Origin: Chitinophagaceae bacterium
GTDB lineage: Bacteria > Bacteroidota > Bacteroidia > Chitinophagales > Chitinophagaceae
Assembly (NCBI GenBank): GCA_017853575.1
Contig: JAFMJI010000003.1
Coordinates: 1-64,000 of the forward strand
DNA length: 64,000 bases
Direction: 5' to 3'
Of the stretch, positions 1 to 64,000 are shown in pieces. Within the stretch, counting starts at the first letter, position 1; every line of letters starts with the position of its first letter. A program made the position numbers and the translations under genes. Below the pieces are notes generated by a model. It did no database searches and had not been told where the DNA came from. It saw only the letters and a list, made by a program, of their open reading frames with translations.

Positions 1-54
1 ATTTATCATGGTCAAAAAGATAATTGTATTTCAAGCCTTTCTTTAGTTTATTAC

Positions 55-105
55 TTTGACTTATCCATATTATAAGATAAGTGAGGAGGGGGAGAAAGTA
101 AAGGT
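55..105 (+). repeat. Dispersed composite repeat, copy 1 (hairpin C and purine tail only)
   Basis: This copy holds only the distal part of the repeat family: TTGACTTATC, a short spacer, GATAAGTGAGG and a purine-rich tail (GGGGGAGAAAGTAAAG). ACTTATC and GATAAGT form a 7-bp inverted repeat. It sits directly after the stop codon of the first secreted protein. The left modules are missing or diverged. The minus-strand frame through it stays open to the window edge, so it may also be the end of decayed coding DNA. Confidence 0.6.
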
Positions 106-108
106 TGA

Positions 109-2280
109 TTAGTTTTTAATCAGTTTCTCCGTCGTCAATAATCTTCCTGCTTTATCTTTCACCTGAATAATATAATTTCCTTTCATTGAAGATCCAAGAT
201 TGACTTTACTTCCACTGATCACTTTTCTATTACTGATTATTGTTCTTCCGCTCATATCAATCACACTGATAAATACATCTCTCGTACTTCTAATATTATA
301 GTTCAGATATATTTCACCATCAGTTGGGTTAGGGGAGATTCGTAAGTATTCATCACCTGTTAGGTTAGTAACGGCTGATGTTAAATAGTAATAATTTACA
401 CTTGCAGAACTTGTACATCCATTTTGTGTGGTTGTTGCTGTATAGTTTCCATTAGATGTTGGTTTAATCTTTTGAGTGGTGTCTGATATTTTTTCTCCGT
501 TTTTGTACCAGGCGATCCCGTTCGAACTGGCTACTAAATTATTGTCTAAATCTCTTGATAGAGTAGGAGATGAAGGAATTGCGTATTTGCTAAGCTTAAT
601 TGTATCCGAAGATACTTCACATCCTATACTATCTTTTCTTATGATATAAACTGATAAACTGTCTTTAAAAACTTTAGATGTCACATTTGTAAAATCAGTA
701 AACTTGCCAAAATACCATTTCAAAGAGTCAGTTTTAAGTACATTGTCAATTTTTAATTCATTTGTCATACTGATTTTTACACTATCACCTGGACAGAAAG
801 ATTTTGGGAAAGAACTTAAAATAGGTTTTCTTAAAAATTGACGTGGGCAATTAGGTTTATTTCTTACAGAATCAAATAAATACTTCGCGTATGCATCATA
901 TTGAAAAAAGTCTTGTTCTTCAAATTTGTTCCCTTTTCTTATGTATACTTTTTTTCTAGAAATTTCATTTGTTGAATCAGTATAGGGGATTATTGATGCA
1001 TCTAAATATGAGATATCTTTTTTACCATCACCATTAAAATCATAATATACCAATCTAAATTTCCAAATGGGGGGATTGCCTGTATAGTGTATTTTATTAT
1101 TAAACCAATTTGTATCAATTTTAAATGTTCTATCAGGATTTTGAATATATACTAGTATATACCAATCTTTATAATTCATTGCATTTAATGTTATGATGTC
1201 TTTTAGCCCATCACCATTCAAATCGTCAACGACGTGATCAAATTGATTTATACCATTATTATTACTTGATTTATAATTGGGGAAGTCTTTATAAAAAGGC
1301 ATTTTAATTAATCCAGATTTGTTAAATCGACCAGCACCCTGATTGATCATTATTCTTTGGTATGAATTATTTGACTCTTGTTCTGATCCTCCAAGTAATA
1401 AATCTAGCTTTCCATCACTATTTATGTCTTCAAAATGTCCAGCATACACATCACCTGCTCCTTCTGGAACAATTTCGCCGAAGGAATTATCAGAGGTAAA
1501 ATTTACAGTGTCATACGAGAAATGTGCAAAGTTTAAATTTGTAAAGTATGGATATGATGGTATTCCCCAGAATATGTATGAGTGTGGCCCTGTTGGGACA
1601 AATAGATCAGGATATCCATCGCCATTAGCATCTCCAACATCCCCACCTTCATGGCTAAAATGGTCGGCTAAATTTTTAGGTTCTAAATCAAGTTTAATTA
1701 TATCATATCCACCTTTGCCATCACTTAAGCAAACTGAAACTGGTTCTTTAATACTTTTATCAAAGTCATATCCTTCATCTCGTGCTCCATGAATTACTAA
1801 ATCTACATAGTTGTCAGAATTTAGATATATGGCATTTACCAATCTTGGGCTTCCAATAAAATCTGTTTTATCATTTATAAGATTCTTTTCATCAAATTTT
1901 TTAGAAACTGGGTTCCATATTAAAAAACTTAAGTTTGCTTTTTTCCCTCCAGATGCTGCACCGGCATTAAAAACGTCAATAAAGCCATCATTATTAAAAT
2001 CTCCATTACAAATAGCAGGTGAAAAAACACAATAAGCCTCACCTTGAGGAGGTCCATATACTTCATAGTTTTTTTGAAATAACCCTACTATAATATCACT
2101 AAATACACCTGTATTCTGCCAATAGGATTTTCCAAAATCCTTTTTCTTAGAGATATTTAATAATGCAGTATCAACTTTATACCCGTTAAAATATTTTAGA
2201 AGTGAGTCTGTGTTCAGTGTTTGTGAAAAACTCGTTATTTTAACGAAGATAAAAAATATCCAAATGAATAGGTTTCTCAC
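109..2280 (-). CDS. Secreted FG-GAP/VCBS-repeat protein with type IX secretion sorting domain
   Basis: Product is 723 residues. A hydrophobic N-terminal signal peptide ending near FSQT is followed by about six FG-GAP/VCBS calcium-binding-like motifs (for example DFNNDGFIDVF, DANGDGYPDLF, DINSDGKLDLL, DLNGDGLKDII, DFNGDGKKDIS), which normally build an integrin-type beta-propeller. An Ig-like stretch follows around residues 490-640. The last about 75 residues are a Por/type IX type A sorting domain (SPNPTDGEIYL to TTEKLIKN). It is therefore expected to cross the outer membrane and be anchored or released at the cell surface; the ligand is unknown. The next upstream gene is a paralogue with an almost identical C-terminus. 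Confidence 0.85.
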   Translation of the reverse strand: MRNLFIWIFFIFVKITSFSQTLNTDSLLKYFNGYKVDTALLNISKKKDFGKSYWQNTGVFSDIIVGLFQKNYEVYGPPQGEAYCVFSPAICNGDFNNDGFIDVFNAGAASGGKKANLSFLIWNPVSKKFDEKNLINDKTDFIGSPRLVNAIYLNSDNYVDLVIHGARDEGYDFDKSIKEPVSVCLSDGKGGYDIIKLDLEPKNLADHFSHEGGDVGDANGDGYPDLFVPTGPHSYIFWGIPSYPYFTNLNFAHFSYDTVNFTSDNSFGEIVPEGAGDVYAGHFEDINSDGKLDLLLGGSEQESNNSYQRIMINQGAGRFNKSGLIKMPFYKDFPNYKSSNNNGINQFDHVVDDLNGDGLKDIITLNAMNYKDWYILVYIQNPDRTFKIDTNWFNNKIHYTGNPPIWKFRLVYYDFNGDGKKDISYLDASIIPYTDSTNEISRKKVYIRKGNKFEEQDFFQYDAYAKYLFDSVRNKPNCPRQFLRKPILSSFPKSFCPGDSVKISMTNELKIDNVLKTDSLKWYFGKFTDFTNVTSKVFKDSLSVYIIRKDSIGCEVSSDTIKLSKYAIPSSPTLSRDLDNNLVASSNGIAWYKNGEKISDTTQKIKPTSNGNYTATTTQNGCTSSASVNYYYLTSAVTNLTGDEYLRISPNPTDGEIYLNYNIRSTRDVFISVIDMSGRTIISNRKVISGSKVNLGSSMKGNYIIQVKDKAGRLLTTEKLIKN

Positions 2281-2312
2281 AAGTGAATTATGAGATAAAA
2301 TTAAGTAATTAT

Positions 2313-5291
2313 TTAATTTTTAATTAACTTCTCTGTTGTCAATAACCTTCCTGATTTATCCTTCACTTGGATGATATAATTCCCTTTCATTGTTGTTCCA
2401 AGATTGAGTTTATTCCCACTGTTTACTTTTCTATTACTGATTATTGTTCTTCCGCTCATATCAATCACATTTATAAATACATCTCTCGTACTTCTAATAT
2501 TATAGTTCAGATATATATCACCATTTGTTGGATTGGGAGATACTTTGAAATATTCATCGCCTGAAAGGTTAGCAACGGCTGAAGTAAGATAATAGTAATT
2601 TACACTTGCAGTACTTGTACATCCATTTTGTGTTGTGGTTGCTGTATAGTTACCATTAGATGTAGGTTTAATCTTTTGCGTAGTATCAGCAATCTTAACT
2701 CCGTCTTTGTACCAGGTAATACTATTAGTATTAGCAACAAGATTGTTGTCCGCGTCTCTAGAAATTAAAGGTGAATTTGGTAGACCTTTTGTAGTTATTA
2801 CTATTTTAGCACGTTCACTTTCACATCCTGTTGAATTAAGTTTCTGTGTTACATAGTATGATACTGTTCCTGCTATACTTGAACTAGGCTTTGGGCTATT
2901 TGTAGTTGCAACACCACCTGTAGCATTTGTTCCATACCATAATATAGTTGTTTCACTCAGACCTATTGCTTTCAATGTATCTGTATTAGCATTTTGGCAA
3001 AAAGCTGTGTCAGTAACTTTTGGTAATGCAGGAGAGGGTTGAATTTTTACATACACTTCTGGACCAATATCTAAGACGCAGTAAAAACTATCTATCACAT
3101 AGGGAGTATATTTATTATTAGTGAAAGCATTGATTGTATTGCTTGTTTTACCACTTGCTTTTCGTGATGTTGAATCCATCAGAAATTTACCTATATATCG
3201 ATCTGCTAAGTTAAATTTCATTCCCAGAGAGTCTCTTTCACATATCATGTATAAGGGTAAGTTATTTTGAGTAAGGCTAGATGTTTTAGTAGGGGTTACA
3301 TTTACTCTTGTACCTTTTGCATTGTACCCGTAATCAAATTGGCAATTAGATATTATAAAAATCGAATCTAGTTTAGTGTCTTTAAATTTAATGGTGTCTG
3401 AAAAACTCTGTAGTGAATATATATCGCTGCTATTTTTTTTGAAATAATAATATTTTTTTGGAAATCCTGTCCATCCAAAAGCATTTGGTACAAATGAAGG
3501 TGGCACATAATTACTTAGCAAGATTTCTTTTTTCCCATCATTATCTAAATCGTATTGTACTCTTGCTTCTAGTTCTGCAATACCTTCTGCTCTATTTATT
3601 GATTTTACTTCTCCTTCATTTTCGAATTTAGAATCAGTTTTATTTACAAAATTATTTTTGCCATCGTTTTCGAAATATTGGAACAAGTAATTTCTATCTG
3701 CTGTAGGCTGTATGATTTCATAGTCATCATGTAAACCAATAATGATATCATTTAATCCATCACCGTTAATATCATCGCTTAGAATTGAAGAACCGACTTT
3801 TGAAGTACCCTGAAATTTGGAGCTGATATTGAGTGATATGGGGGAACCTAATTTTCCATTTTGATTCAAAAAAATTCTAGTTGGGAGATAAGTGGTATTC
3901 CCATTTGCTGAATACGGTGATTCAGGAACAATTATATCGTCATACCCATCATTGTTAAAATCATCAATTTCAAAGTGGATTGGTTTTGAAACGATATCAT
4001 TCACTGAAGTAAATTCAATAATGGAGTTTGTTTGAAAATTTCCAAGAGTGTCTTTTCCATAGAAAATATCAAATACATTTTTATCAGTATAGCTAGTCAG
4101 TACTATATCCGATAGTCCATCATGGTTTATATCACCAGTAGCCATACTGTATCTTAATCGTGCGTCTGCAGTTTTCCATCCTATCGGTAAATATTTAATC
4201 TCATATTTAAATTTTCCTGTACTTACAAACAGGATTACTTGGTTAACTAAAAAGTCATTATTAGATAATGCAACAAAGTCAGGATAAGCATCTTTATTGA
4301 TATTGGTTGTAACTAATACATCAAAATTATACGATAATAGTGTATCAATGTTTTTATTAAAATTAGATATGAATTGATTTGGGCGAAGTAATTCTGATGT
4401 TTTACTGTTGTATATAAATGGGATTGAATAATACAAGGAGTCATAGAATTTAGAAGAAACCATTTTTGAAAAATTTTTAAAAATTGTATCGGGCGGGTCT
4501 GATCCAGCATTTAATCCATTTGAATAAAGCGTATTGCTTCCTACTCCGTACAATACTTGTTTGCCAGTTTTATTTTTTGTCAACTTGAGAAAGAAATAGT
4601 CTTCTGTGCCATCATTATCTATATCAATTTTTTGGTGCACTTCTTGATATCCACTTCTCCATGTATTATTATTCTTATAATAACTAGAATTCATGGGAAG
4701 TCCTTTTGTCATTATCTTAACTGGGTCTGAATATACAGTACAACCCATTGAATCAGTCATTAAAACACGAATTGTAGCAGTATCTTTAAAAAATTTACTT
4801 TTAGAATTTAAATTTTTGTCTAATACACCATTAACTTCCCAGTTATATATAGAATTGGTAACAGAATTTTTAATCTTAATTTCTATAGAATCTTTAGTGT
4901 ACAGGTTATATTTTAATTTTTCAAGAGTTGGTTTTTCAATAATTCCACACGGTATATAAACAGTTTCTTGTAAAAAAATTCCATTTTTATTTATCCAATA
5001 CCACTCTCTTTCATTGTTTGGTAATGTCCTTGGGGCACTTGGTTCTCGAACAATAAAATTTTGATCTCCATCTTTGTCAAAATCTAAATATGCCCATGCA
5101 GAATTAAGTTGATCTATTGTTAATCCATTAAATGATTCGGCTGTTCTTGTATAACTTTTATTTAATGTATGAAAATAACAAGTTGTCTTATTTATTTCAG
5201 AAAATTTAAAATCTGTCTGGGGGAAAGCATGGTTGAAATAAAATAAAAATATGAAATTGATAAATATATTAGCATAAAAAAAATATCTCAT
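2313..5291 (-). CDS. Large secreted FG-GAP/VCBS-repeat protein with Ig-like and type IX sorting domains
   Basis: Product is 992 residues with a signal peptide (MRYFFYANIFINFIFLF..., cleavage near FPQ). At least seven FG-GAP/VCBS motifs are visible (DFDKDGDQNF, DIDNDGTEDYF, DINHDGLSDIV, DFNNDGYDDII, DINGDGLNDII, DLDNDGKKEIL and a weaker one). Two Ig/CHU_C-like segments follow; one contains the typical WYGTNATGG and YYVTQ motifs around residue 790-830. A type A sorting domain ends the protein. The last about 130 residues match the downstream paralogue almost residue for residue, pointing to duplication or gene conversion. The two genes are 32 bp apart in the same direction and may be cotranscribed. 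Surface adhesion or matrix binding is plausible but not shown. Confidence 0.85.
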   Translation of the reverse strand: MRYFFYANIFINFIFLFYFNHAFPQTDFKFSEINKTTCYFHTLNKSYTRTAESFNGLTIDQLNSAWAYLDFDKDGDQNFIVREPSAPRTLPNNEREWYWINKNGIFLQETVYIPCGIIEKPTLEKLKYNLYTKDSIEIKIKNSVTNSIYNWEVNGVLDKNLNSKSKFFKDTATIRVLMTDSMGCTVYSDPVKIMTKGLPMNSSYYKNNNTWRSGYQEVHQKIDIDNDGTEDYFFLKLTKNKTGKQVLYGVGSNTLYSNGLNAGSDPPDTIFKNFSKMVSSKFYDSLYYSIPFIYNSKTSELLRPNQFISNFNKNIDTLLSYNFDVLVTTNINKDAYPDFVALSNNDFLVNQVILFVSTGKFKYEIKYLPIGWKTADARLRYSMATGDINHDGLSDIVLTSYTDKNVFDIFYGKDTLGNFQTNSIIEFTSVNDIVSKPIHFEIDDFNNDGYDDIIVPESPYSANGNTTYLPTRIFLNQNGKLGSPISLNISSKFQGTSKVGSSILSDDINGDGLNDIIIGLHDDYEIIQPTADRNYLFQYFENDGKNNFVNKTDSKFENEGEVKSINRAEGIAELEARVQYDLDNDGKKEILLSNYVPPSFVPNAFGWTGFPKKYYYFKKNSSDIYSLQSFSDTIKFKDTKLDSIFIISNCQFDYGYNAKGTRVNVTPTKTSSLTQNNLPLYMICERDSLGMKFNLADRYIGKFLMDSTSRKASGKTSNTINAFTNNKYTPYVIDSFYCVLDIGPEVYVKIQPSPALPKVTDTAFCQNANTDTLKAIGLSETTILWYGTNATGGVATTNSPKPSSSIAGTVSYYVTQKLNSTGCESERAKIVITTKGLPNSPLISRDADNNLVANTNSITWYKDGVKIADTTQKIKPTSNGNYTATTTQNGCTSTASVNYYYLTSAVANLSGDEYFKVSPNPTNGDIYLNYNIRSTRDVFINVIDMSGRTIISNRKVNSGNKLNLGTTMKGNYIIQVKDKSGRLLTTEKLIKN

Positions 5292-5390
5292 GAAAAGGAA
5301 TTTGATTTTTCTCGGGATTAGGATTTGATTAAAATTAGAAAAAATATAAAATATTTTCTAAAAAAATCCTAGATAGTAGATTAGTGCAAA

Positions 5391-5510
5391 AGGGTTTTTT
5401 ATTTAGAGTGCACAGAAAGGTGCACAGTTTTTGGGATTTTCCCTCCAGTTTTTTATTTGATTTATCCAGGTTATAAGATAAGTGAGGAGGGGGAGAAGGT
5501 AAGGGGTTAA
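5391..5510 (+). repeat. Dispersed composite repeat, copy 2
   Basis: Contains the end of module A (AGGGTTTTTTATTTAG), the doubled GTGCACAG of module B, the TTTTTGGGATTTTC linker, hairpin C (TTTATCCAGGTTATAAGATAAGTGA) and the purine tail ending in AAGGGGTTA. The left arm of hairpin A is degraded. It separates the secreted-protein pair from the antiporter gene run. Same strand as the other oriented copies. Confidence 0.75.
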
Positions 5511-5530
5511 TAATAAAATTTAAACGTATA

Positions 5531-6514
5531 CTATAAAATGAGGTAGAGGTTGATGATGTAAACTATAAATATTACAACTGCATCCCAAGCCAAGAAAAAT
5601 CTTTTCCCTTTGGCATGATAGCTTAAGCCAATAACAACAATTGCGGACATAATTATTGTTGATAATATAGAAATAAGGTGAGTTGGTGATGCATCTTGCA
5701 AAAGCAAACCTTTTGTATAGAAGAGATCATCAATTGCTAGGATTAGAATATTAAAAATATTGCTGCCAAGTAAATTGCCAACAGCAAGGTCAATTGATCC
5801 CATCTTCACAGCAGCAATAGATACTGCTATTTCTGGAAGTGATGTTGAGACTGCAAGAAAAAATGTTCCAATAAATGATTGTTTTAATCCTGTCATTTCT
5901 GCAATATGCTCAGCAAAATAAGGGAGAGATAATGCTGCTCCAATAATTATCAAAGAAAAAAACGCATACCTGAATATTAAAAACTTCAGTGAAAGTTTAT
6001 TTTCTGAACTGTGATTATGCTCAATATTATTTGAGTGATTCTTCTCATTAGTATAAATTATACGAATTGAAATCAGGTACACAATTATGAAAATAATACT
6101 GGAGAGTGCAATCCACGGTGTAACAGCTAATTGATGTGGTATATACATGGCGAGTCCAACTATCCCAATCAGTATAATGCCTAACCCAGCATTTAGAATA
6201 TGTGATTGAGAAGCAATACCAAAAATCGGTTTATGTTTTGGTGTGAACGCGTCAAGAAGAGCAAGAATTCCCAGATTGAAAGCGCAACTTCCAACTATAT
6301 CTCCAACGGCTAAATCAGCAGATTTAACTATAGATACTGATCCTATTCCAACCATTAGTTCAGGGAGAGAAGTAATACTCGCCATGAGGATAATCCCAAT
6401 CCAGCCTTTGCTAATCCCAGTTGCTTCAGCGAGCAAATCCCCATATAGAGAAAGTTTTCTACCTGCAAAAAAAATCACTAAAGCAGAAAAAATAAAACCA
6501 ATAATATATACCAT
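5531..6514 (-). CDS. Calcium/sodium:cation exchanger (CaCA family, YrbG-like)
   Basis: Integral inner-membrane exchanger of about 327 residues, expected to trade Ca2+ or a related cation for Na+ or H+. Both alpha-repeats of the family are visible: SITSLPELMVGIGS with GDIVGSCAFNLG in the first half, and AVSTSLPEIAVSIAA with GNLLGSNIFNI in the second, each carrying the Pro-Glu pair used for ion binding. Length and the ten or so hydrophobic segments fit the family. An ATG at 6514 is preferred; a GTG at 6523 would add three residues. The gene follows the cation:proton antiporter by 30 bp on the same strand, so an ion-homeostasis operon is likely. Confidence 0.9.
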   Translation of the reverse strand: MVYIIGFIFSALVIFFAGRKLSLYGDLLAEATGISKGWIGIILMASITSLPELMVGIGSVSIVKSADLAVGDIVGSCAFNLGILALLDAFTPKHKPIFGIASQSHILNAGLGIILIGIVGLAMYIPHQLAVTPWIALSSIIFIIVYLISIRIIYTNEKNHSNNIEHNHSSENKLSLKFLIFRYAFFSLIIIGAALSLPYFAEHIAEMTGLKQSFIGTFFLAVSTSLPEIAVSIAAVKMGSIDLAVGNLLGSNIFNILILAIDDLFYTKGLLLQDASPTHLISILSTIIMSAIVVIGLSYHAKGKRFFLAWDAVVIFIVYIINLYLIL

Positions 6515-6544
6515 AAAAGGCACTTTGAGTAAGTGATTTTTTAC

Positions 6545-7729
6545 TTATGAATTGTTAGTGGGTGTCTCTGTTTTTTTATTTTTTATCATTCCCCAAACCA
6601 TGATTATTGATGTAAAAATTATTACTTGAATAACAACAGGTTTTCCTATAAATCCAACTTGGCTTGTAACTGGTATGGTTAGAAATAATAGTATAGTTAT
6701 TAATCCACGTGGCGCAATATATATTGTTGGTGAGAATCTTATTGAAAACCTTTTTAAAAGAACAAAGCGAACTGTGAATATTAAGAGAGTAATGGAAGTT
6801 GAATATATTAGGGATTGGATATTGATAATATCTTTTATTTCAATTAGAAAACCAAATAATAAAAAGAATAAACTTCTAATAAGAAAAGTTATTTCACTTG
6901 TTATTTCTTTCAGTTTAGCAATTTCAGAATTAAAAGATACCGTATGAAAAAAGTTGATGAATTTATGATTTTTGAATTCATCTAAATTCCCTAAAAAAAG
7001 ACCAAAAATCAAAATAAATATTAACCCAGGCAGATGAAAGTGTTTTGAAATTGCATAAATCAGCACTATCATAATAATGATAGGGAGATATTTTACATTG
7101 TCTTTTATTTTATACAATAGTCGAGATAAAATGATTGTTGCAGTGAATGAAATAATAAGCATTGCAATAAGTTGTAAAAAGAATATTCCAAAACTTTGAG
7201 TGCCTATACTGTCGTTGAGTGTTATAAAATTAAAAAGAATTACTCCTATGATATCAGATAAACTGCTTTCATAGGTTATGAACTCTTTATAATACTTATT
7301 TAAATATTTCACACTTGGAACTGCTATGGCACTAGAAATTATTGAAAGTGGTATTACATTGGACAAAATGGTTTTGATATTGATTTTATGCACAGCACCC
7401 AGTATATAAGCGGTTGAAAAACTTAAAATAAAAACTGAAAGTCCTGCAATAAAAAAAGATTTTTTTATCAAACTGAATTTCTCTCTATTCAATTCTAATT
7501 CTAGTGAACCTTCAAGAACAATCAAAATTAACCCAAGAGTCCCTAAAACAGGGAGTATTGGATTCAAATTTGGTAATTGTAAGTTAACCTTCTCTATAAT
7601 TATTTTCACCAGAAAACCTAGTAGTAATAATAAAATAGCTGAAGGGAATTTAGTTTTACTTGCTGATATTTCAAACAAATAAGAAAATAAAACTAGTACG
7701 GATAATATAATAATAATTGTTGTAGTCAT
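6545..7729 (-). CDS. Cation:proton antiporter (CPA1/NhaP-like)
   Basis: Product is 394 residues with about 11-12 hydrophobic segments along its whole length. The segment SSAIAVPSVKYL followed by ESSLSDIIGVILFN corresponds to the core ion-binding region of Na+/H+ exchangers of the CPA1 type. A C-terminal cytoplasmic RCK or CBS domain is absent, so this is a transport core only. It likely exchanges Na+ or K+ for H+ across the inner membrane. The DapB-like gene lies 5 bp upstream, so translation is probably coupled. This gene is strikingly AT-rich compared with genes further along the window. Confidence 0.85.
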   Translation of the reverse strand: MTTTIIIILSVLVLFSYLFEISASKTKFPSAILLLLLGFLVKIIIEKVNLQLPNLNPILPVLGTLGLILIVLEGSLELELNREKFSLIKKSFFIAGLSVFILSFSTAYILGAVHKINIKTILSNVIPLSIISSAIAVPSVKYLNKYYKEFITYESSLSDIIGVILFNFITLNDSIGTQSFGIFFLQLIAMLIISFTATIILSRLLYKIKDNVKYLPIIIMIVLIYAISKHFHLPGLIFILIFGLFLGNLDEFKNHKFINFFHTVSFNSEIAKLKEITSEITFLIRSLFFLLFGFLIEIKDIINIQSLIYSTSITLLIFTVRFVLLKRFSIRFSPTIYIAPRGLITILLFLTIPVTSQVGFIGKPVVIQVIIFTSIIMVWGMIKNKKTETPTNNS

Positions 7730-7734
7730 TGGCG

Positions 7735-8490
7735 TTAATGAGAAAAATATGGGAGTAACAAATCTTCAAAATTATAAAGGCCAGATTCTTTTGAGATAAG
7801 ATTTTGCGCTGCAAAAATTGCACCGTTCCCAAAAGCCTCTCTAGATATACTCTCATGTATTAGCCTAACAGTTTGATATGGGAATCCAAAGATAACTTCA
7901 TGTTTTCCTACTATCCCTCCCGCCCTGATTGAATTGATTTTGTCAGATTCAACATTTAGAGCATTTGCGATTTTTATTGCTGTTCCAGATAAACCTTCTT
8001 TACCTTTAAAATGTTCTTCAATAATTTCAATATCAACCCAAGGGGCAATTTTCTTTAAAAATTTAGATACAAAAAGTAAATAATTTACTCCTAGGGTAAT
8101 ATTAGGAGACCAAAATACTACTGTTGTATTAGAAATCTGTTTCAGAAAATCAATTTCTTCGTTTGAATAGTGAGATACACCAGAGATGATTTTAATTTTA
8201 TTATTAGCAGCAATCGCTCCATAATTAAATATAGTTTCATGGGATGAAAAGTCAACTATAAAATCGACTGGATGCTTTTTGATTACCTCATCAATACTTA
8301 TCGAGGAAGAAGAATATATCAAACCAGGTTCATCTGATTCGAACCCCAAAAATTCGGGAACACTTCTTTTTTCTAATAATGTAGATCTTCTATATACCCA
8401 ATCAAGAGAAAATTCCTGATTTTGTAGGATAACATTAGCAATTGCTTTTCCTGCTCTTCCAAATCCAATTAAACCAACTTTTTTTTTCAT
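7735..8490 (-). CDS. dapB: 4-hydroxy-tetrahydrodipicolinate reductase (DapB-like)
   Basis: Product is 251 residues. The N-terminus has a Rossmann nucleotide-binding loop (GLIGFGRAGKAIA). The mid-protein signature EEHFKGKEGLSGTA matches the DapB catalytic region (EMHHRHK...PSGTA), keeping the catalytic His and Lys with a one-residue shortening. The C-terminal RAGGIVGKHEV and SREAFGNGA segments are also typical. DapB reduces the diaminopimelate/lysine pathway intermediate with NAD(P)H. Length fits (usually 240-270). No other dap gene is nearby; instead it is in a run with ion antiporters, which is unusual. The Leu for Pro before SGTA is a small deviation. Confidence 0.8.
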   Translation of the reverse strand: MKKKVGLIGFGRAGKAIANVILQNQEFSLDWVYRRSTLLEKRSVPEFLGFESDEPGLIYSSSSISIDEVIKKHPVDFIVDFSSHETIFNYGAIAANNKIKIISGVSHYSNEEIDFLKQISNTTVVFWSPNITLGVNYLLFVSKFLKKIAPWVDIEIIEEHFKGKEGLSGTAIKIANALNVESDKINSIRAGGIVGKHEVIFGFPYQTVRLIHESISREAFGNGAIFAAQNLISKESGLYNFEDLLLPYFSH

Positions 8491-8841
8491 TATACTTATA
8501 TTTTGTAATAATTATCTGAACAAATAATTATTCTATTGAAAAGAATGATTAAAAAACAATTAAACTCAGATATAAGAATATCTATTTTGAAGCCTTAAAC
8601 TGAATGTAGAGAAATTTAAGTTAAAATAATGTTTAAATACGTTATAAAAAAGACTAACGTAATATCTAAAAATATTTATCTGGGTATCTATTTCAATGTT
8701 AAATTAACTTCTATAAATATATTGAAAATCAATTTCTTCATTTTCAGCATATTGACAAGTCACGCCTAAATTATAGAAATGATAATAACGACATTTAAAA
8801 TCACATTATTGAAAACGAAAAAACTTTTTTGATTTTTTAAT
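8491..8841. other. AT-rich intergenic stretch
   Basis: About 350 bp between the DapB-like gene and the PH-domain gene. It is extremely AT-rich with stops in all frames. I found no gene, gene remnant, tRNA, clear terminator or copy of the dispersed repeat. It probably carries the promoter of the downstream dapB run, but no consensus box stands out. Confidence 0.4.
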
Positions 8842-9270
8842 TCACCTTTTAATTCTCGATTTTTTTCGAATAATTATAATATTTGAATTAAAATTAGTTA
8901 TTTGATTTATAAATTCCTCTTTATGTTTTGGCGAGATAATAACAGAGTGATACTGTCCATATTTAATTTGAAGTCGATCTAAAGATAGTGCTGGTGAACT
9001 TATAGGATTATTGGTCTCTATAATTCTTTTAATAGATTTAATTTCAATACTCTTGCTATATAAGATCCCGCATTTGATAGTTAATACATCCCTGTTTATA
9101 ATATAAAATGTTGACATGGTCATATGAAAAATAAAAAGAATGATTAGTATATTGATAATAAAAGCTATCCAATTTGCTTCTTCATATAATGTTAGTATCA
9201 AAATAGACCCAATTAAAATATTTAAGGGTATAACAAATTCAAGGTCTATTTTTGATTTATAAACTTTCAT
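8842..9270 (-). CDS. Membrane-anchored bacterial PH-domain protein
   Basis: Product is 142 residues. Two hydrophobic segments occupy about residues 12-50 (IPLNILIGSILILTLY and WIAFIINILIILFIFH). The rest (about 55-130) resembles a bacterial pleckstrin-homology-like fold: FYIINRDVLTIKCGILYSKSI followed by an IKRI strand, ALSLDRLQIKYG and VIISPKHKEEFI. Such domains usually sit on the cytoplasmic side of the membrane; specific partners are unknown. The gene begins 3 bp after the stop of a 53-residue membrane protein, indicating translational coupling. It is one of the most AT-rich genes in the window. Confidence 0.7.
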   Translation of the reverse strand: MKVYKSKIDLEFVIPLNILIGSILILTLYEEANWIAFIINILIILFIFHMTMSTFYIINRDVLTIKCGILYSKSIEIKSIKRIIETNNPISSPALSLDRLQIKYGQYHSVIISPKHKEEFINQITNFNSNIIIIRKKSRIKR

Positions 9271-9273
9271 TTT

Positions 9274-9435
9274 TCAAAAACCCATCCAATTAAGACCCCC
9301 TAAAGTCATTCCTAAACCAACTCCAATAGATAAACATAATGCAATATTACGCTTAAAAAATCCATTTATAACTCCGATGATTGCCCCGATAGCTAAACCA
9401 ATCGACAAATAAACCAGCATTTTATTATTCTCCAT
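9274..9435 (-). CDS. 53-residue membrane protein with two glycine-rich helices
   Basis: A short frame starting ATG at 9435 and ending TGA at 9274 encodes 53 residues. Two hydrophobic glycine-rich helices are visible (LVYLSIGLAIGAIIGVI and IALCLSIGVGLGMTLGGL), joined by a short basic turn (NGFFKRN). This pattern is typical of small helical-hairpin inner-membrane proteins. Only 3 bp separate its stop from the ATG of the PH-domain protein, which strongly suggests one transcript and coupled translation. I do not recognise a named family; function is unknown. It is easily missed because of its size. Confidence 0.65.
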   Translation of the reverse strand: MENNKMLVYLSIGLAIGAIIGVINGFFKRNIALCLSIGVGLGMTLGGLNWMGF

Positions 9436-9561
9436 AAATAAAGATAAATTTTATCTAAATTAATTTGCAATTTGTAAATTCTTAATTTGAATTATTTAAA
9501 TGACTGAAACAGAATAGAACTATATCAAGAAAGATCTTATACTCAACCTTTAATCTCAAAA

Positions 9562-10107
9562 ATGAAAAGTAATTCAGCGACTTATAAAGTGTTTATTGCT
9601 ACAAGCTTGGATGGATATATTGCTGATATCAATGGCTGTATTGGTTTTCTTGATATTTTTCCTGCTCCTGAAGGGGATGATATGGGGTATAATGATTTTA
9701 TTGATAGAGTAGATGCTATTCTCATGGGGCGCAAGAGTTTTGAAACAGTTTTGAGTTTTGGAATACCCTGGCCATATACTAAGCATGTTTTTGTATGGTC
9801 AAATACAATTAGTGATATACCTGAAGAATTGAATTCAAAAGTCACTTTTGTTAAAGGCAATATCAATGAAGTTATTGATCATGTACATCAATTGAGCTTT
9901 TACAATTTATATATTGATGGAGGTAAAACTATACAGTCTTTCATACAAGAAAATTTGATTGATGAAATGACCATAACTACTGTACCAGTACTTCTGGGGG
10001 AAGGGATTTCTCTTTTTGCAAATTCAAATGGTTTAAAGAAATTCAAATGTGTTGCTAATAAAATTTACCCAAATGGGATGGTTCAAAATAGGTTTATTAG
10101 AATTTGA
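9562..10107 (+). CDS. Dihydrofolate reductase family protein (RibD C-terminal-like)
   Basis: Product is 181 residues. The start KVFIATSLDGYIAD is the family hallmark, followed by the GRKSFETVLSF nucleotide-binding segment and the YIDGGKTIQSFI segment, then LLGEGISLF. This matches the RibD C-terminal/YwjB-YyaP group of DHFR-fold NADPH reductases rather than housekeeping FolA. Likely cytosolic; the substrate is not evident (often a pterin, riboflavin intermediate or unknown). It is the first plus-strand gene of the window and stands alone, followed by a copy of the dispersed repeat. Confidence 0.85.
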   Translation: MKSNSATYKVFIATSLDGYIADINGCIGFLDIFPAPEGDDMGYNDFIDRVDAILMGRKSFETVLSFGIPWPYTKHVFVWSNTISDIPEELNSKVTFVKGNINEVIDHVHQLSFYNLYIDGGKTIQSFIQENLIDEMTITTVPVLLGEGISLFANSNGLKKFKCVANKIYPNGMVQNRFIRI

Positions 10108-10131
10108 TTTCCAATTAAGTAGTTTATAATA

Positions 10132-10215
10132 CCCAGTTTTTGAGATTTTCGATCTGTTTCTTGATTTGACTTATCCATGTTATAAGATAAGTGAGGGAAC
10201 GGAGAAAGTAAAGGG
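10132..10215 (+). repeat. Dispersed composite repeat, copy 3
   Basis: Carries the CCCAGTTTTTGAGATTTTC linker, then TTGATTTGACTTATCCATGT and ATAAGATAAGTGAGG (hairpin C), then the purine tail ending AAAGGGTTA, which runs into the stop codon of the next minus-strand gene. Module A and the GTGCACAG pair are missing. On the minus strand, frames across it remain partly open (a W-I-S-Q-I-K string is recognisable and shared with other copies). Confidence 0.75.
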
Positions 10216-10641
10216 TTAGAGTTCTTTATATTTTTGAGGGGAGAACAACCAAATAAATTGAAATAATAAGGCGCCAATAAAAGTCCATAATATATCATTC
10301 CAGTCAAATCTTAGCTTACCTGACATTTGAGCAAACTCCCATCCTACCAATCCAATGATTGAAATTAAGTTTGCAGAGAGATGTCTCTTTTTATAAAACC
10401 AACTATCCGAGTTCTTCTTGTTGAGTAAGTATGGGATAATTACTACAAATAATGCTGGTATTCCAATTGCAGGGAAAAAGTTAGGCGCAACTCCTAAAAG
10501 ATATTTGATTATTAAATCATCGCCGCTATAATTAGGACGAAAATTATCTTGAATTTGGTTGAAGGCGGTAAAACAAAGCGCAAATATCAAAAACCAATAG
10601 TATTCTAATTTGAATTTCATTTCCTTTTGAGTATTAGACAA
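10216..10641 (-). CDS. Hypothetical four-helix membrane protein
   Basis: Product is 141 residues with about four predicted membrane segments (YYWFLIFALCFTAF, ALFVVIIPYLL, LSANLISIIGLVGWEFAQ, DILWTFIGALLFQFIWLF). The order and size resemble small uncharacterised or VanZ-like integral proteins, but no diagnostic motif is clear. Its last codons overlap the purine tail of repeat copy 3, so the C-terminus may have been shaped by repeat insertion. It shares the strand of the GH2 gene upstream, but a hairpin lies between them, so independent transcription is likely. Function unknown. Confidence 0.6.
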   Translation of the reverse strand: MSNTQKEMKFKLEYYWFLIFALCFTAFNQIQDNFRPNYSGDDLIIKYLLGVAPNFFPAIGIPALFVVIIPYLLNKKNSDSWFYKKRHLSANLISIIGLVGWEFAQMSGKLRFDWNDILWTFIGALLFQFIWLFSPQKYKEL

Positions 10642-10688
10642 AAATATAAAAACATTCAGCTACCCTAACCCACTGACGAACAAAGAAA

Positions 10689-10710
10689 AAGCCATTATTT
10701 CTGATGGCTT
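10689..10710 (-). terminator. Probable intrinsic terminator of the GH2 gene
   Basis: AAGCCAT and ATGGCTT form a 7-bp stem with an 8-nt loop. Read on the minus strand the stem is followed by a T-rich run (TTTTTCTTTG). It lies about 60 bp after the stop codon of the minus-strand GH2 gene. Confidence 0.55.
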
Positions 10711-10772
10711 GTCCAGTGTGGCTCCCCTTTTCAACGAAAGATGTAACAATAACGCGATGATTCAGTGACCTC

Positions 10773-13478
10773 CTACCAAATTTTCTTCAACTGAATGCCA
10801 TTTAAAATGGCTTCCCCTTTTAATGCTTTAAAGTCAACAATTATTCCTGCGTTGTTATTTACAGAAATAGTATGTTTTGAAGAAAATGCATGTAACGGAA
10901 CTAGATCTTGGTTATTACTTAATTGATTTAAAGTAAGTTGGTTGTTGATAAATACAGAAAAGACACGCTCTTTAAATTCTTCTGGAGGTGCATTTGAACC
11001 AAGATTATATACCAATTCATTGGCTTTTGCCGGAGATAATAATTCTGCAAAATGAAGGGTGATTTCATATTCCCCATTGGGGACATCAAATCGAAACTGC
11101 TCGATTCCGGTTCGCTGTGTTTGGAAAATAGGGTCCGCTTCTGTTTCAAGAATATCTTTCGTTGCTCCATAACCTGTTCTTGTACTTCCTTTGATTATGA
11201 AGCTTTGTCCTCCAACATAACCCCAGCTTCCGGATCTATATGCCTGTTCTGGTATCCAGTTTTGGCCCGATTTATCATCAAAATAAAAACGCTTATCTCC
11301 TAAGCTAATATTTAACTCGCTAAAGGGTAAGGCTTTGCTCTGAAAATTTTGACTCAATAAGGTAAAATTAATCTGCGCATGATCCGTGATCACATTGCCA
11401 TTTTCAGAAGAAGTAACAGTAATATCATTTAATCCGTTAGAAAATGGAACGTCAAAAGTAACTAACCCTTGAGCCGTTTCTTTAGTAGCAAATTCTTTAC
11501 CACTTAAGTGGAGTGTAACCTTTTTCTGATTGCTAAAAATTGTAACGGGTTGTGTGCAAGTAAGTTCAGTTTCTGTTTTAGCAAATCCTGTCCGAATATT
11601 CCACTCTTTTGATCCTATCTGAATATAAGGTCTGCTTAGCAAATTAGATTGATAGAATCGATAGCCATCCTTTGGTTTTCTATCCCAAGTTAAAAGTCCC
11701 TTGGCATTCAGATGTGGTGTGGTTTCGGAGCGTTGTTCTGAACTAAATTCTGATAAATTCCATACCATTCCTGCTGCCACAAATGGTCTGCTCATTATAT
11801 CTTTTAAATACGACTGGTGTAAAATTGTCGTGTATTCAATTGTTTTATCAAATTTGTCGGGTGTGAAATTGTGCAAACGAGCATCCGCATCAGATCCATA
11901 TTCTGTTACTAATAATGGCTTATTAGCAAGCTCTTTGTGATGTGTATCTAAAAACTTCCCAAAATCCGCAAGTGTTCCGCTGTACCAGCCTTGATATAAA
12001 TTCCAGCCCACTAATTTTGGTATTTTGGTAATGCCTACCTTGTTGTATAATTCCCAGGCACCATGATTCGGGATCATTGTATACCGCAAACTGTCCTCCT
12101 GGTGGATTAAATCTTCCAATTCTTGAGCTAATTTAGCGACTGCCTTGAAATACGTTTCCTGCTGTTCAGTTCCTCTGCTATGCCGTGGCATTAACAATAT
12201 TTCATTCATGTAAGTCCAAATAATCAAACTAGGATGATTGTAGTTTTGCCTCATCATTTCCAGTTGCATTTGTTTGGCATTCATGGTGAACGCTTCAGTC
12301 TCTGTAATCCGGTTCATAATGGGAGCTTCGATTGAGGTCAAAATCCCAAGCCGATCACAAGCTTCAATGACAGCTTGATCTTGTGGGTAATGGGCAATCC
12401 GCAAGAAATTACCCCCCATTTGCTTTAGCAACTCTACATCATGTACATGCATAGCCACCGGCAAGGCATTCCCCATCGCTTTAAAATCCTGGTGACGACT
12501 TGCTCCTATTAACTTTACATATTTTCCATTTAAGAAAAACCCTTTCTCAGCATCAAATGAATACCAACGAAATCCAAGCGGTTGAACTGTTTCGTCAAAT
12601 TTTTCATTCGAAGTGGCGTCAGAAATAGTAGAGACTACACGGTATAAATAGGGATCCTCAATCGACCACAAATGTTGTCCTTTAATATTCTTGAACTCTT
12701 GAAAGAAATCCAACTTTTGTCCAGCATTGAGGTTAATTTGACTCGTTTGTTCTGCGAATAGTTTCCCATCAGCATCATATATTTTGTGGCTGATGCTTAA
12801 TTTCTGTTTGCTTTGGCTCTTATTTATTAATGCGCCCTTCAAATGAACCATGGCTGATTTAGCATTCACAACTGGTGTACTAATAAAAATTCCAGACGAG
12901 GCATAGTTATCTGCATCAAAATGCACTTTATTGATCGCTTTTAACTCAACATCACGATAGATGCCACCAAAAAAAGTAAAATCCGCTGCCAATGGAGGAA
13001 TATTGTCATTGTGACTGTTATCTACTTTTACAACGAGTTGGTGAGGTGTATTTTCTCCAGCATTAAAGTGGATAAAATCATGGATGGGAAATGAAAATGC
13101 TGTGTAGCCACCAATATGTTTTCCTATCGACTTTCCATTTAAAAATACTTCTGCAACTTGACCTACTCCTTCAAATTGTAAGTAAACTTCTTTGTCTTCC
13201 CAGTTTGAAGGAATATAAATCGTTTTTTTATACCAGCCTTCGCCCCGATAATAGCCTGGTTCTTCGTCAAAAACATCTTTTGAATTCCAGGAATGAGGAA
13301 TTGCAACTGTAACCCATTTATTTTGACTGGAAGCTTTAGTTGTATCTCCTTTAAAAAACGACCAGTTGGAATTGATCGTGGTAGATATTCTTTCTTGGGC
13401 TTGTATAGAATGGCATGCAAGTAAAATAAAAGTGAGTAGATAGATTTTCCTTTTCATGTTCATTTTAATCTTTTTCAT
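10773..13478 (-). CDS. Glycoside hydrolase family 2 protein (beta-galactosidase-like) with C-terminal malectin domain
   Basis: Product is 901 residues with a signal peptide ending near SIQAQ. Domain order fits GH2: N-terminal jelly-roll sugar-binding domain (about 30-200, with YYRGEGWYKKTIYIP and LNGKSIGKHIGGY), Ig-like domain, then the TIM barrel from about residue 310 (GASRHQDF, NFLRIAHYPQD). The acid/base Glu is in WTYMNEI and the likely nucleophile Glu in LLVTEYGSD. A malectin-like carbohydrate-binding domain closes the protein (GEYEITLHFAEL). It would cleave terminal beta-galactosides or similar from plant or algal glycans in the periplasm or outside. A short N-terminal extension with three possible ATGs precedes the signal peptide. 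Confidence 0.9.
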   Translation of the reverse strand: MKKIKMNMKRKIYLLTFILLACHSIQAQERISTTINSNWSFFKGDTTKASSQNKWVTVAIPHSWNSKDVFDEEPGYYRGEGWYKKTIYIPSNWEDKEVYLQFEGVGQVAEVFLNGKSIGKHIGGYTAFSFPIHDFIHFNAGENTPHQLVVKVDNSHNDNIPPLAADFTFFGGIYRDVELKAINKVHFDADNYASSGIFISTPVVNAKSAMVHLKGALINKSQSKQKLSISHKIYDADGKLFAEQTSQINLNAGQKLDFFQEFKNIKGQHLWSIEDPYLYRVVSTISDATSNEKFDETVQPLGFRWYSFDAEKGFFLNGKYVKLIGASRHQDFKAMGNALPVAMHVHDVELLKQMGGNFLRIAHYPQDQAVIEACDRLGILTSIEAPIMNRITETEAFTMNAKQMQLEMMRQNYNHPSLIIWTYMNEILLMPRHSRGTEQQETYFKAVAKLAQELEDLIHQEDSLRYTMIPNHGAWELYNKVGITKIPKLVGWNLYQGWYSGTLADFGKFLDTHHKELANKPLLVTEYGSDADARLHNFTPDKFDKTIEYTTILHQSYLKDIMSRPFVAAGMVWNLSEFSSEQRSETTPHLNAKGLLTWDRKPKDGYRFYQSNLLSRPYIQIGSKEWNIRTGFAKTETELTCTQPVTIFSNQKKVTLHLSGKEFATKETAQGLVTFDVPFSNGLNDITVTSSENGNVITDHAQINFTLLSQNFQSKALPFSELNISLGDKRFYFDDKSGQNWIPEQAYRSGSWGYVGGQSFIIKGSTRTGYGATKDILETEADPIFQTQRTGIEQFRFDVPNGEYEITLHFAELLSPAKANELVYNLGSNAPPEEFKERVFSVFINNQLTLNQLSNNQDLVPLHAFSSKHTISVNNNAGIIVDFKALKGEAILNGIQLKKIW

Positions 13479-13609
13479 TGAAGATTCTAAATTATCGTAT
13501 TTACTTTCTATTTAATAACAAAAATATTAGCCAGGTGTATGTGTCCCTATTTCCATGACAGTTTAGATCTTAAGTGAATACCATACTTTTAAATCACCAA
13601 ATAACACCA

Positions 13610-13754
13610 AACCCTTGTAGGTCAATCACTTACAAGGGTTTTTTATTTAGGGTGCACAGAAAGGTGCACAGTTTTTGGGATTTTCCTTCTGGTTCTTGAT
13701 TTGACTTATCCATGTTATAAGATAAGTGAATAGAGGCTGAGCGCAAAGGGGTTA
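13610..13754 (+). repeat. Dispersed composite repeat, copy 4 (most complete)
   Basis: The fullest copy. Module A is a hairpin (ACCCTTGTAGG / CTTACAAGGGT) with a T-run, like an intrinsic terminator. Module B is GTGCACAG-AAAG-GTGCACAG. A linker TTTTTGGGATTTTCCTTC leads to module C, an inverted repeat ACTTATC-CATGTTATAA-GATAAGT. A tail ends AAAGGGGTTA, roughly the inverse of the AACCCTT start. It lies in the intergenic region between the divergently transcribed GH2 and SMP-30-like genes. Confidence 0.8.
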
Positions 13755-13788
13755 TATTTACAATTCAATAGCGTTAAATATTTTAATT

Positions 13789-14604
13789 ATGAGAAAAATA
13801 ATTATATCTGTATTCATATTTCTTTCATGTTCATCCATTTTCGCTCAGTACAGTTTAAAAAAAATATGGGAGTCTGATTCTGTAACGTTAAAAGGTCCAG
13901 AATCCGCCACATACGATCCAGTCTCCAAAACCGTTTATATTTCAAGTATGAACAATGGAAGTCTTGTTCAAATGGATTTGAATGGTAAAATTATAAATGG
14001 TGAATGGGTGAAAGGACTTTCATCTAACAAAGGCATTGGATTTCACAATGGGTTTCTTTACAATGCAGAAACTGCTTCAGTAGCGGTAATTGATATGAAA
14101 AACGGCACTTTACTAAACCGCATTCCAGTTGAGGGTGCTGTGATGCTGAATGATCTTGATGTAGATGAAAAGGGAGTTGTGTATGTGAGTGATACAAGAA
14201 CGGGCAAGGTGTACAAGATTGAAAATAACAAACCAGTTATCTATCTTGAAAACATTCCAGGCGCAAATGGTATCTTGACTGTAGGGTCAGATGTATATGT
14301 TGCAGGAACCAATACTTTTATGAAAGTAGATGCTGATAAGAAAATCACTCAAATTGGAGAAGGTTATGAAAATGGCCTTGATGGCATTGTAATGATTTCA
14401 AAGGATGAATTTATTCTCAGCAATTATAGAGGGATGTTATATTATGTTTCTGCCAAAGGAGAAAAACAAATTTTGTTAGATACGCGCGATAAAAAGATTA
14501 TGGCGAATGATATCAGTTTTGATAAAAAGTCAAATACACTTTTTGTACCATCATTCGGAACGAACAGAATCCTAGGTTATAGTTTAACTAAATCCAGTAA
14601 TTGA
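13789..14604 (+). CDS. Secreted SMP-30/gluconolactonase-like beta-propeller protein
   Basis: Product is 271 residues with a signal peptide (IFLSCSSIFAQ). Repeated short beta-strand blocks follow: GPESATYDPVSKTVYISS, LNDLDVDEKGVVYVSDT, ANGILTVGSDVYVAG, GLDGIVMISKDEFILSN. These match the SMP-30/strictosidine-synthase-like six-bladed propeller family, whose members are calcium-dependent lactonases or binding proteins. Length fits. The catalytic assignment is uncertain; the Asn/Asp metal positions cannot be confirmed by eye. Transcribed divergently from the GH2 gene, which suggests a link to sugar-acid metabolism, but a repeat copy lies between them. Confidence 0.75.
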   Translation: MRKIIISVFIFLSCSSIFAQYSLKKIWESDSVTLKGPESATYDPVSKTVYISSMNNGSLVQMDLNGKIINGEWVKGLSSNKGIGFHNGFLYNAETASVAVIDMKNGTLLNRIPVEGAVMLNDLDVDEKGVVYVSDTRTGKVYKIENNKPVIYLENIPGANGILTVGSDVYVAGTNTFMKVDADKKITQIGEGYENGLDGIVMISKDEFILSNYRGMLYYVSAKGEKQILLDTRDKKIMANDISFDKKSNTLFVPSFGTNRILGYSLTKSSN

Positions 14605-14628
14605 TTTTTTAAATATTACCGAACCCTT

Positions 14629-14690
14629 TAGGTCAACAGCTACATGGATTTTATTTGTTAAATCCCCTCTCCGAGTTCAATTATGTAAAT
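14629..14690. repeat. Degenerate composite repeat, copy 5
   Basis: ACCCTTTAGGTCAACAG...CATGGATTTT resembles a decayed hairpin A. It is followed by AAATCCCCTCTCCGAGTTCAA, whose reverse complement resembles the ACTCGGAGAGGGG tail of copy 7. The CCCCTCTCCGA string also resembles the 3-prime end of a serine tRNA, but no tRNA body is present. Assignment to the family is tentative. Confidence 0.35.
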
Positions 14691-14699
14691 AAACATATT

Positions 14700-15437
14700 T
14701 TACTCAGTTATAGGAATTTCATACCCATCAGCAATTGCTTTTTGTAATTCGGTTATTGTTTTATTTAGATTTTCGTAAAAATATTGAACTGCTGTATAAT
14801 TCAATGAATACCTTAAGTCTAATAATCTATTATTGCATTCTAGTAAATAATTCCTGTCATACGTCATGAGCGTAGCATCTTCTTTAATTATCTTATTTTT
14901 GGGGTCAATATAATTTCTACCGTCAAAGATTTTGTAGTTCATATTTTTTAAATTCTGCTTGTACCCATTAAGTGAAACTGATTCAAAATCGTTTAATTGA
15001 TCTATCAATTGCCAATATGTAGCTAACAGTGTAGCTACTTTTCTGTTTTGTACAATTCTCATTCCACCTGACTTTAATTGAGAAGAGGTTCTTTCGACAA
15101 ATGTTGTTGGTCGACTACCTCCAAGTTTTAAACTTACTCGATAAAATTGTATAGTATTTTCTGGAGTCCATTTTCCTGCTGATAATAAGTTAATGGCAGT
15201 ATCATAATATAATATTTGTGTCTTCGTAAATTTTATTGATTCATTCAAATCAAATTTATCTTTTGAGAGATCTTCCATTAGACTCTTCATGTATTGAACT
15301 TCTTTGAGTCCTTCTACATAATGCTCTCTTTTATTTTCTGCGAGAAAGCCAAGTGTCACTGCAGCAAAAAGCATCAAAAATTCAGCGATGTATTCTTTCC
15401 ATTTTTTTGGGTGATGTGAATGATGATGGACTTCCAT
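14700..15437 (-). CDS. Membrane-anchored His-rich-start protein (MEVHH family), copy 1
   Basis: Product is 245 residues. It begins MEVHHHSHHPKKWKEYI and is followed by a single hydrophobic segment (AEFLMLFAAVTLGFLAE) and a long helical C-terminal region without further membrane segments. A shared core motif appears near residue 110-135: TFVERTSSQLKSGGMRIVQNRKV. Three other copies with the same start are in this window, plus a more distant relative. Known homologues are common hypothetical proteins of Bacteroidota. The His cluster could bind metal, but this is inference. It is flanked by repeat copies on both sides and has no operon partner. Confidence 0.75.
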   Translation of the reverse strand: MEVHHHSHHPKKWKEYIAEFLMLFAAVTLGFLAENKREHYVEGLKEVQYMKSLMEDLSKDKFDLNESIKFTKTQILYYDTAINLLSAGKWTPENTIQFYRVSLKLGGSRPTTFVERTSSQLKSGGMRIVQNRKVATLLATYWQLIDQLNDFESVSLNGYKQNLKNMNYKIFDGRNYIDPKNKIIKEDATLMTYDRNYLLECNNRLLDLRYSLNYTAVQYFYENLNKTITELQKAIADGYEIPITE

Positions 15438-15522
15438 AATTCATTATTTCACTCAAAATAAGATTTAAAGCGGAAATATTATAATTCCGATTTTATTATA
15501 AACTGGCCAAATAGATGAACAT

Positions 15523-15590
15523 AAAACCCTTGTAGGTAATTGACCTACAAGGGTTTTGTTTTAGGGTATACAGTAGGGTATAGTTTTTGG
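15523..15590 (+). repeat. Dispersed composite repeat, copy 6 (modules A and B)
   Basis: A perfect hairpin (AAAACCCTTGTAGGT / ACCTACAAGGGTTTT, 5-nt loop) is followed by a variant module B, GGGTATACAGTAGGGTATAG, and TTTTTGG. In this copy GTGCAC has become GTATAC. Module C is missing. The repeat lies immediately 3-prime of the truncated alpha/beta hydrolase remnant on the minus strand and could act as its terminator. Confidence 0.75.
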
Positions 15591-15593
15591 ATC

Positions 15594-15770
15594 TCATTGA
15601 TCCAATCCTTTGCTTTTTAAAAATGATGAAAGTAAGTTAGCGACTTCGATGTTGTTCAAATCAGACATCGGGAAATGCGTATTCCCTTTTAATCCTACAT
15701 CAGGAAGTCTTATGACAGTAACATCTCCTCCATATTTATTTACTACATCCCTTATACTTTCCTTGAAGTT
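15594..15770 (-). pseudogene. C-terminal remnant of an alpha/beta hydrolase
   Basis: A minus-strand frame of about 58 codons with no start codon reads FKESIRDVVNKYGG, then VIRLPDVGLKGNTHFPMSD, then a helical end (LLSSFLKSKGLDQ). The GNTHFPMSDLNN segment is the typical end of alpha/beta-hydrolase proteins, with the His expected to be the catalytic one. The remnant begins one codon after the stop codon of the cupin gene, in the same frame, so everything upstream of it has been deleted. It has no plausible independent start. Confidence 0.65.
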
Positions 15771-16247
15771 TTATTTGCTTTTTAATTTATCTGCTATGCC
15801 ATCATAATATGCTTGGGTGAGTTTTTCGGTCCATACTGTTGGTTGTGCTCCACCGTAAATAGCTAGGTAGGTAACATCTTTTTCTTTTGATGATGCATGC
15901 CAATGTTCTGTGTCTTTGGCGCATTTAATGATATCACCTTTTTTCATGATGATGGGTTCTTTCCCTTTTTCCTGATAATATCCCTCACCTTCAACAATAA
16001 CCAGTACTTGAACAGATCCGTGTTTATGCCAGTCAAGTGTTGAGTTTGCTTTAAAAGTAGCTTTGGTAATATTATAGCTGAAATCTTCATCTGCCTGTAG
16101 AACACCATTTAACCAGGCTTCTCCAATATAATGTGTGTTAGGAGCTTTCGGTCCTTGAGTTAAATATGAAGATTTCAAATAATCAGACTGTTGTGTAAAT
16201 CCCCAAAGTGGCAGTGATCCAAGAATCATTAAAACTAATATTCTCAT
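15771..16247 (-). CDS. Secreted cupin-domain protein
   Basis: Product is 158 residues with a signal peptide (MRILVLMILGSLPLWGFTQQ). Residues about 60-130 form a single cupin: STLDWHKHGSVQVLVIVEGEGYY with the metal-ligand type His pair, a Glu, and later TEHWHASS with the last His. It is probably a periplasmic metal-binding enzyme or sensor; the substrate is unknown. Length is normal for this single-domain group. The gene seems intact, but directly after its stop codon lies the remnant of an alpha/beta hydrolase, a partner often found with such cupins, so an ancestral two-gene unit may have been broken by deletion. Confidence 0.85.
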   Translation of the reverse strand: MRILVLMILGSLPLWGFTQQSDYLKSSYLTQGPKAPNTHYIGEAWLNGVLQADEDFSYNITKATFKANSTLDWHKHGSVQVLVIVEGEGYYQEKGKEPIIMKKGDIIKCAKDTEHWHASSKEKDVTYLAIYGGAQPTVWTEKLTQAYYDGIADKLKSK

Positions 16248-16325
16248 TTTCTGTTTTTTAGAAGAGTAATATACATTAAATGAAGCTTTTTGTAATCAGA
16301 ATTATTTTTAAAATCTTCATTACCA

Positions 16326-16410
16326 GAAAGGTGCAAAGTTTTTGGGATTTTCATTTCAGGTTATAGATTTGGTTTATCCATGTTATTAGATAAACTCGGA
16401 GAGGGGTAGA
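16326..16410 (+). repeat. Dispersed composite repeat, copy 7
   Basis: Contains one half of module B (GAAAGGTGCAAAG), the TTTTTGGGATTTTC linker, and a diverged hairpin C (GGTTTATCCATGTTATTAGATAAACTC), then a tail GGAGAGGGGTAGA. Lies between the cupin gene and the TMEM175-like gene. Confidence 0.65.
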
Positions 16411-16431
16411 TACTTTTAATAACGTATTATA

Positions 16432-17058
16432 TTATTTCTGATTTGCTCTGTTTGCTCTTCCAAATAATATTTGAAAAAAAAGTGGGGCAATAAAAAGATA
16501 AACTACCCAACTTTTTTCAAGAAATGCCAATGGAATAATTAGGATATATATGATGGTAGGAAGTATGATACGCCAGCACATGTTGTGATAAAGTGACTTA
16601 TCTACATTCGGGTCTATAAATTTTTTCTCCCAAGAATAAATCAGCATAGCTAAGTGTAGAATACTGACAAGGATCAAATTGATGCTGTATACAATGACAC
16701 TGATAGTTGTGTACAGATAATTCGCTAAAAATCCTGATGAAAAAGGAATCAGACAAATAAACATCAAAAAAAAGATGTTTAACCAAATACTAAAGATATT
16801 CGTTTTGACCATATGGTGGTGATTGAAATGGGTATCTACCCAAAAAGCACCTACTACAATGAAACCTAAAAAGAAAATAAATAGTTTAGGAATTATTTGA
16901 TCTAACATGAATGATCTTAGGTTGTGCTCATTCTCACCCGGTGGAACCACCAACGCAAGAGAAAGAATGGTAATCACTATTGCAAATACAGAATCTGTTA
17001 GCGCCTGAATACGGTTAACATTTAGTTCTGTAAAGTGAATAATATTCGATTTTTTCAC
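16432..17058 (-). CDS. TMEM175/DUF1211-family potassium channel-like protein
   Basis: Product is 208 residues from a GTG at 17058; no ATG is available and a TTG further upstream is less likely. The family signature near the N-terminus is clear: NRIQALTDSVFAIVITIL corresponds to the pore-lining first helix of bacterial TMEM175 channels (R...FSD motif). About six hydrophobic segments follow. Bacterial members form tetrameric K+-permeable channels in the inner membrane. Length fits the single-repeat bacterial form. It stands alone, divergent from the amidase gene. Confidence 0.85.
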   Translation of the reverse strand: MKKSNIIHFTELNVNRIQALTDSVFAIVITILSLALVVPPGENEHNLRSFMLDQIIPKLFIFFLGFIVVGAFWVDTHFNHHHMVKTNIFSIWLNIFFLMFICLIPFSSGFLANYLYTTISVIVYSINLILVSILHLAMLIYSWEKKFIDPNVDKSLYHNMCWRIILPTIIYILIIPLAFLEKSWVVYLFIAPLFFQILFGRANRANQK

Positions 17059-17245
17059 GGGTGCTAAACTAAATGGACTTACTATCAAAATGAATAATGT
17101 TTATAATATTATCACATGATTATAATTCTTTGAATTGTAGATGAATGATTTAAAGTATTTCAATCTTCAAACTCATAAATCATTGACTATAAAAAGAAAT
17201 AGCAGTTAAATAGTAAAGGAAAGTTTGATTTTTATATTAATTTGT

Positions 17246-18262
17246 ATGAAGAATCTTGATTATATGAAATACATATTAATATTGTCTCTCACGCTGTCTT
17301 CATTCATCACCAACGGTCAGTTGCATAAAAAAGTCATTTTTACTCCAACCAATTATTATTCTTTTTTTTCAGCCAATACAAAACCAGTACTAACTATCAA
17401 ACCTGGAGATACCATTGTAACCAGTTCAGTGGATTGTGATGGATTTGATAAATACGGTACCAAGCGCTCAATTGGCGCTGCAGAAAATCCATTGACTGGT
17501 CCATTTTATATAGAAGGTGCAGAAGAGGGCGATGTTATACAAATTACATTTACCGACATGAAGTTTAGTAGAAATACAGCATTGTGTTTACCCTTTTTTC
17601 ATGAACGAAGTATGCCCTCCTCTATAACCGACATGGTTAAAAACAATTTAACACCCATTGTCTGGGATTTAGACTTACAGAAAAATAAGGCAAAACTTCA
17701 AGCTTCATCAGAACATTTAAAAAACTTTGAAGTTGCAATTAACCCTTTCCTTGGTTGTGTGGGATTAGCAGCACCTCAGGGTCAAGAAGTTGGTACTGGT
17801 GATTCAGGTCCATTTGGCGGCAATATGGATTTTAATAGAGTTACAAAGCATGCATCAGTTTATCTTCCGGTATATAATAAAGGAGGTTTATTGTATTTGG
17901 GAGATGGCCATGCTGCACAAGGTGATGGTGAATTAAACTGGATGGCTTTGGAAACTTCGATAGACTATGCATTCACAGTGAAACTTATTAAAGGCCAAGC
18001 CAAAAAACAAGACTATCCCAGGGTTGAAGACGCAATGTATATCATGACTGTTGGAATGGATGCCACACTTGATAATTCATTAAAAATTGCAACCAAAGGA
18101 ATGCTTGATTGGTTGCAAGAGGAGTATGGTTTGAGTATTGAGGAGGCAACGCAAGTAATGGGTTCATCTATTGAATACAAAATTGCTGAAATAGTAGATC
18201 CTAAAGTAGAAGTTGTAGCAATGATTAAAAAAGATGTTTTAAGCAAGATTCAAAAAAATTAA
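17246..18262 (+). CDS. Secreted acetamidase/formamidase family protein
   Basis: Product is about 338 residues; an ATG at 17264 is equally possible and begins directly at the signal peptide (MKYILILSLTLSSFITNGQ). Family segments include VLTIKPGDTIVTSSVDCDG, GPFYIEGAEEGDVIQITF, NPFLGCVGLAAPQGQEVGTGDSGPFGGNMD and YLGDGHAAQGDGELN, all characteristic of the FmdA_AmdA fold. It should hydrolyse short amides such as formamide or acetamide, releasing ammonia. A signal peptide is unusual for the classic cytosolic enzyme but common in Bacteroidota homologues. It is followed closely by a membrane-anchored protein gene. Confidence 0.9.
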   Translation: MKNLDYMKYILILSLTLSSFITNGQLHKKVIFTPTNYYSFFSANTKPVLTIKPGDTIVTSSVDCDGFDKYGTKRSIGAAENPLTGPFYIEGAEEGDVIQITFTDMKFSRNTALCLPFFHERSMPSSITDMVKNNLTPIVWDLDLQKNKAKLQASSEHLKNFEVAINPFLGCVGLAAPQGQEVGTGDSGPFGGNMDFNRVTKHASVYLPVYNKGGLLYLGDGHAAQGDGELNWMALETSIDYAFTVKLIKGQAKKQDYPRVEDAMYIMTVGMDATLDNSLKIATKGMLDWLQEEYGLSIEEATQVMGSSIEYKIAEIVDPKVEVVAMIKKDVLSKIQKN

Positions 18263-18320
18263 AATTAGATTATTTAATTTTCTGAAATATAATTTAACCA
18301 CGTCTTAATAACACATATTT

Positions 18321-19025
18321 ATGGAAATCCACAAACCCAAATTCGTTACAGGTTTTATTGAAGAAATTCTGATCATTGTAATTGGTATTTCTTTAGCAGT
18401 TACAGCAGAACGTATTGTAGAATATTTTCAACATCATAAAGAAGCAAAAGGTGTGGTGACCCGTATGATCACTGAACTGCGCAGAGACAGTTCTGATTTG
18501 ACATATAATATCAAGTATCATACAAAGGCAATGGATGCCGATAGTATATTGACGAGATGGTCCAAACGTGAAATTGAATTATCACCAGATTCGTTAACAA
18601 TCCTCGCAAGCAGATCATTGGTATTTACATTTTTTGCAAGCAGTACAGCAGAAATTGAAGCGCTTAAAGGAGCAGGTAAATTATATTTGATTGAAGATCA
18701 TGAGCTATTGTCAAATATTTTGAAACACTATGACCGATATGCCGATTTCAAAATCACTACTGATGCATGTATGGATTATTCCCACCGATTAAGTGATATC
18801 TATAAACAAAATGCAACTTTAACTACGAATGTTATCAATGTTCAGAATCAAGACCAGGTATATAGGTTCAATCCTCAAGAATTAGAAAAAAATTTAAGAG
18901 GAAATAAGATGTATGAAAGTTTGCTGCAGGAGAAACGAGTATATGATGCATTTGTCATACAACAATCAAAAGGAGCATTGAAGAGATTGGCTAAGATCAC
19001 CAATGCATTGGTCATTGAAGAGTGA
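18321..19025 (+). CDS. Membrane-anchored helical protein, distant relative of the MEVHH family
   Basis: Product is 234 residues. It starts MEIHKPKFVTGFIEE, followed by one hydrophobic segment (ILIIVIGISLAVTAER) and a long helical region. The mid-region TFFASSTAEIEALKGAGKLYLIEDHELL matches the shared core of the four MEVHH proteins (S....LK..G.L.li.d.eL). The layout also resembles the widespread DUF6090 group (short cytosolic start, one helix, periplasmic helices). Function is unknown. It lies 59 bp after the amidase gene on the same strand and could be cotranscribed. Confidence 0.7.
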   Translation: MEIHKPKFVTGFIEEILIIVIGISLAVTAERIVEYFQHHKEAKGVVTRMITELRRDSSDLTYNIKYHTKAMDADSILTRWSKREIELSPDSLTILASRSLVFTFFASSTAEIEALKGAGKLYLIEDHELLSNILKHYDRYADFKITTDACMDYSHRLSDIYKQNATLTTNVINVQNQDQVYRFNPQELEKNLRGNKMYESLLQEKRVYDAFVIQQSKGALKRLAKITNALVIEE

Positions 19026-19171
19026 AACTATCAATAAAGAGTATACATAAAGTTCTACGCTTTTATTGTCAGATATGTCAAGGGCAGTTTTAAGACTTTT
19101 AAAAGTGCCAGTGAATTACGTATAAAGAGATGTTCAGATGGAGAACGTTTAGAGGATATCTAAACGAAGTT

Positions 19172-19654
19172 TCATTTTTTTAAAACCATGCTATCACTTA
19201 ATGTTTTATTCGCTATATCCCGTGCATAATGTATGTAAGCACTGATGGCTTTAATTTCTTCATCTTTCAGATCTGAATACTGCGGCATGGGAGAGCTTTT
19301 TGCAGTCAATGGGATTCCATTGCGAAGAATTTTCCCAATTAGATTTCCATTTACATCTGCGCCCACAATTGTTGACTTCCTCAAGTCTGCAGCCTCTCCA
19401 ACAGGCGTGAGATAGAGCCCATGGCAATAAGCACATCCATAGATCACAAAGGTTTCTTTGTTGTGCTGCATAATGGTATCTGAAAGTGGAATTCCAACAT
19501 AGGCGGTATCATAATCGTTTATGATTTTCGTCGTATCTATCTTGGTTACAACAATAGGCTTTTTGGGATTATCCTTGCATCCTGTAAAGACAAAAGATAA
19601 AAGTAGAATGACTATGCTGAAAAATCGATTGATGAATGTATTGTTTGTGCGCAT
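19172..19654 (-). CDS. Lipoprotein c-type cytochrome
   Basis: Product is 160 residues. A lipobox (SFVFTGCKD) ends the signal peptide, so the mature protein is a lipoprotein of the periplasm or outer membrane. One haem-binding CAYCH motif lies near residue 75, and the axial Met is probably in SSPMPQYSDL. DEEIKAISAYIHYAR is the typical last helix of class I cytochromes c. It should shuttle electrons to a periplasmic or membrane oxidoreductase. It lies 10 bp downstream of the sugar epimerase gene, a pairing seen with Gfo/Idh/MocA-type sugar oxidation genes in this phylum. Confidence 0.85.
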   Translation of the reverse strand: MRTNNTFINRFFSIVILLLSFVFTGCKDNPKKPIVVTKIDTTKIINDYDTAYVGIPLSDTIMQHNKETFVIYGCAYCHGLYLTPVGEAADLRKSTIVGADVNGNLIGKILRNGIPLTAKSSPMPQYSDLKDEEIKAISAYIHYARDIANKTLSDSMVLKK

Positions 19655-19664
19655 TTTGATTGAT

Positions 19665-20618
19665 TTAGCTGATCAGTGCATTTTTGCAAAACTGATATGT
19701 TTTTTGAACCTCCGTAACACTTGTATTGATGGTACCATGCTCAAATTCAATAATCACAGGAATAGGCCATTGATTGTCTCTAACCAATTTCAAAATTTCA
19801 ACAAGTGGGGTATCACCTTCACCAAATCGTGCACTTCTTCCCTGATTTCTTTTACGATTTCCCAGGTGGATATTCCTAATCAACGGATGATGTTTTTTGA
19901 TGAATTCGATGCAATCACCATTCGCTGCAGTATAATGTCTGGTATCGAACGTTGCCCTTACATTTGGAGAAAAAGCAAATGCATTGAGAAAACTTTGTTC
20001 ATTATTGAATGCATCTGGATCTGATAGATTAGAATGGTTATGCACTGAAATGAACATATTATGTTTTTCAGCAAACGGAACCAATCTCTTGATCGATTTT
20101 TGTCCTTCAGAACCTACACACGCACCAGCACCTAAAATTTTAGCAGCCTTGAAAGTTGCATCCACTTCTTCATCTGTATATTCAGTATAATTATTGAAGT
20201 AAGACGCATCCATGTCTACGTAATAGTTCAGAATTGAAATCCCTGCCTCGTCAAATTCTTTACGGATGTTTTCATAATAATTATCGGGAGTGCTGATTCT
20301 CCATTGACGCACTTTTTCTCGGGAGGCTTCTTTGCTCATGCCGGGTTCGTTGAATTTAGGTTCACACCATCTTGCATGCAATTCCATGAGTCCGAAGCCA
20401 TTTTGTTTGACTTTTTCAATCAGGGTTTTTCTATTGGCTACATTCATGACGAGGTCGTGATAGCAAAAGGGTTGTACCCCAAATTGGACTCCATTTACAA
20501 ATGATTTTGCCTTCAGTGAGGTTGGGTCATACTGCAATGGATTGCTGATGCAACCTGAGAGCATCGATAATCCTGGGATACATGCAAATGAAATCCTTGA
20601 AAATTCACGCCTGTTCAT
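19665..20618 (-). CDS. Sugar phosphate isomerase/epimerase (xylose-isomerase-like TIM barrel) with twin-arginine leader
   Basis: Product is 317 residues. It begins MNRREFSRISFACIPG with a twin-arginine motif and a possible lipobox (LSGCIS), so export is likely. The body is an AP-endonuclease-2/xylose-isomerase TIM barrel: FGLMELHARW, NYYVDMDASY, GSEGQ, ISVHNHSN, TFDTRHYTAANGD, NIHLGNRKR and IIEFEHG carry the His, Asp and Glu metal ligands. It probably isomerises or epimerises a sugar or keto-sugar outside the cytosol. It forms a two-gene operon with the cytochrome c gene 10 bp downstream. Confidence 0.85.
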   Translation of the reverse strand: MNRREFSRISFACIPGLSMLSGCISNPLQYDPTSLKAKSFVNGVQFGVQPFCYHDLVMNVANRKTLIEKVKQNGFGLMELHARWCEPKFNEPGMSKEASREKVRQWRISTPDNYYENIRKEFDEAGISILNYYVDMDASYFNNYTEYTDEEVDATFKAAKILGAGACVGSEGQKSIKRLVPFAEKHNMFISVHNHSNLSDPDAFNNEQSFLNAFAFSPNVRATFDTRHYTAANGDCIEFIKKHHPLIRNIHLGNRKRNQGRSARFGEGDTPLVEILKLVRDNQWPIPVIIEFEHGTINTSVTEVQKTYQFCKNALIS

Positions 20619-21001
20619 GTGATCTTTTTTAATAAGGTTGATTTAGCCTATTTAAATATAAGTAAAATCATCAATTAATTATTTTATAACTAAAACATGA
20701 CAATCCTATTATTTGACTTATCAATAGTATACGATAAATGACTAAAATGCAGAGTGCACATTATTATAGTTTATCAAAAACTATTGAAGCAAAAATGCTG
20801 TATTTAAATAAAATTTTTGACAAACCAGCGAAGACAGTTTTATAAAAATCAATTGGGCAAAGAATTTTTGAGTTAATCGTTCAGCTACTTACGTTATTTA
20901 GCTATAGATTTACTTAATAACCTAGGATAAGTTAATTTTAATCACAAACTGATCATATATTAGTTTATCATGTTCCGAAATGCAAAAAAAGTAGATATAA
21001 C
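20619..21001. other. Intergenic region with a degenerate copy of the dispersed repeat
   Basis: About 380 bp between the divergent epimerase and VanZ-like genes. At 20709-20739 TATTTGACTTATC...ACGATAAATGA is a decayed hairpin C (copy 8), followed nearby by GAGTGCACA. A 36-codon frame beginning ATG at 20738 is open but has no recognisable content and I do not call it. No other structure seen. Confidence 0.45.
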
Positions 21002-21415
21002 ATGGGGGTAAGTATTTTACGAAAAAAAAGTATTCAGGTTTTAATTCATGTGATATTTCCTTTGATGCTAGGAAGCATGGTCTATATTTTTATTCGTAGT
21101 GGAAGTTTTATTGCATTTGAAAAAATTGATCCTGGGATTAAAATAGATTATTCTTTCTCTTCTAATCTTATTTTAACTTATCTAATTTATTCATTTCCGG
21201 ATTTTTGTTGGTCATACGCATTTTTAAGCTTTCAGATCGGAATTATTTGGGGGGGAGTCAAAAAAATATCACACACTTTAAAGTTTATAATCTATATTTT
21301 CCCTATATTAACAGAGGTGATGCAGTATTTCCATTTAATAAGGGGAACTGCTGATTGGGCCGATGTTATTTCTTATCTGTTTGCCATTTTTATAAATATA
21401 TATGTATGGAAATAA
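21002..21415 (+). CDS. VanZ-like membrane protein
   Basis: Product is 137 residues with about four membrane segments. PDFCWSYAFLSFQIGIIW and the C-terminal GTADWADVISYLFAIFINIY (VanZ motif: xxDWxDvlay) match the VanZ-like family. VanZ proteins are integral membrane proteins linked in some bacteria to teicoplanin resistance, but most homologues have no known role. The stop codon overlaps the start of the next gene by 10 bp, so the two are translationally coupled. Confidence 0.65.
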   Translation: MGVSILRKKSIQVLIHVIFPLMLGSMVYIFIRSGSFIAFEKIDPGIKIDYSFSSNLILTYLIYSFPDFCWSYAFLSFQIGIIWGGVKKISHTLKFIIYIFPILTEVMQYFHLIRGTADWADVISYLFAIFINIYVWK

Positions 21416-22395
21416 AAAAAATAACTAATTCAAGTAAGCTACTTTTTACAGTGCTGACATTTGTAGTTTTTGCATTCATGTTTTGGGCTAGTGGCCCCAG
21501 CAGAAAAACTTATACACCTATTAAATATGCGGCAACTGACTTGCAGCCTGCTGTTACACCGGATGCAAGAGAGTTAACAAGAATCACCAATGATAATCTT
21601 CAAGAATTGGGGGCATCTATAAGTCCTGATGGTAAAAAAATCCTATACTATACTCGAAATCCAATGGAGATAGGGAATAACCAATATCATATTAATCTAA
21701 AAACATTGGGTGAACAGGGTGTTAGTCCTTTGTTGACTGCTGGCTGTTTACAACCTTCATGGATGGCGGATAATCAAGGATTTTATTTCAAATACTCTGT
21801 TGCAGCAAAGCCGGTTATTTCTAAATCTAAAGTTGAAAATGGGGGTATTAGTTACGTTTCACCAAATAATAACGGGGAAGACGATAATTTTCCTAATATT
21901 CTGAGAGCGACAAATAAAATTCTTTTTGGTACAGCGATTGGCGGTTCTGTCCAAATTGCCACAGTAGATCAAAATGGATTGAATTTCACAATTCTTGCAG
22001 AGGGGCGGGCTCCCTTTGCCCATCCATCAGAAAATAGTTTCGTTTTTGAAAAAATCGTTGGAGACTATTGGCACATTTTCATTTATGATAACAACACTGG
22101 TCAACAAACACAATTGACAAGTGGGAATCAACACAATAGTTATGCCAGAATTTCTCCAGACGGGAAGTGGATTGTATTTAAAAGGGATTTTCCCAAGAAC
22201 AGTGCTCATATCATGTTGATGAACACCAGTGGTGGCAATGTAAAACAACTTACAACTGGTAATACATGGAATGAAAGACCTGAATTTGGAGCTGATGGAT
22301 ACATTTATTTTTCTTCCAATGCTGGTAATACTGAACCGTATAGAAAGTATGATAACTTTGATATCTGGAGGGTTAAACCCAATCTCCAGCAATAA
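21406..22395 (+). CDS. TolB/WD40-like beta-propeller protein
   Basis: Product is 329 residues starting with ATG at 21406, inside the end of the VanZ-like gene. An N-terminal hydrophobic segment (LLFTVLTFVVFAFMFWASG) anchors or exports it. Propeller blades of the PD40/TolB type follow: GASISPDGKKILYYT, ARISPDGKWIVFKRD, RPEFGADGYIYFSS. Six blades or fewer are expected. Such proteins act in the periplasm, often as binding platforms; no catalytic domain is attached. Coupling to the VanZ-like gene suggests a shared but unknown envelope role. Confidence 0.8.
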   Translation: MEIKKITNSSKLLFTVLTFVVFAFMFWASGPSRKTYTPIKYAATDLQPAVTPDARELTRITNDNLQELGASISPDGKKILYYTRNPMEIGNNQYHINLKTLGEQGVSPLLTAGCLQPSWMADNQGFYFKYSVAAKPVISKSKVENGGISYVSPNNNGEDDNFPNILRATNKILFGTAIGGSVQIATVDQNGLNFTILAEGRAPFAHPSENSFVFEKIVGDYWHIFIYDNNTGQQTQLTSGNQHNSYARISPDGKWIVFKRDFPKNSAHIMLMNTSGGNVKQLTTGNTWNERPEFGADGYIYFSSNAGNTEPYRKYDNFDIWRVKPNLQQ

Positions 22396-22428
22396 ATAGA
22401 TTTTTATGTTTCATCATAATGTCGATTG

Positions 22429-22821
22429 ATGAAAATTATCATTGGTTTTTTTCTTACACTCCTTTTTTCCTTTGGGTGTATGAAAAATAAAAAAAATAGC
22501 ATTGTATCTTTTCAGTACCAAGGTTATGGGGATACACTATTCGCATTGCTTTATGGTAAGGTAATTGATTTTGAAAATCATCCATTAAGAAGTACAAAAA
22601 TTGAGTTATTGAATTCTAATTACAAAACACTAACTGATAGTTTAGGATATTTTGAATTATACTCAAGTGGTGCTAAGTATGATGTATCCATTTTCAAACA
22701 AGCATTTCAGTCAGTTATAATAAAAGGGTATGAGTCTAGGTCTGATCAAGTTTCTCATGTCGAAATAAAATTGTCATCTGACCGCAATGATACATTGATA
22801 GTAAGTGGTGCGCCACATTAG
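22429..22821 (+). CDS. Lipoprotein with carboxypeptidase regulatory-like domain
   Basis: Product is 130 residues from ATG at 22429. The N-terminus is a lipoprotein signal (FLTLLFSFGCMK). LYGKVIDFENHPLRSTKIELLNS followed by TDSLGYFELYSSGAKYDVSI is a CarboxypepD_reg-like beta-sandwich, as found at the start of many Bacteroidota outer-membrane proteins. Here it is the only domain. It likely sits on the outer-membrane periplasmic face. It follows the TolB-like gene by 33 bp and may belong to the same transcript. Precise role unknown. Confidence 0.7.
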   Translation: MKIIIGFFLTLLFSFGCMKNKKNSIVSFQYQGYGDTLFALLYGKVIDFENHPLRSTKIELLNSNYKTLTDSLGYFELYSSGAKYDVSIFKQAFQSVIIKGYESRSDQVSHVEIKLSSDRNDTLIVSGAPH

Positions 22822-22865
22822 GTAAGACTTTGCAGAACGATCCATGGTTTTGTAAGGCCTTTGCT

Positions 22866-23132
22866 TTATTTCCCTTCCATCTTGTTTACATACTCGAGTG
22901 AGCCCAATCTGATCCTGAGAGGCAATCTGGTTTTCTTCTCAAATTTCCATTCTTGCTTGCAAACGAACCCTTGCTTAGAGCTTATAAAATCTGGTTTTAC
23001 ACCAACGGTTGGTTTTTTTATTTGAGCAGGGTAGATTGTTGATTTAAAAACAAATGTTTTGGGCAATGGAATTTTTCGTTGCCCGATACAGCAATTGCAA
23101 GTGAGTAATAATGCGATAGTCAAGAGTCGCAT
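22866..23132 (-). CDS. Small secreted hypothetical protein
   Basis: Product is 88 residues with a short signal peptide ([16 protein letters not shown]). The mature part is about 70 residues and ends [20 protein letters not shown] recall this conserved end (RLGSLxYVNxLEGK) from unnamed proteins of Chitinophagaceae, which supports it being a real gene. Two internal cysteines are present in the leader region and one in the mature part. No function can be assigned. It is convergent with the lipoprotein gene and divergent from the Gfo/Idh/MocA gene. Confidence 0.6.
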
Positions 23133-23279
23133 GGGTCGATAATTATTTACAAATTTACAATTGGTTTATTCAATGGCATATATATTTTGTTGGGTGTTTA
23201 CAAAAAAATCGTATCTATAAAAAATGTATATTCATTAAAATTTTCATTCAAAAATATTTTAACATTTAAAGCTTTTAGT

Positions 23280-24626
23280 ATGAATAAGCAACGCAGAACA
23301 TTTATACGGAATATTTCTCTTGGCGCAGCCAGTATAGGCATAGGAGGAATTGCATCCGGCTTCACGCCGAAAAGTTATTCTAGAATTATTGGGGCCAATG
23401 ACAGATTGAATGTTGCATTGATGGGTTGCGGAAGAAGGGTTGGTGCATATTACAGTGCATTGCAAAACAAAAGCAACAATGTTGACGTGGCATATATCTG
23501 TGATGTAATGAAAAAACAAAGAGAAAAAGTGGGGAAGGATCTCAACGGGAAAGTGACTGGCAACGCAACGTTAGTCAATGATATTCATGATGTTTGGAAC
23601 GATAAAAATGTAGATGCAATTTTCAATGCAACTCCAGACCATTGGCATGCACCAGGTACATGGATGGCTATGCAAGCAGGTAAACATGTTTATATTGAAA
23701 AACCATGTAGCCACAACCCACATGAAGGCGAGTTGTTGGTTGCTTTCCAGAAAAAATATGGCAAGGTAATTCAGATGGGTAATCAGCAGCGATCTGCAAA
23801 AGATTCACAAGAGATTATCGCTGCAATTCATGGTGGTACGATTGGTGAAGTATATAAAGCAGTTGCATTTTATTCAAATAACAGAGGCGAAGTACCTGTA
23901 GCAAAAAAATCAGCTGTTCCAGAAGGGTTGGATTGGAATTTGTGGCAAGGTCCAGCTCCGCATGTTGAATACAATGATAATACATGGGATTATAACTGGC
24001 ATTGGTATGGATGGCATTGGGGAACTGCTGAAACCGGTAACAATGCAACACACGAATTGGATGTTGCACGTTGGGCGCTTCAGGTTTCATATCCTGAACA
24101 CGTTGACGTTGAGGCTGCAAAACGTCATTTTAAAAATGATGGATGGGTGATGTATGATACCATGGAAGCAAACTTCAGATTCCCTGGTGATAAAATAATT
24201 GTGTGGGATGGTAAGAGCAGGAGTGGATACAATACCTATGGTAGTGATCGGGGAACAATAATTTTTGGAAGTCTTGGAACAGTTTTTGTAAATCGAAGTG
24301 GATACACTTTGTATGACAGATCTGGAAAGAAATTGAAAGACAGTAAATCAGCAAGCAATGAGGCAGGCACTGCATTGGGCGGCGGCGGTGATATGACTGA
24401 TGCGCATGTGGTAAATTTCTTCAATGTCATTCGTGGTAAAGAAAGTAAATTGAATTCACCCATCGAAGAAGGTGCTATCAGTCAGATGATGTGCCATTAC
24501 GCAAACATTTCATATCGCATCGGTAAATCATTTGATATCAATCCCACTGATGGACATATACTTGATAAAGATGGAATGAAACTATGGTCACGCACTTATC
24601 AAAAAGGTTGGGAGCCTAAGCTGTAA
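23280..24626 (+). CDS. Gfo/Idh/MocA family oxidoreductase with twin-arginine signal
   Basis: Product is 448 residues from ATG at 23280. It begins MNKQRRTFIRNISLGAA, a clear twin-arginine leader, so the folded cofactor-loaded enzyme is exported. The Rossmann region reads NVALMGCGRRVGAYY, and the family motif HVYIEKPCSHNPHEGELL (EKP) is present. A second domain includes GNNATHELDVARWAL with the likely catalytic His. It would oxidise or reduce a sugar or inositol-type substrate with tightly bound NAD(P). It is monocistronic, bounded by a strong terminator. Confidence 0.92.
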   Translation: MNKQRRTFIRNISLGAASIGIGGIASGFTPKSYSRIIGANDRLNVALMGCGRRVGAYYSALQNKSNNVDVAYICDVMKKQREKVGKDLNGKVTGNATLVNDIHDVWNDKNVDAIFNATPDHWHAPGTWMAMQAGKHVYIEKPCSHNPHEGELLVAFQKKYGKVIQMGNQQRSAKDSQEIIAAIHGGTIGEVYKAVAFYSNNRGEVPVAKKSAVPEGLDWNLWQGPAPHVEYNDNTWDYNWHWYGWHWGTAETGNNATHELDVARWALQVSYPEHVDVEAAKRHFKNDGWVMYDTMEANFRFPGDKIIVWDGKSRSGYNTYGSDRGTIIFGSLGTVFVNRSGYTLYDRSGKKLKDSKSASNEAGTALGGGGDMTDAHVVNFFNVIRGKESKLNSPIEEGAISQMMCHYANISYRIGKSFDINPTDGHILDKDGMKLWSRTYQKGWEPKL

Positions 24627-24659
24627 ATTTAATACGAGCTTCGACCCTTATGACCAAAT

Positions 24660-24689
24660 AAAAAGGCCTCTGTTTTCAGAGGCCTTTTT
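24660..24689. terminator. Bidirectional intrinsic terminator
   Basis: AAAAAGGCCTCTG and CAGAGGCCTTTTT form a perfect 13-bp stem with a TTTT loop. It is located between two convergent genes (Gfo/Idh/MocA oxidoreductase and NTF2-like lipoprotein) and has A-tract and T-tract flanks, so it should stop transcripts from both sides. Confidence 0.9.
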
Positions 24690-24712
24690 ATTATTTCTAA
24701 ATTGAAATACTT

Positions 24713-25267
24713 TTATTTTTTTGCATTGTTGGTTGCAGCTACTTCGTTCATCAATGGTGTTGGGTCAAAAGTAAATCTAGCAGCAATGATTTTATTGTTT
24801 GCCCATTGGAATGTTATACCTCCCTCATTTTCAATTTTAGCATGTGTGGTTTTACCTGTAGCTTTCCAGGTGTACCAAACCAATGTATAAATATTGCCGG
24901 CTTTTAGTGTGTTGGTTTCATGAATTTCGTCTTTTATCAAAGAATCAGTTTTCACATAGTAATTATTCTTTTCCCAACGGATGCTATCAAAATACATATG
25001 ATGTGATTGTGCAAGTTCTTTCCACTCTTTTTTGCTCATCGGCGTAGAAGAATTAAAATAGATTTTTGCTGAGTCAGATACCAATTCATCAAATTTCGGG
25101 TAAACATTTTTTGTATAATCTTCGTTGATATCCTTGATGGCTTTGGAATAATAATCATCAATTCTGGATACAGTTGTGATTGTTTCATCAACCTGAGATT
25201 CGGTTTTGCTGTTATTACATGCTACTAAAGTAGAAGCCATTGCAGCAATGAGAAATAATTTTTTCAT
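24713..25267 (-). CDS. NTF2/SnoaL-like lipoprotein
   Basis: Product is 184 residues with a lipoprotein signal (AAMASTLVACNNS). The mature part resembles the SnoaL/NTF2-like cone fold, with LVWYTWKATGKTTHAKIENEGGITFQWANNKIIAARFTFDP as the strand-rich end, where QW..NKI....F.D is the familiar last hairpin. Such domains bind small ligands; no catalytic residues can be assigned. It shares a strong terminator with the convergent gene. Nearby, on the other strand, there is a fragment of a second NTF2-like gene. Confidence 0.75.
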   Translation of the reverse strand: MKKLFLIAAMASTLVACNNSKTESQVDETITTVSRIDDYYSKAIKDINEDYTKNVYPKFDELVSDSAKIYFNSSTPMSKKEWKELAQSHHMYFDSIRWEKNNYYVKTDSLIKDEIHETNTLKAGNIYTLVWYTWKATGKTTHAKIENEGGITFQWANNKIIAARFTFDPTPLMNEVAATNNAKK

Positions 25268-25316
25268 TGTTTTTGTTTTGGTTTAAGAATCAATTATATA
25301 ATGATCATGAAGATAA

Positions 25317-25442
25317 CTTTTAAAATCCATTGTCAACTTAACGAGGTTTAAATTGAATTCCGTGGATGCTTTTAAAGACGGTAAAATCGTTGAAGAGTGG
25401 AATACGTATGATACTCGAAATATTTTTGAATTGCTTAAATAA
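25317..25442 (+). pseudogene. C-terminal remnant of an NTF2/SnoaL-like gene
   Basis: A plus-strand open stretch without a start codon ends VDAFKDGKIVEEWNTYDTRN then IFELLK and a stop. F.DGKIVEEW..YD is the conserved end of SnoaL-like proteins. The upstream three quarters of such a gene is missing, and the frame is closed by a stop just before the fragment. It lies between the intact NTF2-like lipoprotein gene (opposite strand) and repeat copy 9. Confidence 0.55.
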
Positions 25443-25513
25443 ACATTATTCTTTGTGAAATTATATTTCAATCTTACTGTAGAGTATTGAAGTAAAATAT
25501 ACAGTAAAAAATT

Positions 25514-25585
25514 AACCCTTGTAGGTTAAATCCCTACAAGGGTTTTTTTATTTTCGGTGAAGCGATAGGTGCACGTAGGTTTTTC
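25514..25585 (+). repeat. Dispersed composite repeat, copy 9 (modules A and B)
   Basis: Hairpin A (AACCCTTGTAGG / CCCTACAAGGGTT, T-run) is followed by a diverged module B in which one GTGCAC remains (GATAGGTGCACGTAGG). Hairpin C is absent. It lies just downstream of the NTF2-like remnant, in the same relation as copy 6 to the hydrolase remnant. Confidence 0.7.
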
Positions 25586-25623
25586 TTTAACAATTTATAT
25601 TTTCTATTCGTCGAATATTAAAG

Positions 25624-25631
25624 TATCTTTG
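25624..25631 (+). promoter_or_regulatory. Probable -7 promoter box of the DEAD-box helicase gene
   Basis: TATCTTTG matches the Bacteroidota sigma-A -7 consensus TAnnTTTG. No convincing -33 TTG was found at the usual spacing. If used, it gives an untranslated leader of roughly 130 nt before the GTG start, long enough for structural or cold-dependent control. Confidence 0.45.
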
Positions 25632-25766
25632 CAATTCTTGATGTTATTGCTCTCTGTGTTTGTGCAGTTCTTCTTCCCAAATATGTTGTTGTTCTAACGT
25701 AAGGCAGATAAAGCATCGATTTCATAACGATGGCCTTATCACATTATTCATTTAATCATTACAAAA

Positions 25767-26999
25767 GTGTCGTTTAAAAATTTAAGACTCATTGAGCCTA
25801 TATTGAAGGCTTTGGACGAGGAAGGGTATGAAACTCCCACTCAGATCCAACAAAAATCAATCACTCCCATTTTAGATCGGAAAGATATTTTGGGTTGTGC
25901 GCAAACAGGAACAGGTAAGACAGCTGCCTTTACCATACCAATTTTACAGTTGATGCATGAAAAACGTGCTTCAGTTAATAGTCGTGCTAAAACTATTGAT
26001 ACATTGATACTCACACCAACACGTGAGTTGGCAATTCAAATTGGTGAAAGCATTGCTGCATATGGCCGTCACCTTTTTTTAAGACATCATGTTGTTTTTG
26101 GTGGTGTTTCACAACATAGTCAGGTGAATGCAATCCGCAATGGTGTAGATATTTTGGTGGCTACACCAGGCCGTTTATTAGATCTGATGCAACAGGGGCA
26201 TATTACACTTTCAAATATCAAATTTTTTGTGCTGGATGAAGCAGATCGCATGCTCGATATGGGGTTTATCCATGATGTTAAAAAAATTATTGCAAAGCTT
26301 CCTGTTAAAAGACAATCACTTTTCTTTTCTGCTACCATGCCACCTGAAATCAGTCAGCTTGCAGATATGTTGTTGAAGCATCCAGTTAAAATAGAAGTAA
26401 CACCAGTTTCTTCAACGGCTGAGATGATTCAACAGGCAGTTTATTTAGTTGAAAAAAATGATAAACAAGATTTGTTGATAGATATTCTCAAAGATAAATC
26501 TATAGAAACCCTCTTGGTCTTTACACAGATGAAACATGCTGCAGACAAGCTTTCCAAGCGATTGAATGCTTCAGGTATTTATGCTGCAGCCATACATGGT
26601 AATAAATCACAGAATGCAAGGCAAACTGCGTTGGAAAACTTTAAAAATAAAAGAGTCAGGGTGCTTGTTGCAACTGATATTGCCGCAAGGGGAATCGATA
26701 TTGATCAACTGTCGCATGTGCTGAACTATGAACTGCCGAATGTTCCGGAGACCTATGTTCACAGAATTGGCAGGACGGGCAGAGCTGGTGCTTCTGGAAT
26801 AGCTTTGTCGTTTTGCAGTAGAGAGGAGAAGGCTTATTTGAGGGATATCGAAAGGCTTATCAAGAAATCAATTCCTGTTATGAATTGGGAGGTGAGTTCC
26901 ATTGAGCAATCACATAACAATCAATCTTATTCCTTAAATAAAAATAATCGATCCAATAAAAGGATGACGATTCAAAAGCGGGAAACGGTTTTCGGATAA
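25767..26999 (+). CDS. rhlE: DEAD-box ATP-dependent RNA helicase, RhlE-like
   Basis: Product is 410 residues from a GTG start; the following residues ([20 protein letters not shown]) match the usual RhlE start, so the GTG is well supported. Motifs are complete: Q motif (TPTQIQ), I (AQTGTGKTA), Ia (PTRELA), Ib (TPGR), II (DEAD), III (SAT), IV-V ([10 protein letters not shown]) and VI (HRIGRTGR). The C-terminal tail is short, basic and Asn/Ser-rich, likely RNA-binding. It unwinds RNA in ribosome assembly and cold adaptation in the cytosol. Monocistronic, with a long leader. Confidence 0.95.
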
Positions 27000-27069
27000 G
27001 CGATTTAGATACAGGGTTTAATTATTAAGCGGCTAGAGTAATCATGATGTTTAAATGATGTAAAGAAAA

Positions 27070-27090
27070 GTGCACAGTATTTTGGATTAA
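27070..27090 (+). repeat. Fragment of the dispersed composite repeat, copy 10
   Basis: GTGCACAGTATTTTGGATTAA matches module B plus the start of the linker (GTGCACAGTTTTTGGGATTTT). All other modules are missing. It is the last recognisable copy in the window. Confidence 0.45.
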
Positions 27091-27161
27091 TTGACTTCTT
27101 TACATTTTCTGAAAATATTGTAATTTAAATGCCTGTTAATCTTATGCACCTAATCTAATTC

Positions 27162-28293
<1,132 letters not shown>

Positions 28294-28315
28294 ATAGCTT
28301 GATTCCTGTGATTGA

Positions 28316-28774
28316 TTATTTCGATGAAATGATGTCGTTGATAATGTGGATATGATGCCGGGTATGAATATCCAACATGATAAAAGTATTTTTCTTATTG
28401 AGGTTTCCAAAAACTGGATGCAGGAAAAACTGATTCTCCTTTGCATTTTTTAATGCTTCGATTGAAAGCCTTGTTTTTGTGAACATTGCATCAAAATCTG
28501 TCGTTTCTGTTTGGGTAGGTTTTACAATTTCTGGAGCTTTTGCTTTTCCCCTAGGGAAACTGTTTAAGGTAAATGCCAACAGTCTTGGCAAATTGAATTT
28601 CCACTTGTATTTATTGGGGTCTGATTTGCATACTGTTTCAATGATTTTTATGATCACAAGCAGTGAGTGTTCAATATGCCAGCCAACATTCACACTCGAA
28701 ATAGCCTGATTGGCTTTTTCAGCATCAGAGATATATGTATACAATGCTGATAATGGGTATTCTAGATTTCTCAT
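28316..28774 (-). CDS. DUF1569 (DinB-like) protein
   Basis: Product is 152 residues. The His-containing helices VNVGWHIEHSLLVI and FIMLDIHTRHHIHIINDI, with LPRLLAFTLNSFPRGKAKAPEIV in between, are typical of DUF1569, a DinB-superfamily four-helix bundle that binds a metal through three His residues. The enzymatic activity is not known; DinB-like proteins include thiol-dependent transferases. Cytosolic, no signal peptide. It is convergent with the aldo/keto reductase gene with a 22-bp gap. Confidence 0.8.
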   Translation of the reverse strand: MRNLEYPLSALYTYISDAEKANQAISSVNVGWHIEHSLLVIIKIIETVCKSDPNKYKWKFNLPRLLAFTLNSFPRGKAKAPEIVKPTQTETTDFDAMFTKTRLSIEALKNAKENQFFLHPVFGNLNKKNTFIMLDIHTRHHIHIINDIISSK

Positions 28775-29063
28775 GATTTATTAAGTATATGCCCCGTCAA
28801 GATAAAGTAAAATTTAGAATGAGCCTCATTGTTATGATTGAAAGCTATATTTCATTCTTTAATTTATTTCATCTAAGAGAAAGAAACATACTTCGGTTTA
28901 TGAACATTCATTTTCAAAAACAAATCCTGATATACCTGTTTTAAACGTATCAAATGAAATATCCAATCCGGTAACACATAATTATAATCAACTGGTATTA
29001 TAATGGCCTGCTTTATTCAATGGTAAATCGTGGACATTCTGAAGACATATTGATGGCAAAAAA
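28775..29063. other. Intergenic stretch with a possible unidentified gene remnant
   Basis: About 290 bp between two minus-strand genes. On the minus strand, positions 29016 to 28873 are open for 47 codons with protein-like content (IIIPVDYNYVLPDWIFHLI, then VYQDLFLKMNVHKPKYVSF) but without a start codon. An overlapping frame also reads well. It may be the end of a lost gene; I cannot name the family. Confidence 0.3.
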
Positions 29064-30239
29064 CTAAAACGGGTCACTCCATTTTGTATCTGTGTACACT
29101 GCCGATCCAGTGAGGGTTTTAATGAAGGATACTACTGCCTGTACTTCTGTCGCAGTTAAGTTCAATTGTTGACCAAAGCCATTTGGTTTTAAACGTGCAT
29201 CTAATCTAGTATTTCCATTTACAAGATTTATTCTTCCATAATGTCCAATCACATTCTGCAGTGTTGCAAAATTTCCAGTATGCATCATGGGTGTATTTGG
29301 TGTTCCGTTTGCATTTAATAAATTTCTGAGTGAGGGTGCGCGTGTAATATTTATATCTATGCCAGGAGCATTAAGGATACCAATTACTCCATTGTTTCCA
29401 GTATTAGGGTCTATATCAAATTCCGGTGCAGCATGACAGCCCTGACAGCCCAGTCCACCGCCAATTCTAGAGCCGCCTGCATCAAAGACCGGAGGTATTA
29501 GAAATAAATCTTTCCCCTGGTTTTCCTGTGTTGTGAAATTGGGGAAAGGCTGATTATCGTTTTGAACCAATGCTCTTCCAGCATCATACTTTGAATCAAA
29601 TGATTGGATGCTTCTTACGAATTGTGCCAGGCATTCCTGCATTCTTACCTCAGTAATCGAAGCATCGCCATATGCAAATTTGAACAATTCATTGTAGTAA
29701 TCTAATCCTTGAAGTTTTGTCAGCAATGTCGAAAAATTTGGTCTACCATTTTGTCCACTGAATCCCATTTCAACATGGTTTTGTATGGGCTGTGTTGTCT
29801 GATTTTCCAGTGACGTAGCTCTTTCATCCCAGAAAAATTTGGTTTCATTTCCAAATCGGGCATTTATCAATCTCATTGAATGACGTGTGGTCGTTCCATT
29901 GCCTACTCCATTGCTGGCTATTGCTGTATCTCCAAAAGCAAAACTTTGTTTGTGGCAACTTGCACAGGAAATTGAATTATCAATGCTTAATTGTTTATCA
30001 TAAAACAAAACACGTCCCAGTGTTGCTTTGGCATTAGAAATGGGGTTGTTACTCGCATTATCTCTTGTAATATAGGAAGGTCTTGATTGATTTGCATAAT
30101 TAGCAAGCGTATTTAAATTTATTTTTGTACCAAATTTTGCATTCAATGCGGGATATGATTCGGTATTCTGTTTTGTGCAGCTTACCAAAATAATAATTAC
30201 GATGGTAATTGCTGAAGTAAAAAGGATTGTTTTGTTCAT
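29064..30239 (-). CDS. MauG/cytochrome c peroxidase family di-haem protein (lipoprotein)
   Basis: Product is 391 residues from ATG at 30239; it carries a lipobox (IIILVSCTK). Two haem c motifs are present, CASCH near residue 95 and CQGCH near residue 265, as in bacterial di-haem peroxidases. RVLFYDKQLSIDNSISCASCH and FAFGDTAIASNGVG are typical of the family, as is HTGNFATLQNVIGHY near the end. It would reduce hydrogen peroxide or modify a partner protein in the periplasm using electrons from small cytochromes. The single-domain layout and length fit MauG/CcpA-type proteins. Confidence 0.92.
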   Translation of the reverse strand: MNKTILFTSAITIVIIILVSCTKQNTESYPALNAKFGTKINLNTLANYANQSRPSYITRDNASNNPISNAKATLGRVLFYDKQLSIDNSISCASCHKQSFAFGDTAIASNGVGNGTTTRHSMRLINARFGNETKFFWDERATSLENQTTQPIQNHVEMGFSGQNGRPNFSTLLTKLQGLDYYNELFKFAYGDASITEVRMQECLAQFVRSIQSFDSKYDAGRALVQNDNQPFPNFTTQENQGKDLFLIPPVFDAGGSRIGGGLGCQGCHAAPEFDIDPNTGNNGVIGILNAPGIDINITRAPSLRNLLNANGTPNTPMMHTGNFATLQNVIGHYGRINLVNGNTRLDARLKPNGFGQQLNLTATEVQAVVSFIKTLTGSAVYTDTKWSDPF

Positions 30240-30349
30240 ATGGGGCCTTTCTAAACTGTAGACATGATAATTTATACTTCGTTTAAGAGACAAGATCACC
30301 CAATTTGTTAAAGTATTCCAAAGTATTACTTTTCCAACTTTCTTTTTGA

Positions 30350-30460
30350 TCTGTTATCGACTTCAATACTGAAAGTACTGTTGATGGAAACCATCCCAAT
30401 AATATTGGTATGATGCAGTATTCGGACGTATATGTGCAATTGATAAAAAAAATAAAATAA
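30350..30460 (+). pseudogene. C-terminal remnant of an SGNH/GDSL hydrolase
   Basis: A plus-strand stretch of 36 codons without a start reads VIDFNTESTVDGNHPNN then IGMMQYSDVYVQLIKKIK and a stop. DG.HPN..GM..Y.D.Y is the conserved final block of SGNH hydrolases, holding the catalytic Asp and His. A stop codon closes the frame just upstream, and the rest of the roughly 200-residue family domain is absent. It lies in the 226-bp space between two minus-strand genes, on the opposite strand to both. Confidence 0.6.
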
Positions 30461-30465
30461 TTGTA

Positions 30466-31398
30466 TTATAATTTAAAGCTCATATTGATTTCTGCAACAT
30501 GATATCCTTTCTTGATAATATTTTTATAAGCATTAGAGCTTTTATTCAACAATGGGTTGGTGTGATTCAAGTGAATAAAGTAAATCTTATTCTTATCTTG
30601 TAGAGATATATCTTCAAATAATTTCAAGCTTTCAATCACCAATGGATGGGGGATTTCTTCGACATTTCTATATGCAACTTCGCTGTTGCTAAAAAATGTA
30701 CCATCTAGTAAAGCATAGTCAACTTGCCTTATAAGTGAAACAATATCAGTCTTCCACTTTTCCCATTTGTCTATATCAGGTATGAAAAGAACTTTTTTCT
30801 GAGGGCCCTCAACAATGTAGCCCACTGTTTCTGAATATTCATCTCTATGTGGAACGAGCAGTGGTTTTATCTTTATTGAAGATGTAATATTTTTCCATAC
30901 GTTTTCTTCAATTTGTTCTACCTCAATGTTGTGTAATGAAACGAGTTGACTCCATGGACCGTTCTTTTCTAAATATACTTTCATTTTAGGCATAGCAAAA
31001 ACCTTGACAGACTTACTATTCATGGCTTCGCGACCAAATTGCATGAGTCCTGTGTAATGTCCGATATGCGCATGTGTTAAAAATATACCGTCTGGTACAT
31101 ATGCTAGTTTCTCTTTTTGTGTCTTATTAAATGCTTTTAATTGAGAAGTAATATCAGGTGTTGCTTCAACAAGAAATTTCTTTTCATTCATTGGATCAAT
31201 AATTCCCAATGAAACCACTTTTTTATTTGAGTCGATCTTTTTGCAACATTCTTTTTGGCATCCAATATGTGGTGAGCCTCCATCCTGGAGTGTACCGAGA
31301 ATTAGTAAATAAGGTGAATTGTTGGAGTTTGTAGACGTATTTTGTCCATATAATATTGTAGTAATTAATAATGTTATGATGAAAAAATTTATTTTCAT
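30466..31398 (-). CDS. Secreted metallo-beta-lactamase-fold hydrolase, PqqB-like
   Basis: Product is 310 residues with a signal peptide (IITLLITTILYGQ). The start of the domain, LILGTLQDGGSPHIGCQKECC, and the metal motif THAHIGHYTG mark the PqqB-like branch of the MBL fold; VPHRDEYSETVGYIVEG and DYALLDGTFF carry further metal ligands. Classic PqqB is a cytosolic hydroxylase in PQQ synthesis, but exported homologues without other pqq genes are common in Bacteroidota, and no pqq genes are seen here. The substrate is unknown. It lies 53 bp downstream of the DUF1080 gene, on the same strand. Confidence 0.85.
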   Translation of the reverse strand: MKINFFIITLLITTILYGQNTSTNSNNSPYLLILGTLQDGGSPHIGCQKECCKKIDSNKKVVSLGIIDPMNEKKFLVEATPDITSQLKAFNKTQKEKLAYVPDGIFLTHAHIGHYTGLMQFGREAMNSKSVKVFAMPKMKVYLEKNGPWSQLVSLHNIEVEQIEENVWKNITSSIKIKPLLVPHRDEYSETVGYIVEGPQKKVLFIPDIDKWEKWKTDIVSLIRQVDYALLDGTFFSNSEVAYRNVEEIPHPLVIESLKLFEDISLQDKNKIYFIHLNHTNPLLNKSSNAYKNIIKKGYHVAEINMSFKL

Positions 31399-31450
31399 TC
31401 TACTACGTGGAATATATTGGAACAGCGTTGTTTTCTTTACGAGAATAGAA

Positions 31451-32125
31451 CTACTTCAAAGGCTTAACCATAATATCTTTATAATAGACAATGCTTTTAG
31501 GGTCATGGCCTTGTAATGCAAATGTCCCACTGGAAATAATACGACCAAGGTGATTTTTTGCAGGAACAAAATCTTCCGGTTGTGTCCAATCTGTCACCAC
31601 CTGATCATTGACTTTAACGATCACATGTTTCCCTTCAACACGAATATATTCTGTATACCAAACATCATCCTTTACAAAAACATCTCTTGTGTCTTTAATA
31701 TCATATAATCCACCCGTTCTTTTCCAATCGGTATGTGAATTATTTACTTGAACTTCAAATCCTTTATCAGGAAATCCTTTGTCCTGGTATACCGTATGAA
31801 AATAAATACCAGAGTTTGATCCAGGCTTTGTCATCACTTGTGCTTTGAATTCAAAATTTTTGAAATCATGGTTCATCAAGGGTCCATCATAATAAAGGTG
31901 TGATCGAACGCCCGCAACTTTAATGCTTCCGTCTTCAATTGAAAAAGTACCTGGGCTCTCACTGAATTTCCAGCCATTGAAAGATTTTCCATCAAACAAT
32001 GGGATCCATCCATTTTTGTGTTTTATTGAATTTGAAGTCGAACATGCTGCTAAAATGCTTGATAATGCAATTGTAACGACAAATTTTACAATTGATGTAG
32101 CTGAAGAATGTTTTATATTATTCAT
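31451..32125 (-). CDS. DUF1080 (3-keto-disaccharide hydrolase-like) lipoprotein
   Basis: Product is 224 residues with a lipobox (SSILAACST). The DUF1080 domain is complete: WIPLFDGKSFNGWKF at the start, FEFKAQVMTKPGSNSGIYFHT in the middle and WNHLG-type end (AKNHLGRIISSGTFALQGHDP). The concanavalin-like fold is found in periplasmic 3-keto-glycoside hydrolases that act with Gfo/Idh/MocA dehydrogenases and sugar epimerases, both of which are encoded elsewhere in the window. Probably cotranscribed with the PqqB-like gene. Confidence 0.9.
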   Translation of the reverse strand: MNNIKHSSATSIVKFVVTIALSSILAACSTSNSIKHKNGWIPLFDGKSFNGWKFSESPGTFSIEDGSIKVAGVRSHLYYDGPLMNHDFKNFEFKAQVMTKPGSNSGIYFHTVYQDKGFPDKGFEVQVNNSHTDWKRTGGLYDIKDTRDVFVKDDVWYTEYIRVEGKHVIVKVNDQVVTDWTQPEDFVPAKNHLGRIISSGTFALQGHDPKSIVYYKDIMVKPLK

Positions 32126-32220
32126 ATTCTGAATTTAATTAAAATTCAAATCATATAAAAATAATTATCTGTCGATTCTGATTTATATAAGGTACATCTA
32201 ATTATTTCTCTTGATGTAAT

Positions 32221-34428
32221 TTAAAACTGCTTCAAGTAACTGAATTTCACAATCGACTGATCCTGCATTTGTGTTTTTAAATTAACCGTTTGAAATTCTC
32301 TGTGATTGATTACAAAATATATGTAAGACAGTGGTTTATATTCCCATGAAAACCTGACATTGTAATTTTTTGAATTGTTTTCCGTGTTTTGCTGATAAAA
32401 CCCGATCAGCTGTAACCGTGGATTCAAGGCGAATCTTCCTTCAAATGCCAACAGATCAACCTTTGTATTGGTTGCATTTACGCCAACATTGCTAAACCTG
32501 TTTCTATTGAATTTGGTTTGAAATGAAATCTGAGGGACTGGTGCAAATTGCAAAGTCCATTCACCAGATCTTAAATTTCCATTGAAATACTCTCCAAAAG
32601 AGTAGAGTGTCATCAAGTTCAGTTTCTTGGATGGATCTGTGCTGGCATAAATCATTTTTCTATTATAATTATATGCTCCCTGTTGAATCGTCACACCAAG
32701 GGGTTGAAATGTTTCTGTTAAATATTGATAAGTAGGAAAAACAATAAGTCCAAAGAAAGCACCTGATTGTAAATTGAGCCACACAGGACAATAGCCAATA
32801 GTTTTTTCGATCAACTTGCCCGTCGATACTGAATGATAGAATTCAGGAAAGATGCTGGGTTCCCAAGCGCGTAACCATTTTTTGAATGGAAGATTTTTTC
32901 CTCTGTACCACCAAAAAATTCCCGGGGTAGTTCCAACAACATCATTTCTTGAAACAAACCCGAGTTGGGGATCATAATTCTTAGAAACTATAGATTGTGT
33001 CCACCAGATTTTGAACTGGTTGTTTACAAAAAAGTATTGTGCATATGCAGAGAGTCCCTGTTTGTTCTTCTCACTTGTATTGGATACTGAAACCATTGTG
33101 CTCAAAGAATGTGAAGCGCCTAATCTGAAAAATCCGTCAATCGTTCCAACAGTATTTGAACCAGTTGTCTGATCTTTTACAGATAACATTCCACCAATTC
33201 TATTTTGCTTTCCAAAATTTTCAGAAAATCTTCCAACAAAAAAATTTGTTGCAGACATATCTGATGTGCCACGCTGACGCATGAGTAACGCTCCGAAATT
33301 TCTTTTATCTGATCTGTACACATAGCGACCACCAGCTTCAATGGGGATTGGATTCCCATTGTCATCCAAACCAATTCTTCTGCTGAAAAATGGTTGAATA
33401 TGCATGTTTCCGCCAGATTCATCATAGCTTCTTTTGATACCAATTCCAAAAAGCGATGCATTTTCAAGAAAAAATTGTCTTCGTTCTGGAAAAAAAACTG
33501 AAAACCTTGTTACATTATTTACCTGCCTATCTGCATCTGCCTGTGCAAAATCAGTATTGAACGTTATATCTAAAATGGAGTTTGGATTAATCCCCCATTT
33601 TACTTCACCTCCAGTTTTAAAGGAACTTGATCGATTTGTTTTTATTCCGTCAATTGATTCTTTTTCGAACGAGGTAAGTAAATACGGTTGAACCCTGATA
33701 TTGGTTTGCGGTGGTGGCGGTTGGAGTCCCTTTAATACACCCGCATAGTTCATTCGAAGTGAGGTGAATGAGCGGGGGAATGGTGAGAATGCGCTGATTT
33801 CATTGGTAAGACGTCGGTTTCTGTATACATTGAAACCCCATTCTTGCGTTTCATTTTCATTGATATGATATCTTAATGTTTTCCATGGAATTGCAACTTC
33901 TGCATACCAGCCAGAATCCGTTCTCGAAGTTCTGGTTTTCCATAGACCATCCCAATCTACATCATAATATGCATCATCAAAAGCAAGCAAATCCCTTTGA
34001 ACACCGTATGGATTTACGGCAAATGCCATGGCATTTCGTTTGTCATTAAATCCATCAAAAGACAATGTAACCATGTCGTGTGCCATGAAATTAAAATCTC
34101 TTTTGAAGTCAATTGCGCGAATTGCTTTTTTACCCATGGTATCTCTTGCATAGACACCCACGTATAAAAAATTTTTATTGAATAAAACCTTTACCTCTGT
34201 TTCATGATTGGGAGTATTTCCCTGAAAGGGTTCTATCATGGTGAACCTGGGGGACGAAGGGGATAATTTCCATTCATTTTCATTGAGGATGCCATCAATT
34301 TTGATTGAAGTCGAAATTTTTTGTGACTGGATTGATTTTCTGATTGAATCAGGTTCAAATACAGTTGCGTCCTGACTAAGCGCAAACAGCGGAAATAAAA
34401 AAATGAATAGTAATAAAGTATTTCTCAT
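32221..34428 (-). CDS. DUF5916 outer-membrane protein with N-terminal CBM9-like domain
   Basis: Product is 735 residues from ATG at 34428, with a signal peptide (LLLFIFLFPLFALSQ). Residues about 45-230 form a carbohydrate-binding family 9-like domain (IKIDGILNENEWKLSP, LFNKNFLYVGVYARD, WYAEVAIPWKTLRYH). The rest is DUF5916, predicted to be an outer-membrane beta-barrel: alternating strands with aromatic ends (YRNRRLTNEIS, FFPERRQFFLENASLF) and a C-terminal Phe. Such proteins are often seen near peptidase or sugar genes; their transport substrate is unknown. Length is typical (700-850). Confidence 0.88.
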   Translation of the reverse strand: MRNTLLLFIFLFPLFALSQDATVFEPDSIRKSIQSQKISTSIKIDGILNENEWKLSPSSPRFTMIEPFQGNTPNHETEVKVLFNKNFLYVGVYARDTMGKKAIRAIDFKRDFNFMAHDMVTLSFDGFNDKRNAMAFAVNPYGVQRDLLAFDDAYYDVDWDGLWKTRTSRTDSGWYAEVAIPWKTLRYHINENETQEWGFNVYRNRRLTNEISAFSPFPRSFTSLRMNYAGVLKGLQPPPPQTNIRVQPYLLTSFEKESIDGIKTNRSSSFKTGGEVKWGINPNSILDITFNTDFAQADADRQVNNVTRFSVFFPERRQFFLENASLFGIGIKRSYDESGGNMHIQPFFSRRIGLDDNGNPIPIEAGGRYVYRSDKRNFGALLMRQRGTSDMSATNFFVGRFSENFGKQNRIGGMLSVKDQTTGSNTVGTIDGFFRLGASHSLSTMVSVSNTSEKNKQGLSAYAQYFFVNNQFKIWWTQSIVSKNYDPQLGFVSRNDVVGTTPGIFWWYRGKNLPFKKWLRAWEPSIFPEFYHSVSTGKLIEKTIGYCPVWLNLQSGAFFGLIVFPTYQYLTETFQPLGVTIQQGAYNYNRKMIYASTDPSKKLNLMTLYSFGEYFNGNLRSGEWTLQFAPVPQISFQTKFNRNRFSNVGVNATNTKVDLLAFEGRFALNPRLQLIGFYQQNTENNSKNYNVRFSWEYKPLSYIYFVINHREFQTVNLKTQMQDQSIVKFSYLKQF

Positions 34429-34518
34429 ATGATACCGGAGCTGAAATCGCACATAAATTACAACATTTGAACGAGTGTCAAGTAATTTAATGATCTGTTA
34501 TTGAAGTGTGATAATGAA

Positions 34519-35286
34519 CTATTTGCTCTCCTCTCTTAGCATAGCTAGGAGCTCTTTATTCATGTCAATTGCTTTGAATATAAATAAATTGAGGTCCTGG
34601 TTCCTTGTCCCTTGCAATCGTGCAATTTGATTGACATATGTTTCAAAATCAAATTTATCTCTGTTTAAAATTTTTTGATTTGCAGTAAATAAAGGCATTT
34701 TTGGTTTTGTGTTTTTATTTATTATATCCAACACACCTGCGAAATCTTTGTTAGCGGTTATAGATGGTGATACAAAATGATTTTGTCTATATTCTTCAAA
34801 ATAATTATCCATCATTGTTAAAATTCTATTTTCCCTGTTTTTCATGTTCTTGATTTGGAAATAATATTCCTTCAATTTTTTGACCAACTCTTTGTTGTCG
34901 AGGTATCTCAGTGTTCCTGAATTGATTGCCTGTTCCCAAGTAGCATCGTTGGGTTCCCAATTTGTTCTGAGGGATAAAATCGCATGAAAAAAGTAAAGTT
35001 CATTTATTCTGCTTTCCCAATTTTTGTTTTTATACAGTTCATAAATGGAATCTGCAGCTTCTTTTTGATTTTGGATCAGAAATGTTATGCCATATAAACC
35101 TATAGAATCATTTCTCAAATCTGTCTCTAATTCTGCAAGGTATACTTCACCTCTTTTTGTTTCTATTTGGTGTTCACGAACATTTTCGGCAAGAAATCCC
35201 AATGATACTGCTGCAAAGAGCATAAAAAACTCTGTGATGTGTTCTTTCCAGTTTTTAGGTTTATGTGAATGATGGTGGACTTCCAT
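34519..35286 (-). CDS. Membrane-anchored His-rich-start protein (MEVHH family), copy 2
   Basis: Product is 255 residues. Starts MEVHHHSHKPKNWKEHI, then one membrane segment (TEFFMLFAAVSLGFLAE) and NVREHQIETKRGEVYLAEL. The core motif appears as NDATWEQAINSGTLRYLDN plus KELVKKLKEYY. The long helical C-terminal part is extracytoplasmic or cytoplasmic depending on orientation; an N-in topology with an exported helical domain is favoured. It lies between the DUF5916 gene and the GH2 gene without close spacing to either. Confidence 0.75.
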   Translation of the reverse strand: MEVHHHSHKPKNWKEHITEFFMLFAAVSLGFLAENVREHQIETKRGEVYLAELETDLRNDSIGLYGITFLIQNQKEAADSIYELYKNKNWESRINELYFFHAILSLRTNWEPNDATWEQAINSGTLRYLDNKELVKKLKEYYFQIKNMKNRENRILTMMDNYFEEYRQNHFVSPSITANKDFAGVLDIINKNTKPKMPLFTANQKILNRDKFDFETYVNQIARLQGTRNQDLNLFIFKAIDMNKELLAMLREESK

Positions 35287-35451
35287 ATTAATATTATATA
35301 CCTGAATGTATTAAATAACTTCCATTTTTAGGGTGTGTTCTTCGAATAAATAAATGGAATCGATTTCTTCAAATTGAAGAGAATAATTCATGTTCTAAAA
35401 TGCTTTAGTTGAATAAATTATAATAAATTGATGTATCAAATTTGAGTTGAT

Positions 35452-37263
35452 ATGAAAAAGCTTTTGTTTGCCGCTATTACTGCCCTTTCATGTACATTTT
35501 TAGCTGCGCAACCTTGGAAACCTGCAGGAGAAAAAATAAAAACCCAATGGGCAGATAAAGTTGATCCCAACAATCCACTTCCGGAATATCCTCGTCCACA
35601 AATGGTCCGAGCAGATTGGATGAATCTGAACGGTTTGTGGGATTATGCGATTCTTCCGAAAGGGAATAATATACCTTCCACTCATCAAGGAAAAATTCTG
35701 GTGCCTTTTCCTATAGAATCGAGTTTGTCTGGTGTTCAAAAGACAGTTGGAGAAAACAATGAATTGTGGTATCAACGAAATTTTACCATTCCTTCAAATT
35801 GGAAAAATAAAAAAGTCATTCTCAATTTTGGTGCTGTAGATTGGAAGGCAGACATATGGGTAAATGATATTAAGGTGGGTTCGCATCAGGGTGGATATAC
35901 CCCCTTCAGCATTGATATCAGCGCAGCTCTTTTAAAAGATAAATCACAAAAGCTAACTGTACGTGTTTGGGATCCAACCGATGCCAGTTTTCAACCCCGT
36001 GGTAAACAAGTAAGAAATCCACAAGGGATATGGTATACTGCTGTTACTGGGATCTGGCAAACTGTTTGGCTTGAGCCTGTTGAACAATCTTTTATTCAAC
36101 AGATAAAAACTGTTCCCAATATTGATGGTGGAAATATTACTGTTGCAGCACAAACAGTTGGTGCATCATATGGTGATATCATTCAAGTGAATATGTTAGA
36201 CAATGGGAATGTGGTTGGAACATCTAAATCATTGGTTGGACAGGAAACAGTTGTATCGATCCCCAATGCGAAACTATGGAGTCCGGAGTCACCTTTTTTA
36301 TATGATGTTGAAGTTGAACTCATCCACAATGGAGTTGTAAGTGATAAAATTAAATCTTATACCGGCATGCGTAAGATTTCAACCAAAGTGGATGCTGATG
36401 GCATTGTGCGCATGCAATTAAACAATAAAAACTATTTTCATTTTGGCCCTCTTGATCAGGGATGGTGGCCTGATGGTTTATACACCGCCCCAACAGATGA
36501 AGCACTTGCATATGATATTCAAAAAACGAAAGACTTTGGATTTAACATGATCCGCAAACATGTAAAAGCTGAACCTGCAAGATGGTATTATCATTGTGAT
36601 AAACTTGGCATATTGGTTTGGCAGGATATGCCAAGTGGAGATGCGAATCCACGTTGGCAGATGAGAAATTATTTCAATGGATTAGAACTTCAGCGAAGCA
36701 AAGCATCAGAAAATAATTTCATTCAAGAGTGGAAAGAGATCATGGACTTTACATATAATAATCCTTCTTTAGTTGTTCGTGTTCCATTCAATGAAGCATG
36801 GGGGCAATTTAAAACACCTGAAATTGTTGAAATGACTAAAACATATGATCCATCTCGATTGGTGAATCCTGCGAGTGGTGGTAATCACTACGACGTTGGT
36901 GATATGTTGGACATGCACAATTATCCAGATCCGGTAATGGGAATTTTTGATGCTAAGAGGGTGAATGTGTTAGGTGAATATGGTGGACTCGGATTGGTGG
37001 TGAAGGATCATATTTGGGAAAACAACCGCAACTGGGGGTATGTGCAATACAAATCTTCTGAAGAGGTAACAAATGCATATGTTGAATTGACAGAGAAGTT
37101 AAAAAGATTGATTCCCTTTGGATATTCTGCTGCAGTTTATACACAAACCACTGATGTAGAAATTGAAATCAATGGATTGATGACGTACGACAGAAAACTC
37201 ATCAAGTTAGATGAAGCGAAAATCAAGAATGCCAATCAAAAGGTGATTGCGACATTGAAGTAA
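35452..37263 (+). CDS. Secreted glycoside hydrolase family 2 protein (beta-glucuronidase/galactosidase-like)
   Basis: Product is 603 residues with a signal peptide (ITALSCTFLAAQ). The N-terminal sugar-binding jelly roll includes MNLNGLWDYAILPKG, LWYQRNFTIP and HQGGYTPFSIDIS. The Ig-like domain follows, and the TIM barrel includes NYFHFGPLDQGWWPDG, NMIRKHVKAEPARWYYHCD, WQDMPSG. Acid/base Glu is in PFNEAWGQF, the nucleophile Glu probably in VLGEYGG. It is shorter than the other GH2 protein in this window and lacks a malectin domain. It would hydrolyse a beta-linked sugar or sugar acid in the periplasm. Monocistronic. Confidence 0.9.
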   Translation: MKKLLFAAITALSCTFLAAQPWKPAGEKIKTQWADKVDPNNPLPEYPRPQMVRADWMNLNGLWDYAILPKGNNIPSTHQGKILVPFPIESSLSGVQKTVGENNELWYQRNFTIPSNWKNKKVILNFGAVDWKADIWVNDIKVGSHQGGYTPFSIDISAALLKDKSQKLTVRVWDPTDASFQPRGKQVRNPQGIWYTAVTGIWQTVWLEPVEQSFIQQIKTVPNIDGGNITVAAQTVGASYGDIIQVNMLDNGNVVGTSKSLVGQETVVSIPNAKLWSPESPFLYDVEVELIHNGVVSDKIKSYTGMRKISTKVDADGIVRMQLNNKNYFHFGPLDQGWWPDGLYTAPTDEALAYDIQKTKDFGFNMIRKHVKAEPARWYYHCDKLGILVWQDMPSGDANPRWQMRNYFNGLELQRSKASENNFIQEWKEIMDFTYNNPSLVVRVPFNEAWGQFKTPEIVEMTKTYDPSRLVNPASGGNHYDVGDMLDMHNYPDPVMGIFDAKRVNVLGEYGGLGLVVKDHIWENNRNWGYVQYKSSEEVTNAYVELTEKLKRLIPFGYSAAVYTQTTDVEIEINGLMTYDRKLIKLDEAKIKNANQKVIATLK

Positions 37264-37278
37264 TTAAACTGTTTGATG

Positions 37279-37707
37279 TTAGATTCTATATAAATCTTCC
37301 TTCCAATTTTTGATTTGTTCTTTTATTTCTTTTGAACGCAATGATTCTTCTGCAGCTTTTTTTGCAAGTGATGGAAGTTCTTCATCCGAAGCAAATCTAA
37401 GCGCAATAATTTGTCGAATGTTTAAGCGGCTGTCAAGCGGTTTCCCTGTAAGTATAAAATGTCTTAGTTTTTCTTCTGCGCGAATTGCTCTGTCTTGTGC
37501 TTTAAGCGCATAGCTTCTCACCAAAGAACCTATCAAAAAAATAAGAACAAACACTACTACCAGTAATGAAGCACTGTAATAATTATCTGGTTTAGAATTG
37601 ATAAGGTTTACGATACTTCCAATAAGTCCTGCTAAACAAAGCGGGGCAGATATGAAGTGAAATGGTGCATGGTATCTGGTATGGTTTTTAAAGTTTTGAG
37701 CTGTCAT
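37279..37707 (-). CDS. DUF6526-like membrane protein
   Basis: Product is 142 residues. The start QNFKNHTRYHAPFHF is the recognisable family beginning, followed by two membrane segments (ISAPLCLAGLIGSIVNLI and YYSASLLVVVFVLIFLIGSLV) and a basic, helical C-terminal tail (SYALKAQDRAIRAEEKLRHF, LAKKAAEESLRSKEIKEQI). The tail should face the cytoplasm. No function is known. Convergent with the GH2 gene, 16 bp apart. Confidence 0.75.
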   Translation of the reverse strand: MTAQNFKNHTRYHAPFHFISAPLCLAGLIGSIVNLINSKPDNYYSASLLVVVFVLIFLIGSLVRSYALKAQDRAIRAEEKLRHFILTGKPLDSRLNIRQIIALRFASDEELPSLAKKAAEESLRSKEIKEQIKNWKEDLYRI

Positions 37708-37799
37708 ATATCATTGGTTTGTTTTACAAAATTGAGATATCTTGGTCAAGTAATGAACAAAAGGTAGTTATTATTTGTAATGATAAAAATAAAAAGATC

Positions 37800-38069
37800 A
37801 TGGAAGAAATGATTCCAAATGAAGGATTTCCAAAGGCAGCTGCCAATCAGCCATGTTGCGTAAATCTTGAAGCAGGTAAAACATATGCGTGGTGTACTTG
37901 CGGACTCAGTGAAAAACAGCCTTTTTGTGACGGACGTCATAAGAAGATTGAGGGAATGCCATTCAAGAGTTTAAGGTTTGAGTCGACTGAAAACAAAGAG
38001 GCATGGTTGTGTCAATGTAAGATGACAAAGAATCCGCCTTATTGCGACGGAAGTCATAATCAATTATAA
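37800..38069 (+). CDS. Double CDGSH iron-sulfur domain protein
   Basis: Product is 89 residues from ATG at 37800. Two CDGSH-type motifs are visible: CTCGLSEKQPFCDGRHK and CQCKMTKNPPYCDGSH, each with three Cys and one His that bind a [2Fe-2S] cluster. The tandem layout matches the small bacterial and CISD3-like class (mitoNEET family), soluble and without a membrane anchor. They act in redox or Fe-S transfer. The next gene, a SOUL haem-binding protein, starts 8 bp downstream, so the pair forms an operon. Confidence 0.92.
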   Translation: MEEMIPNEGFPKAAANQPCCVNLEAGKTYAWCTCGLSEKQPFCDGRHKKIEGMPFKSLRFESTENKEAWLCQCKMTKNPPYCDGSHNQL

Positions 38070-38076
38070 TATTAGG

Positions 38077-38670
38077 ATGTCAAAAATGTATATTCTTCTA
38101 ATTATATTCTCAGCTTTCATTCTATTTCAATCTTTTATGGCATTTTCTACTTCAAAAATTGAAAAACAAAAGTATCGCGTTGTAAAGACTGAAAAAGAAT
38201 TTGAAATTAGGTTTTATCCTCCTGCAGTACTCGCTACTATCAGATCCTCTGCAAGTTCATACAGAGAACTTGCGAGCAATGGATTTAGAAGAATCGCAGG
38301 CTATATATTTGGCAACAATGAAGCATCTACCAAAATTGCCATGACTTCTCCCGTACGTATGGACATCAATCAAAAAAACTCTTCTATGAGTTTTGTGATG
38401 CCCTCTCAATATGAACTTAAAGATCTTCCAAAACCTAAGGATGCAAGTGTCGAAATACATGAATCACCAGCCGAGTATGCAGCTGTCATAGAATTTGGTG
38501 GATTTGCCACAGATGAAAAAATCAAGAAGTATGTTGATCAGTTGAAATCAGTTCTTTCTGAAAAAGGCATTAATACCATTGGCAATTTTAAATATCTTGG
38601 GTACAATCCTCCATATCAATTCATTGGGAGAAAGAATGAAATCATTATAGCTGTAGATTGGAAAGAATAA
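38077..38670 (+). CDS. SOUL haem-binding family protein
   Basis: Product is 197 residues. A hydrophobic start (ILLIIFSAFILFQSFMAF) acts as signal or anchor. The SOUL/HBP domain follows: YRVVKTEKEFEIRFYPPAVLATI, FRRIAGYIFGNNEASTKIAMTSPV, FVMPSQYELKDLPKP, FGGFATDEKIKKYVDQL. SOUL proteins bind haem or tetrapyrroles. The combination with an Fe-S protein 8 bp upstream and a photolyase-family gene next door suggests a photo-oxidative or haem-related role, which is inference. Length is normal. Confidence 0.92.
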   Translation: MSKMYILLIIFSAFILFQSFMAFSTSKIEKQKYRVVKTEKEFEIRFYPPAVLATIRSSASSYRELASNGFRRIAGYIFGNNEASTKIAMTSPVRMDINQKNSSMSFVMPSQYELKDLPKPKDASVEIHESPAEYAAVIEFGGFATDEKIKKYVDQLKSVLSEKGINTIGNFKYLGYNPPYQFIGRKNEIIIAVDWKE

Positions 38671-38746
38671 ACTTTTCTTCCTCTTGCATTTTCAAATTAT
38701 TATTTAAATTGTTTACAAGGATGTGAAATAAGTCCTGATATTTTTA

Positions 38747-39868
38747 TTAATTATTTTTAGAAAAAACTAATCTTAATTTTTTTTCATTCTTTTTCCAGAA
38801 TGAAAAAAATGAGCCAGTTACTTCATCAGCATCTGGCAATATCCATGGTCTTGGATCTTCGATTCCTTGGTAATGTTCATTCAAGGGATGTTCCCGGTAA
38901 TGAATTGTTGAATCTGCTGTCTTTGATTTTAGTTCTTCAAAACTTCCTGTAAAAATTTGCACATCTTTTATGTTCGAAGAAAGTTCTATCATAAAAGAAA
39001 TGCATTGATCTGAAACTGGGTATTTCTTAAAAATCGCTGGCTCCAATAATAAAATTCGGTTTGCTTTGATATCTGATTTCCAGGTTGGAGATAGATTGTA
39101 ATAATTGTATAAGAGCGTTGGAAGTGATTGGTCTATCTGAATTGAAGTATTTTCAGGTAGGTTGGTTTCGAAGTCAATGATTTCATGATTCTTTAATTCT
39201 GCGGGAGTTGAGAGGTTTTGTAATACCTCGTATGAGGTATCTAAGAAGGTGTTGGTTTGATTAGTACCAGTGTAGTGGTTGATGTTTTCCTGATTTGCTA
39301 TATATTTTTTATTTGAAAAAGTGCCAGCCACCCATTGCCATGAAAGTGCATTGCTGCCCCAATCTCCATCGAGAAGATAATAATACATCCATTGTGCAGG
39401 ATGGTACCAATGTGAATTACCAAGATTGCAACTGAGAAATGCAACATACATTCTTAAGTGATTGTGCATTGATCCCTCAGTTTTTAATTTTTTGATTCCT
39501 TCATCAATTGCATGGATACTTGTTTGAGCATTGTTGATTGATATAGGGATACCCCAATTGCTTATATTTTCTTGTTTATTTTTTAGATCACTATCAATCA
39601 TTGATTTTTTAATTTGCCATACTCTTTGAAAATATTCTCTCCAAAGTAGTTGCTGGATGAATTTTTCACATTGATAATAAGTGTATTTCTTCCGGGCAAG
39701 ATGTTGGAAGATCATTTCAGTATCCAATACACCTCTTGATATATATGGGGATAGTTGTGTTACAGCACCATGGATGAAATTTCTTGTTCTACCGTATTTA
39801 ACAGGATCGATTTGATCCAGCAGTTGAATAATTTCGTTATAGTTGGTGATATATTTTTTCTCACTCAT
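38747..39868 (-). CDS. Photolyase/cryptochrome FAD-binding-domain protein with unusual domain order
   Basis: Product is 373 residues from ATG at 39868. The FAD-binding domain comes first (about 10-230): NFIHGAVTQLSPYISRGV, FIQQLLWREYFQRVW, GSMHNHLRMYVAFLSCN and LLDGDWGSNALSWQWVAGT are clear photolyase blocks. The usual N-terminal alpha/beta antenna domain is missing; instead about 140 residues follow the FAD domain and look alpha/beta (NRILLLEPAIFKKYPVS, VQIFTGSFEEL). This order suggests a circularly permuted or rearranged photolyase relative. The partner gene TIGR03643 ends just upstream, 8 bp away. DNA repair activity is not proven. Confidence 0.85.
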   Translation of the reverse strand: MSEKKYITNYNEIIQLLDQIDPVKYGRTRNFIHGAVTQLSPYISRGVLDTEMIFQHLARKKYTYYQCEKFIQQLLWREYFQRVWQIKKSMIDSDLKNKQENISNWGIPISINNAQTSIHAIDEGIKKLKTEGSMHNHLRMYVAFLSCNLGNSHWYHPAQWMYYYLLDGDWGSNALSWQWVAGTFSNKKYIANQENINHYTGTNQTNTFLDTSYEVLQNLSTPAELKNHEIIDFETNLPENTSIQIDQSLPTLLYNYYNLSPTWKSDIKANRILLLEPAIFKKYPVSDQCISFMIELSSNIKDVQIFTGSFEELKSKTADSTIHYREHPLNEHYQGIEDPRPWILPDADEVTGSFFSFWKKNEKKLRLVFSKNN

Positions 39869-39876
39869 TATTGTAA

Positions 39877-40176
39877 TCAACGTTTACTGATTTTGTTATG
39901 TGTTATTTGTCTTTGTAGCGCACATTTGAAACGGTTGATTTCAGGATTTCTTTTCATTCGATGTTTCTGGCTTACACCGCTGTTTACACGTTTTCTCCAT
40001 AGATTGAAACTTGATCTTTTGAGTTGATTTCTCATCAACTGTATCACATCTGATTCAGTCATCCCAAATTGTATAAAGATCGCCTCAAACGGTGTTCGAT
40101 CTTCCCATGCCATTTCTATAATGCGGTCTATTTCAATCTCTTTTAAAATTTTATGCTGCACCTTTTGTAGTTTCAT
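39877..40176 (-). CDS. TIGR03643/DUF2805 family protein
   Basis: Product is 99 residues. The core reads IDRIIEMAWEDRTPFEAIFIQFGMTESDVIQLMR then NQLKRSSFNLWRKRVNSG, followed by HRMKRNPEINRFKCALQ. This is the TIGR03643 family, small helix-turn-helix-like proteins that are nearly always found beside photolyase or cryptochrome genes. Here it directly precedes the photolyase-family gene on the same strand, 8 bp apart, so they are cotranscribed. The family's biochemical role is unknown; nucleic-acid binding is likely from the basic helical content. Confidence 0.88.
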   Translation of the reverse strand: MKLQKVQHKILKEIEIDRIIEMAWEDRTPFEAIFIQFGMTESDVIQLMRNQLKRSSFNLWRKRVNSGVSQKHRMKRNPEINRFKCALQRQITHNKISKR

Positions 40177-40370
40177 TGTATTAAAGCTGTTTCAACAATT
40201 TCATGAGCTTAAAAGTTTTATTAGTGATCTGTTTTTAATAAATACTTTTTTCTGTAGAATATTTGATCTGTAAAAGCCTGTAAGAATTATACAAAAAAAT
40301 TCACATGAAGGGCAAATGTCAAAGATTAGTAAAAACGAAGTTTGAATTTTCTTTTCCCTTTGCTTTCTGA

Positions 40371-40378
40371 TAGCTTTG
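40371..40378 (+). promoter_or_regulatory. Probable -7 promoter box of the DUF3050 gene
   Basis: TAGCTTTG matches the Bacteroidota TAnnTTTG consensus and lies only 12 nt before the ATG at 40391, so the mRNA would be almost leaderless. Upstream TTTG strings exist but their spacing is not ideal. Confidence 0.45.
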
Positions 40379-40390
40379 CGAAAAAAAATA

Positions 40391-41185
40391 ATGCATTCTT
40401 CTTATTTAACACAATTACAATCTGAGATAAAACCATTGAGGGAAAAATTGGTGCATCATCCAGTGTATGCATCCATTCAATCAATTGACGATTTACAATT
40501 ATTCATGGAGCATCATGTTTATGCAGTGTGGGATTTCATGTCATTGTTGAAAGCATTGCAAAACAAACTTACTTGTGTAAAAATTCCTTGGGTCCCAACT
40601 GGTAATGCAAATACGAGATACTTGATCAATGAAATTGTAACCGGCGAGGAGAGTGATGTTGATAATCTTGGTCAAAGAATGAGTCATTTTGAGCTGTATT
40701 TGAAAGCTATGCAACAAGCGGGTGCTGATACTGCATCAGTGGGAAGGCTTATAAATGAGGTACATGCTGGAAGAGAAATTTCAGCGATATTGTCATCATC
40801 TTTTATACCAGCATCTGCGAGTAAATTTTTGGGAAACACTTTCGATGTGATTGAAACTGATCAATCTCATTTGATGGCAGCTGTGTTCACATTTGGACGA
40901 GAAGATCTGATTCCAGATATGTTTATCAGTTTTATCAATGAGTTAAAAAAAGAGTTTCCTGATAAGGTTGATATATTCCAGTATTATATCGAAAGACATA
41001 TTGAGGTAGATGGAGATCATCACAGTGTCTTGGCATTGGAGATGACTGCAACACTTTGTGGTAACGATCCTCAAAAATGGAAAGATGCAACTTCATATGT
41101 GAAGAAAGCGCTTCAATCTCGCATTGATTTGTGGGATGAGATTTATGCTAAAATCGAAGAAAATCAATTGAAGGAGGTAAATTAA
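40391..41185 (+). CDS. DUF3050 protein (haem-oxygenase-like fold)
   Basis: Product is 264 residues from ATG at 40391. The blocks [57 protein letters not shown] and [19 protein letters not shown] identify DUF3050. The His and Glu residues in HHVYAVWDF and HIEVDGDHH recall the di-metal or haem sites of haem-oxygenase-like proteins (HDO superfamily). Cytosolic. It may be a non-haem di-iron oxidase, but the substrate is unknown. Length is typical. It is transcribed away from the photolyase/TIGR03643 pair. Confidence 0.88.
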
Positions 41186-41234
41186 TTATTTACCTTCTTT
41201 CAATTACTATAGCAATGATTTAATTATACTAAAA

Positions 41235-42407
41235 TCAAAACCAAATCAACGGGTGCCTTACAGGTAGATTTCTGATAATTTCATCTGTCTGAGGTGCATG
41301 ATCCAATTTTTCCCAAGTGTTAAAAAGGTCATCTTTTTTAAGTGCATATGCACCAAAAAGTAGAAACGGTTGAGCAACCGGCCATTGATCCCAATACATC
41401 AGGTCTTTTTTGAATGGCCAGGAGTCTTTGTTCTTTACAAAAGGGGTAATAAATGATATTCCTTTCTCTATTGATTTGTTGTTTTGCGTACTATAGTTCC
41501 AAAGATTATTATACTTGTCTGATAAAATTTGGCACAACATGCTCATGGCATCCAAGTTGAAAAGCGAATAGCCAAAGGGTTTAGTTCTATTCAATTCTTT
41601 CGGGAAACTACCGTCTATGTCCATTTGCTCTGGTAGGTGTACATATTTGTACCGGTAAATACATGTATCAATCAGTAGTTTGTTACCGGTGAATTTTGCA
41701 AATGCTGCTACTTGCATTGTCCAGCATGTTGCATGGTTGTTCACTGCGTTTTTTTCATCAATACCGTATGGGTGTGATGTTATCCATTTTAGGTATTGAT
41801 CAAACCAATTTCTGAATAATTTGTATTCAACTTTATCTGCAGATTTTGAATGTTCAAGTTTTAACAAGGATTGTGCAACTTCCATGAATTGTATCATGTC
41901 AATGATGCCAATGCCTCTTCCCGTAAATTTTCCTTTGATTGCCTGTGCATATAACATATGCGGGTTCATGCGTGTAGCTGTATCAATTAACCAAGCGCGC
42001 GCATGTTCGAAAGCTTTCCTTGCATATTTTTCATCATTGGTTAATATGTATGCAGAAGTAAGTGCACCGATCATTTTACTGAAATTGATCATTGCAGTTC
42101 GGTGGGCTGTAAAATTATCTGGGTTGGTCAATCCATCTTTTTGAATATATGGACCATCGGGGTGTTGCGGATCTGGCCACCAGTAATCACCTTCTGAAAA
42201 AAAATCATGTTTCCCTCCAGCACTTCTTTCAGTTTGAAAATTAGTAATTGTGATAGGATTGCTACGAAGTGCTTCGTCTGCTTCTTTTAATATGCCTGAT
42301 TTAAGAAGAGTGATTGCTTCTTTTTGAATATTCAATCTCTGGCCATACAGATTTAAACATGAGAAAAGTATGATCGAAACAATAAAAAGGCTGAAATAAG
42401 TTTTCAT
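41235..42407 (-). CDS. Alginate lyase family protein (PF05426-like)
   Basis: Product is 390 residues from ATG at 42407 with a signal peptide (IVSIILFSCLNLYGQ). Family segments: GGKHDFFSEGDYWWPDPQHPDGPYIQ near the start, ARAWLIDTATRMNPHMLYAQA, then NNHATCWTMQVAAFAKFTG with the conserved His-bearing catalytic centre, and FPKELNRTKPFGYSLFNLDAM. This alpha/alpha-barrel family degrades alginate or related uronic-acid polymers by beta-elimination in the periplasm. It has no PUL-type SusCD neighbours here. Together with two GH2 genes and a GntP permease it fits use of uronic-acid-containing glycans. Confidence 0.88.
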   Translation of the reverse strand: MKTYFSLFIVSIILFSCLNLYGQRLNIQKEAITLLKSGILKEADEALRSNPITITNFQTERSAGGKHDFFSEGDYWWPDPQHPDGPYIQKDGLTNPDNFTAHRTAMINFSKMIGALTSAYILTNDEKYARKAFEHARAWLIDTATRMNPHMLYAQAIKGKFTGRGIGIIDMIQFMEVAQSLLKLEHSKSADKVEYKLFRNWFDQYLKWITSHPYGIDEKNAVNNHATCWTMQVAAFAKFTGNKLLIDTCIYRYKYVHLPEQMDIDGSFPKELNRTKPFGYSLFNLDAMSMLCQILSDKYNNLWNYSTQNNKSIEKGISFITPFVKNKDSWPFKKDLMYWDQWPVAQPFLLFGAYALKKDDLFNTWEKLDHAPQTDEIIRNLPVRHPLIWF

Positions 42408-42543
42408 CACCAATAACCTAATGAAAGCAAATCTTTATTTGAAGTGAATTATTTAATAGAATATTCATTCTCTAATTCTTTCTAAATTTTCTGTTATTCC
42501 TAAATATATATAATTTTATTCCTATTACTTCAAAACATATAAA

Positions 42544-43331
42544 ATGGAAGTTCATCATTCTCATCATTCAGGTGGTCATAGGAAAAATTGGAAGGAGTAT
42601 ATCACAGAGTTTATCATGTTATTTGCTGCGGTGACCCTTGGCTTCTTTGCAGAAAACCTGAGAGAACATCAAATTGAAAAAATAGAGAAATACAATTTCT
42701 TCAGAACATTCATTATGATTTAGAACAAGATCTCAGGGAGATTGAAATAACAACTGCTTTCAATATAGAAAAGCAATTGATGAATGACAGTCTTGTGATG
42801 GAGTATTAGGCCAAAGGGTATCAATCCAATTTACCCAGATTTTATTATCTCGTTAAAAATGCCATCATTAGAAAATTCTTTGATCATTCTTCATCTGGAT
42901 TTACACAACTGAAAAATGCTGGGGGACTTCGACTTGTGGAGGACAAGTCGATTATTCAAAAAATAATTGATATTGAGAATACTGTAATGATCGTTGAGAG
43001 TTTACAGGAAAGTATGGATCAGAATCTGTTGTTGTTGCGTGATGAGCTAAATAGTATTCTTGATCCGGTTACCAATAATAAAATGAATAGGAGTCAGAAT
43101 TTAATGAATAGAAAAAGTCCTTATTTATTGCTGAGGCGTTACAATTATCCAGACGATCCTAATCCATTGACGACATATGAAACGAAAACTTTAAGTCGAT
43201 TGATCAATTTATGTTCAGGCCCTGCAAATACGACGCTTCATATAAATTATTATCTGAGTCGATTGAAACAACAAGAAGAAATATTGAATGAGGAAATACT
43301 TAAAAAATTTGGAGATCGATTTAAGGATTGA
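42544..43331 (+). pseudogene. Broken MEVHH-family gene (frameshift and stop)
   Basis: ATG at 42544 starts MEVHHSHHSGGHRKNWKEYI and the membrane segment (MLFAAVTLGFFAEN), but the frame ends at TAG 42721. One base earlier in frame, about position 42690, the homologous text continues (FLQNIHYDLEQDLREIEI) until an in-frame TAG at 42807, after which the family core resumes (SGFTQLKNAGGLRLVEDKS) and runs to a proper end at 43331. At least two lesions: a one-base deletion and a nonsense codon. The rest is well conserved, so inactivation is recent. The end overlaps the convergent VOC gene by 11 bp. Confidence 0.85.
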
Positions 43332-43728
43332 TGGATGCATTAGGACCAATCAAATCCCATAGATTACCATATATGTCTTTGAAGACAGATACTGTTCCAT
43401 AAGGCTCTTCTTGAATTGGCCGGATAAACTCAACCCCTCTGCTTGTATAATTATTATAGTCCCTCATAAAGTCATCGGTATAGAGAAACAGAAATACCCT
43501 GCCACCTGTTTGGTTTCCAATGCAATTGATTTGCTCACTTGTTGAAGCTTTTGCCAATAAAATTTGACAACCTGCTCCATTTCCTCTTGGTTTAATCACC
43601 ACCCATCTTTTAGCATCAGAAAGTTTTGTGTCTTCTATTAATTCGAACCCCAGGGTATTTGTATAATACTCAATTGCTTCATCATATTCTTTGACCAACA
43701 GGCTTATTTGTCCTAATTGCTGATTCAT
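43321..43728 (-). CDS. VOC/glyoxalase family protein
   Basis: Product is 135 residues. Typical VOC elements: QISLLVKEYDEAIEYYTNTLGFELIEDT at the start, WVVIKPRGNG, VFLFLYTDDFMRDYNNYTSRGVEFIRPIQEEPYGTVSVFKDIYGNLWDLIGP at the end. The paired beta-alpha-beta units form a metal site, here Gln/Glu and His or equivalents not all obvious. Cytosolic. It may be a glyoxalase, dioxygenase or antibiotic-binding protein; the substrate is not evident. It stands alone and converges on the broken MEVHH gene. Confidence 0.85.
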   Translation of the reverse strand: MNQQLGQISLLVKEYDEAIEYYTNTLGFELIEDTKLSDAKRWVVIKPRGNGAGCQILLAKASTSEQINCIGNQTGGRVFLFLYTDDFMRDYNNYTSRGVEFIRPIQEEPYGTVSVFKDIYGNLWDLIGPNASINP

Positions 43729-43802
43729 TGTTCTGAAAAAGTTAAAATGTTTTAAAAGAAATAAGAGTTTTTAAATATAAAGAGATCTGTTGTATTTTCG
43801 TA

Positions 43803-44267
43803 ATGCTCATGCAAAATTGGAATACTCATAATAATAGATTGATTTTCATGGATGTTTTCAGAAAAACTTCCTCTCTATTCCGATTTGCATTGCTAATGAT
43901 TTGCTTTCTTTTCATTCATCAGATATCAACTGCTGGTGATTTAATTAGGACGATATCTTTCAATACTCCTAAAAAGAGTGAAGCGGTACAATTAAACATC
44001 ACAAATAAGTATTTTACTTCAGAAATTCCATTACAATCTGGCCAATTATCTCATGGAGTTGAGGCTGAAGTCGAGTCTTCTGAAGATGATATTCATCATA
44101 ATCTGGCGGATACCAACAACAATTCTGCTCAAAATTTTTTACTTGAAGAGTTTATCTATACAGCTTTTATCAAATCTCGCTATTTAAGATTGGTATCATC
44201 TAATCACGAAAAGGCTTTAGTTCCTTACTTTGTATTATATCATTCCTGGAAGAATTATTGTATTTAA
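43803..44267 (+). CDS. Hypothetical exported protein upstream of the efflux operon
   Basis: Product is 154 residues. A hydrophobic segment at about 28-45 (FALLMICFLFIHQISTAG) is a late signal peptide; an internal start at MDVFRKTSSLF (43851) would place it normally. The mature region is short, acidic (EAEVESSEDDIHH) and ends in an aromatic-rich stretch (LVPYFVLYHSWKNYC). I do not recognise a family. It lies 110 bp before the adaptor gene of the RND pump on the same strand, so a role in the pump's regulation or sensing is possible but unproven. Confidence 0.55.
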   Translation: MLMQNWNTHNNRLIFMDVFRKTSSLFRFALLMICFLFIHQISTAGDLIRTISFNTPKKSEAVQLNITNKYFTSEIPLQSGQLSHGVEAEVESSEDDIHHNLADTNNNSAQNFLLEEFIYTAFIKSRYLRLVSSNHEKALVPYFVLYHSWKNYCI

Positions 44268-44376
44268 TTTTTGTTTCTAACTAATGTTTACAGAGTGAAT
44301 TCTGTTGAGCAATAGTAGATGTAGCAGTTTCTATCGCTACATACTCCTCTTTCCATCTAACTAAAACAGTATTTTA

Positions 44377-45462
44377 ATGAAAAAAATTTTCCTACTTTTC
44401 TCCTTAGCATCTATTATTTTATTTTCATCATGTTCACATAAAAATGAGCAAGTTGAGGAAGAAGAAGAATTTCTTGTAACCAGTCCTCTGCAAGCTGATA
44501 CTACCATCTATAAAGAGTATGTGAGCCAAATAAGATCTGCCAGTCATATTGAGCTCAGGTCTCAAGAGAAAGGTTATTTACAAAATATTTATGTAGATGA
44601 AGGGGAGTATGTACGCAAGGGTCAGCTGATGTTTAAATTGATGCCAATGGTCTATGAAGCAGAAGTAGAAAAAGCCAAAGCAGAATTGAACTATACTGAA
44701 ATTGAATATAAAAATACCAAGAGCCTTGCTGATAAAAATATTGTGTCGCCCAATGAATTGGCGCTTTCAAAAGCCAAGCTGGACAAGGCAAAAGCAGAAC
44801 TAACGCTCGCACAAGCGCATTTAGGATTTACTGAAATTCGTGCACCTTTTAATGGGTATATGGATAGATTTTATACAAGATTAGGAAGTCTTGTAGAAGA
44901 GGGTGAATTGCTTACAACTCTTTCAGATAATAGTAAAATGTGGGTGTATTTCAATGTTAGTGAGGCCGAGTATTTAGATTATATGAAGCAATTAAAAAAT
45001 GGGAACAAGCAACGCGTTATGCTACAGCTTGCTAATAAGGAAATGTATGATTTGTCTGGTGTCGTTGAAACAATAGAAGCAGATTTTAATAATGAAACAG
45101 GTAACATTGCATTCAGGGCTGCATTTTCCAATCCCAAAAGTATACTTCGTCATGGTGAAACAGGAACGATTCTGATGCCAGTTTCATTGAAAGGAGCAGT
45201 TCTCATTCCTCAAAAAGCAACATTTGATGTGTTGGATAAAAAATATGTATACGTAGTTGATAAGGATAACATATTACAAGCAAAGCAAATAATAATTTCT
45301 CATGAATTGCCTCATTTATATATCGTATCAACTGGATTGAACCCAGGCGATAAAATACTTGCAGAAGGCATAGGTAAAGTCAAGAACAAAGAAAAAATAA
45401 AATACAAGTTTGTTTCTTTTGAAAAAGAGTTAGCCGAATTGAATAAGTTACATGCAGAGTAA
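44377..45462 (+). CDS. RND efflux periplasmic adaptor (membrane fusion protein), lipoprotein
   Basis: Product is 361 residues with a lipobox (SIILFSSCSH). The lipoyl-like half motifs (SHIELRSQEKGYLQNIYVDEGEYVRKGQLMF and the later HLGFTEIRAPFNGYMDR), a helical hairpin between (EAEVEKAKAELNYTEIEYKN...), and beta-barrel domains match the AcrA/MexA adaptor class. It bridges the inner-membrane pump and outer-membrane channel in the periplasm. Gene order adaptor-pump-channel, with 24 bp to the pump gene, supports a complete tripartite exporter. Confidence 0.95.
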   Translation: MKKIFLLFSLASIILFSSCSHKNEQVEEEEEFLVTSPLQADTTIYKEYVSQIRSASHIELRSQEKGYLQNIYVDEGEYVRKGQLMFKLMPMVYEAEVEKAKAELNYTEIEYKNTKSLADKNIVSPNELALSKAKLDKAKAELTLAQAHLGFTEIRAPFNGYMDRFYTRLGSLVEEGELLTTLSDNSKMWVYFNVSEAEYLDYMKQLKNGNKQRVMLQLANKEMYDLSGVVETIEADFNNETGNIAFRAAFSNPKSILRHGETGTILMPVSLKGAVLIPQKATFDVLDKKYVYVVDKDNILQAKQIIISHELPHLYIVSTGLNPGDKILAEGIGKVKNKEKIKYKFVSFEKELAELNKLHAE

Positions 45463-45486
45463 GAAAGAAACTAAAAACAATCAATC

Positions 45487-48400
45487 ATGTTTGAAAAGTT
45501 TATAAAAAGACCTGTACTTGCAATTGCCTTATCTGTTGCGATTGTGTTTATGGGGCTATTGGCAATTTACACTTCACCAGTAGCACAATTTCCTCAAATA
45601 GCTCCACCAAGGGTATCCATTTTTATCGAGTTCCCTGGTTCCAATGCTGATGTACTTGTTAAATCAACACTCACAATTTTGGAACGTGCCATCAATGGAG
45701 TACAAGGCATGCAATATTTGTTGTCAGATGCAACAAGTGCAAGTGAGGCATCTATTGATGTTGTATTTGAACCAGGAACGGATCCAACATTAGCTGCAGC
45801 TAGGGTAAAATCTAGAGTAGATCAAGTAATGACCAACTTGCCTCCACTGGTACAACGCGAGGGTGTGATCGTCTCTCCCTTACAACCCAGCATGCTCATG
45901 TATCTAAACCTATATAGTAAAGACAATAGTTTAGATGAGAAATTTCTATTCAACTACGCCAACACATATATCCTTCCAGAGGTACAAAGGATCAAGGGAA
46001 TGGGTTTGGCACAGGCAATTGGTAGCAGATCATTTGCTATTAGAGTTTGGTTAAATCCAGATCGGATGAGGGCATACAATGTTTCAGCAGAAGAAGTGTT
46101 GAAATCGATTGATGAACAGAGTGTGATGGCACGCCCTGGGCGAGTTGGATTGAGTTCAGGTAAAAGAGCTCAGTCGCAAGAATATGTTTTCACTTATAAA
46201 GGATGGTATAATACTCCAGAGCAATATGAGGATATTATAATTAAAGCAACAGCAGATGGTGAAATATTAAAATTAAAGGACATTGCACAGGTTGAAGTTG
46301 GAAGTGAATTTGTTGATATTTATTCAAATAAAGATGGTCATCCTTCTGCATCGCTTGTATTAAAGCAAAGTCCGGGGAGCAATGCAAGCAAGGTAATTGA
46401 AGAAGTTAAAAACAAACTAAAGGAATTAAAAAAAGATTTTCCACCAGGGATTGATTATGAAATCAATTACGATGTATCAAAATTTGTAGATGCATCGATT
46501 GAAAAAGTATTACATACACTTTTAGAAGCATTTATACTTGTTGCCATTGTTGTGTTTATTTTCCTTGGTGACTGGCGATCTACATTGATTCCTATTTTAG
46601 CAGTTCCAGTATCATTGATTGGTGCATTTGTTTTCATGAAGTTCTTTGACTTGAGCATCAATCTCATTACCCTTTTTGCCTTGGTATTGGCAATTGGTAT
46701 TGTGGTGGATAATGCTATTGTAGTAGTAGAGGCAGTGCATGTAAAAATGGAAGTCAATCATCTTTCACCCCTTGAAGCTGTAAAAAAAGTCGTCGGAGAA
46801 ATCAGTGGAGCCATTATAGCAATCACGCTTGTAATGACTTCGGTATTTATTCCCGTTGCATTCATGTCTGGACCGGTGGGAGTTCTTTATCGTCAGTTCT
46901 CACTTACCATGGCTGGGGCTATTGTTATATCTGGGTTTGTTGCCCTTACACTTACACCCGTATTATGTGCCATCCTTCTGAAGAATACGCACGGGAAACC
47001 CAAACGTAAATCACCGATCAATATATTTATTGATTGGTTCAATAAAGGATTTGAACGAGAGACAAACCGGTATACTAAATTACTTTCTGTAATCATCAAT
47101 CGCAAGGTTGTCACTTTTGGAATGTTAGGTTTATTTGCAATTGGTGTAGTTGGAATTAATAAAATACTTCCAGCAGGATTTATTCCTAGTGAAGACCAAG
47201 GACAGATCTACGCGATCATCCAAACTCCCCCGGGCACTACACTTGAACGTACAAACGAAATATCAAGAAAGTTGCAAAGTTTATCAAAGCAAGTAGAAGG
47301 AGTTTCATCTGTTACTTCATTAGCAGGTTATGAAATTCTTACTGAAGGAAGAGGGTCTAATGCTGGAACATGTTTGATCAATTTGAAGGATTGGTCAGAA
47401 CGAAAACATTCTGTAAAAGAGATTGTAAAAGAATTAGAAGAGAAATCAAAAGACCTTCCCGCTACTATTGAATATTTTGAACCACCTGCTGTGCCTGGTT
47501 ATGGAACTTCAGATGGTTTCTCATTGCGTTTATTGGATAAAGGCAGTGATGTAGATTATCAGGAATTTGATCGAGTGAATGCTGAGTTTCTTGCGGAATT
47601 GAAAAAGAAAAAAGAACTTACTGGACTTTTTGCTTTTTATTCTGCCAAATATCCACAGTATGAAATTTTTGTAGACAATCAATTGGCTATGCAAAAAGGT
47701 GTATCGGTTGGTGCAGCAATGGAGAACCTGAATATTATGATCGGAAGCACATACGAGCAAGGGTTTATTCGATTTAATAATTATTATAAAGTATATACAC
47801 AGGCCGGACCAGAGTTTAGAAAACAACCATCTGATCTTTTAAACATGTTCATTAAGAATAATCGTGATGAAATGGTTCCATACTCTGCTTTCATGAAGAT
47901 TAATAAAACACAAGGTCCCAATGAAATTTCAAGGTACAATTTGTATATATCTTCTTTGATCAATGGGATACCTGCAAAAGGATTTTCATCAGGAGATGCT
48001 ATAAATGCCATCAAAGAAGTTGCCTCAGAAAAATTACCAAGAGGGTATGATATCGCATGGGAGGGACTTTCATACGATGAAGCAAAAAGAGGCAACGAAG
48101 CATTGTATATTTTCCTTGTTGTAATCTTCTTTGTTTATCTGATTCTGTCGGCTCAATACGAAAGTTTTATTTTACCATTTGTAGTGTTGCTCTCTATTGT
48201 ACCTGGCATCTTCGGATCGTTTATGCTTTTAACAGCAATGGGGTTGGCCAATGATGTATACGCTCAAGTAGGGCTTATCATGCTGGTTGGTTTGCTTGGG
48301 AAAAATGCTGTGTTGATTGTAGAGTTTGCTGTTCAAAAACACAATCAAGGAATGAGTGTGCTCGAAGCAGGAATTGAAGGAGCCAAGGCCCGTTTCCGTC

Positions 48401-48708
48401 CTATTTTAATGACATCATTTGCTTTCATCGCTGGTTTGATTCCGTTGGTAATAGCTACAGGACCAGGAGCTGTGGGTAACCATACCATTGGAGCTTCCTC
48501 ACTTGGGGGCATGTTATTTGGAACCATTTTTGGGGTACTTATCATTCCGGGACTGTACTACTTTTTTGGTAAACTTCAGGAGGGAAGACAACTCATAAAA
48601 GATGAAGATGAAACACCATTAAGTGAAAGATATGTAGAACAAAATTCTACTGCAGCACTCAGTACTCGAATTCAAAAAATTATAAACCGAATCCTAAATA
48701 AAAAATGA
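45487..48708 (+). CDS. RND efflux pump, HAE1 (AcrB-type) permease
   Basis: Product is 1073 residues, typical for HAE1 pumps. It begins FEKFIKRPVLAIALSVAIV with the first membrane helix and the usual FPQIAPP motif. Twelve membrane helices and two large periplasmic loops are expected. The proton-relay helix reads GIVVDNAIVVVEAV, so the usual Asp-Asp pair is Asp-Asn; the Lys of helix 10 is kept (GLLGKNAVLIVEFA). It exports drugs, dyes or lipophilic compounds using the proton gradient. Its stop codon overlaps the start of the channel gene (ATGA), confirming cotranscription. Confidence 0.96.
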   Translation: MFEKFIKRPVLAIALSVAIVFMGLLAIYTSPVAQFPQIAPPRVSIFIEFPGSNADVLVKSTLTILERAINGVQGMQYLLSDATSASEASIDVVFEPGTDPTLAAARVKSRVDQVMTNLPPLVQREGVIVSPLQPSMLMYLNLYSKDNSLDEKFLFNYANTYILPEVQRIKGMGLAQAIGSRSFAIRVWLNPDRMRAYNVSAEEVLKSIDEQSVMARPGRVGLSSGKRAQSQEYVFTYKGWYNTPEQYEDIIIKATADGEILKLKDIAQVEVGSEFVDIYSNKDGHPSASLVLKQSPGSNASKVIEEVKNKLKELKKDFPPGIDYEINYDVSKFVDASIEKVLHTLLEAFILVAIVVFIFLGDWRSTLIPILAVPVSLIGAFVFMKFFDLSINLITLFALVLAIGIVVDNAIVVVEAVHVKMEVNHLSPLEAVKKVVGEISGAIIAITLVMTSVFIPVAFMSGPVGVLYRQFSLTMAGAIVISGFVALTLTPVLCAILLKNTHGKPKRKSPINIFIDWFNKGFERETNRYTKLLSVIINRKVVTFGMLGLFAIGVVGINKILPAGFIPSEDQGQIYAIIQTPPGTTLERTNEISRKLQSLSKQVEGVSSVTSLAGYEILTEGRGSNAGTCLINLKDWSERKHSVKEIVKELEEKSKDLPATIEYFEPPAVPGYGTSDGFSLRLLDKGSDVDYQEFDRVNAEFLAELKKKKELTGLFAFYSAKYPQYEIFVDNQLAMQKGVSVGAAMENLNIMIGSTYEQGFIRFNNYYKVYTQAGPEFRKQPSDLLNMFIKNNRDEMVPYSAFMKINKTQGPNEISRYNLYISSLINGIPAKGFSSGDAINAIKEVASEKLPRGYDIAWEGLSYDEAKRGNEALYIFLVVIFFVYLILSAQYESFILPFVVLLSIVPGIFGSFMLLTAMGLANDVYAQVGLIMLVGLLGKNAVLIVEFAVQKHNQGMSVLEAGIEGAKARFRPILMTSFAFIAGLIPLVIATGPGAVGNHTIGASSLGGMLFGTIFGVLIIPGLYYFFGKLQEGRQLIKDEDETPLSERYVEQNSTAALSTRIQKIINRILNKK

Positions 48709-50132
48709 TAAATAAATCAAAGCATAAACTAGTTCTTTTTTCACTGATCTTTCTTTGGTCAAGTGCCTGTAAAATACCTGCCATCACAGGAAAAAAAGAA
48801 CAGACGGCAACTCCGGCATCTTATATTAGTTCATTGGATTCTACCAATTCTGCCGCAATCAAATGGAAGAGTTATTTCAAAGATCCCAATTTGATTGCAT
48901 TGATTGATACTGCATTGAAGAACAATCAGGAGTTGAATATCACCCTGCAAGAAATTGAAATGAGCAAGAATGAAGTGATGGCGAGAAAGGGGGAGTACTT
49001 ACCGTTTCTTCGTTTAGGTGCAGGTGCTGCTGCTGTGAAGGCAGGTAAATATACTTGGGATGGTATTTCAGAGGAAGATTTGAAAAATAATCCTGATAAA
49101 GGCAGAAAATATATTGGTGAATTCATGGGTGGCGGTATATTCTCATGGGAGCTTGACCTTTGGAAAAAACTTCGCAATGCCAAGAAAGCTGCCGCCATGA
49201 GGTATTTGTCTTCTATTGAAGGAAAAAATTTCATGGTCACAAATATCATTGCTGAGATTGCGGGTTCTTATTACGAATTGATCGCCCTTGATAACATGTT
49301 GGCTATTGTAAATCAAAATATAGAAATACAAAGCAATGCATTGCGGGTTGTTAAATTAGAAAAAGAAGCTGCTAAGGTTTCTCAATTGGCAGTGAATCGT
49401 TTTGAAGCACAGCTGCTTTATACCAATAATTTGCAATACGAGATCAAGCAAAATATTGTTGAAACTGAAAATAAAATAAACTTTTTAGTTGGCAGATTTC
49501 CGCAACCTATACAAAGAAATTCTGCTGCCTTCAACAATCCTGTCAGTGATCCAATTTTTACAGGAGTGCCTTCACAGTTATTGGGAAATCGTCCGGATAT
49601 TCGTCAGGCTGAGTTAGAACTAGCTGCATCCAAGTTGGATGTACAATCTGCCAAAGCCAATTTCTATCCATCCATTGGTTTAAGAGCAGGACTCGGCTTC
49701 GAAGGCTACAATCCTTTGTACTTAATTAAACCTGCTTCAATATTTTACTCATTGGGAAGTGATTTGGTAGCACCGCTGATCAATAAGAATGCGATCAAAG
49801 CAACTTATTTGAATGCAAATGCCAAGCAGATTCAATCTGTTTACAATTATGAGCGATCAATTCTCAACGCACAAATCGAAGTAGTAAATCAACTTTCTCA
49901 GATAGAGAATTACACCAAAAGCTTTGAGACAAAATCAAAAGAAGTTGAAATACTTACTCAGTCTATTGATATTTCTAATGACTTGTTCAGATTTGCAAGA
50001 GCAGATTATATTGAAGTGTTGCTTACTCAGAGAGAAGCATTGGATTCTAAGATTGATTTGATAGAGATCAAATTAAAGCAAATGGTTGGGAAAGTAAATG
50101 TATACCGTGCTTTGGGCGGAGGGTGGAATTGA
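48705..50132 (+). CDS. Outer-membrane efflux lipoprotein, NodT/TolC family
   Basis: Product is 475 residues with a lipobox (LIFLWSSACKI). Family features: KWKSYFKDPNLIALIDTALKNNQELNITLQEIEMSK at the start, SWELDLWKKLRNAKKAA, FTGVPSQLLGNRPDIRQAELELAASKLDVQSAKANFYPSIG and the coiled-coil C-terminal half (LTQREALDSKIDLIEIKLKQMVGKVNVYRALGGGW). Trimers form the outer-membrane channel of the pump encoded upstream, with which it overlaps by 4 bp. It closes the operon; a hairpin follows downstream. Confidence 0.95.
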   Translation: MINKSKHKLVLFSLIFLWSSACKIPAITGKKEQTATPASYISSLDSTNSAAIKWKSYFKDPNLIALIDTALKNNQELNITLQEIEMSKNEVMARKGEYLPFLRLGAGAAAVKAGKYTWDGISEEDLKNNPDKGRKYIGEFMGGGIFSWELDLWKKLRNAKKAAAMRYLSSIEGKNFMVTNIIAEIAGSYYELIALDNMLAIVNQNIEIQSNALRVVKLEKEAAKVSQLAVNRFEAQLLYTNNLQYEIKQNIVETENKINFLVGRFPQPIQRNSAAFNNPVSDPIFTGVPSQLLGNRPDIRQAELELAASKLDVQSAKANFYPSIGLRAGLGFEGYNPLYLIKPASIFYSLGSDLVAPLINKNAIKATYLNANAKQIQSVYNYERSILNAQIEVVNQLSQIENYTKSFETKSKEVEILTQSIDISNDLFRFARADYIEVLLTQREALDSKIDLIEIKLKQMVGKVNVYRALGGGWN

Positions 50133-50170
50133 TATTTTACCGATATTCATCAAGCAAATATTAAAATTGA

Positions 50171-50222
50171 GACAGCATCATGGGGTCAATCAATCATGAT
50201 GATTTCATGATGATGTCTTTTT
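50171..50222 (+). terminator. Possible terminator of the efflux operon
   Basis: GACAGCATCATG and CATGATGATGTC pair with one mismatch across a long loop that itself contains a smaller ATCATGATGAT hairpin; a TTTTT run follows. It is about 40 bp after the last gene of the RND operon. Confidence 0.4.
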
Positions 50223-50240
50223 AGGTCTGAACAAAATTTG

Positions 50241-51467
50241 ATGATAAGACAATCGATTTTTTATTGCTTGTATTTCATTTTTACATTTCCTTTTTTAATC
50301 AAGGCTCAACATTCTGTTGAATTATCTTCTGTGTCAGGATTAATGGTTTCTCATTCAGATGTAACAAACAATCTGAACCTTCGAAAATCATTTGGATTTC
50401 AATCAACAGTACTTTGGAAACTGCCACCCAACAATTCAACTATACCAACTCATCCAGCCTCCAATTATAGATACCTTGGTTTTTCGGTTTACGGCATGGA
50501 TATGGGAGATGGTTTTTTAAATGGGAATAAAACAATCCGAGAGCAATTGATAGGTATGGGAATTGGTGCAGGGGGGATGATGATTGCTGGTGCAAACATT
50601 CATAGTAAAAACGTATCTAGCAAAAATGATTTACGTGTTCAATGTGGATTTGGACCCATGCTCGTAACTAAATATTATAATCCAGTTACCAATCCACTCA
50701 ACCTCGCCATTAGTTCAACATTAAATTTCGGTAGTCTATTAAAAGGTCAGTTTCTTCATCAATTGAGTAAATCTTCAACCCTTACAGCAGGGTTAGAATT
50801 ATTTCATGTTTCTAATTCAAATCTACAGAAGCCAAACAATGGGCTCAATTATTTTCAGGCAAGTATTGGTTGGATGCAAAAATTGCATGAAACTGCAAGT
50901 CATCAATCTACTGTAAAAGATAAGCCGTATAAAGATCGCTGTTATTACATAGGTAAACCATCTGAACAACTTGCTTCAACATTTCAGGTTTCTTTTCGAA
51001 TGGCTTATCGAAAATACCGAAGTGATTATCCTGTTTATTATCCTGTTTGGATTTTGGAAGGTGATTATGGATTTACAAATAAAAAAATAAATGTTGCAGG
51101 TAGTGTAAACGATCAACGACCACTTCCAAAAGGTGAATGGAGGATAGGATTTGATCTTTTTCATGAAAATGCGGCAACTGCAAAATCTGTAAATGGAACT
51201 TTATTAAGCATTGATCCAAGATGGGAATTGGGGTTGTATGGTAGAAGGGTTTTCAGGGTTGGATTTGTCGATATTTTCATTGATTTAGGAACCTATCTGA
51301 TTCCTCCTAAAGCAGAACGAGTAAAACTTCTTCAAAAAAGCAAGTGGTTATACAATTCATTTGGTACTCAGTACAGAATCAGTAAAAATGTTTTTTTAAT
51401 TTATCGAATGAAAGCGCATTATCATGTGGCAGATTATCTGGAAATGGGGTTGGTTGGTCGTTTATAA
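50241..51467 (+). CDS. Acyloxyacyl hydrolase / PagL-like outer-membrane protein
   Basis: Product is 408 residues from ATG at 50241, with a signal peptide (IFTFPFLIKAQH). The motif LELFHVSNSNLQKPNNGLN matches the PagL-type active site (His, Ser and downstream Asn). Barrel strands with aromatic residues occur throughout. PagL removes the 3-O acyl chain of lipid A at the outer membrane. At 408 residues it is about twice the PagL length, with a second barrel-like half (YKDRCYYIGKPSEQLASTFQV...) after residue 220, which may be a second domain or a fused barrel. Not in an operon. Confidence 0.7.
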   Translation: MIRQSIFYCLYFIFTFPFLIKAQHSVELSSVSGLMVSHSDVTNNLNLRKSFGFQSTVLWKLPPNNSTIPTHPASNYRYLGFSVYGMDMGDGFLNGNKTIREQLIGMGIGAGGMMIAGANIHSKNVSSKNDLRVQCGFGPMLVTKYYNPVTNPLNLAISSTLNFGSLLKGQFLHQLSKSSTLTAGLELFHVSNSNLQKPNNGLNYFQASIGWMQKLHETASHQSTVKDKPYKDRCYYIGKPSEQLASTFQVSFRMAYRKYRSDYPVYYPVWILEGDYGFTNKKINVAGSVNDQRPLPKGEWRIGFDLFHENAATAKSVNGTLLSIDPRWELGLYGRRVFRVGFVDIFIDLGTYLIPPKAERVKLLQKSKWLYNSFGTQYRISKNVFLIYRMKAHYHVADYLEMGLVGRL

Positions 51468-51511
51468 AACTGTTTATTTTCAAATCATATATTCTGGCCA
51501 GTTGAATTCGA

Positions 51512-51519
51512 TAACTTTG
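51512..51519 (+). promoter_or_regulatory. Probable -7 promoter box of the serine ammonia-lyase gene
   Basis: TAACTTTG fits the TAnnTTTG consensus and is 18 nt before the ATG at 51538. No clear -33 TTG at the proper distance, so this is a partial match. Confidence 0.5.
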
Positions 51520-51537
51520 TCTTTGATTTAATATTTG

Positions 51538-52968
51538 ATGATGCATAGCGAAGCAATTTCGGTATTCGACATGTTCAAAATTTGTGTTGGACCGTCCAGT
51601 TCACATACCCTTGGTCCATGGCGAGCTGCAGAGAAACTCATATATTTTCTAAAGCAACAGCATATTTTAAAAAATGTAAGTTCTATTAAAGTATTGCTCT
51701 ATGGTTCATTGGCAAAAACCGGTAAAGGGCATGGAACTGATTTGGCCATTGTATTGGGTTTGTCTGGTAAAAATCCTGAACTGATTCCTGTTGAAGAAAT
51801 TCATCCAACCTTTCAAAAAATTCTTCATGATCATATATTGTTTTTGGGTGAAGAAGTAGAAATATTATTTAATCCATCAACGGACATTGTTTTTCTGACC
51901 AACGAGATACTTCCCTTTCATCCAAACGGGATGAATTTTCAAGTTGAGTTAAAAGATGGAAATCATTTCAGTCAGACCTATTATTCTATAGGAGGTGGGT
52001 TTGTAACCCTGGAGGGTGAAGACGCGACAGATAGCAAAATTGCTCCAGTTCCATTTCCTGTTGAAAATGCAGCAGAACTTCTGCATTGGTGTAATTCAAC
52101 AAACCATAAAGTGCATGAAATTGTATATGCGAATGAAATGTGTTGGAAAGATAAAGATGCGATCAACGAAGGTGTTTTGAATATTTGGAATACCATGCGA
52201 GATTGTATATATCGAGGATGTCATGCAACTGGAGAGTTGCCTGGTGGCTTGAAAGTAAAAAGACGTGCGAGTGATATCAATAAAAGTTTATTGGAACAAA
52301 AAGAGCAAAGCAATATTCAAGAGTGGATGCATTCAATTCAATCAGGCGGGAATGATTTCAGATACATCCTTGATTGGGTGAGTTGTTTTGCATTGGCAGT
52401 GAATGAAGAGAATGCATCTTTTGGAAGGGTTGTAACTGCCCCAACCAATGGAGCTGCAGGAGTGATCCCTGCTGTGTTGATGTATTATGTTATTTTTTGT
52501 GATGGGGATGTTGAAGAAAAAATTATTCATTTCTTGCTTACTGCATCTGAAATTGGAAGCATCTTCAAAAAAGGTGCAACCATTTCTGCTGCGATGGGAG
52601 GATGTCAGGCAGAAATTGGTGTTTCATCTGCAATGGCTGCAGCAGCACTTACCGAAGGATTGGGAGGAACTCCTCAGCAGGTAATGATGGCTGCTGAAAT
52701 TGCCATGGAACATCATTTGGGATTGACATGTGATCCAATTGGAGGCTTGGTTCAAATTCCTTGTATTGAGAGAAATACCATGGGAGCCATCAAAGCAATT
52801 ACCGCTGCGCAATTGTCATTACAAAGCAAACCAGATTTGGCCATTGTAAGTTTGGATAAAGTGATTGCTACCATGTGGCATACTGCGCTCGATATGAATC
52901 ATAAATACAAGGAAACAGCAGACGGTGGGTTGGCTACACAGATTTCGATTGGTTTGCCTGAATGCTGA
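51538..52968 (+). CDS. sdaA: L-serine ammonia-lyase (iron-sulfur, single-chain)
   Basis: Product is 476 residues from ATG at 51538 (the next codon is also ATG). The N-terminal beta-domain starts [27 protein letters not shown], and the catalytic alpha-domain contains [33 protein letters not shown] and [20 protein letters not shown]. The three Cys in GGCQ, TCDP and PCIE are the [4Fe-4S] ligands. It converts L-serine to pyruvate and ammonia in the cytosol. The two-domain single-chain layout (type II) is normal. Monocistronic with its own promoter-like box. Confidence 0.96.
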
Positions 52969-53009
52969 TATGTGATTACATATAATCGATTGAAAATAAA
53001 TGTTAGTTT

Positions 53010-53207
53010 ATGGAAATATCTAAGAGAAAAAGATATGCATTTGCGTTGTTGGGTAATATATTATTCAGCTTCGGGTTATGTGTATTTGGAGAATCTGTCA
53101 TTGCAAAATTGAACTCCGAGAATTGGTTCTATATAGGCACAGCGTCTCTTATTTTGATCAATGCAGGTTTAGGCTTGATGATCAAACATAAGTGGGGAGA
53201 ATTTTAA
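53010..53207 (+). CDS. Small two-helix membrane protein
   Basis: Product is 65 residues: basic start (MEISKRKRY), two hydrophobic helices (AFALLGNILFSFGLCVFGESVI and FYIGTASLILINAGLGLMI), then KHKWGEF. The positive-inside pattern and Gly content fit a real membrane protein. It lies 42 bp after the serine ammonia-lyase gene on the same strand and is followed at once by a terminator-like hairpin, so it may close that transcript. No named family is recognised. Confidence 0.6.
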   Translation: MEISKRKRYAFALLGNILFSFGLCVFGESVIAKLNSENWFYIGTASLILINAGLGLMIKHKWGEF

Positions 53208-53212
53208 TAAAA

Positions 53213-53257
53213 ATCCCTTTCAGTTAATCTGAAAGGGATGGTGCCCAGGACTGGATT
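53213..53257 (-). repeat. Duplicated 3-prime end of tRNA-Leu with its own terminator hairpin
   Basis: GTGCCCAGGACTGGATT at 53241-53257 is identical to the 3-prime end of the tRNA-Leu gene at 53409-53425. Directly 3-prime of it on the minus strand lies a perfect hairpin, ATCCCTTTCAG / CTGAAAGGGAT at 53213-53239, followed by a T-rich run, mirroring the terminator after the complete tRNA. The two units are 168 bp apart in direct orientation, the form expected of an attachment-site scar. Between them lie short GC-richer palindromes but no gene. Confidence 0.75.
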
Positions 53258-53377
53258 GTCTTCGCTTCGCTCAGACTTCATTTTGGTGGGGCATCAATGC
53301 CCTTTTCCGCCTTCGGCGCCATCGGTCATTTTCATTTGTTCACTTAGGCAAGTAAACTTGCCACGTTCACAAACAAA

Positions 53378-53408
53378 AATGCCCTCTCAGCTTTGCTGAA
53401 AGGGCATT
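53378..53408 (-). terminator. Terminator of tRNA-Leu
   Basis: AATGCCCTCTCAGC and GCTGAAAGGGCATT form a 14-bp stem with one mismatch and a 3-nt loop, immediately 3-prime of the tRNA and followed on the minus strand by TTTTGTTTG. Confidence 0.8.
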
Positions 53409-53409
53409 G

Positions 53410-53493
53410 TGCCCAGGACTGGATTCGAACCAGCACATGGTTTCCCACGCTGCGACCTGAACACAGTGCGTCTACCAATTTCGCCACCTGGGC
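53410..53493 (-). tRNA. tRNA-Leu(CAG)
   Basis: 84 nt on the minus strand. Acceptor arms GCCCAGG / CCTGGGC pair over 7 bp; D-arm GTGGCGAAATTGGTAGACGC; anticodon stem CTGTG / CGCAG with loop TTCAGGT, giving anticodon CAG; a variable arm of class II size (CGTGGGAAACCATG); T-arm CTGGTTCGAATCCAG. Discriminator A; CCA is not encoded, as usual in this phylum. Its 3-prime 17 bp are repeated 168 bp downstream, pointing to past integration at this gene. Confidence 0.97.
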
Positions 53494-53499
53494 AGATGA

Positions 53500-53507
53500 C
53501 AAAGTTA
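53500..53507 (-). promoter_or_regulatory. -7 promoter box of tRNA-Leu
   Basis: Read on the minus strand, TAACTTTG matches TAnnTTTG exactly and is 6 nt before the mature tRNA 5-prime end. The position is right for a Bacteroidota promoter. Confidence 0.6.
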
Positions 53508-53608
53508 CTTAACTAATTGTAATTGAATAAAACGGAAAGCATCTACCCTCTCTCGATGTTCATAGGTGCAACAGCTGGAAATCAATTAAATACAATGGAG
53601 GGGAAGTG

Positions 53609-53866
53609 TCAATTGATATCTGAAATGGAATTATTTTGTGGTACATGTATACCATCAAAAAAATCTGTTGGAGAGCAATTCAATGAATTCGATATCTTAT
53701 ATAATGTAAACGCAGTTGGATTCCTCTTGCCTAATTCTATTCTACTGATTTGTGAATAGGCCATCCCACTTTCAAGCGATAGCTTTTCTACAGAGAGATT
53801 CCTATCCATTCTGATTTTTCGGATATTATTCCCCAGTTTTTTTATGAACTCATCTCTGCCATTCAT
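53609..53866 (-). CDS. Helix-turn-helix (XRE) transcriptional regulator
   Basis: Product is 85 residues. FIKKLGNNIRKIRMDRNLSVEKLSLESGMAYSQISRIELGKRNPTAFTLYKISNSLNCSPTDFF covers a complete Cro/CI-type HTH_3 domain, with the recognition helix in YSQISRIELG. No effector domain is attached, so it is a minimal DNA-binding regulator of the type found near integration sites and in small conjugative or phage-derived elements. It sits just beyond the tRNA-Leu scar, which fits with it being a leftover of an integrated element. Target genes unknown. Confidence 0.88.
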   Translation of the reverse strand: MNGRDEFIKKLGNNIRKIRMDRNLSVEKLSLESGMAYSQISRIELGKRNPTAFTLYKISNSLNCSPTDFFDGIHVPQNNSISDIN

Positions 53867-53880
53867 TCTAAGGCCAAAAT

Positions 53881-53923
53881 TATAAGGCCTCTAAGCTCTC
53901 AGCAAGAGCTTAAAGGCCTTATA
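53881..53923. terminator. Bidirectional terminator hairpin
   Basis: ATAAGGCCTCTAAGCTCT and AGAGCTTAAAGGCCTTAT form a long stem with one small mismatch and a short loop, between the HTH gene and a secreted-protein gene. Suited to ending the upstream minus-strand transcript of 53995-54390. Confidence 0.75.
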
Positions 53924-53994
53924 CAATAGAGAAAAAAACAGTTTTAAGCTGGGGTTTTTCTACAAAATTTCACATTGAAATTTGTAAAGAGTCA

Positions 53995-54390
53995 TTACTG
54001 TCTGGGTTGGCCACCTCCTCGGTTTTGCATCTGTTTGCGCAACTCTTCAAAGAAGTCACTCACAGATTTAATTTTCTCATCTGTAAGCGGGATTTCCTTG
54101 AAAGATTTATCTCTTGCATCAGTAGCTTCTTTTATTTTTTTGGATTTGTCTTCTTCTGACATTGATTGGTCCATTCTGATTGGACGAGTTTTCATTTGAA
54201 AATCGAAATAAATATCCATTACTTTTTCAGCTTCCTGATCTGAAATGGATGTTTTTTCAATCAACATTGGTTTTACTCTTTCTTTCATTCTTGCCTTCAT
54301 TGCTTCTGGATCACCACCCCCAGGAGGTTGGGCCAAAACTGAAACAAACATGGCAAATAAGGCAATCATGGTTAAAAAATACTTTTTCAT
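53995..54390 (-). CDS. Secreted helical protein, Spy/DUF4890-like
   Basis: Product is 131 residues with a signal peptide (MIALFAMFVSVLAQ). The mature part is charged and helical: PEAMKARMKERVKPMLIE, EEDKSKKIKEATDARDKSF and ISDQEAEKVMDIYFDFQ, then a Gly-Gln-Arg tail. This resembles periplasmic Spy/CpxP-like helical chaperones and DUF4890-type proteins, without a clear LTxxQ motif. Likely periplasmic. It has a terminator downstream and is divergent from the MEVHH copy. Confidence 0.65.
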   Translation of the reverse strand: MKKYFLTMIALFAMFVSVLAQPPGGGDPEAMKARMKERVKPMLIEKTSISDQEAEKVMDIYFDFQMKTRPIRMDQSMSEEDKSKKIKEATDARDKSFKEIPLTDEKIKSVSDFFEELRKQMQNRGGGQPRQ

Positions 54391-54501
54391 ATAGCTGGTT
54401 TTATAGCATATTGGATGATTATTTTAGATATTCCCTTCTTTAAATTCTTCTAAAATCTAGATTTCCAATAATTCATTACATTTAATCAAACGATTGTCTA
54501 C

Positions 54502-55257
54502 ATGGAAGTTCATCATCCCCATCATATCGGTCACAAGAAAAAATGGAATGAATACATCATTGAATTCATCATGCTTTTTGTTGCTGTTTCTCTAGGTTTT
54601 TTTGCCGAAAACCTTCGTGAACAGCAAGTTGAAAAACACAGGGAAATTTCATATTTGCAAAATGTTCATGAGGATTTACAGCTTGATATCAAATCTATAG
54701 ATACTGTTATTAAGTCTAATGATGCCAGGCTCATTACATTAGATAGCTTGTTTGCAAAACTCAATGATGAAACTGTTACGAATGAAGACATATATTATTA
54801 TGTTAGAAATTTAGCATTGCGCTCTACTTTTGAGAGTTCACATATTGGATTTGATCAAATTAAATCATCTGGTGGTTTACGAATGGTCAAAAACAAGGAG
54901 ATCACTTCTGGTATTCAACAATATGAAAAAACATTATCCGCAATTGAAAAATTAGAGGAGTTACGTGATAGAACGTTGGAGCAAGGTCGATTTAAGATGT
55001 CGAAAGTTTTTAACGCCAAAGTACTTTATGAGATGTCCGTACATCAGGCAGCAGGAGGTATTATTCGATTTCCCAGACCATCACATGCTGATGATATCAT
55101 TAAAAAAGATAAAGATGCGTTGAATGAGTTATTGAATTTAGTTGCTACCGGGTTAAATACAAATCGGTATTTAACATCTCAGTTGAAAATACTGCTGAAG
55201 CATGGAAAGCAATTAGATCAAGCTATCATGCAGGAGTACGGGGGAAATATGCATTGA
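54502..55257 (+). CDS. Membrane-anchored His-rich-start protein (MEVHH family), copy 3
   Basis: Product is 251 residues. Starts MEVHHPHHIGHKKKWNEYI with the membrane segment IEFIMLFVAVSLGFFAEN, then LREQQVEKHREISYLQNVHEDL. The core motif reads SSHIGFDQIKSSGGLRMVKN plus KEITSGIQQY. The remainder is helical and ends with MQEYGGNMH. Compared with the broken copy at 42.5 kb this one is fully open. It is convergent with the downstream membrane-protein gene and has no obvious operon partner. Confidence 0.75.
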   Translation: MEVHHPHHIGHKKKWNEYIIEFIMLFVAVSLGFFAENLREQQVEKHREISYLQNVHEDLQLDIKSIDTVIKSNDARLITLDSLFAKLNDETVTNEDIYYYVRNLALRSTFESSHIGFDQIKSSGGLRMVKNKEITSGIQQYEKTLSAIEKLEELRDRTLEQGRFKMSKVFNAKVLYEMSVHQAAGGIIRFPRPSHADDIIKKDKDALNELLNLVATGLNTNRYLTSQLKILLKHGKQLDQAIMQEYGGNMH

Positions 55258-55268
55258 TCTCTACTACT

Positions 55269-56525
55269 TTATTTCATATGAAATAAAAAAGGAAGAATAA
55301 ACGCAACTACTGCTGCCCATGCGCTGTATACAGGTAGAAAAAAGGCAATTGTTTTTTCTACACTTGTTATTTCCAGATTGAATTTTAATACACGAAATAT
55401 TTGATAGCTAACCCCTACGAGATTTAACAGGATCAATACATTGCTGCCGAGCACTGCAATTCTATTCGGACTCACACCAAATGCTGAAAGGCGATACATA
55501 ATTGCAGATATTGCAATACCATCATCAATGATGGTAAGCAACGATAAGGCAAGAAGCAGCATCAAATGCCATTTGCTTGTCATTCCCTTTGAAACTTCTG
55601 TCACTGAGAAAAGAATAATTGCCATTACTCCAATCAACATTGCATTAAAGAGCAGTAGATACTCTCGATCATTATAAGGATCTTTTCCAGTTGAGATCAC
55701 TGCTATTAAAAATACTGTCAACATAATAAACACCAGCGGTGAAAATATTTTTGCAATGATGGGGGATACTTTACCTACCAATTGTGGATTTTGGCGTACC
55801 AAAATGGTTGAAACAATCGGAATTGCTGGTAGAGCCCATCTCACAAAATAGTTAGCAAAAAATTGCTGAATGTTAATCCCAATCAATAAAAAAAGATTCA
55901 TGGTAATTGCTGTGAACAAAGCACCAGAGAGTGAAATCACAGCAGACATGACCAATAGGTCGCCATTAAAACGAAGAAATCCAATCCGCTTTGCTGGATT
56001 GTTATATTGATTTCCAGTAAATATAAATCCTACCATCGACCATAAAAAAATGGGCAAATGAATGCAGCTTAACAGTATAGTTTGACTGTTATCGTCTTTC
56101 GGCAGTAAGTTTATATATATACATGCAAGCAAAAATATTCCGACAGAAATAGCTATCTTTTTTAAACTTGCTTTTTCTTTCCATGCAAAAAATAAAAGAA
56201 TTATTTCAAAAAAAATAAAACCAATGTTTCTAGACATAAACAAGTCTTGCTTCCACCCCATCAGATCCGGGAGTTTTGCTATCCATCCGGAAATAAATAT
56301 TGTAATGGCTGCGAATATTAAGTCTTGCTTTGAAAAAAGAAAGTTATCATCTTGTTTATAGTTCAACCTCTCATTCCAGCCTTGTGCAAGGGGATATTGT
56401 GAAATTTCATTATAGACGGTATTGAATGCATTCGAAAATGCTGATCCATTTTTTCTGTAGAGCAGCTCCAGTTCTTGGGCATTCTGAATGTTGGCAACTA
56501 TTTTTTCTTGTAGTGTATTGCTCAT
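55269..56525 (-). CDS. Multi-pass membrane protein (DUF4153-like)
   Basis: Product is 418 residues with about 11-12 membrane segments after a soluble N-terminal part of about 75 residues (LQEKIVANIQNAQELELLYRKNG). Segments include FIFFEIILLFFAWKE, LMVLLALSLLTI-type helices, and GVSPNRIAVLGSNVLILLNLVGV, which resembles DUF4153 and CreD-like envelope proteins. The function is unknown. It is the last gene of a three-gene minus-strand operon with a winged-helix regulator and another membrane protein (13 bp spacing), a common module in Bacteroidota. Confidence 0.7.
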   Translation of the reverse strand: MSNTLQEKIVANIQNAQELELLYRKNGSAFSNAFNTVYNEISQYPLAQGWNERLNYKQDDNFLFSKQDLIFAAITIFISGWIAKLPDLMGWKQDLFMSRNIGFIFFEIILLFFAWKEKASLKKIAISVGIFLLACIYINLLPKDDNSQTILLSCIHLPIFLWSMVGFIFTGNQYNNPAKRIGFLRFNGDLLVMSAVISLSGALFTAITMNLFLLIGINIQQFFANYFVRWALPAIPIVSTILVRQNPQLVGKVSPIIAKIFSPLVFIMLTVFLIAVISTGKDPYNDREYLLLFNAMLIGVMAIILFSVTEVSKGMTSKWHLMLLLALSLLTIIDDGIAISAIMYRLSAFGVSPNRIAVLGSNVLILLNLVGVSYQIFRVLKFNLEITSVEKTIAFFLPVYSAWAAVVAFILPFLFHMK

Positions 56526-56538
56526 AAAGAGTTGATAT

Positions 56539-56838
56539 TTAATTTGAGTTTCTAATCAGTTTTTCCAAGGCATTCAGATGCTCAATGAACGATTTTCTGC
56601 CAAGTTTGGTTACAACATATGATGTATTAGGCTTTTTGCCAATGAATTGTTTTTTGATCTCTATATAATTTAATTTTTCCAATGCATTTATATGGCTAGC
56701 AATATTTCCATCAGTCACATTCAGTTGTTGCTTAAGTGTGATAAAATCAATACTGTCATTCACCACCAGCACAGACATGATTCCAAGTCTGACCCTGCTT
56801 TCAAATGCCTTGTTCAGATTTCCGATCAAAGTTTTCAC
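56539..56838 (-). CDS. Winged-helix transcriptional regulator
   Basis: Product is 99 residues from a GTG at 56838. Longer starts would only translate the upstream gene in another frame. The GTG overlaps the stop of the upstream gene (GTGA), giving tight coupling. KTLIGNLNKAFESRVRLGIMSVLVVNDSIDF is the start of the HTH_34/DUF-type winged-helix domain, and the recognition part is VTDGNIASHINALEKLNYI. Such one-domain ArsR/PadR-like regulators normally control their own operon. A near-perfect palindrome upstream of the operon is a likely binding site. Confidence 0.85.
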   Translation of the reverse strand: MKTLIGNLNKAFESRVRLGIMSVLVVNDSIDFITLKQQLNVTDGNIASHINALEKLNYIEIKKQFIGKKPNTSYVVTKLGRKSFIEHLNALEKLIRNSN

Positions 56839-57473
56839 TTCTTTTCTTTTGAGTATATGAACAAGCCGTACAAAATATGGAGCAATCCAAATCCTATTGC
56901 CCAGTTTAATAAACCTAAATCGCTCCACATAGCCGCAACGAGTCCTAATATAATTTCTATGATCCCAAGGCTGCGGATTTCATCTACCGTATACTTACTT
57001 ACATTGACCAATGCAAGTCCATAGAATATTAAACTAACAGGTGCAAGTAATGTAATTTGATTTTTCATCAGTAAAATCATACAAAACAATACACCAGTCA
57101 TAAATGGTATCAATATGTTTATTAGCATACGCTGAGATATTGTATCCCACATTTGAACCTGTAATTGTTTTGATTTGCGAATTGCCAGCCAAGTTTCAAC
57201 GCCAGCAGAAATAAAAAACACAATCAAGGCATCTTTAATTAAAAACCCCAGGGCATGTTCACTGATGGTACCTTCTGCATTTATTATAGCGTGGTAATAT
57301 TCTTTCTCAAAAGGTGAACAGTTGAATTTAACACAGAAAACTGCTACTCCTGCTAATGCAGTAATCCCTATGATTACACCTGCAAGTCCGCTGAATGAAA
57401 GAAACTTGGAAGATCTTTCCATCATGTTTCGCATGTCTTTTATAGCATCAAGATGTTCATTTTTGCTGCTCAT
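56835..57473 (-). CDS. Six-helix membrane protein of a regulator operon
   Basis: Product is 212 residues. A short basic soluble part (SSKNEHLDAIKDMRNMMERSSKF) precedes about six membrane segments (FSGLAGVIIGITALAGVAVFC, LIKDALIVFFISAGVETWLAI, ILIPFMTGVLFCMILLM, LAPVSLIFYGLALVNV, GIIEIILGLVAAMWS, LLNWAIGFGLLHILYGLFI). It is typical of an unnamed family found upstream of a winged-helix regulator in this phylum. The stop overlaps the regulator's GTG start. A palindrome 40 bp upstream likely binds that regulator. Confidence 0.75.
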   Translation of the reverse strand: MSSKNEHLDAIKDMRNMMERSSKFLSFSGLAGVIIGITALAGVAVFCVKFNCSPFEKEYYHAIINAEGTISEHALGFLIKDALIVFFISAGVETWLAIRKSKQLQVQMWDTISQRMLINILIPFMTGVLFCMILLMKNQITLLAPVSLIFYGLALVNVSKYTVDEIRSLGIIEIILGLVAAMWSDLGLLNWAIGFGLLHILYGLFIYSKEKK

Positions 57474-57512
57474 TTCGAATGATTAAGGTTCAGTAAGTAA
57501 TAATATAAATAG

Positions 57513-57531
57513 TACTTTGAAATACAAAGTA
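57513..57531. promoter_or_regulatory. Palindromic operator candidate TACTTTG-N5-CAAAGTA
   Basis: TACTTTG AAATA CAAAGTA is a perfect 7-bp inverted repeat with a 5-bp spacer, located 40 bp before the start of the operon that encodes a winged-helix regulator. The symmetry and distance fit a homodimer binding site that would control the operon by overlapping the promoter. Confidence 0.6.
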
Positions 57532-57659
57532 AATGAATATTTCTGTAATTGAGACACTATTTTCAAGTTTTATTTCAGCGTTTAGGGGAAAGGCAATAAG
57601 GAGTGTTATAGCACTTAGTATTCCTTGTTTTTAACACGAAAATGCTCCTATACTAGAAA

Positions 57660-58007
57660 TTATTTAATCAATTGACAGATCTCGTATTTCCCAAACCAAG
57701 AATATCTGTTCTTTGCAATTATCTCATATACTTTGTTGCGAATGGATTTTGGAAATATTTTTAGGATGGCATTCATTATTCGAAATGGAGCAGACATGTT
57801 TGAAAGTATGATGGATACTGCATCAGAGTGCGCCAAAAGTTTACCATCATTGGTTTCTAGGATAACTGTATCGGAGAAGCTCGCAGGAATTTGAATGGTT
57901 GCAAATTCAAGTGGAGTATAAGTAAATGTACCTGGTTTTGAATATTTGATTATTAGTCTTATAAATCCTGAACAGAGTTTGCAATATCCGTCGTAATAAA
58001 TGGTCAT
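57660..58007 (-). CDS. DCC family thiol-disulfide oxidoreductase-like protein (DUF393)
   Basis: Product is 115 residues. The start TIYYDGYCKLCSGFIRLIIKYS carries the DxxCxxC motif that names the family. YTPLEFATIQI, VILETNDGKLLAHSDAVSIILSNM and NRYSWFGKYEICQLI complete it. The thioredoxin-like fold suggests thiol-disulfide exchange in the cytosol, but a partner is unknown. It follows the 50-residue DUF2256 gene by 17 bp and is the last gene of a three-gene run that starts with a Gfo/Idh/MocA gene. Confidence 0.9.
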   Translation of the reverse strand: MTIYYDGYCKLCSGFIRLIIKYSKPGTFTYTPLEFATIQIPASFSDTVILETNDGKLLAHSDAVSIILSNMSAPFRIMNAILKIFPKSIRNKVYEIIAKNRYSWFGKYEICQLIK

Positions 58008-58024
58008 CTTGTAATCTGATAATA

Positions 58025-58177
58025 TCAGTTCTTCTTGTTTTTATTCATTCTGCATTTATCACTGCAATACAATACATCATCCCATACCTTTTCCCATTTT
58101 TTTCTCCAAGAAAATGGACGATGACAAACAACGCATATTTTTTGAGGAAGATTTTCCTTCTCGACTGCCTTTTTCAT
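58025..58177 (-). CDS. DUF2256 zinc-ribbon-like small protein
   Basis: Product is 50 residues from ATG at 58177. [20 protein letters not shown] followed by YCSDKCR is the DUF2256 signature, with four Cys in two CxxC-like pairs (CVVC, CSDKC) suited to binding zinc. The ATG follows directly after the stop of the Gfo/Idh/MocA gene (TAAATG), so coupling is total. DUF2256 genes are usually found near cryptochrome or photolyase genes; here the closest is 3.5 kb away. Role unknown, possibly nucleic-acid or protein binding. Easily missed because of its size. Confidence 0.85.
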
Positions 58178-59260
58178 TTATTTCAATTCAATACTCTTTC
58201 CAGATTGAGCAGATCTTCTGGCAGCATCTAGTATTTTTACTACAATCAGGTTATTCTCCATAGAGTATGTTCCAAAAGAAGGAATTGAAATCTTTTTTCT
58301 AATGGCATCAGCAAAATATAAAAATGGACTCGTATAGGTATTTGTTTCTTGTGGAGTAAGTTTATATTCCTGCTCAGCACCTGCTTTTCCTTTTGCCTTC
58401 ATATTATTATTGTCCTTTGTAATGATATACCCATTTGATCCATATATCGCCATGTCTTTTCTCGCAAAAGGCCAGTTCCAGGATGCTTGAATGATACATT
58501 GGGCAGATGGGTATTTTAAAACAATGGTTGCCTCATCTTCCACTTTTGGATAAATGTTTGGCTTGAATTGTGAAGTAACGGCAGTAACGGATATAGGAAT
58601 TTCTCCATTCATCAAAAGTGTCATCAAATTGGCACCATAACAGCCAAAGTCCATCAAAGCACCTCCACCATTTTTGACGGGGTCAGTGAGCCATTCAAAA
58701 AATTCTTTTGAAACTCCAATTTCTTTGGGCCCTTCATGTCCATCGTGCACAACAACTTTTCTGATTTGTCCCATGAACGAGGTATCACGGGTAAGAGCAA
58801 ATGATCTGTCTGTGGTAGGATACCAGGATGTTTCAAAATTGGTGAGTAATAATATGTTGTTTTTTCTGGCAAGTGCAACCATTTTTTCTGCATCTGAAAC
58901 AGTTGTTGCCATTGGTTTTTCAACCATCACATGAATTCCTCTGGGAGCACAGGCCTCAACAACACTCAAGTGCTGTAAGGTTGTACCAAATCCCAATACA
59001 CCTTCTGGCTTTACGTTATCCAGCATTTTATTCAAATCATCATAAAAAAGCGAAGGATCTAAATGAAATTTATCTGTCATCTTTTTTATCAGTTCCTGAT
59101 TGGTTTCATAGATCCCTACCAATTGAACTGCTGCATCATTTTTTCTGCCAAGAATCCATGCATTGTGACCGTGTGATATGCCGGCGACTGCCAGACGAAC
59201 AGGTTGGGCTTGAATAAAACTGGTGCAGAGAAATGAAAATGCGACGATTAAATTTTTCAT
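58178..59260 (-). CDS. Secreted Gfo/Idh/MocA family oxidoreductase
   Basis: Product is 360 residues with an ordinary Sec-type signal (IVAFSFLCTSFIQAQ) rather than a twin-arginine leader. Rossmann start RLAVAGISHGHNAW, the EKP motif (HVMVEKPMATTVSDAEKMV) and the second domain (GGALMDFGCYGANLMTLLM) are clear. It should act on a sugar with NAD(P), although a Sec export route is odd for a cofactor enzyme. The stop joins the DUF2256 ATG. It is divergent from the GntP permease gene, so both may share a regulatory region and substrate. Confidence 0.88.
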   Translation of the reverse strand: MKNLIVAFSFLCTSFIQAQPVRLAVAGISHGHNAWILGRKNDAAVQLVGIYETNQELIKKMTDKFHLDPSLFYDDLNKMLDNVKPEGVLGFGTTLQHLSVVEACAPRGIHVMVEKPMATTVSDAEKMVALARKNNILLLTNFETSWYPTTDRSFALTRDTSFMGQIRKVVVHDGHEGPKEIGVSKEFFEWLTDPVKNGGGALMDFGCYGANLMTLLMNGEIPISVTAVTSQFKPNIYPKVEDEATIVLKYPSAQCIIQASWNWPFARKDMAIYGSNGYIITKDNNNMKAKGKAGAEQEYKLTPQETNTYTSPFLYFADAIRKKISIPSFGTYSMENNLIVVKILDAARRSAQSGKSIELK

Positions 59261-59381
59261 GATGAATATATTATGCTGATTAAATCTACTACTTCTTTAT
59301 CATATAATTATACAACAAAATAAATAACCGAAATGTATATCTTTAGTAGAGAGATTTGTTTAAGACTTATAAAAGTATTCC

Positions 59382-60662
59382 ATGTGGGGCCTCTTAATAA
59401 TTGGCATCTTTGTTTTGGTTGTATTGATTTCCTATTTTAAAATTCAACCCTTTTTATCATTTCTTTTTGTATCTGTCTTCATGGGACTTGCTTATGGGTT
59501 AAGCACCAAGGCGATTATCGACGGTATTCAAAAAGGAATGGGTTCAACCTTGGGCACCATTCTCACCATTATATTACTTGGTGCCATGATTGGCAAATTC
59601 ATTGCAAAATCAAACGCAAGTGTTTCAATAGCAGATAGACTTATAAAAGTATTTGGGCCAAAACGATTGCCCTTTGCTTTTATGATCATTGGCTTCATTG
59701 TTTCAATGCCTTTGTTTTTTTCAGTTGCTTTTTTACTATTGACACCATTGGTATTGACCACCGCAAAGCGACAACAAATCAATCCTGTTTATTTGGGAAT
59801 TCCCTTACTTGCTTCCTTGTCTATTACTCAGGGATTTCTTCCACCACACCCTGCTCCTTATTATTTGGTTACACATCTTCCTGGAGCTGAGATAGGTGTC
59901 ACCTTGGGATGGGGTATTGTCATATCTATTCCAGCCATGATTTTGTCGGGATGGTTATTTGGCATGACGTTAAAAAATATTCCTGCAACGCCAATGGATT
60001 TTACAGAAGAAAATGCAAACATGAACCAGCCTTCTTTTTTGTTGAGCTTGTGTATCATTTTACTGCCTGTAGTTTTAATCTCAATAAATTCTTTTTTCAA
60101 AAATGATTTTATTGAATTTATCAGTGAACCCAATATCGCCTTATTTATTTCATTGATGGTATCCATTTATTTTCTTGGCTTTAGAAGAGGAATTAAATGG
60201 AGTGAAATGCAGAAGTGGATGTTGGATTCAGTAAAAGAGGTAGCGCCACTGATTCTCACATTTGCAGGTGCCGGTGCATTTAAAGAAGTATTACAATCAA
60301 TGAATATTGGCAGTGAGGTTTTGGTAATTGCTATGAATAATTCAATCAATCCTCTTCTACTTTCATGGCTTATTGCCGCACTTCTAAGAATAATTACGGG
60401 ATCTTCTACTGTGGCCGGTATTACAACAGCAGGAATTATATTACCGGTATTGGCACAAACGGATGTAAATCCTAATCTACTGGCACTTAGTATTGGTGCA
60501 GGTTCTATGGTATTGTCTCACGTGAATGATACAGGATTTTGGTTGTTCAAAGAGTATTACGGTGTTTCAGTAAAGAATACCTTACGTTCATGGACAATAA
60601 TGGAGACCATCCTTGCGGTTGTAGGATTAATAGGTGTATTGATCCTTCAAAATTTTATTTAA
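59382..60662 (+). CDS. Gluconate:H+ symporter, GntP family
   Basis: Product is 426 residues with about 12 membrane segments. TKAIIDGIQKGMGSTLGTILTIILLGAMIGKFIAKSNAS, FLPPHPAPYYLV, AAL-type helices and GSSTVAGITTAGIILPVLAQ, GAGSMVLSHVNDTGFWLFKEYYG are all characteristic of GntP/GntT permeases. It imports gluconate, or a related sugar acid such as idonate or glycerate, with H+. Divergent from the Gfo/Idh/MocA gene by about 120 bp. It fits the rest of the window's sugar-acid theme (alginate lyase, GH2). Confidence 0.95.
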   Translation: MWGLLIIGIFVLVVLISYFKIQPFLSFLFVSVFMGLAYGLSTKAIIDGIQKGMGSTLGTILTIILLGAMIGKFIAKSNASVSIADRLIKVFGPKRLPFAFMIIGFIVSMPLFFSVAFLLLTPLVLTTAKRQQINPVYLGIPLLASLSITQGFLPPHPAPYYLVTHLPGAEIGVTLGWGIVISIPAMILSGWLFGMTLKNIPATPMDFTEENANMNQPSFLLSLCIILLPVVLISINSFFKNDFIEFISEPNIALFISLMVSIYFLGFRRGIKWSEMQKWMLDSVKEVAPLILTFAGAGAFKEVLQSMNIGSEVLVIAMNNSINPLLLSWLIAALLRIITGSSTVAGITTAGIILPVLAQTDVNPNLLALSIGAGSMVLSHVNDTGFWLFKEYYGVSVKNTLRSWTIMETILAVVGLIGVLILQNFI

Positions 60663-60680
60663 AATTGCGGTTCGATACAT

Positions 60681-61667
60681 TCAGGATCCTGTTAACAATT
60701 CTTCTACATTGCCCGCAACCTCGAGCCCACCATGTTTACCTTTGTCCATGTATAAAATTTTACCAGATCTTCTCTCTGATAATTTTATGTGTATTGTTGC
60801 GTTCATGGTTTCTTCAATCCTTCCATCCATTAAACCCAGAATGGGTGATGCAAGTGCAGTAGGTGCATCACGTACAGCAATAATTTCCAAATGGTATTTT
60901 GGATTTTCCATTTCAATTTCAACATATTCCAGATTGGCAAAAGCTTTGACCAGTTTAGATCTGTTATAAGTGGTAAAGCGAATGAATTTGTTTTTCCACC
61001 ACAATCCTGCAATGAAACCAACAAATGAACTTCTAAGCCAAGGAATTTTTGCTACTGAGCATTTTAGTGAAACTGCTTCTTCCAAAAAATGATTTGACTG
61101 GAGCCATATGTATGAAGAAGGGAATGATTTCCCCCAATCCTTTTCTAGGTATCCTTTCCCGTTGCTAAAGTTGATTGAGTTACCATTCAGCATGAGACTT
61201 CCTTCGATTTGATGGTTCATGCTTACAATTCCATGATAGCATTCCATATATGGAACAAATGAATATGGCCCCATGATGCCTGGGCTCAATAAATATTTTG
61301 GCCAGGTAATATTTCCGTTGAAACGAAGACACCCTTGTATATTTTCAATATTGAGTTGCATTAAATGCGATGAAAAGTGATTTTCTCCAATCGAAATTTC
61401 AAAAGCATTTTTTGAAGCCGTAAATGATTCAAATGGAAATTTATGGTACTGCGCTGTTTTTCTTTTGCCATCCAATATTTGTATAAAGGCCTGCTTGTTC
61501 CCCTGTTCATCCATTGCAATTCCTGGGATAACAGCAATCGCTTCGGTACCACTTTGATTTACCAGTTTGAAATACCATCCTTCAAAATATTGAAATTGTT
61601 TATCCCAGCCCTGAAAGCGTTCAGGATGAAAAATATTGGTAAGCTTTGTTATAAATGATGAATTCAT
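60681..61667 (-). CDS. Tocopherol cyclase family protein
   Basis: Product is 328 residues. Family segments include FHPERFQGWDKQFQYFEGWYFKLVNQSG, HGIVSMNHQIEGSLMLNG, GYLEKDWGKSFPSSYIWLQSN and GFIAGLWWKNKFIRFTTY. The plant/cyanobacterial enzyme closes the chromanol ring of tocopherols; bacterial homologues usually lack the rest of tocopherol synthesis and probably act on other quinols or isoprenoids. No signal peptide. It is the last gene of a minus-strand run with a photolyase homologue (37-bp gap) and a YceI-like isoprenoid-binding protein. Confidence 0.9.
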   Translation of the reverse strand: MNSSFITKLTNIFHPERFQGWDKQFQYFEGWYFKLVNQSGTEAIAVIPGIAMDEQGNKQAFIQILDGKRKTAQYHKFPFESFTASKNAFEISIGENHFSSHLMQLNIENIQGCLRFNGNITWPKYLLSPGIMGPYSFVPYMECYHGIVSMNHQIEGSLMLNGNSINFSNGKGYLEKDWGKSFPSSYIWLQSNHFLEEAVSLKCSVAKIPWLRSSFVGFIAGLWWKNKFIRFTTYNRSKLVKAFANLEYVEIEMENPKYHLEIIAVRDAPTALASPILGLMDGRIEETMNATIHIKLSERRSGKILYMDKGKHGGLEVAGNVEELLTGS

Positions 61668-61704
61668 TCAACAATGAAGTACTTGATTTTTGAAATATAC
61701 TTAC

Positions 61705-63207
61705 TTATTGGATATTTTTCTTGTGAATTTTCTCCAGAAATAATGCTGCATTTTTTAGATGTGTAGTTCTTTTTCCTTCATCCATTTTATCCCATGTCTT
61801 TAAGAGCATTGCCCATCTTGGATTTTTTGCAAATACCTCTCGATGAATTGATAAAAAGCGCCAAAAGAGTCCATCCCACGTGGCTTGCCAATCACCTTTT
61901 GGAAAATCTCCCATCTTCATCAGGTAGTTTGATCCGGCGATATAGGGTTTGCTGGTAATCATCCCACCATCACTGAATTGCGACATTCCATATACGTTTG
62001 GCACCATCACCCAATCATATGCATCTATGTACATTTCCATAAACCATTGGTAAACTTCATTTGGATCAATTTCACACAGCAGCATAAAATTTCCTAATAC
62101 CATCAAACGTTCAATATGATGTGAATAGCCGGTTTTCAAAAGTTTATGTATGTTAAGATCAATCGGAGGAATTCCGGTAGATCCATCACAAAAACATTTC
62201 GGCATTTTATGTGTGAATCCCCAGAAATTTTTTGTTCGTTGTATGGTTCCAATTTTTTGATAGGTCAACTGTACAAATTCTCTCCATCCCATCAGTTGCC
62301 TGATGATTCCCTCTACACTGTTCAGCGGCGATTTTTTATTCTTATAATGTTTTTCAAGCGCTTGAATAAAATCAGTTACTGATAGCAGCCCAATATTGAT
62401 CAGTGGACTTAATACGCTGTGAAAAAGTGTGCTTTCTTTGTAGAGCATCGCATCTTCATAGATGCCGAAATTTTCAAGTTTTTGCTCAAGGAAAATATTC
62501 ATTGCTTTTTCTGCATCTCTATGTGTACATGGATAGTATTGAGGTAAAGCATTATTTCCAAAAGGAGCATCCGAACTACCATAATGATGGATGAAGTATT
62601 TTTTTGTGTAGGTAATGGCTTCTTCAATAAATTGATTGCTTCCAAAAAAATGCAAATCAGGTATGACTATATTTTTTGGAATTTTTTTCCGGTTCTCTAC
62701 ATCGTAAGTCCATTGCCCACCTTCAGGAAGCTGATTTTTATCAATCAAAATATTTCTTCTTTTTCTTTGATCAATGTAAAATCCTGTTTGATAAAATGGT
62801 TTTCGAGAACCCAGCAGCGCAGTGTCTTCTATCTGATTGTTTATAAAATTGGGACTGGGCAGGTAGTGTAGTTCAATGCCACGGATTTCACATGCTTCTT
62901 TGAGTTGTTTCTCTACCCAGTTATCATTGGGGCGGTAAAGGGATAATTTTTTAGATTTTAGATTTTTAATGAAATATGCGATGTTGCTTTCTTTGTCAAA
63001 GCTATTGATGTAACGAACCTTTATTTTATTGCGCAGAAGGGCATCTTCGTAATATTTCATCGAAGATCTATGTAAAATTATTTTCTGTTGATGGAATTTA
63101 TATTGTTTAAAGAATAGCTCATTCTCTATCAGGTATATCTCTGAAAATGACGATAGATGCTCGATTTGCAGGAAAAGCTGATGCGGGAATATCAGAAAGG
63201 GATTCAT
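61705..63207 (-). CDS. Cryptochrome/photolyase-related protein (PhrB-like, Fe-S cysteines missing)
   Basis: Product is 500 residues from ATG at 63207. The N-terminal part (FLIFPHQLFLQI, NKIKVRYINSF) is the DPRP/PhrB Rossmann-like domain. The C-terminal FAD domain shows GWREFVQLTYQKIG, HHIERLMVLGNFML, YDWVMVPNVYGMSQFSDGG and SKPYIAGSNYLMKMGDF. The block that bears three of the four [4Fe-4S] Cys in FeS-BCP proteins (SDYCxxC...CPF) reads GDFPKGDWQATWDGLFW here, so the cluster is probably absent. The function may be DNA repair or light sensing. It is cotranscribed with YceI and tocopherol-cyclase-like genes. Confidence 0.88.
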   Translation of the reverse strand: MNPFLIFPHQLFLQIEHLSSFSEIYLIENELFFKQYKFHQQKIILHRSSMKYYEDALLRNKIKVRYINSFDKESNIAYFIKNLKSKKLSLYRPNDNWVEKQLKEACEIRGIELHYLPSPNFINNQIEDTALLGSRKPFYQTGFYIDQRKRRNILIDKNQLPEGGQWTYDVENRKKIPKNIVIPDLHFFGSNQFIEEAITYTKKYFIHHYGSSDAPFGNNALPQYYPCTHRDAEKAMNIFLEQKLENFGIYEDAMLYKESTLFHSVLSPLINIGLLSVTDFIQALEKHYKNKKSPLNSVEGIIRQLMGWREFVQLTYQKIGTIQRTKNFWGFTHKMPKCFCDGSTGIPPIDLNIHKLLKTGYSHHIERLMVLGNFMLLCEIDPNEVYQWFMEMYIDAYDWVMVPNVYGMSQFSDGGMITSKPYIAGSNYLMKMGDFPKGDWQATWDGLFWRFLSIHREVFAKNPRWAMLLKTWDKMDEGKRTTHLKNAALFLEKIHKKNIQ

Positions 63208-63245
63208 GTGTTCAGTAACAAATGAACAACATTTCTGTTCGCGGT

Positions 63246-63773
63246 TTACCAAACTATTTCAAACCGCACTTTCACCTCATTATCAACTTTGGTTAACATG
63301 AATGAGGGTCTTTCAATATTGAAATCTTCCAAAAGAAAAATTGTATTTCCAATGACAGATGTCTGGGTTCCTTTTTTCTTCACATCTGCTTCAAATGAAA
63401 TTTCTTTTTTCACACCATGAAAATCTAATATACCCTTAACTTGTAATTTTTCTTTGTTCGTCTCGGTTATGGAATTAGATTGAAATGAGATGTTAGGATA
63501 TTTGAGCGATTCCACCACTTCGAGCATATGGGCATCACGGTTGGAACTCTTGGAGTCGAATGAACTCACCTTTGCAAGAATGGCAACTTTTTCAATTTGA
63601 CCATTGGCATTTGTTTGTACAATGCCATTTAATTGATTTGATGTTCCTTCCCATGCATGCATGATATGATTCATGGCGTAGGTAATTGAAGAACTGCTTT
63701 TATTGATTGAAGTTTTTGTTTGTGAAAAACCAACAATGGGGAGTATTAATAAAAGAACTAAAAATGATTTCAT
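63246..63773 (-). CDS. YceI family periplasmic lipocalin-like protein
   Basis: Product is 175 residues with a signal peptide (VLLLILPIVGFSQ). The YceI barrel is visible: SSSSITYAMNHIMHAWEGTSNQLNGIV, VSSFDSKSSNRDAHMLEVVESLKYPNISF, VKGILDFHGVKKEISFEADV. YceI proteins bind polyisoprenoids or amide lipids in the periplasm. It is 38 bp upstream of the photolyase homologue gene and 3 bp after the next upstream gene, so it belongs to a run that ends with the tocopherol cyclase-like gene. Confidence 0.93.
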   Translation of the reverse strand: MKSFLVLLLILPIVGFSQTKTSINKSSSSITYAMNHIMHAWEGTSNQLNGIVQTNANGQIEKVAILAKVSSFDSKSSNRDAHMLEVVESLKYPNISFQSNSITETNKEKLQVKGILDFHGVKKEISFEADVKKKGTQTSVIGNTIFLLEDFNIERPSFMLTKVDNEVKVRFEIVW

Positions 63774-63776
63774 GGA

Positions 63777-64000
63777 CTAAAATTTTACACTGATGATGGC
63801 AGCACCAAAACTTGCAAATGTTGCAATGGCAGCTGCTCTGTGATATGCTTTCGGTGCGTTTTCGGCCAATACATTGGTGGTGATCATTCCTGCGAGGTGA
63901 ACAATTGAGAGTAGTTTGTGCAATCGAATTGCAGAAAGTTTTTTATCTCTGTTGATCAAAGGAGGTGGAGCAAAAAACGACATAGCAGCAGTGGCACCAT
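63777..64000 (-). CDS. C-terminal part of a membrane protein (runs off the window)
   Basis: The frame is open to the window edge; only the last about 74 residues are seen. KLSAIRLHKLLSIVHLAGMITTNVLAEN and YHRAAAIATFASFGAAIISVKF form two helices with spaced His residues. This resembles the end of a small haem- or copper-related four-helix membrane protein family that often accompanies YceI genes in this phylum; the name is not certain. The stop is 3 bp before the YceI ATG, so the gene belongs to the same operon. The true start lies beyond position 64000. Confidence 0.6.
   Translation of the reverse strand, partial: GATAAMSFFAPPPLINRDKKLSAIRLHKLLSIVHLAGMITTNVLAENAPKAYHRAAAIATFASFGAAIISVKF

Follow-up and report, generated by a model that had tools for sequence, protein, structure and literature searches.

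A lake bacterium appears to have gathered small cassettes of genes behind a single tRNA gene, many sharing a non-coding landing-site sequence

The first 27 kb of a contig from a Chitinophagaceae bacterium is punctuated by a composite non-coding repeat, and the locus raises the question of whether this repeat is a REP- or MITE-like element, or the mark of DNA gained repeatedly at one site. The window is the 64,000-nucleotide stretch analysed (from JAFMJI010000003.1, here contig C35 of genome G000). A preliminary description considered both tandem accretion at an attachment-type site and a REP/MITE-like element with orientation bias, preferring the latter as core-like genes, dapB and rhlE, lie inside the array. 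The reading favoured here, with a probability of about 60%, is that the unit is one arm (the P arm) of the attachment site of small elements without an integrase, which accreted at tRNA-Phe via a trans-acting recombinase and were later reshuffled.

The repeat family itself is real, as first observed: BLAST of one window copy (13603-13759) against the whole genome returned 11 other copies (E 3e-50 to 0.007) and five minus-strand matches, all further matches having E > 1. Significance rests on this single-copy search, since for the nine G000 copies used to build the nhmmer profile its E-values are circular. With a module scan, in which copies were scored against 1000 random flank pieces, the total is 13, all on the plus strand, with four on contig C23 and nine, rather than the ten initially described, in the window (the one-box remnant at 27066 included). 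The five minus-strand BLAST matches (E up to 0.17) each overlap a plus copy at its palindromic hairpin A; a genus model gave an extra minus-strand match at C35:8280-8393 (E 3.3e-4). In 10 random simulations at window length, the 25-base box-pair motif (box pairs GTGCACAG) gave no match of at least 18. RNAalifold predicted no base pair across 16 units, so the search model, R1, uses sequence only, and an Rfam scan of the window returned one tRNA and nothing else. The copies, each on the plus strand, are as follows.

55-108, plus: hairpin C and purine tail only (BLAST and module scan; E 1.7e-7)
5390-5510, plus: hairpin A remnant, both boxes, linker, hairpin C, tail (E 5.2e-34)
10134-10218, plus: linker, hairpin C and tail, no hairpin A (E 3.0e-20)
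13603-13757, plus: most complete window copy; hairpin A, boxes, linker, hairpin C; tail diverged and unrecognisable
15518-15590, plus: half unit; hairpin A and diverged boxes, passing the scan for A only (E 1.5e-11)
16324-16410, plus: half unit; one box, linker, hairpin C, no hairpin A (E 3.1e-17)
about 20711-20744, plus: remnant, hairpin C only (E 0.007)
25507-25575, plus: last half unit, at the array border; hairpin A and diverged boxes, passing the scan for A only (E 2.7e-8; BLAST start 25514)
27066-27077, plus: single-box remnant past rhlE (module scan)
C23:8763, plus: every module (E 2.9e-50)
C23:10478, plus: every module (E 1.2e-43)
C23:13674, plus: hairpin C and tail only (E 6.0e-7)
C23:15627, plus: part of hairpin A, and hairpin C (E 1.4e-18)

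C35 starts 54 bases ahead of the copy at 55-108. Some of the contigs are named as MAGs, and contigs tend to end at a unit, so that assembly errors are possible.

All nine window copies sit between open reading frames of at least 80 aa or touch them by a few bases, in agreement with their description as intergenic. In G000 the copies are confined to two contigs, C23 and C35, on the latter within the first 27 kb, with nothing comparable elsewhere in the genome. The single strand that had been proposed as invariable holds for both G000 contigs, but not for a relative, G007:C5, which has one minus and two plus copies. The array does not start in the window: its first copy lies on C23, 7 bases past tRNA-Phe, and we infer that C23 runs on into C35.

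The association with tRNA-Phe extends beyond G000, to four other contigs that belong to the genus or are mis-binned. The unit lies directly behind tRNA-Phe in G000, G001, G026 and locus L113, and in G402, of another genus, tRNA-Phe is followed by hairpin A and the boxes. Away from the tRNA gene, 14 units from G000 and other genomes were tested, and a copied tRNA-Phe 3' end precedes four of them, in G008 (18 of 18 bases), L114, L117 and G061; in each case the best 18-base match was equalled by none of 20,000 random pieces. Such an end was detected neither at four more units, from G013, G002 and G007, nor at any of six internal G000 copies with a whole or partial hairpin A, units that are otherwise well kept.

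In L117, the paired boxes also occur upstream of the copied tRNA-Phe end, at 136 and 69 bp, and the corresponding box-to-core distances in an element at tRNA-Asp of the same genus are 139 and 72 bp; core starts are defined slightly differently between the two, the L117 values being 131 and 74 when taken from the 18-base core. The L117 upstream arm is present twice, its copies agreeing as far as the core, but not past it. An upstream arm occurs once in G007, ahead of the unit, and was not found in G000. A 1.2-kb element in L117 carries both arms, a SnoaL/DUF4440 gene and a 96-aa ORF, but no integrase. The tRNA-Asp element (L190, on G008:C3) is complete and resembles the unit loci in its order of tRNA, terminator hairpin and paired direct-repeat boxes, its same-box upstream arm and its copied tRNA 3' end, with a spacing nearly that of the L117 arms. 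By contrast with the array, it encodes its own 429-aa integrase, together with other mobile-element genes, its boxes read GGGGAC, and no hairpin C was seen in it.

Between the units of the window lie the following segments.

109-5291, minus: two FG-GAP/T9SS-sorted proteins (109-2280, 2313-5291)
5531-10107, mixed: Na/Ca exchanger, 394-aa protein, extra dapB paralog, bPH_4 (minus), RibD_C gene (plus, 9562-10107)
9388-10194, plus: segment 99.3% identical to G013:C10, ending in hairpin C
10216-13478, minus: 141-aa protein and GH2 glycosidase
13789-15437, mixed: 271-aa protein (plus), 245-aa protein (minus)
15771-16247, minus: cupin gene, also present in G013:C19
16432-20618: TMEM175, acetamidase/formamidase, 234-aa protein, cytochrome c, AP_endonuc_2-type protein
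21002-25267: distal array genes; PD40 protein, carboxypeptidase-regulatory-like protein, 88-aa protein, GFO/IDH/MocA oxidoreductase, 184-aa protein
25576-26999, plus: chromosomal flank with rhlE; the same stretch adjoins array genes in G013

The array has a higher AT content than its flanks, and PADLOC found no match among 10 array proteins. The RibD segment shared with G013, another species, is 99.3% identical over 807 bp, versus 68-80% for eight other segments, and its end lies in hairpin C rather than at a tRNA end. Neither gene cited for a REP/MITE-like element is a core gene within the array. G000 alone among 41 genus genomes has two DapB_C matches; with the stronger at C36:82470, the copy in the array is a second, paralogous dapB. 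As for rhlE, both the gene and the 200 bp upstream of it belong to the chromosomal flank, which borders array genes in G013 also. The argument built on these two genes therefore fails.

The tRNA-Phe anchor, the copied 3' ends at 4 of the 14 units and an arm geometry like that of the tRNA-Asp element argue instead for tandem accretion at an attachment-type site, the part of the preliminary interpretation that is supported. In the mechanism we propose, an element family would target the tRNA-Phe 3' end, an inserted element using its copied 3' end to rebuild the tRNA and supplying hairpin A as the new terminator. The paired direct-repeat boxes (GGTGCACAG twice) would be putative arm-type sites for a tyrosine integrase, with hairpin C and the purine tail as an added conserved module. 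The elements would carry about one to six cargo genes and, as they lack an integrase, would be mobilised in trans. Each newcomer would insert between the tRNA and older elements, so that all units would point away from tRNA-Phe, and later unit-to-unit exchange may have swapped or deleted cassettes, leaving half units. From these observations we infer that an integrase acts in trans, what the boxes do, in which order the elements arrived and that they were reshuffled afterwards. The additional dapB, the AT content of the array and the close match of the RibD segment to G013 also speak for this proposal. Speaking against it are the lack of tRNA ends at the six internal G000 copies, the failure to find an upstream arm in G000, an integrase in the array or a helper, the end of the RibD segment in hairpin C, and the tRNA-Asp element, in which no hairpin C was seen. 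It is possible, if tentative, that the proposal extends to a freshwater Chitinophagaceae genus keeping an integron-like system at tRNA-Phe, with complete two-armed attachment sites, one to a few cargo genes, an array devoid of integrase, a transient helper integrase and interspecies transfer; hairpin C and the tail might then be a second mobility signal, as they are conserved along with the arms and were not seen in the tRNA-Asp relative.

A REP- or MITE-like element with orientation bias, although in keeping with a short, non-coding, intergenic sequence containing inverted repeats, is highly improbable, since the copies are not dispersed but form one tRNA-anchored cluster on two contigs, and the tie to tRNA-Phe recurs beyond G000; a repeated tRNA terminator with putative integrase-arm boxes can mimic a REP family. 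Nor is it likely that there is no site-specific step today, and that the region behind tRNA-Phe, with its terminator and adjoining repeat, merely attracts foreign DNA as a hotspot for homologous recombination at the repeats, the units multiplying passively. That explanation accommodates the internal G000 copies without tRNA ends, the half units and broken borders, the 94% identity (BLAST, over 125 bases) of the copies at 13603 and C23:8763, as exchange would give, and the presence in G013 of the same distal genes in a different order. However, it leaves unexplained the two-arm geometry shared with an integrase-encoding element, the copied tRNA ends and the single orientation in G000, outward from the tRNA.

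The end of the RibD segment in hairpin C, the module kept most widely in G000 (10 of 13 copies), is what would be expected were the crossover in hairpin C itself, with XerC/XerD or another recombinase exchanging C-to-C cassettes that bring a variable left part, much as in an integron. Two tyrosine-recombinase matches, by size probably XerC and XerD, are present in each of G007, G013 and G016, and the outer arm bases ACTTAT/TAAGT are common to hairpin C and the genus dif. Identity of the repeat with chromosomal dif was considered and rejected: 27 of 41 genomes have a single dif-like site, which in G000 is on C14. The likely dif differs from the repeat in sequence and contig, and its inner arms are missing from hairpin C; moreover, the relatives' copied tRNA ends and upstream arm put a crossover in the tRNA end, and the 99.3% segment is also explicable by homologous exchange or an assembly join. 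Crossover in hairpin C is, on balance, quite doubtful.

On the favoured reading, the array would belong with the additive tRNA islands, a known kind. In freshwater 'Ca. Methylopumilus', the flexible genomic island fGI-2 is described as additive, lying behind tRNA-Lys, with variable gene content and recurrence of the last 20 bases of the tRNA (PMC10872708). Position, variable content and freshwater hosts are shared; the passages on fGI-2 mention tRNA-end repeats alone (PMC10872708), whereas in the present array the repeated stretch includes a further arm of ~150 bp, made up of terminator, boxes and hairpin C, and in G000 the tRNA end is not repeated. The Dehalococcoides ssrA islands, in the account of their integration, are tandem and bounded by 20-bp repeats of the tmRNA 3' end; 16 have a serine-recombinase integration module, and some without integration genes are suggested to have moved with neighbours (accretion; suspected cis-mobilizable elements) (PMC3146451). 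Tandem order and members without integration genes are as here, but no recombinase was found in our array. The 1.2-kb L117 element resembles cis-mobilizable elements in having att sites without its own integrase or transfer genes. With tRNA-directed tyrosine-integrase islands the array shares a position directly at the tRNA 3' end and, in L117 but not G000, two-sided arm repeats, but no integrase of its own was found. In integron cassette arrays and CALINs, cassettes follow one another and a recombination site recurs in one orientation; these features are shared, the array differing in its tRNA anchor, and there is no sign of IntI among the four G000 PF00589 matches (general PF00589 model, read by context). 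If the accretion proposal is correct, small-genome lake bacteria could gather cargo genes without retaining the insertion enzyme, and the repeat would be a sequence tag for following such cassettes and their exchange between species.

A search for four recombinases in the window and 18 fetched loci gave no match, and no integrase was found in the array; the PF00589 matches of G000, all on contigs other than those of the array, are read by context as XerD, XerC and two of phage type. No helper integrase associated with these boxes was found. The draw of 394 genomes from the family included ten of the genus and so lacked most of the relatives that carry the unit. Literature searched by general terms, rather than by genus name, contained no report of this repeat, and plasmids gave no match to it. 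Two pattern scans of viral contigs gave one match each, both inside protein genes and judged to be chance; among phages, a 31-base match occurs in two records of one Lactococcus phage.

The full unit runs in the order hairpin A with its T-run, two GGTGCACAG boxes, a TTTTTGGGATTTTC linker, hairpin C (a dyad of ~30 bp) and a purine tail, the subset of modules kept varying between copies in a module scan. The source genome comprises 2.3 Mb in 40 contigs, the window being the start of contig C35 (202,623 bp). A BLAST query with the copy at 13603-13759 returned 11 others, every one on the plus strand: seven elsewhere in the window and four on contig C23 (16,109 bp). A ninth window copy, found in motif scans, consists of one box at 27066. 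Beyond these copies, the genus-wide model gave only one further place in this genome, a weak match (E 3.3e-4) on the minus strand at C35:8280-8393, overlapping a dapB-like gene.

On C23 the tRNA-Phe gene is followed, after 7 bases, by the first unit copy in the same orientation, and we infer that C23 and C35 join, so that the array would start at C23:8756, take in the rest of that contig and continue through C35 to ~25.6 kb. ARAGORN called tRNA-Phe in all of the 26 tRNA-Phe loci compared, at most of which a terminator-like hairpin can be read behind the gene. That terminator is hairpin A in the source genome, G001, G026 and L113, and a diverged version of it in G007. L113 (VHBB01000019.1, filed under Sphingomonadales) has a Chitinophagaceae tRNA-Phe region with a unit; because it matches the C23 tRNA-Phe region at 82% over 254 bases, this contig is probably mis-binned. 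Just before tRNA-Phe on C23 (L026, 7419-8464) lie a Fic gene, the one gene of the two that was scanned, and a helix-turn-helix-like gene; other small toxin-antitoxin-like pairs, identified by eye, precede tRNA-Phe in G001 and G026.

The unit model matches 12 of the 41 genus genomes at E 0.01, 10 of them at 6e-9 or better, with G017 and G021 weak. At E 1e-5 it matches eight of 394 family genomes, five of them inside the genus; the other three matches are tRNA terminators, that of tRNA-Phe with GTGCAC boxes in G402 and that of tRNA-Asp with GGGGAC-like boxes in G345 and G264. This suggests a more widespread arrangement that combines a tRNA, a terminator and a box pair, the box sequence varying by tRNA. 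Separately, the exact 20-base box pair is also found near a tRNA-Thr in L112 (927-1095; PLZS01000099.1, filed under Melainabacteria), 77 bases behind the gene, oppositely oriented and separated from it by a hairpin; about one chance match is expected by estimate, but the tRNA-adjacent position is odd.

Units away from the intact tRNA can also carry a tRNA end. In G008 a unit ~1.4 kb from the intact gene follows 18 bases that exactly repeat the genome's own tRNA-Phe 3' end. Comparison with the tRNA-Phe genes of the source genome and G008 revealed similar pieces before units in G061 and in two contigs of the MAG VGGW01 (L114 and L117). The best 18-base match was reached by none of 20,000 random pieces in each of the four cases; the unbroken run in G061, taken alone, is 4 bases and within the ordinary range. 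By the same test, a tRNA-Phe end was not detected at 10 other non-tRNA units (six in the source genome, two in G007, one each in G013 and G002).

The layout of L117 can be compared with a complete integrative element of ~6 kb in G008.

Features, in order, of the tRNA-Asp element of G008 (contig C3; L190, 936-7118)
Terminator hairpin
GGGGAC box pair
Cargo: DUF6371, AAA_25 and HTH_17
Tyrosine integrase, 429 aa; SAM-like and catalytic domains above cut-off, Arm-DNA-bind_5 slightly below
Second GGGGAC box pair
Copied tRNA-Asp 3' end, 18 bases

The tRNA-Phe end of L117 has the unit boxes 69 bp downstream and a further box pair 136 bp upstream; the corresponding box-to-core distances of the tRNA-Asp element are 72 and 139 bp. 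L117 contains two copies of this upstream arm at a spacing of ~1.2 kb. They are near-identical as far as the first bases of the tRNA-end copy and divergent past that point. The interval between the copies contains a single full unit, a SnoaL/DUF4440-type gene of 157 aa and an ORF of 96 aa that continues into the second arm. In G007 the upstream arm likewise precedes a unit (E 5.6e-19), with an eroded tRNA end. The L117 arrangement has the anatomy of an integrative element that lacks its integrase.

Four recombinase queries gave no match in the window or in 18 other loci. The source genome has four PF00589 matches, two of which we read, by size and neighbours, as XerD and XerC and the others as phage-type, one with Arm-DNA-bind_5; G007, G013 and G016 have two each. 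Of 394 family genomes, three contain the box pair in the form searched (the source genome, G026 and G402). A helper, if one exists, would lie outside the genomes sampled.

Accretion of integrase-less elements at tRNA-Phe is a good fit to some relatives and a poorer one to the source genome, because the internal copies of the latter are without a detectable tRNA end. We think that this array was reshaped later by exchange between repeats, with which the half units and the RibD junction are consistent. A crossover at hairpin C would fit these features too. Hairpin C resembles the likely chromosomal dif in its outer arms only, and the latter is on another contig (C14:101668-101689, L155; ending ATAATTTATATTATGTTAA, and present once each in 27 of 41 genus genomes by our count). 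Window 9388-10194 is 99.3% identical to contig C10 of G013 over 807 bp, against background identities of 68-80% for eight segments of 28000-47999 and 88% for rhlE. One end of the shared segment is in hairpin C and the other is a contig end; an assembly join at the repeat is a possible explanation. That the G013 contig is foreign is unlikely, since its remaining genes are 83% and 71% like those of the source genome. Contig C19 of G013 has the same locus with its gene order changed: behind the cupin gene (that of window 15771-16247) come the gene of window 22866-23132, one further gene and rhlE.

The preliminary description had taken dapB and rhlE as core-like genes inside the array. The last half unit (25507-25575) abuts the stretch preceding rhlE. 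G013 has a counterpart of that stretch, 91% identical over 225 bp, which together with rhlE comes after other array genes with no intervening unit; rhlE is flank. The array dapB proves to be an extra copy: among the 41 genus genomes, a second DapB_C match is seen in the source genome alone, where the stronger of the two is at C36:82470.

As to cargo, one C23 cassette (L026, 10638-13620) comprises four consecutive genes starting MEVHH, with no Pfam match in the two tested; relatives of this gene family at window 14700-15437 and 34519-35286 both match the same G013 gene. The ends of neighbouring FG-GAP genes with a T9SS sorting domain (window 109-408 and 2313-2612) share 85% identity over 300 bases. 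Two species have small SnoaL-type proteins among their cassette cargo, at C23 (L026) 13845-15491 and L117 6944-7417.
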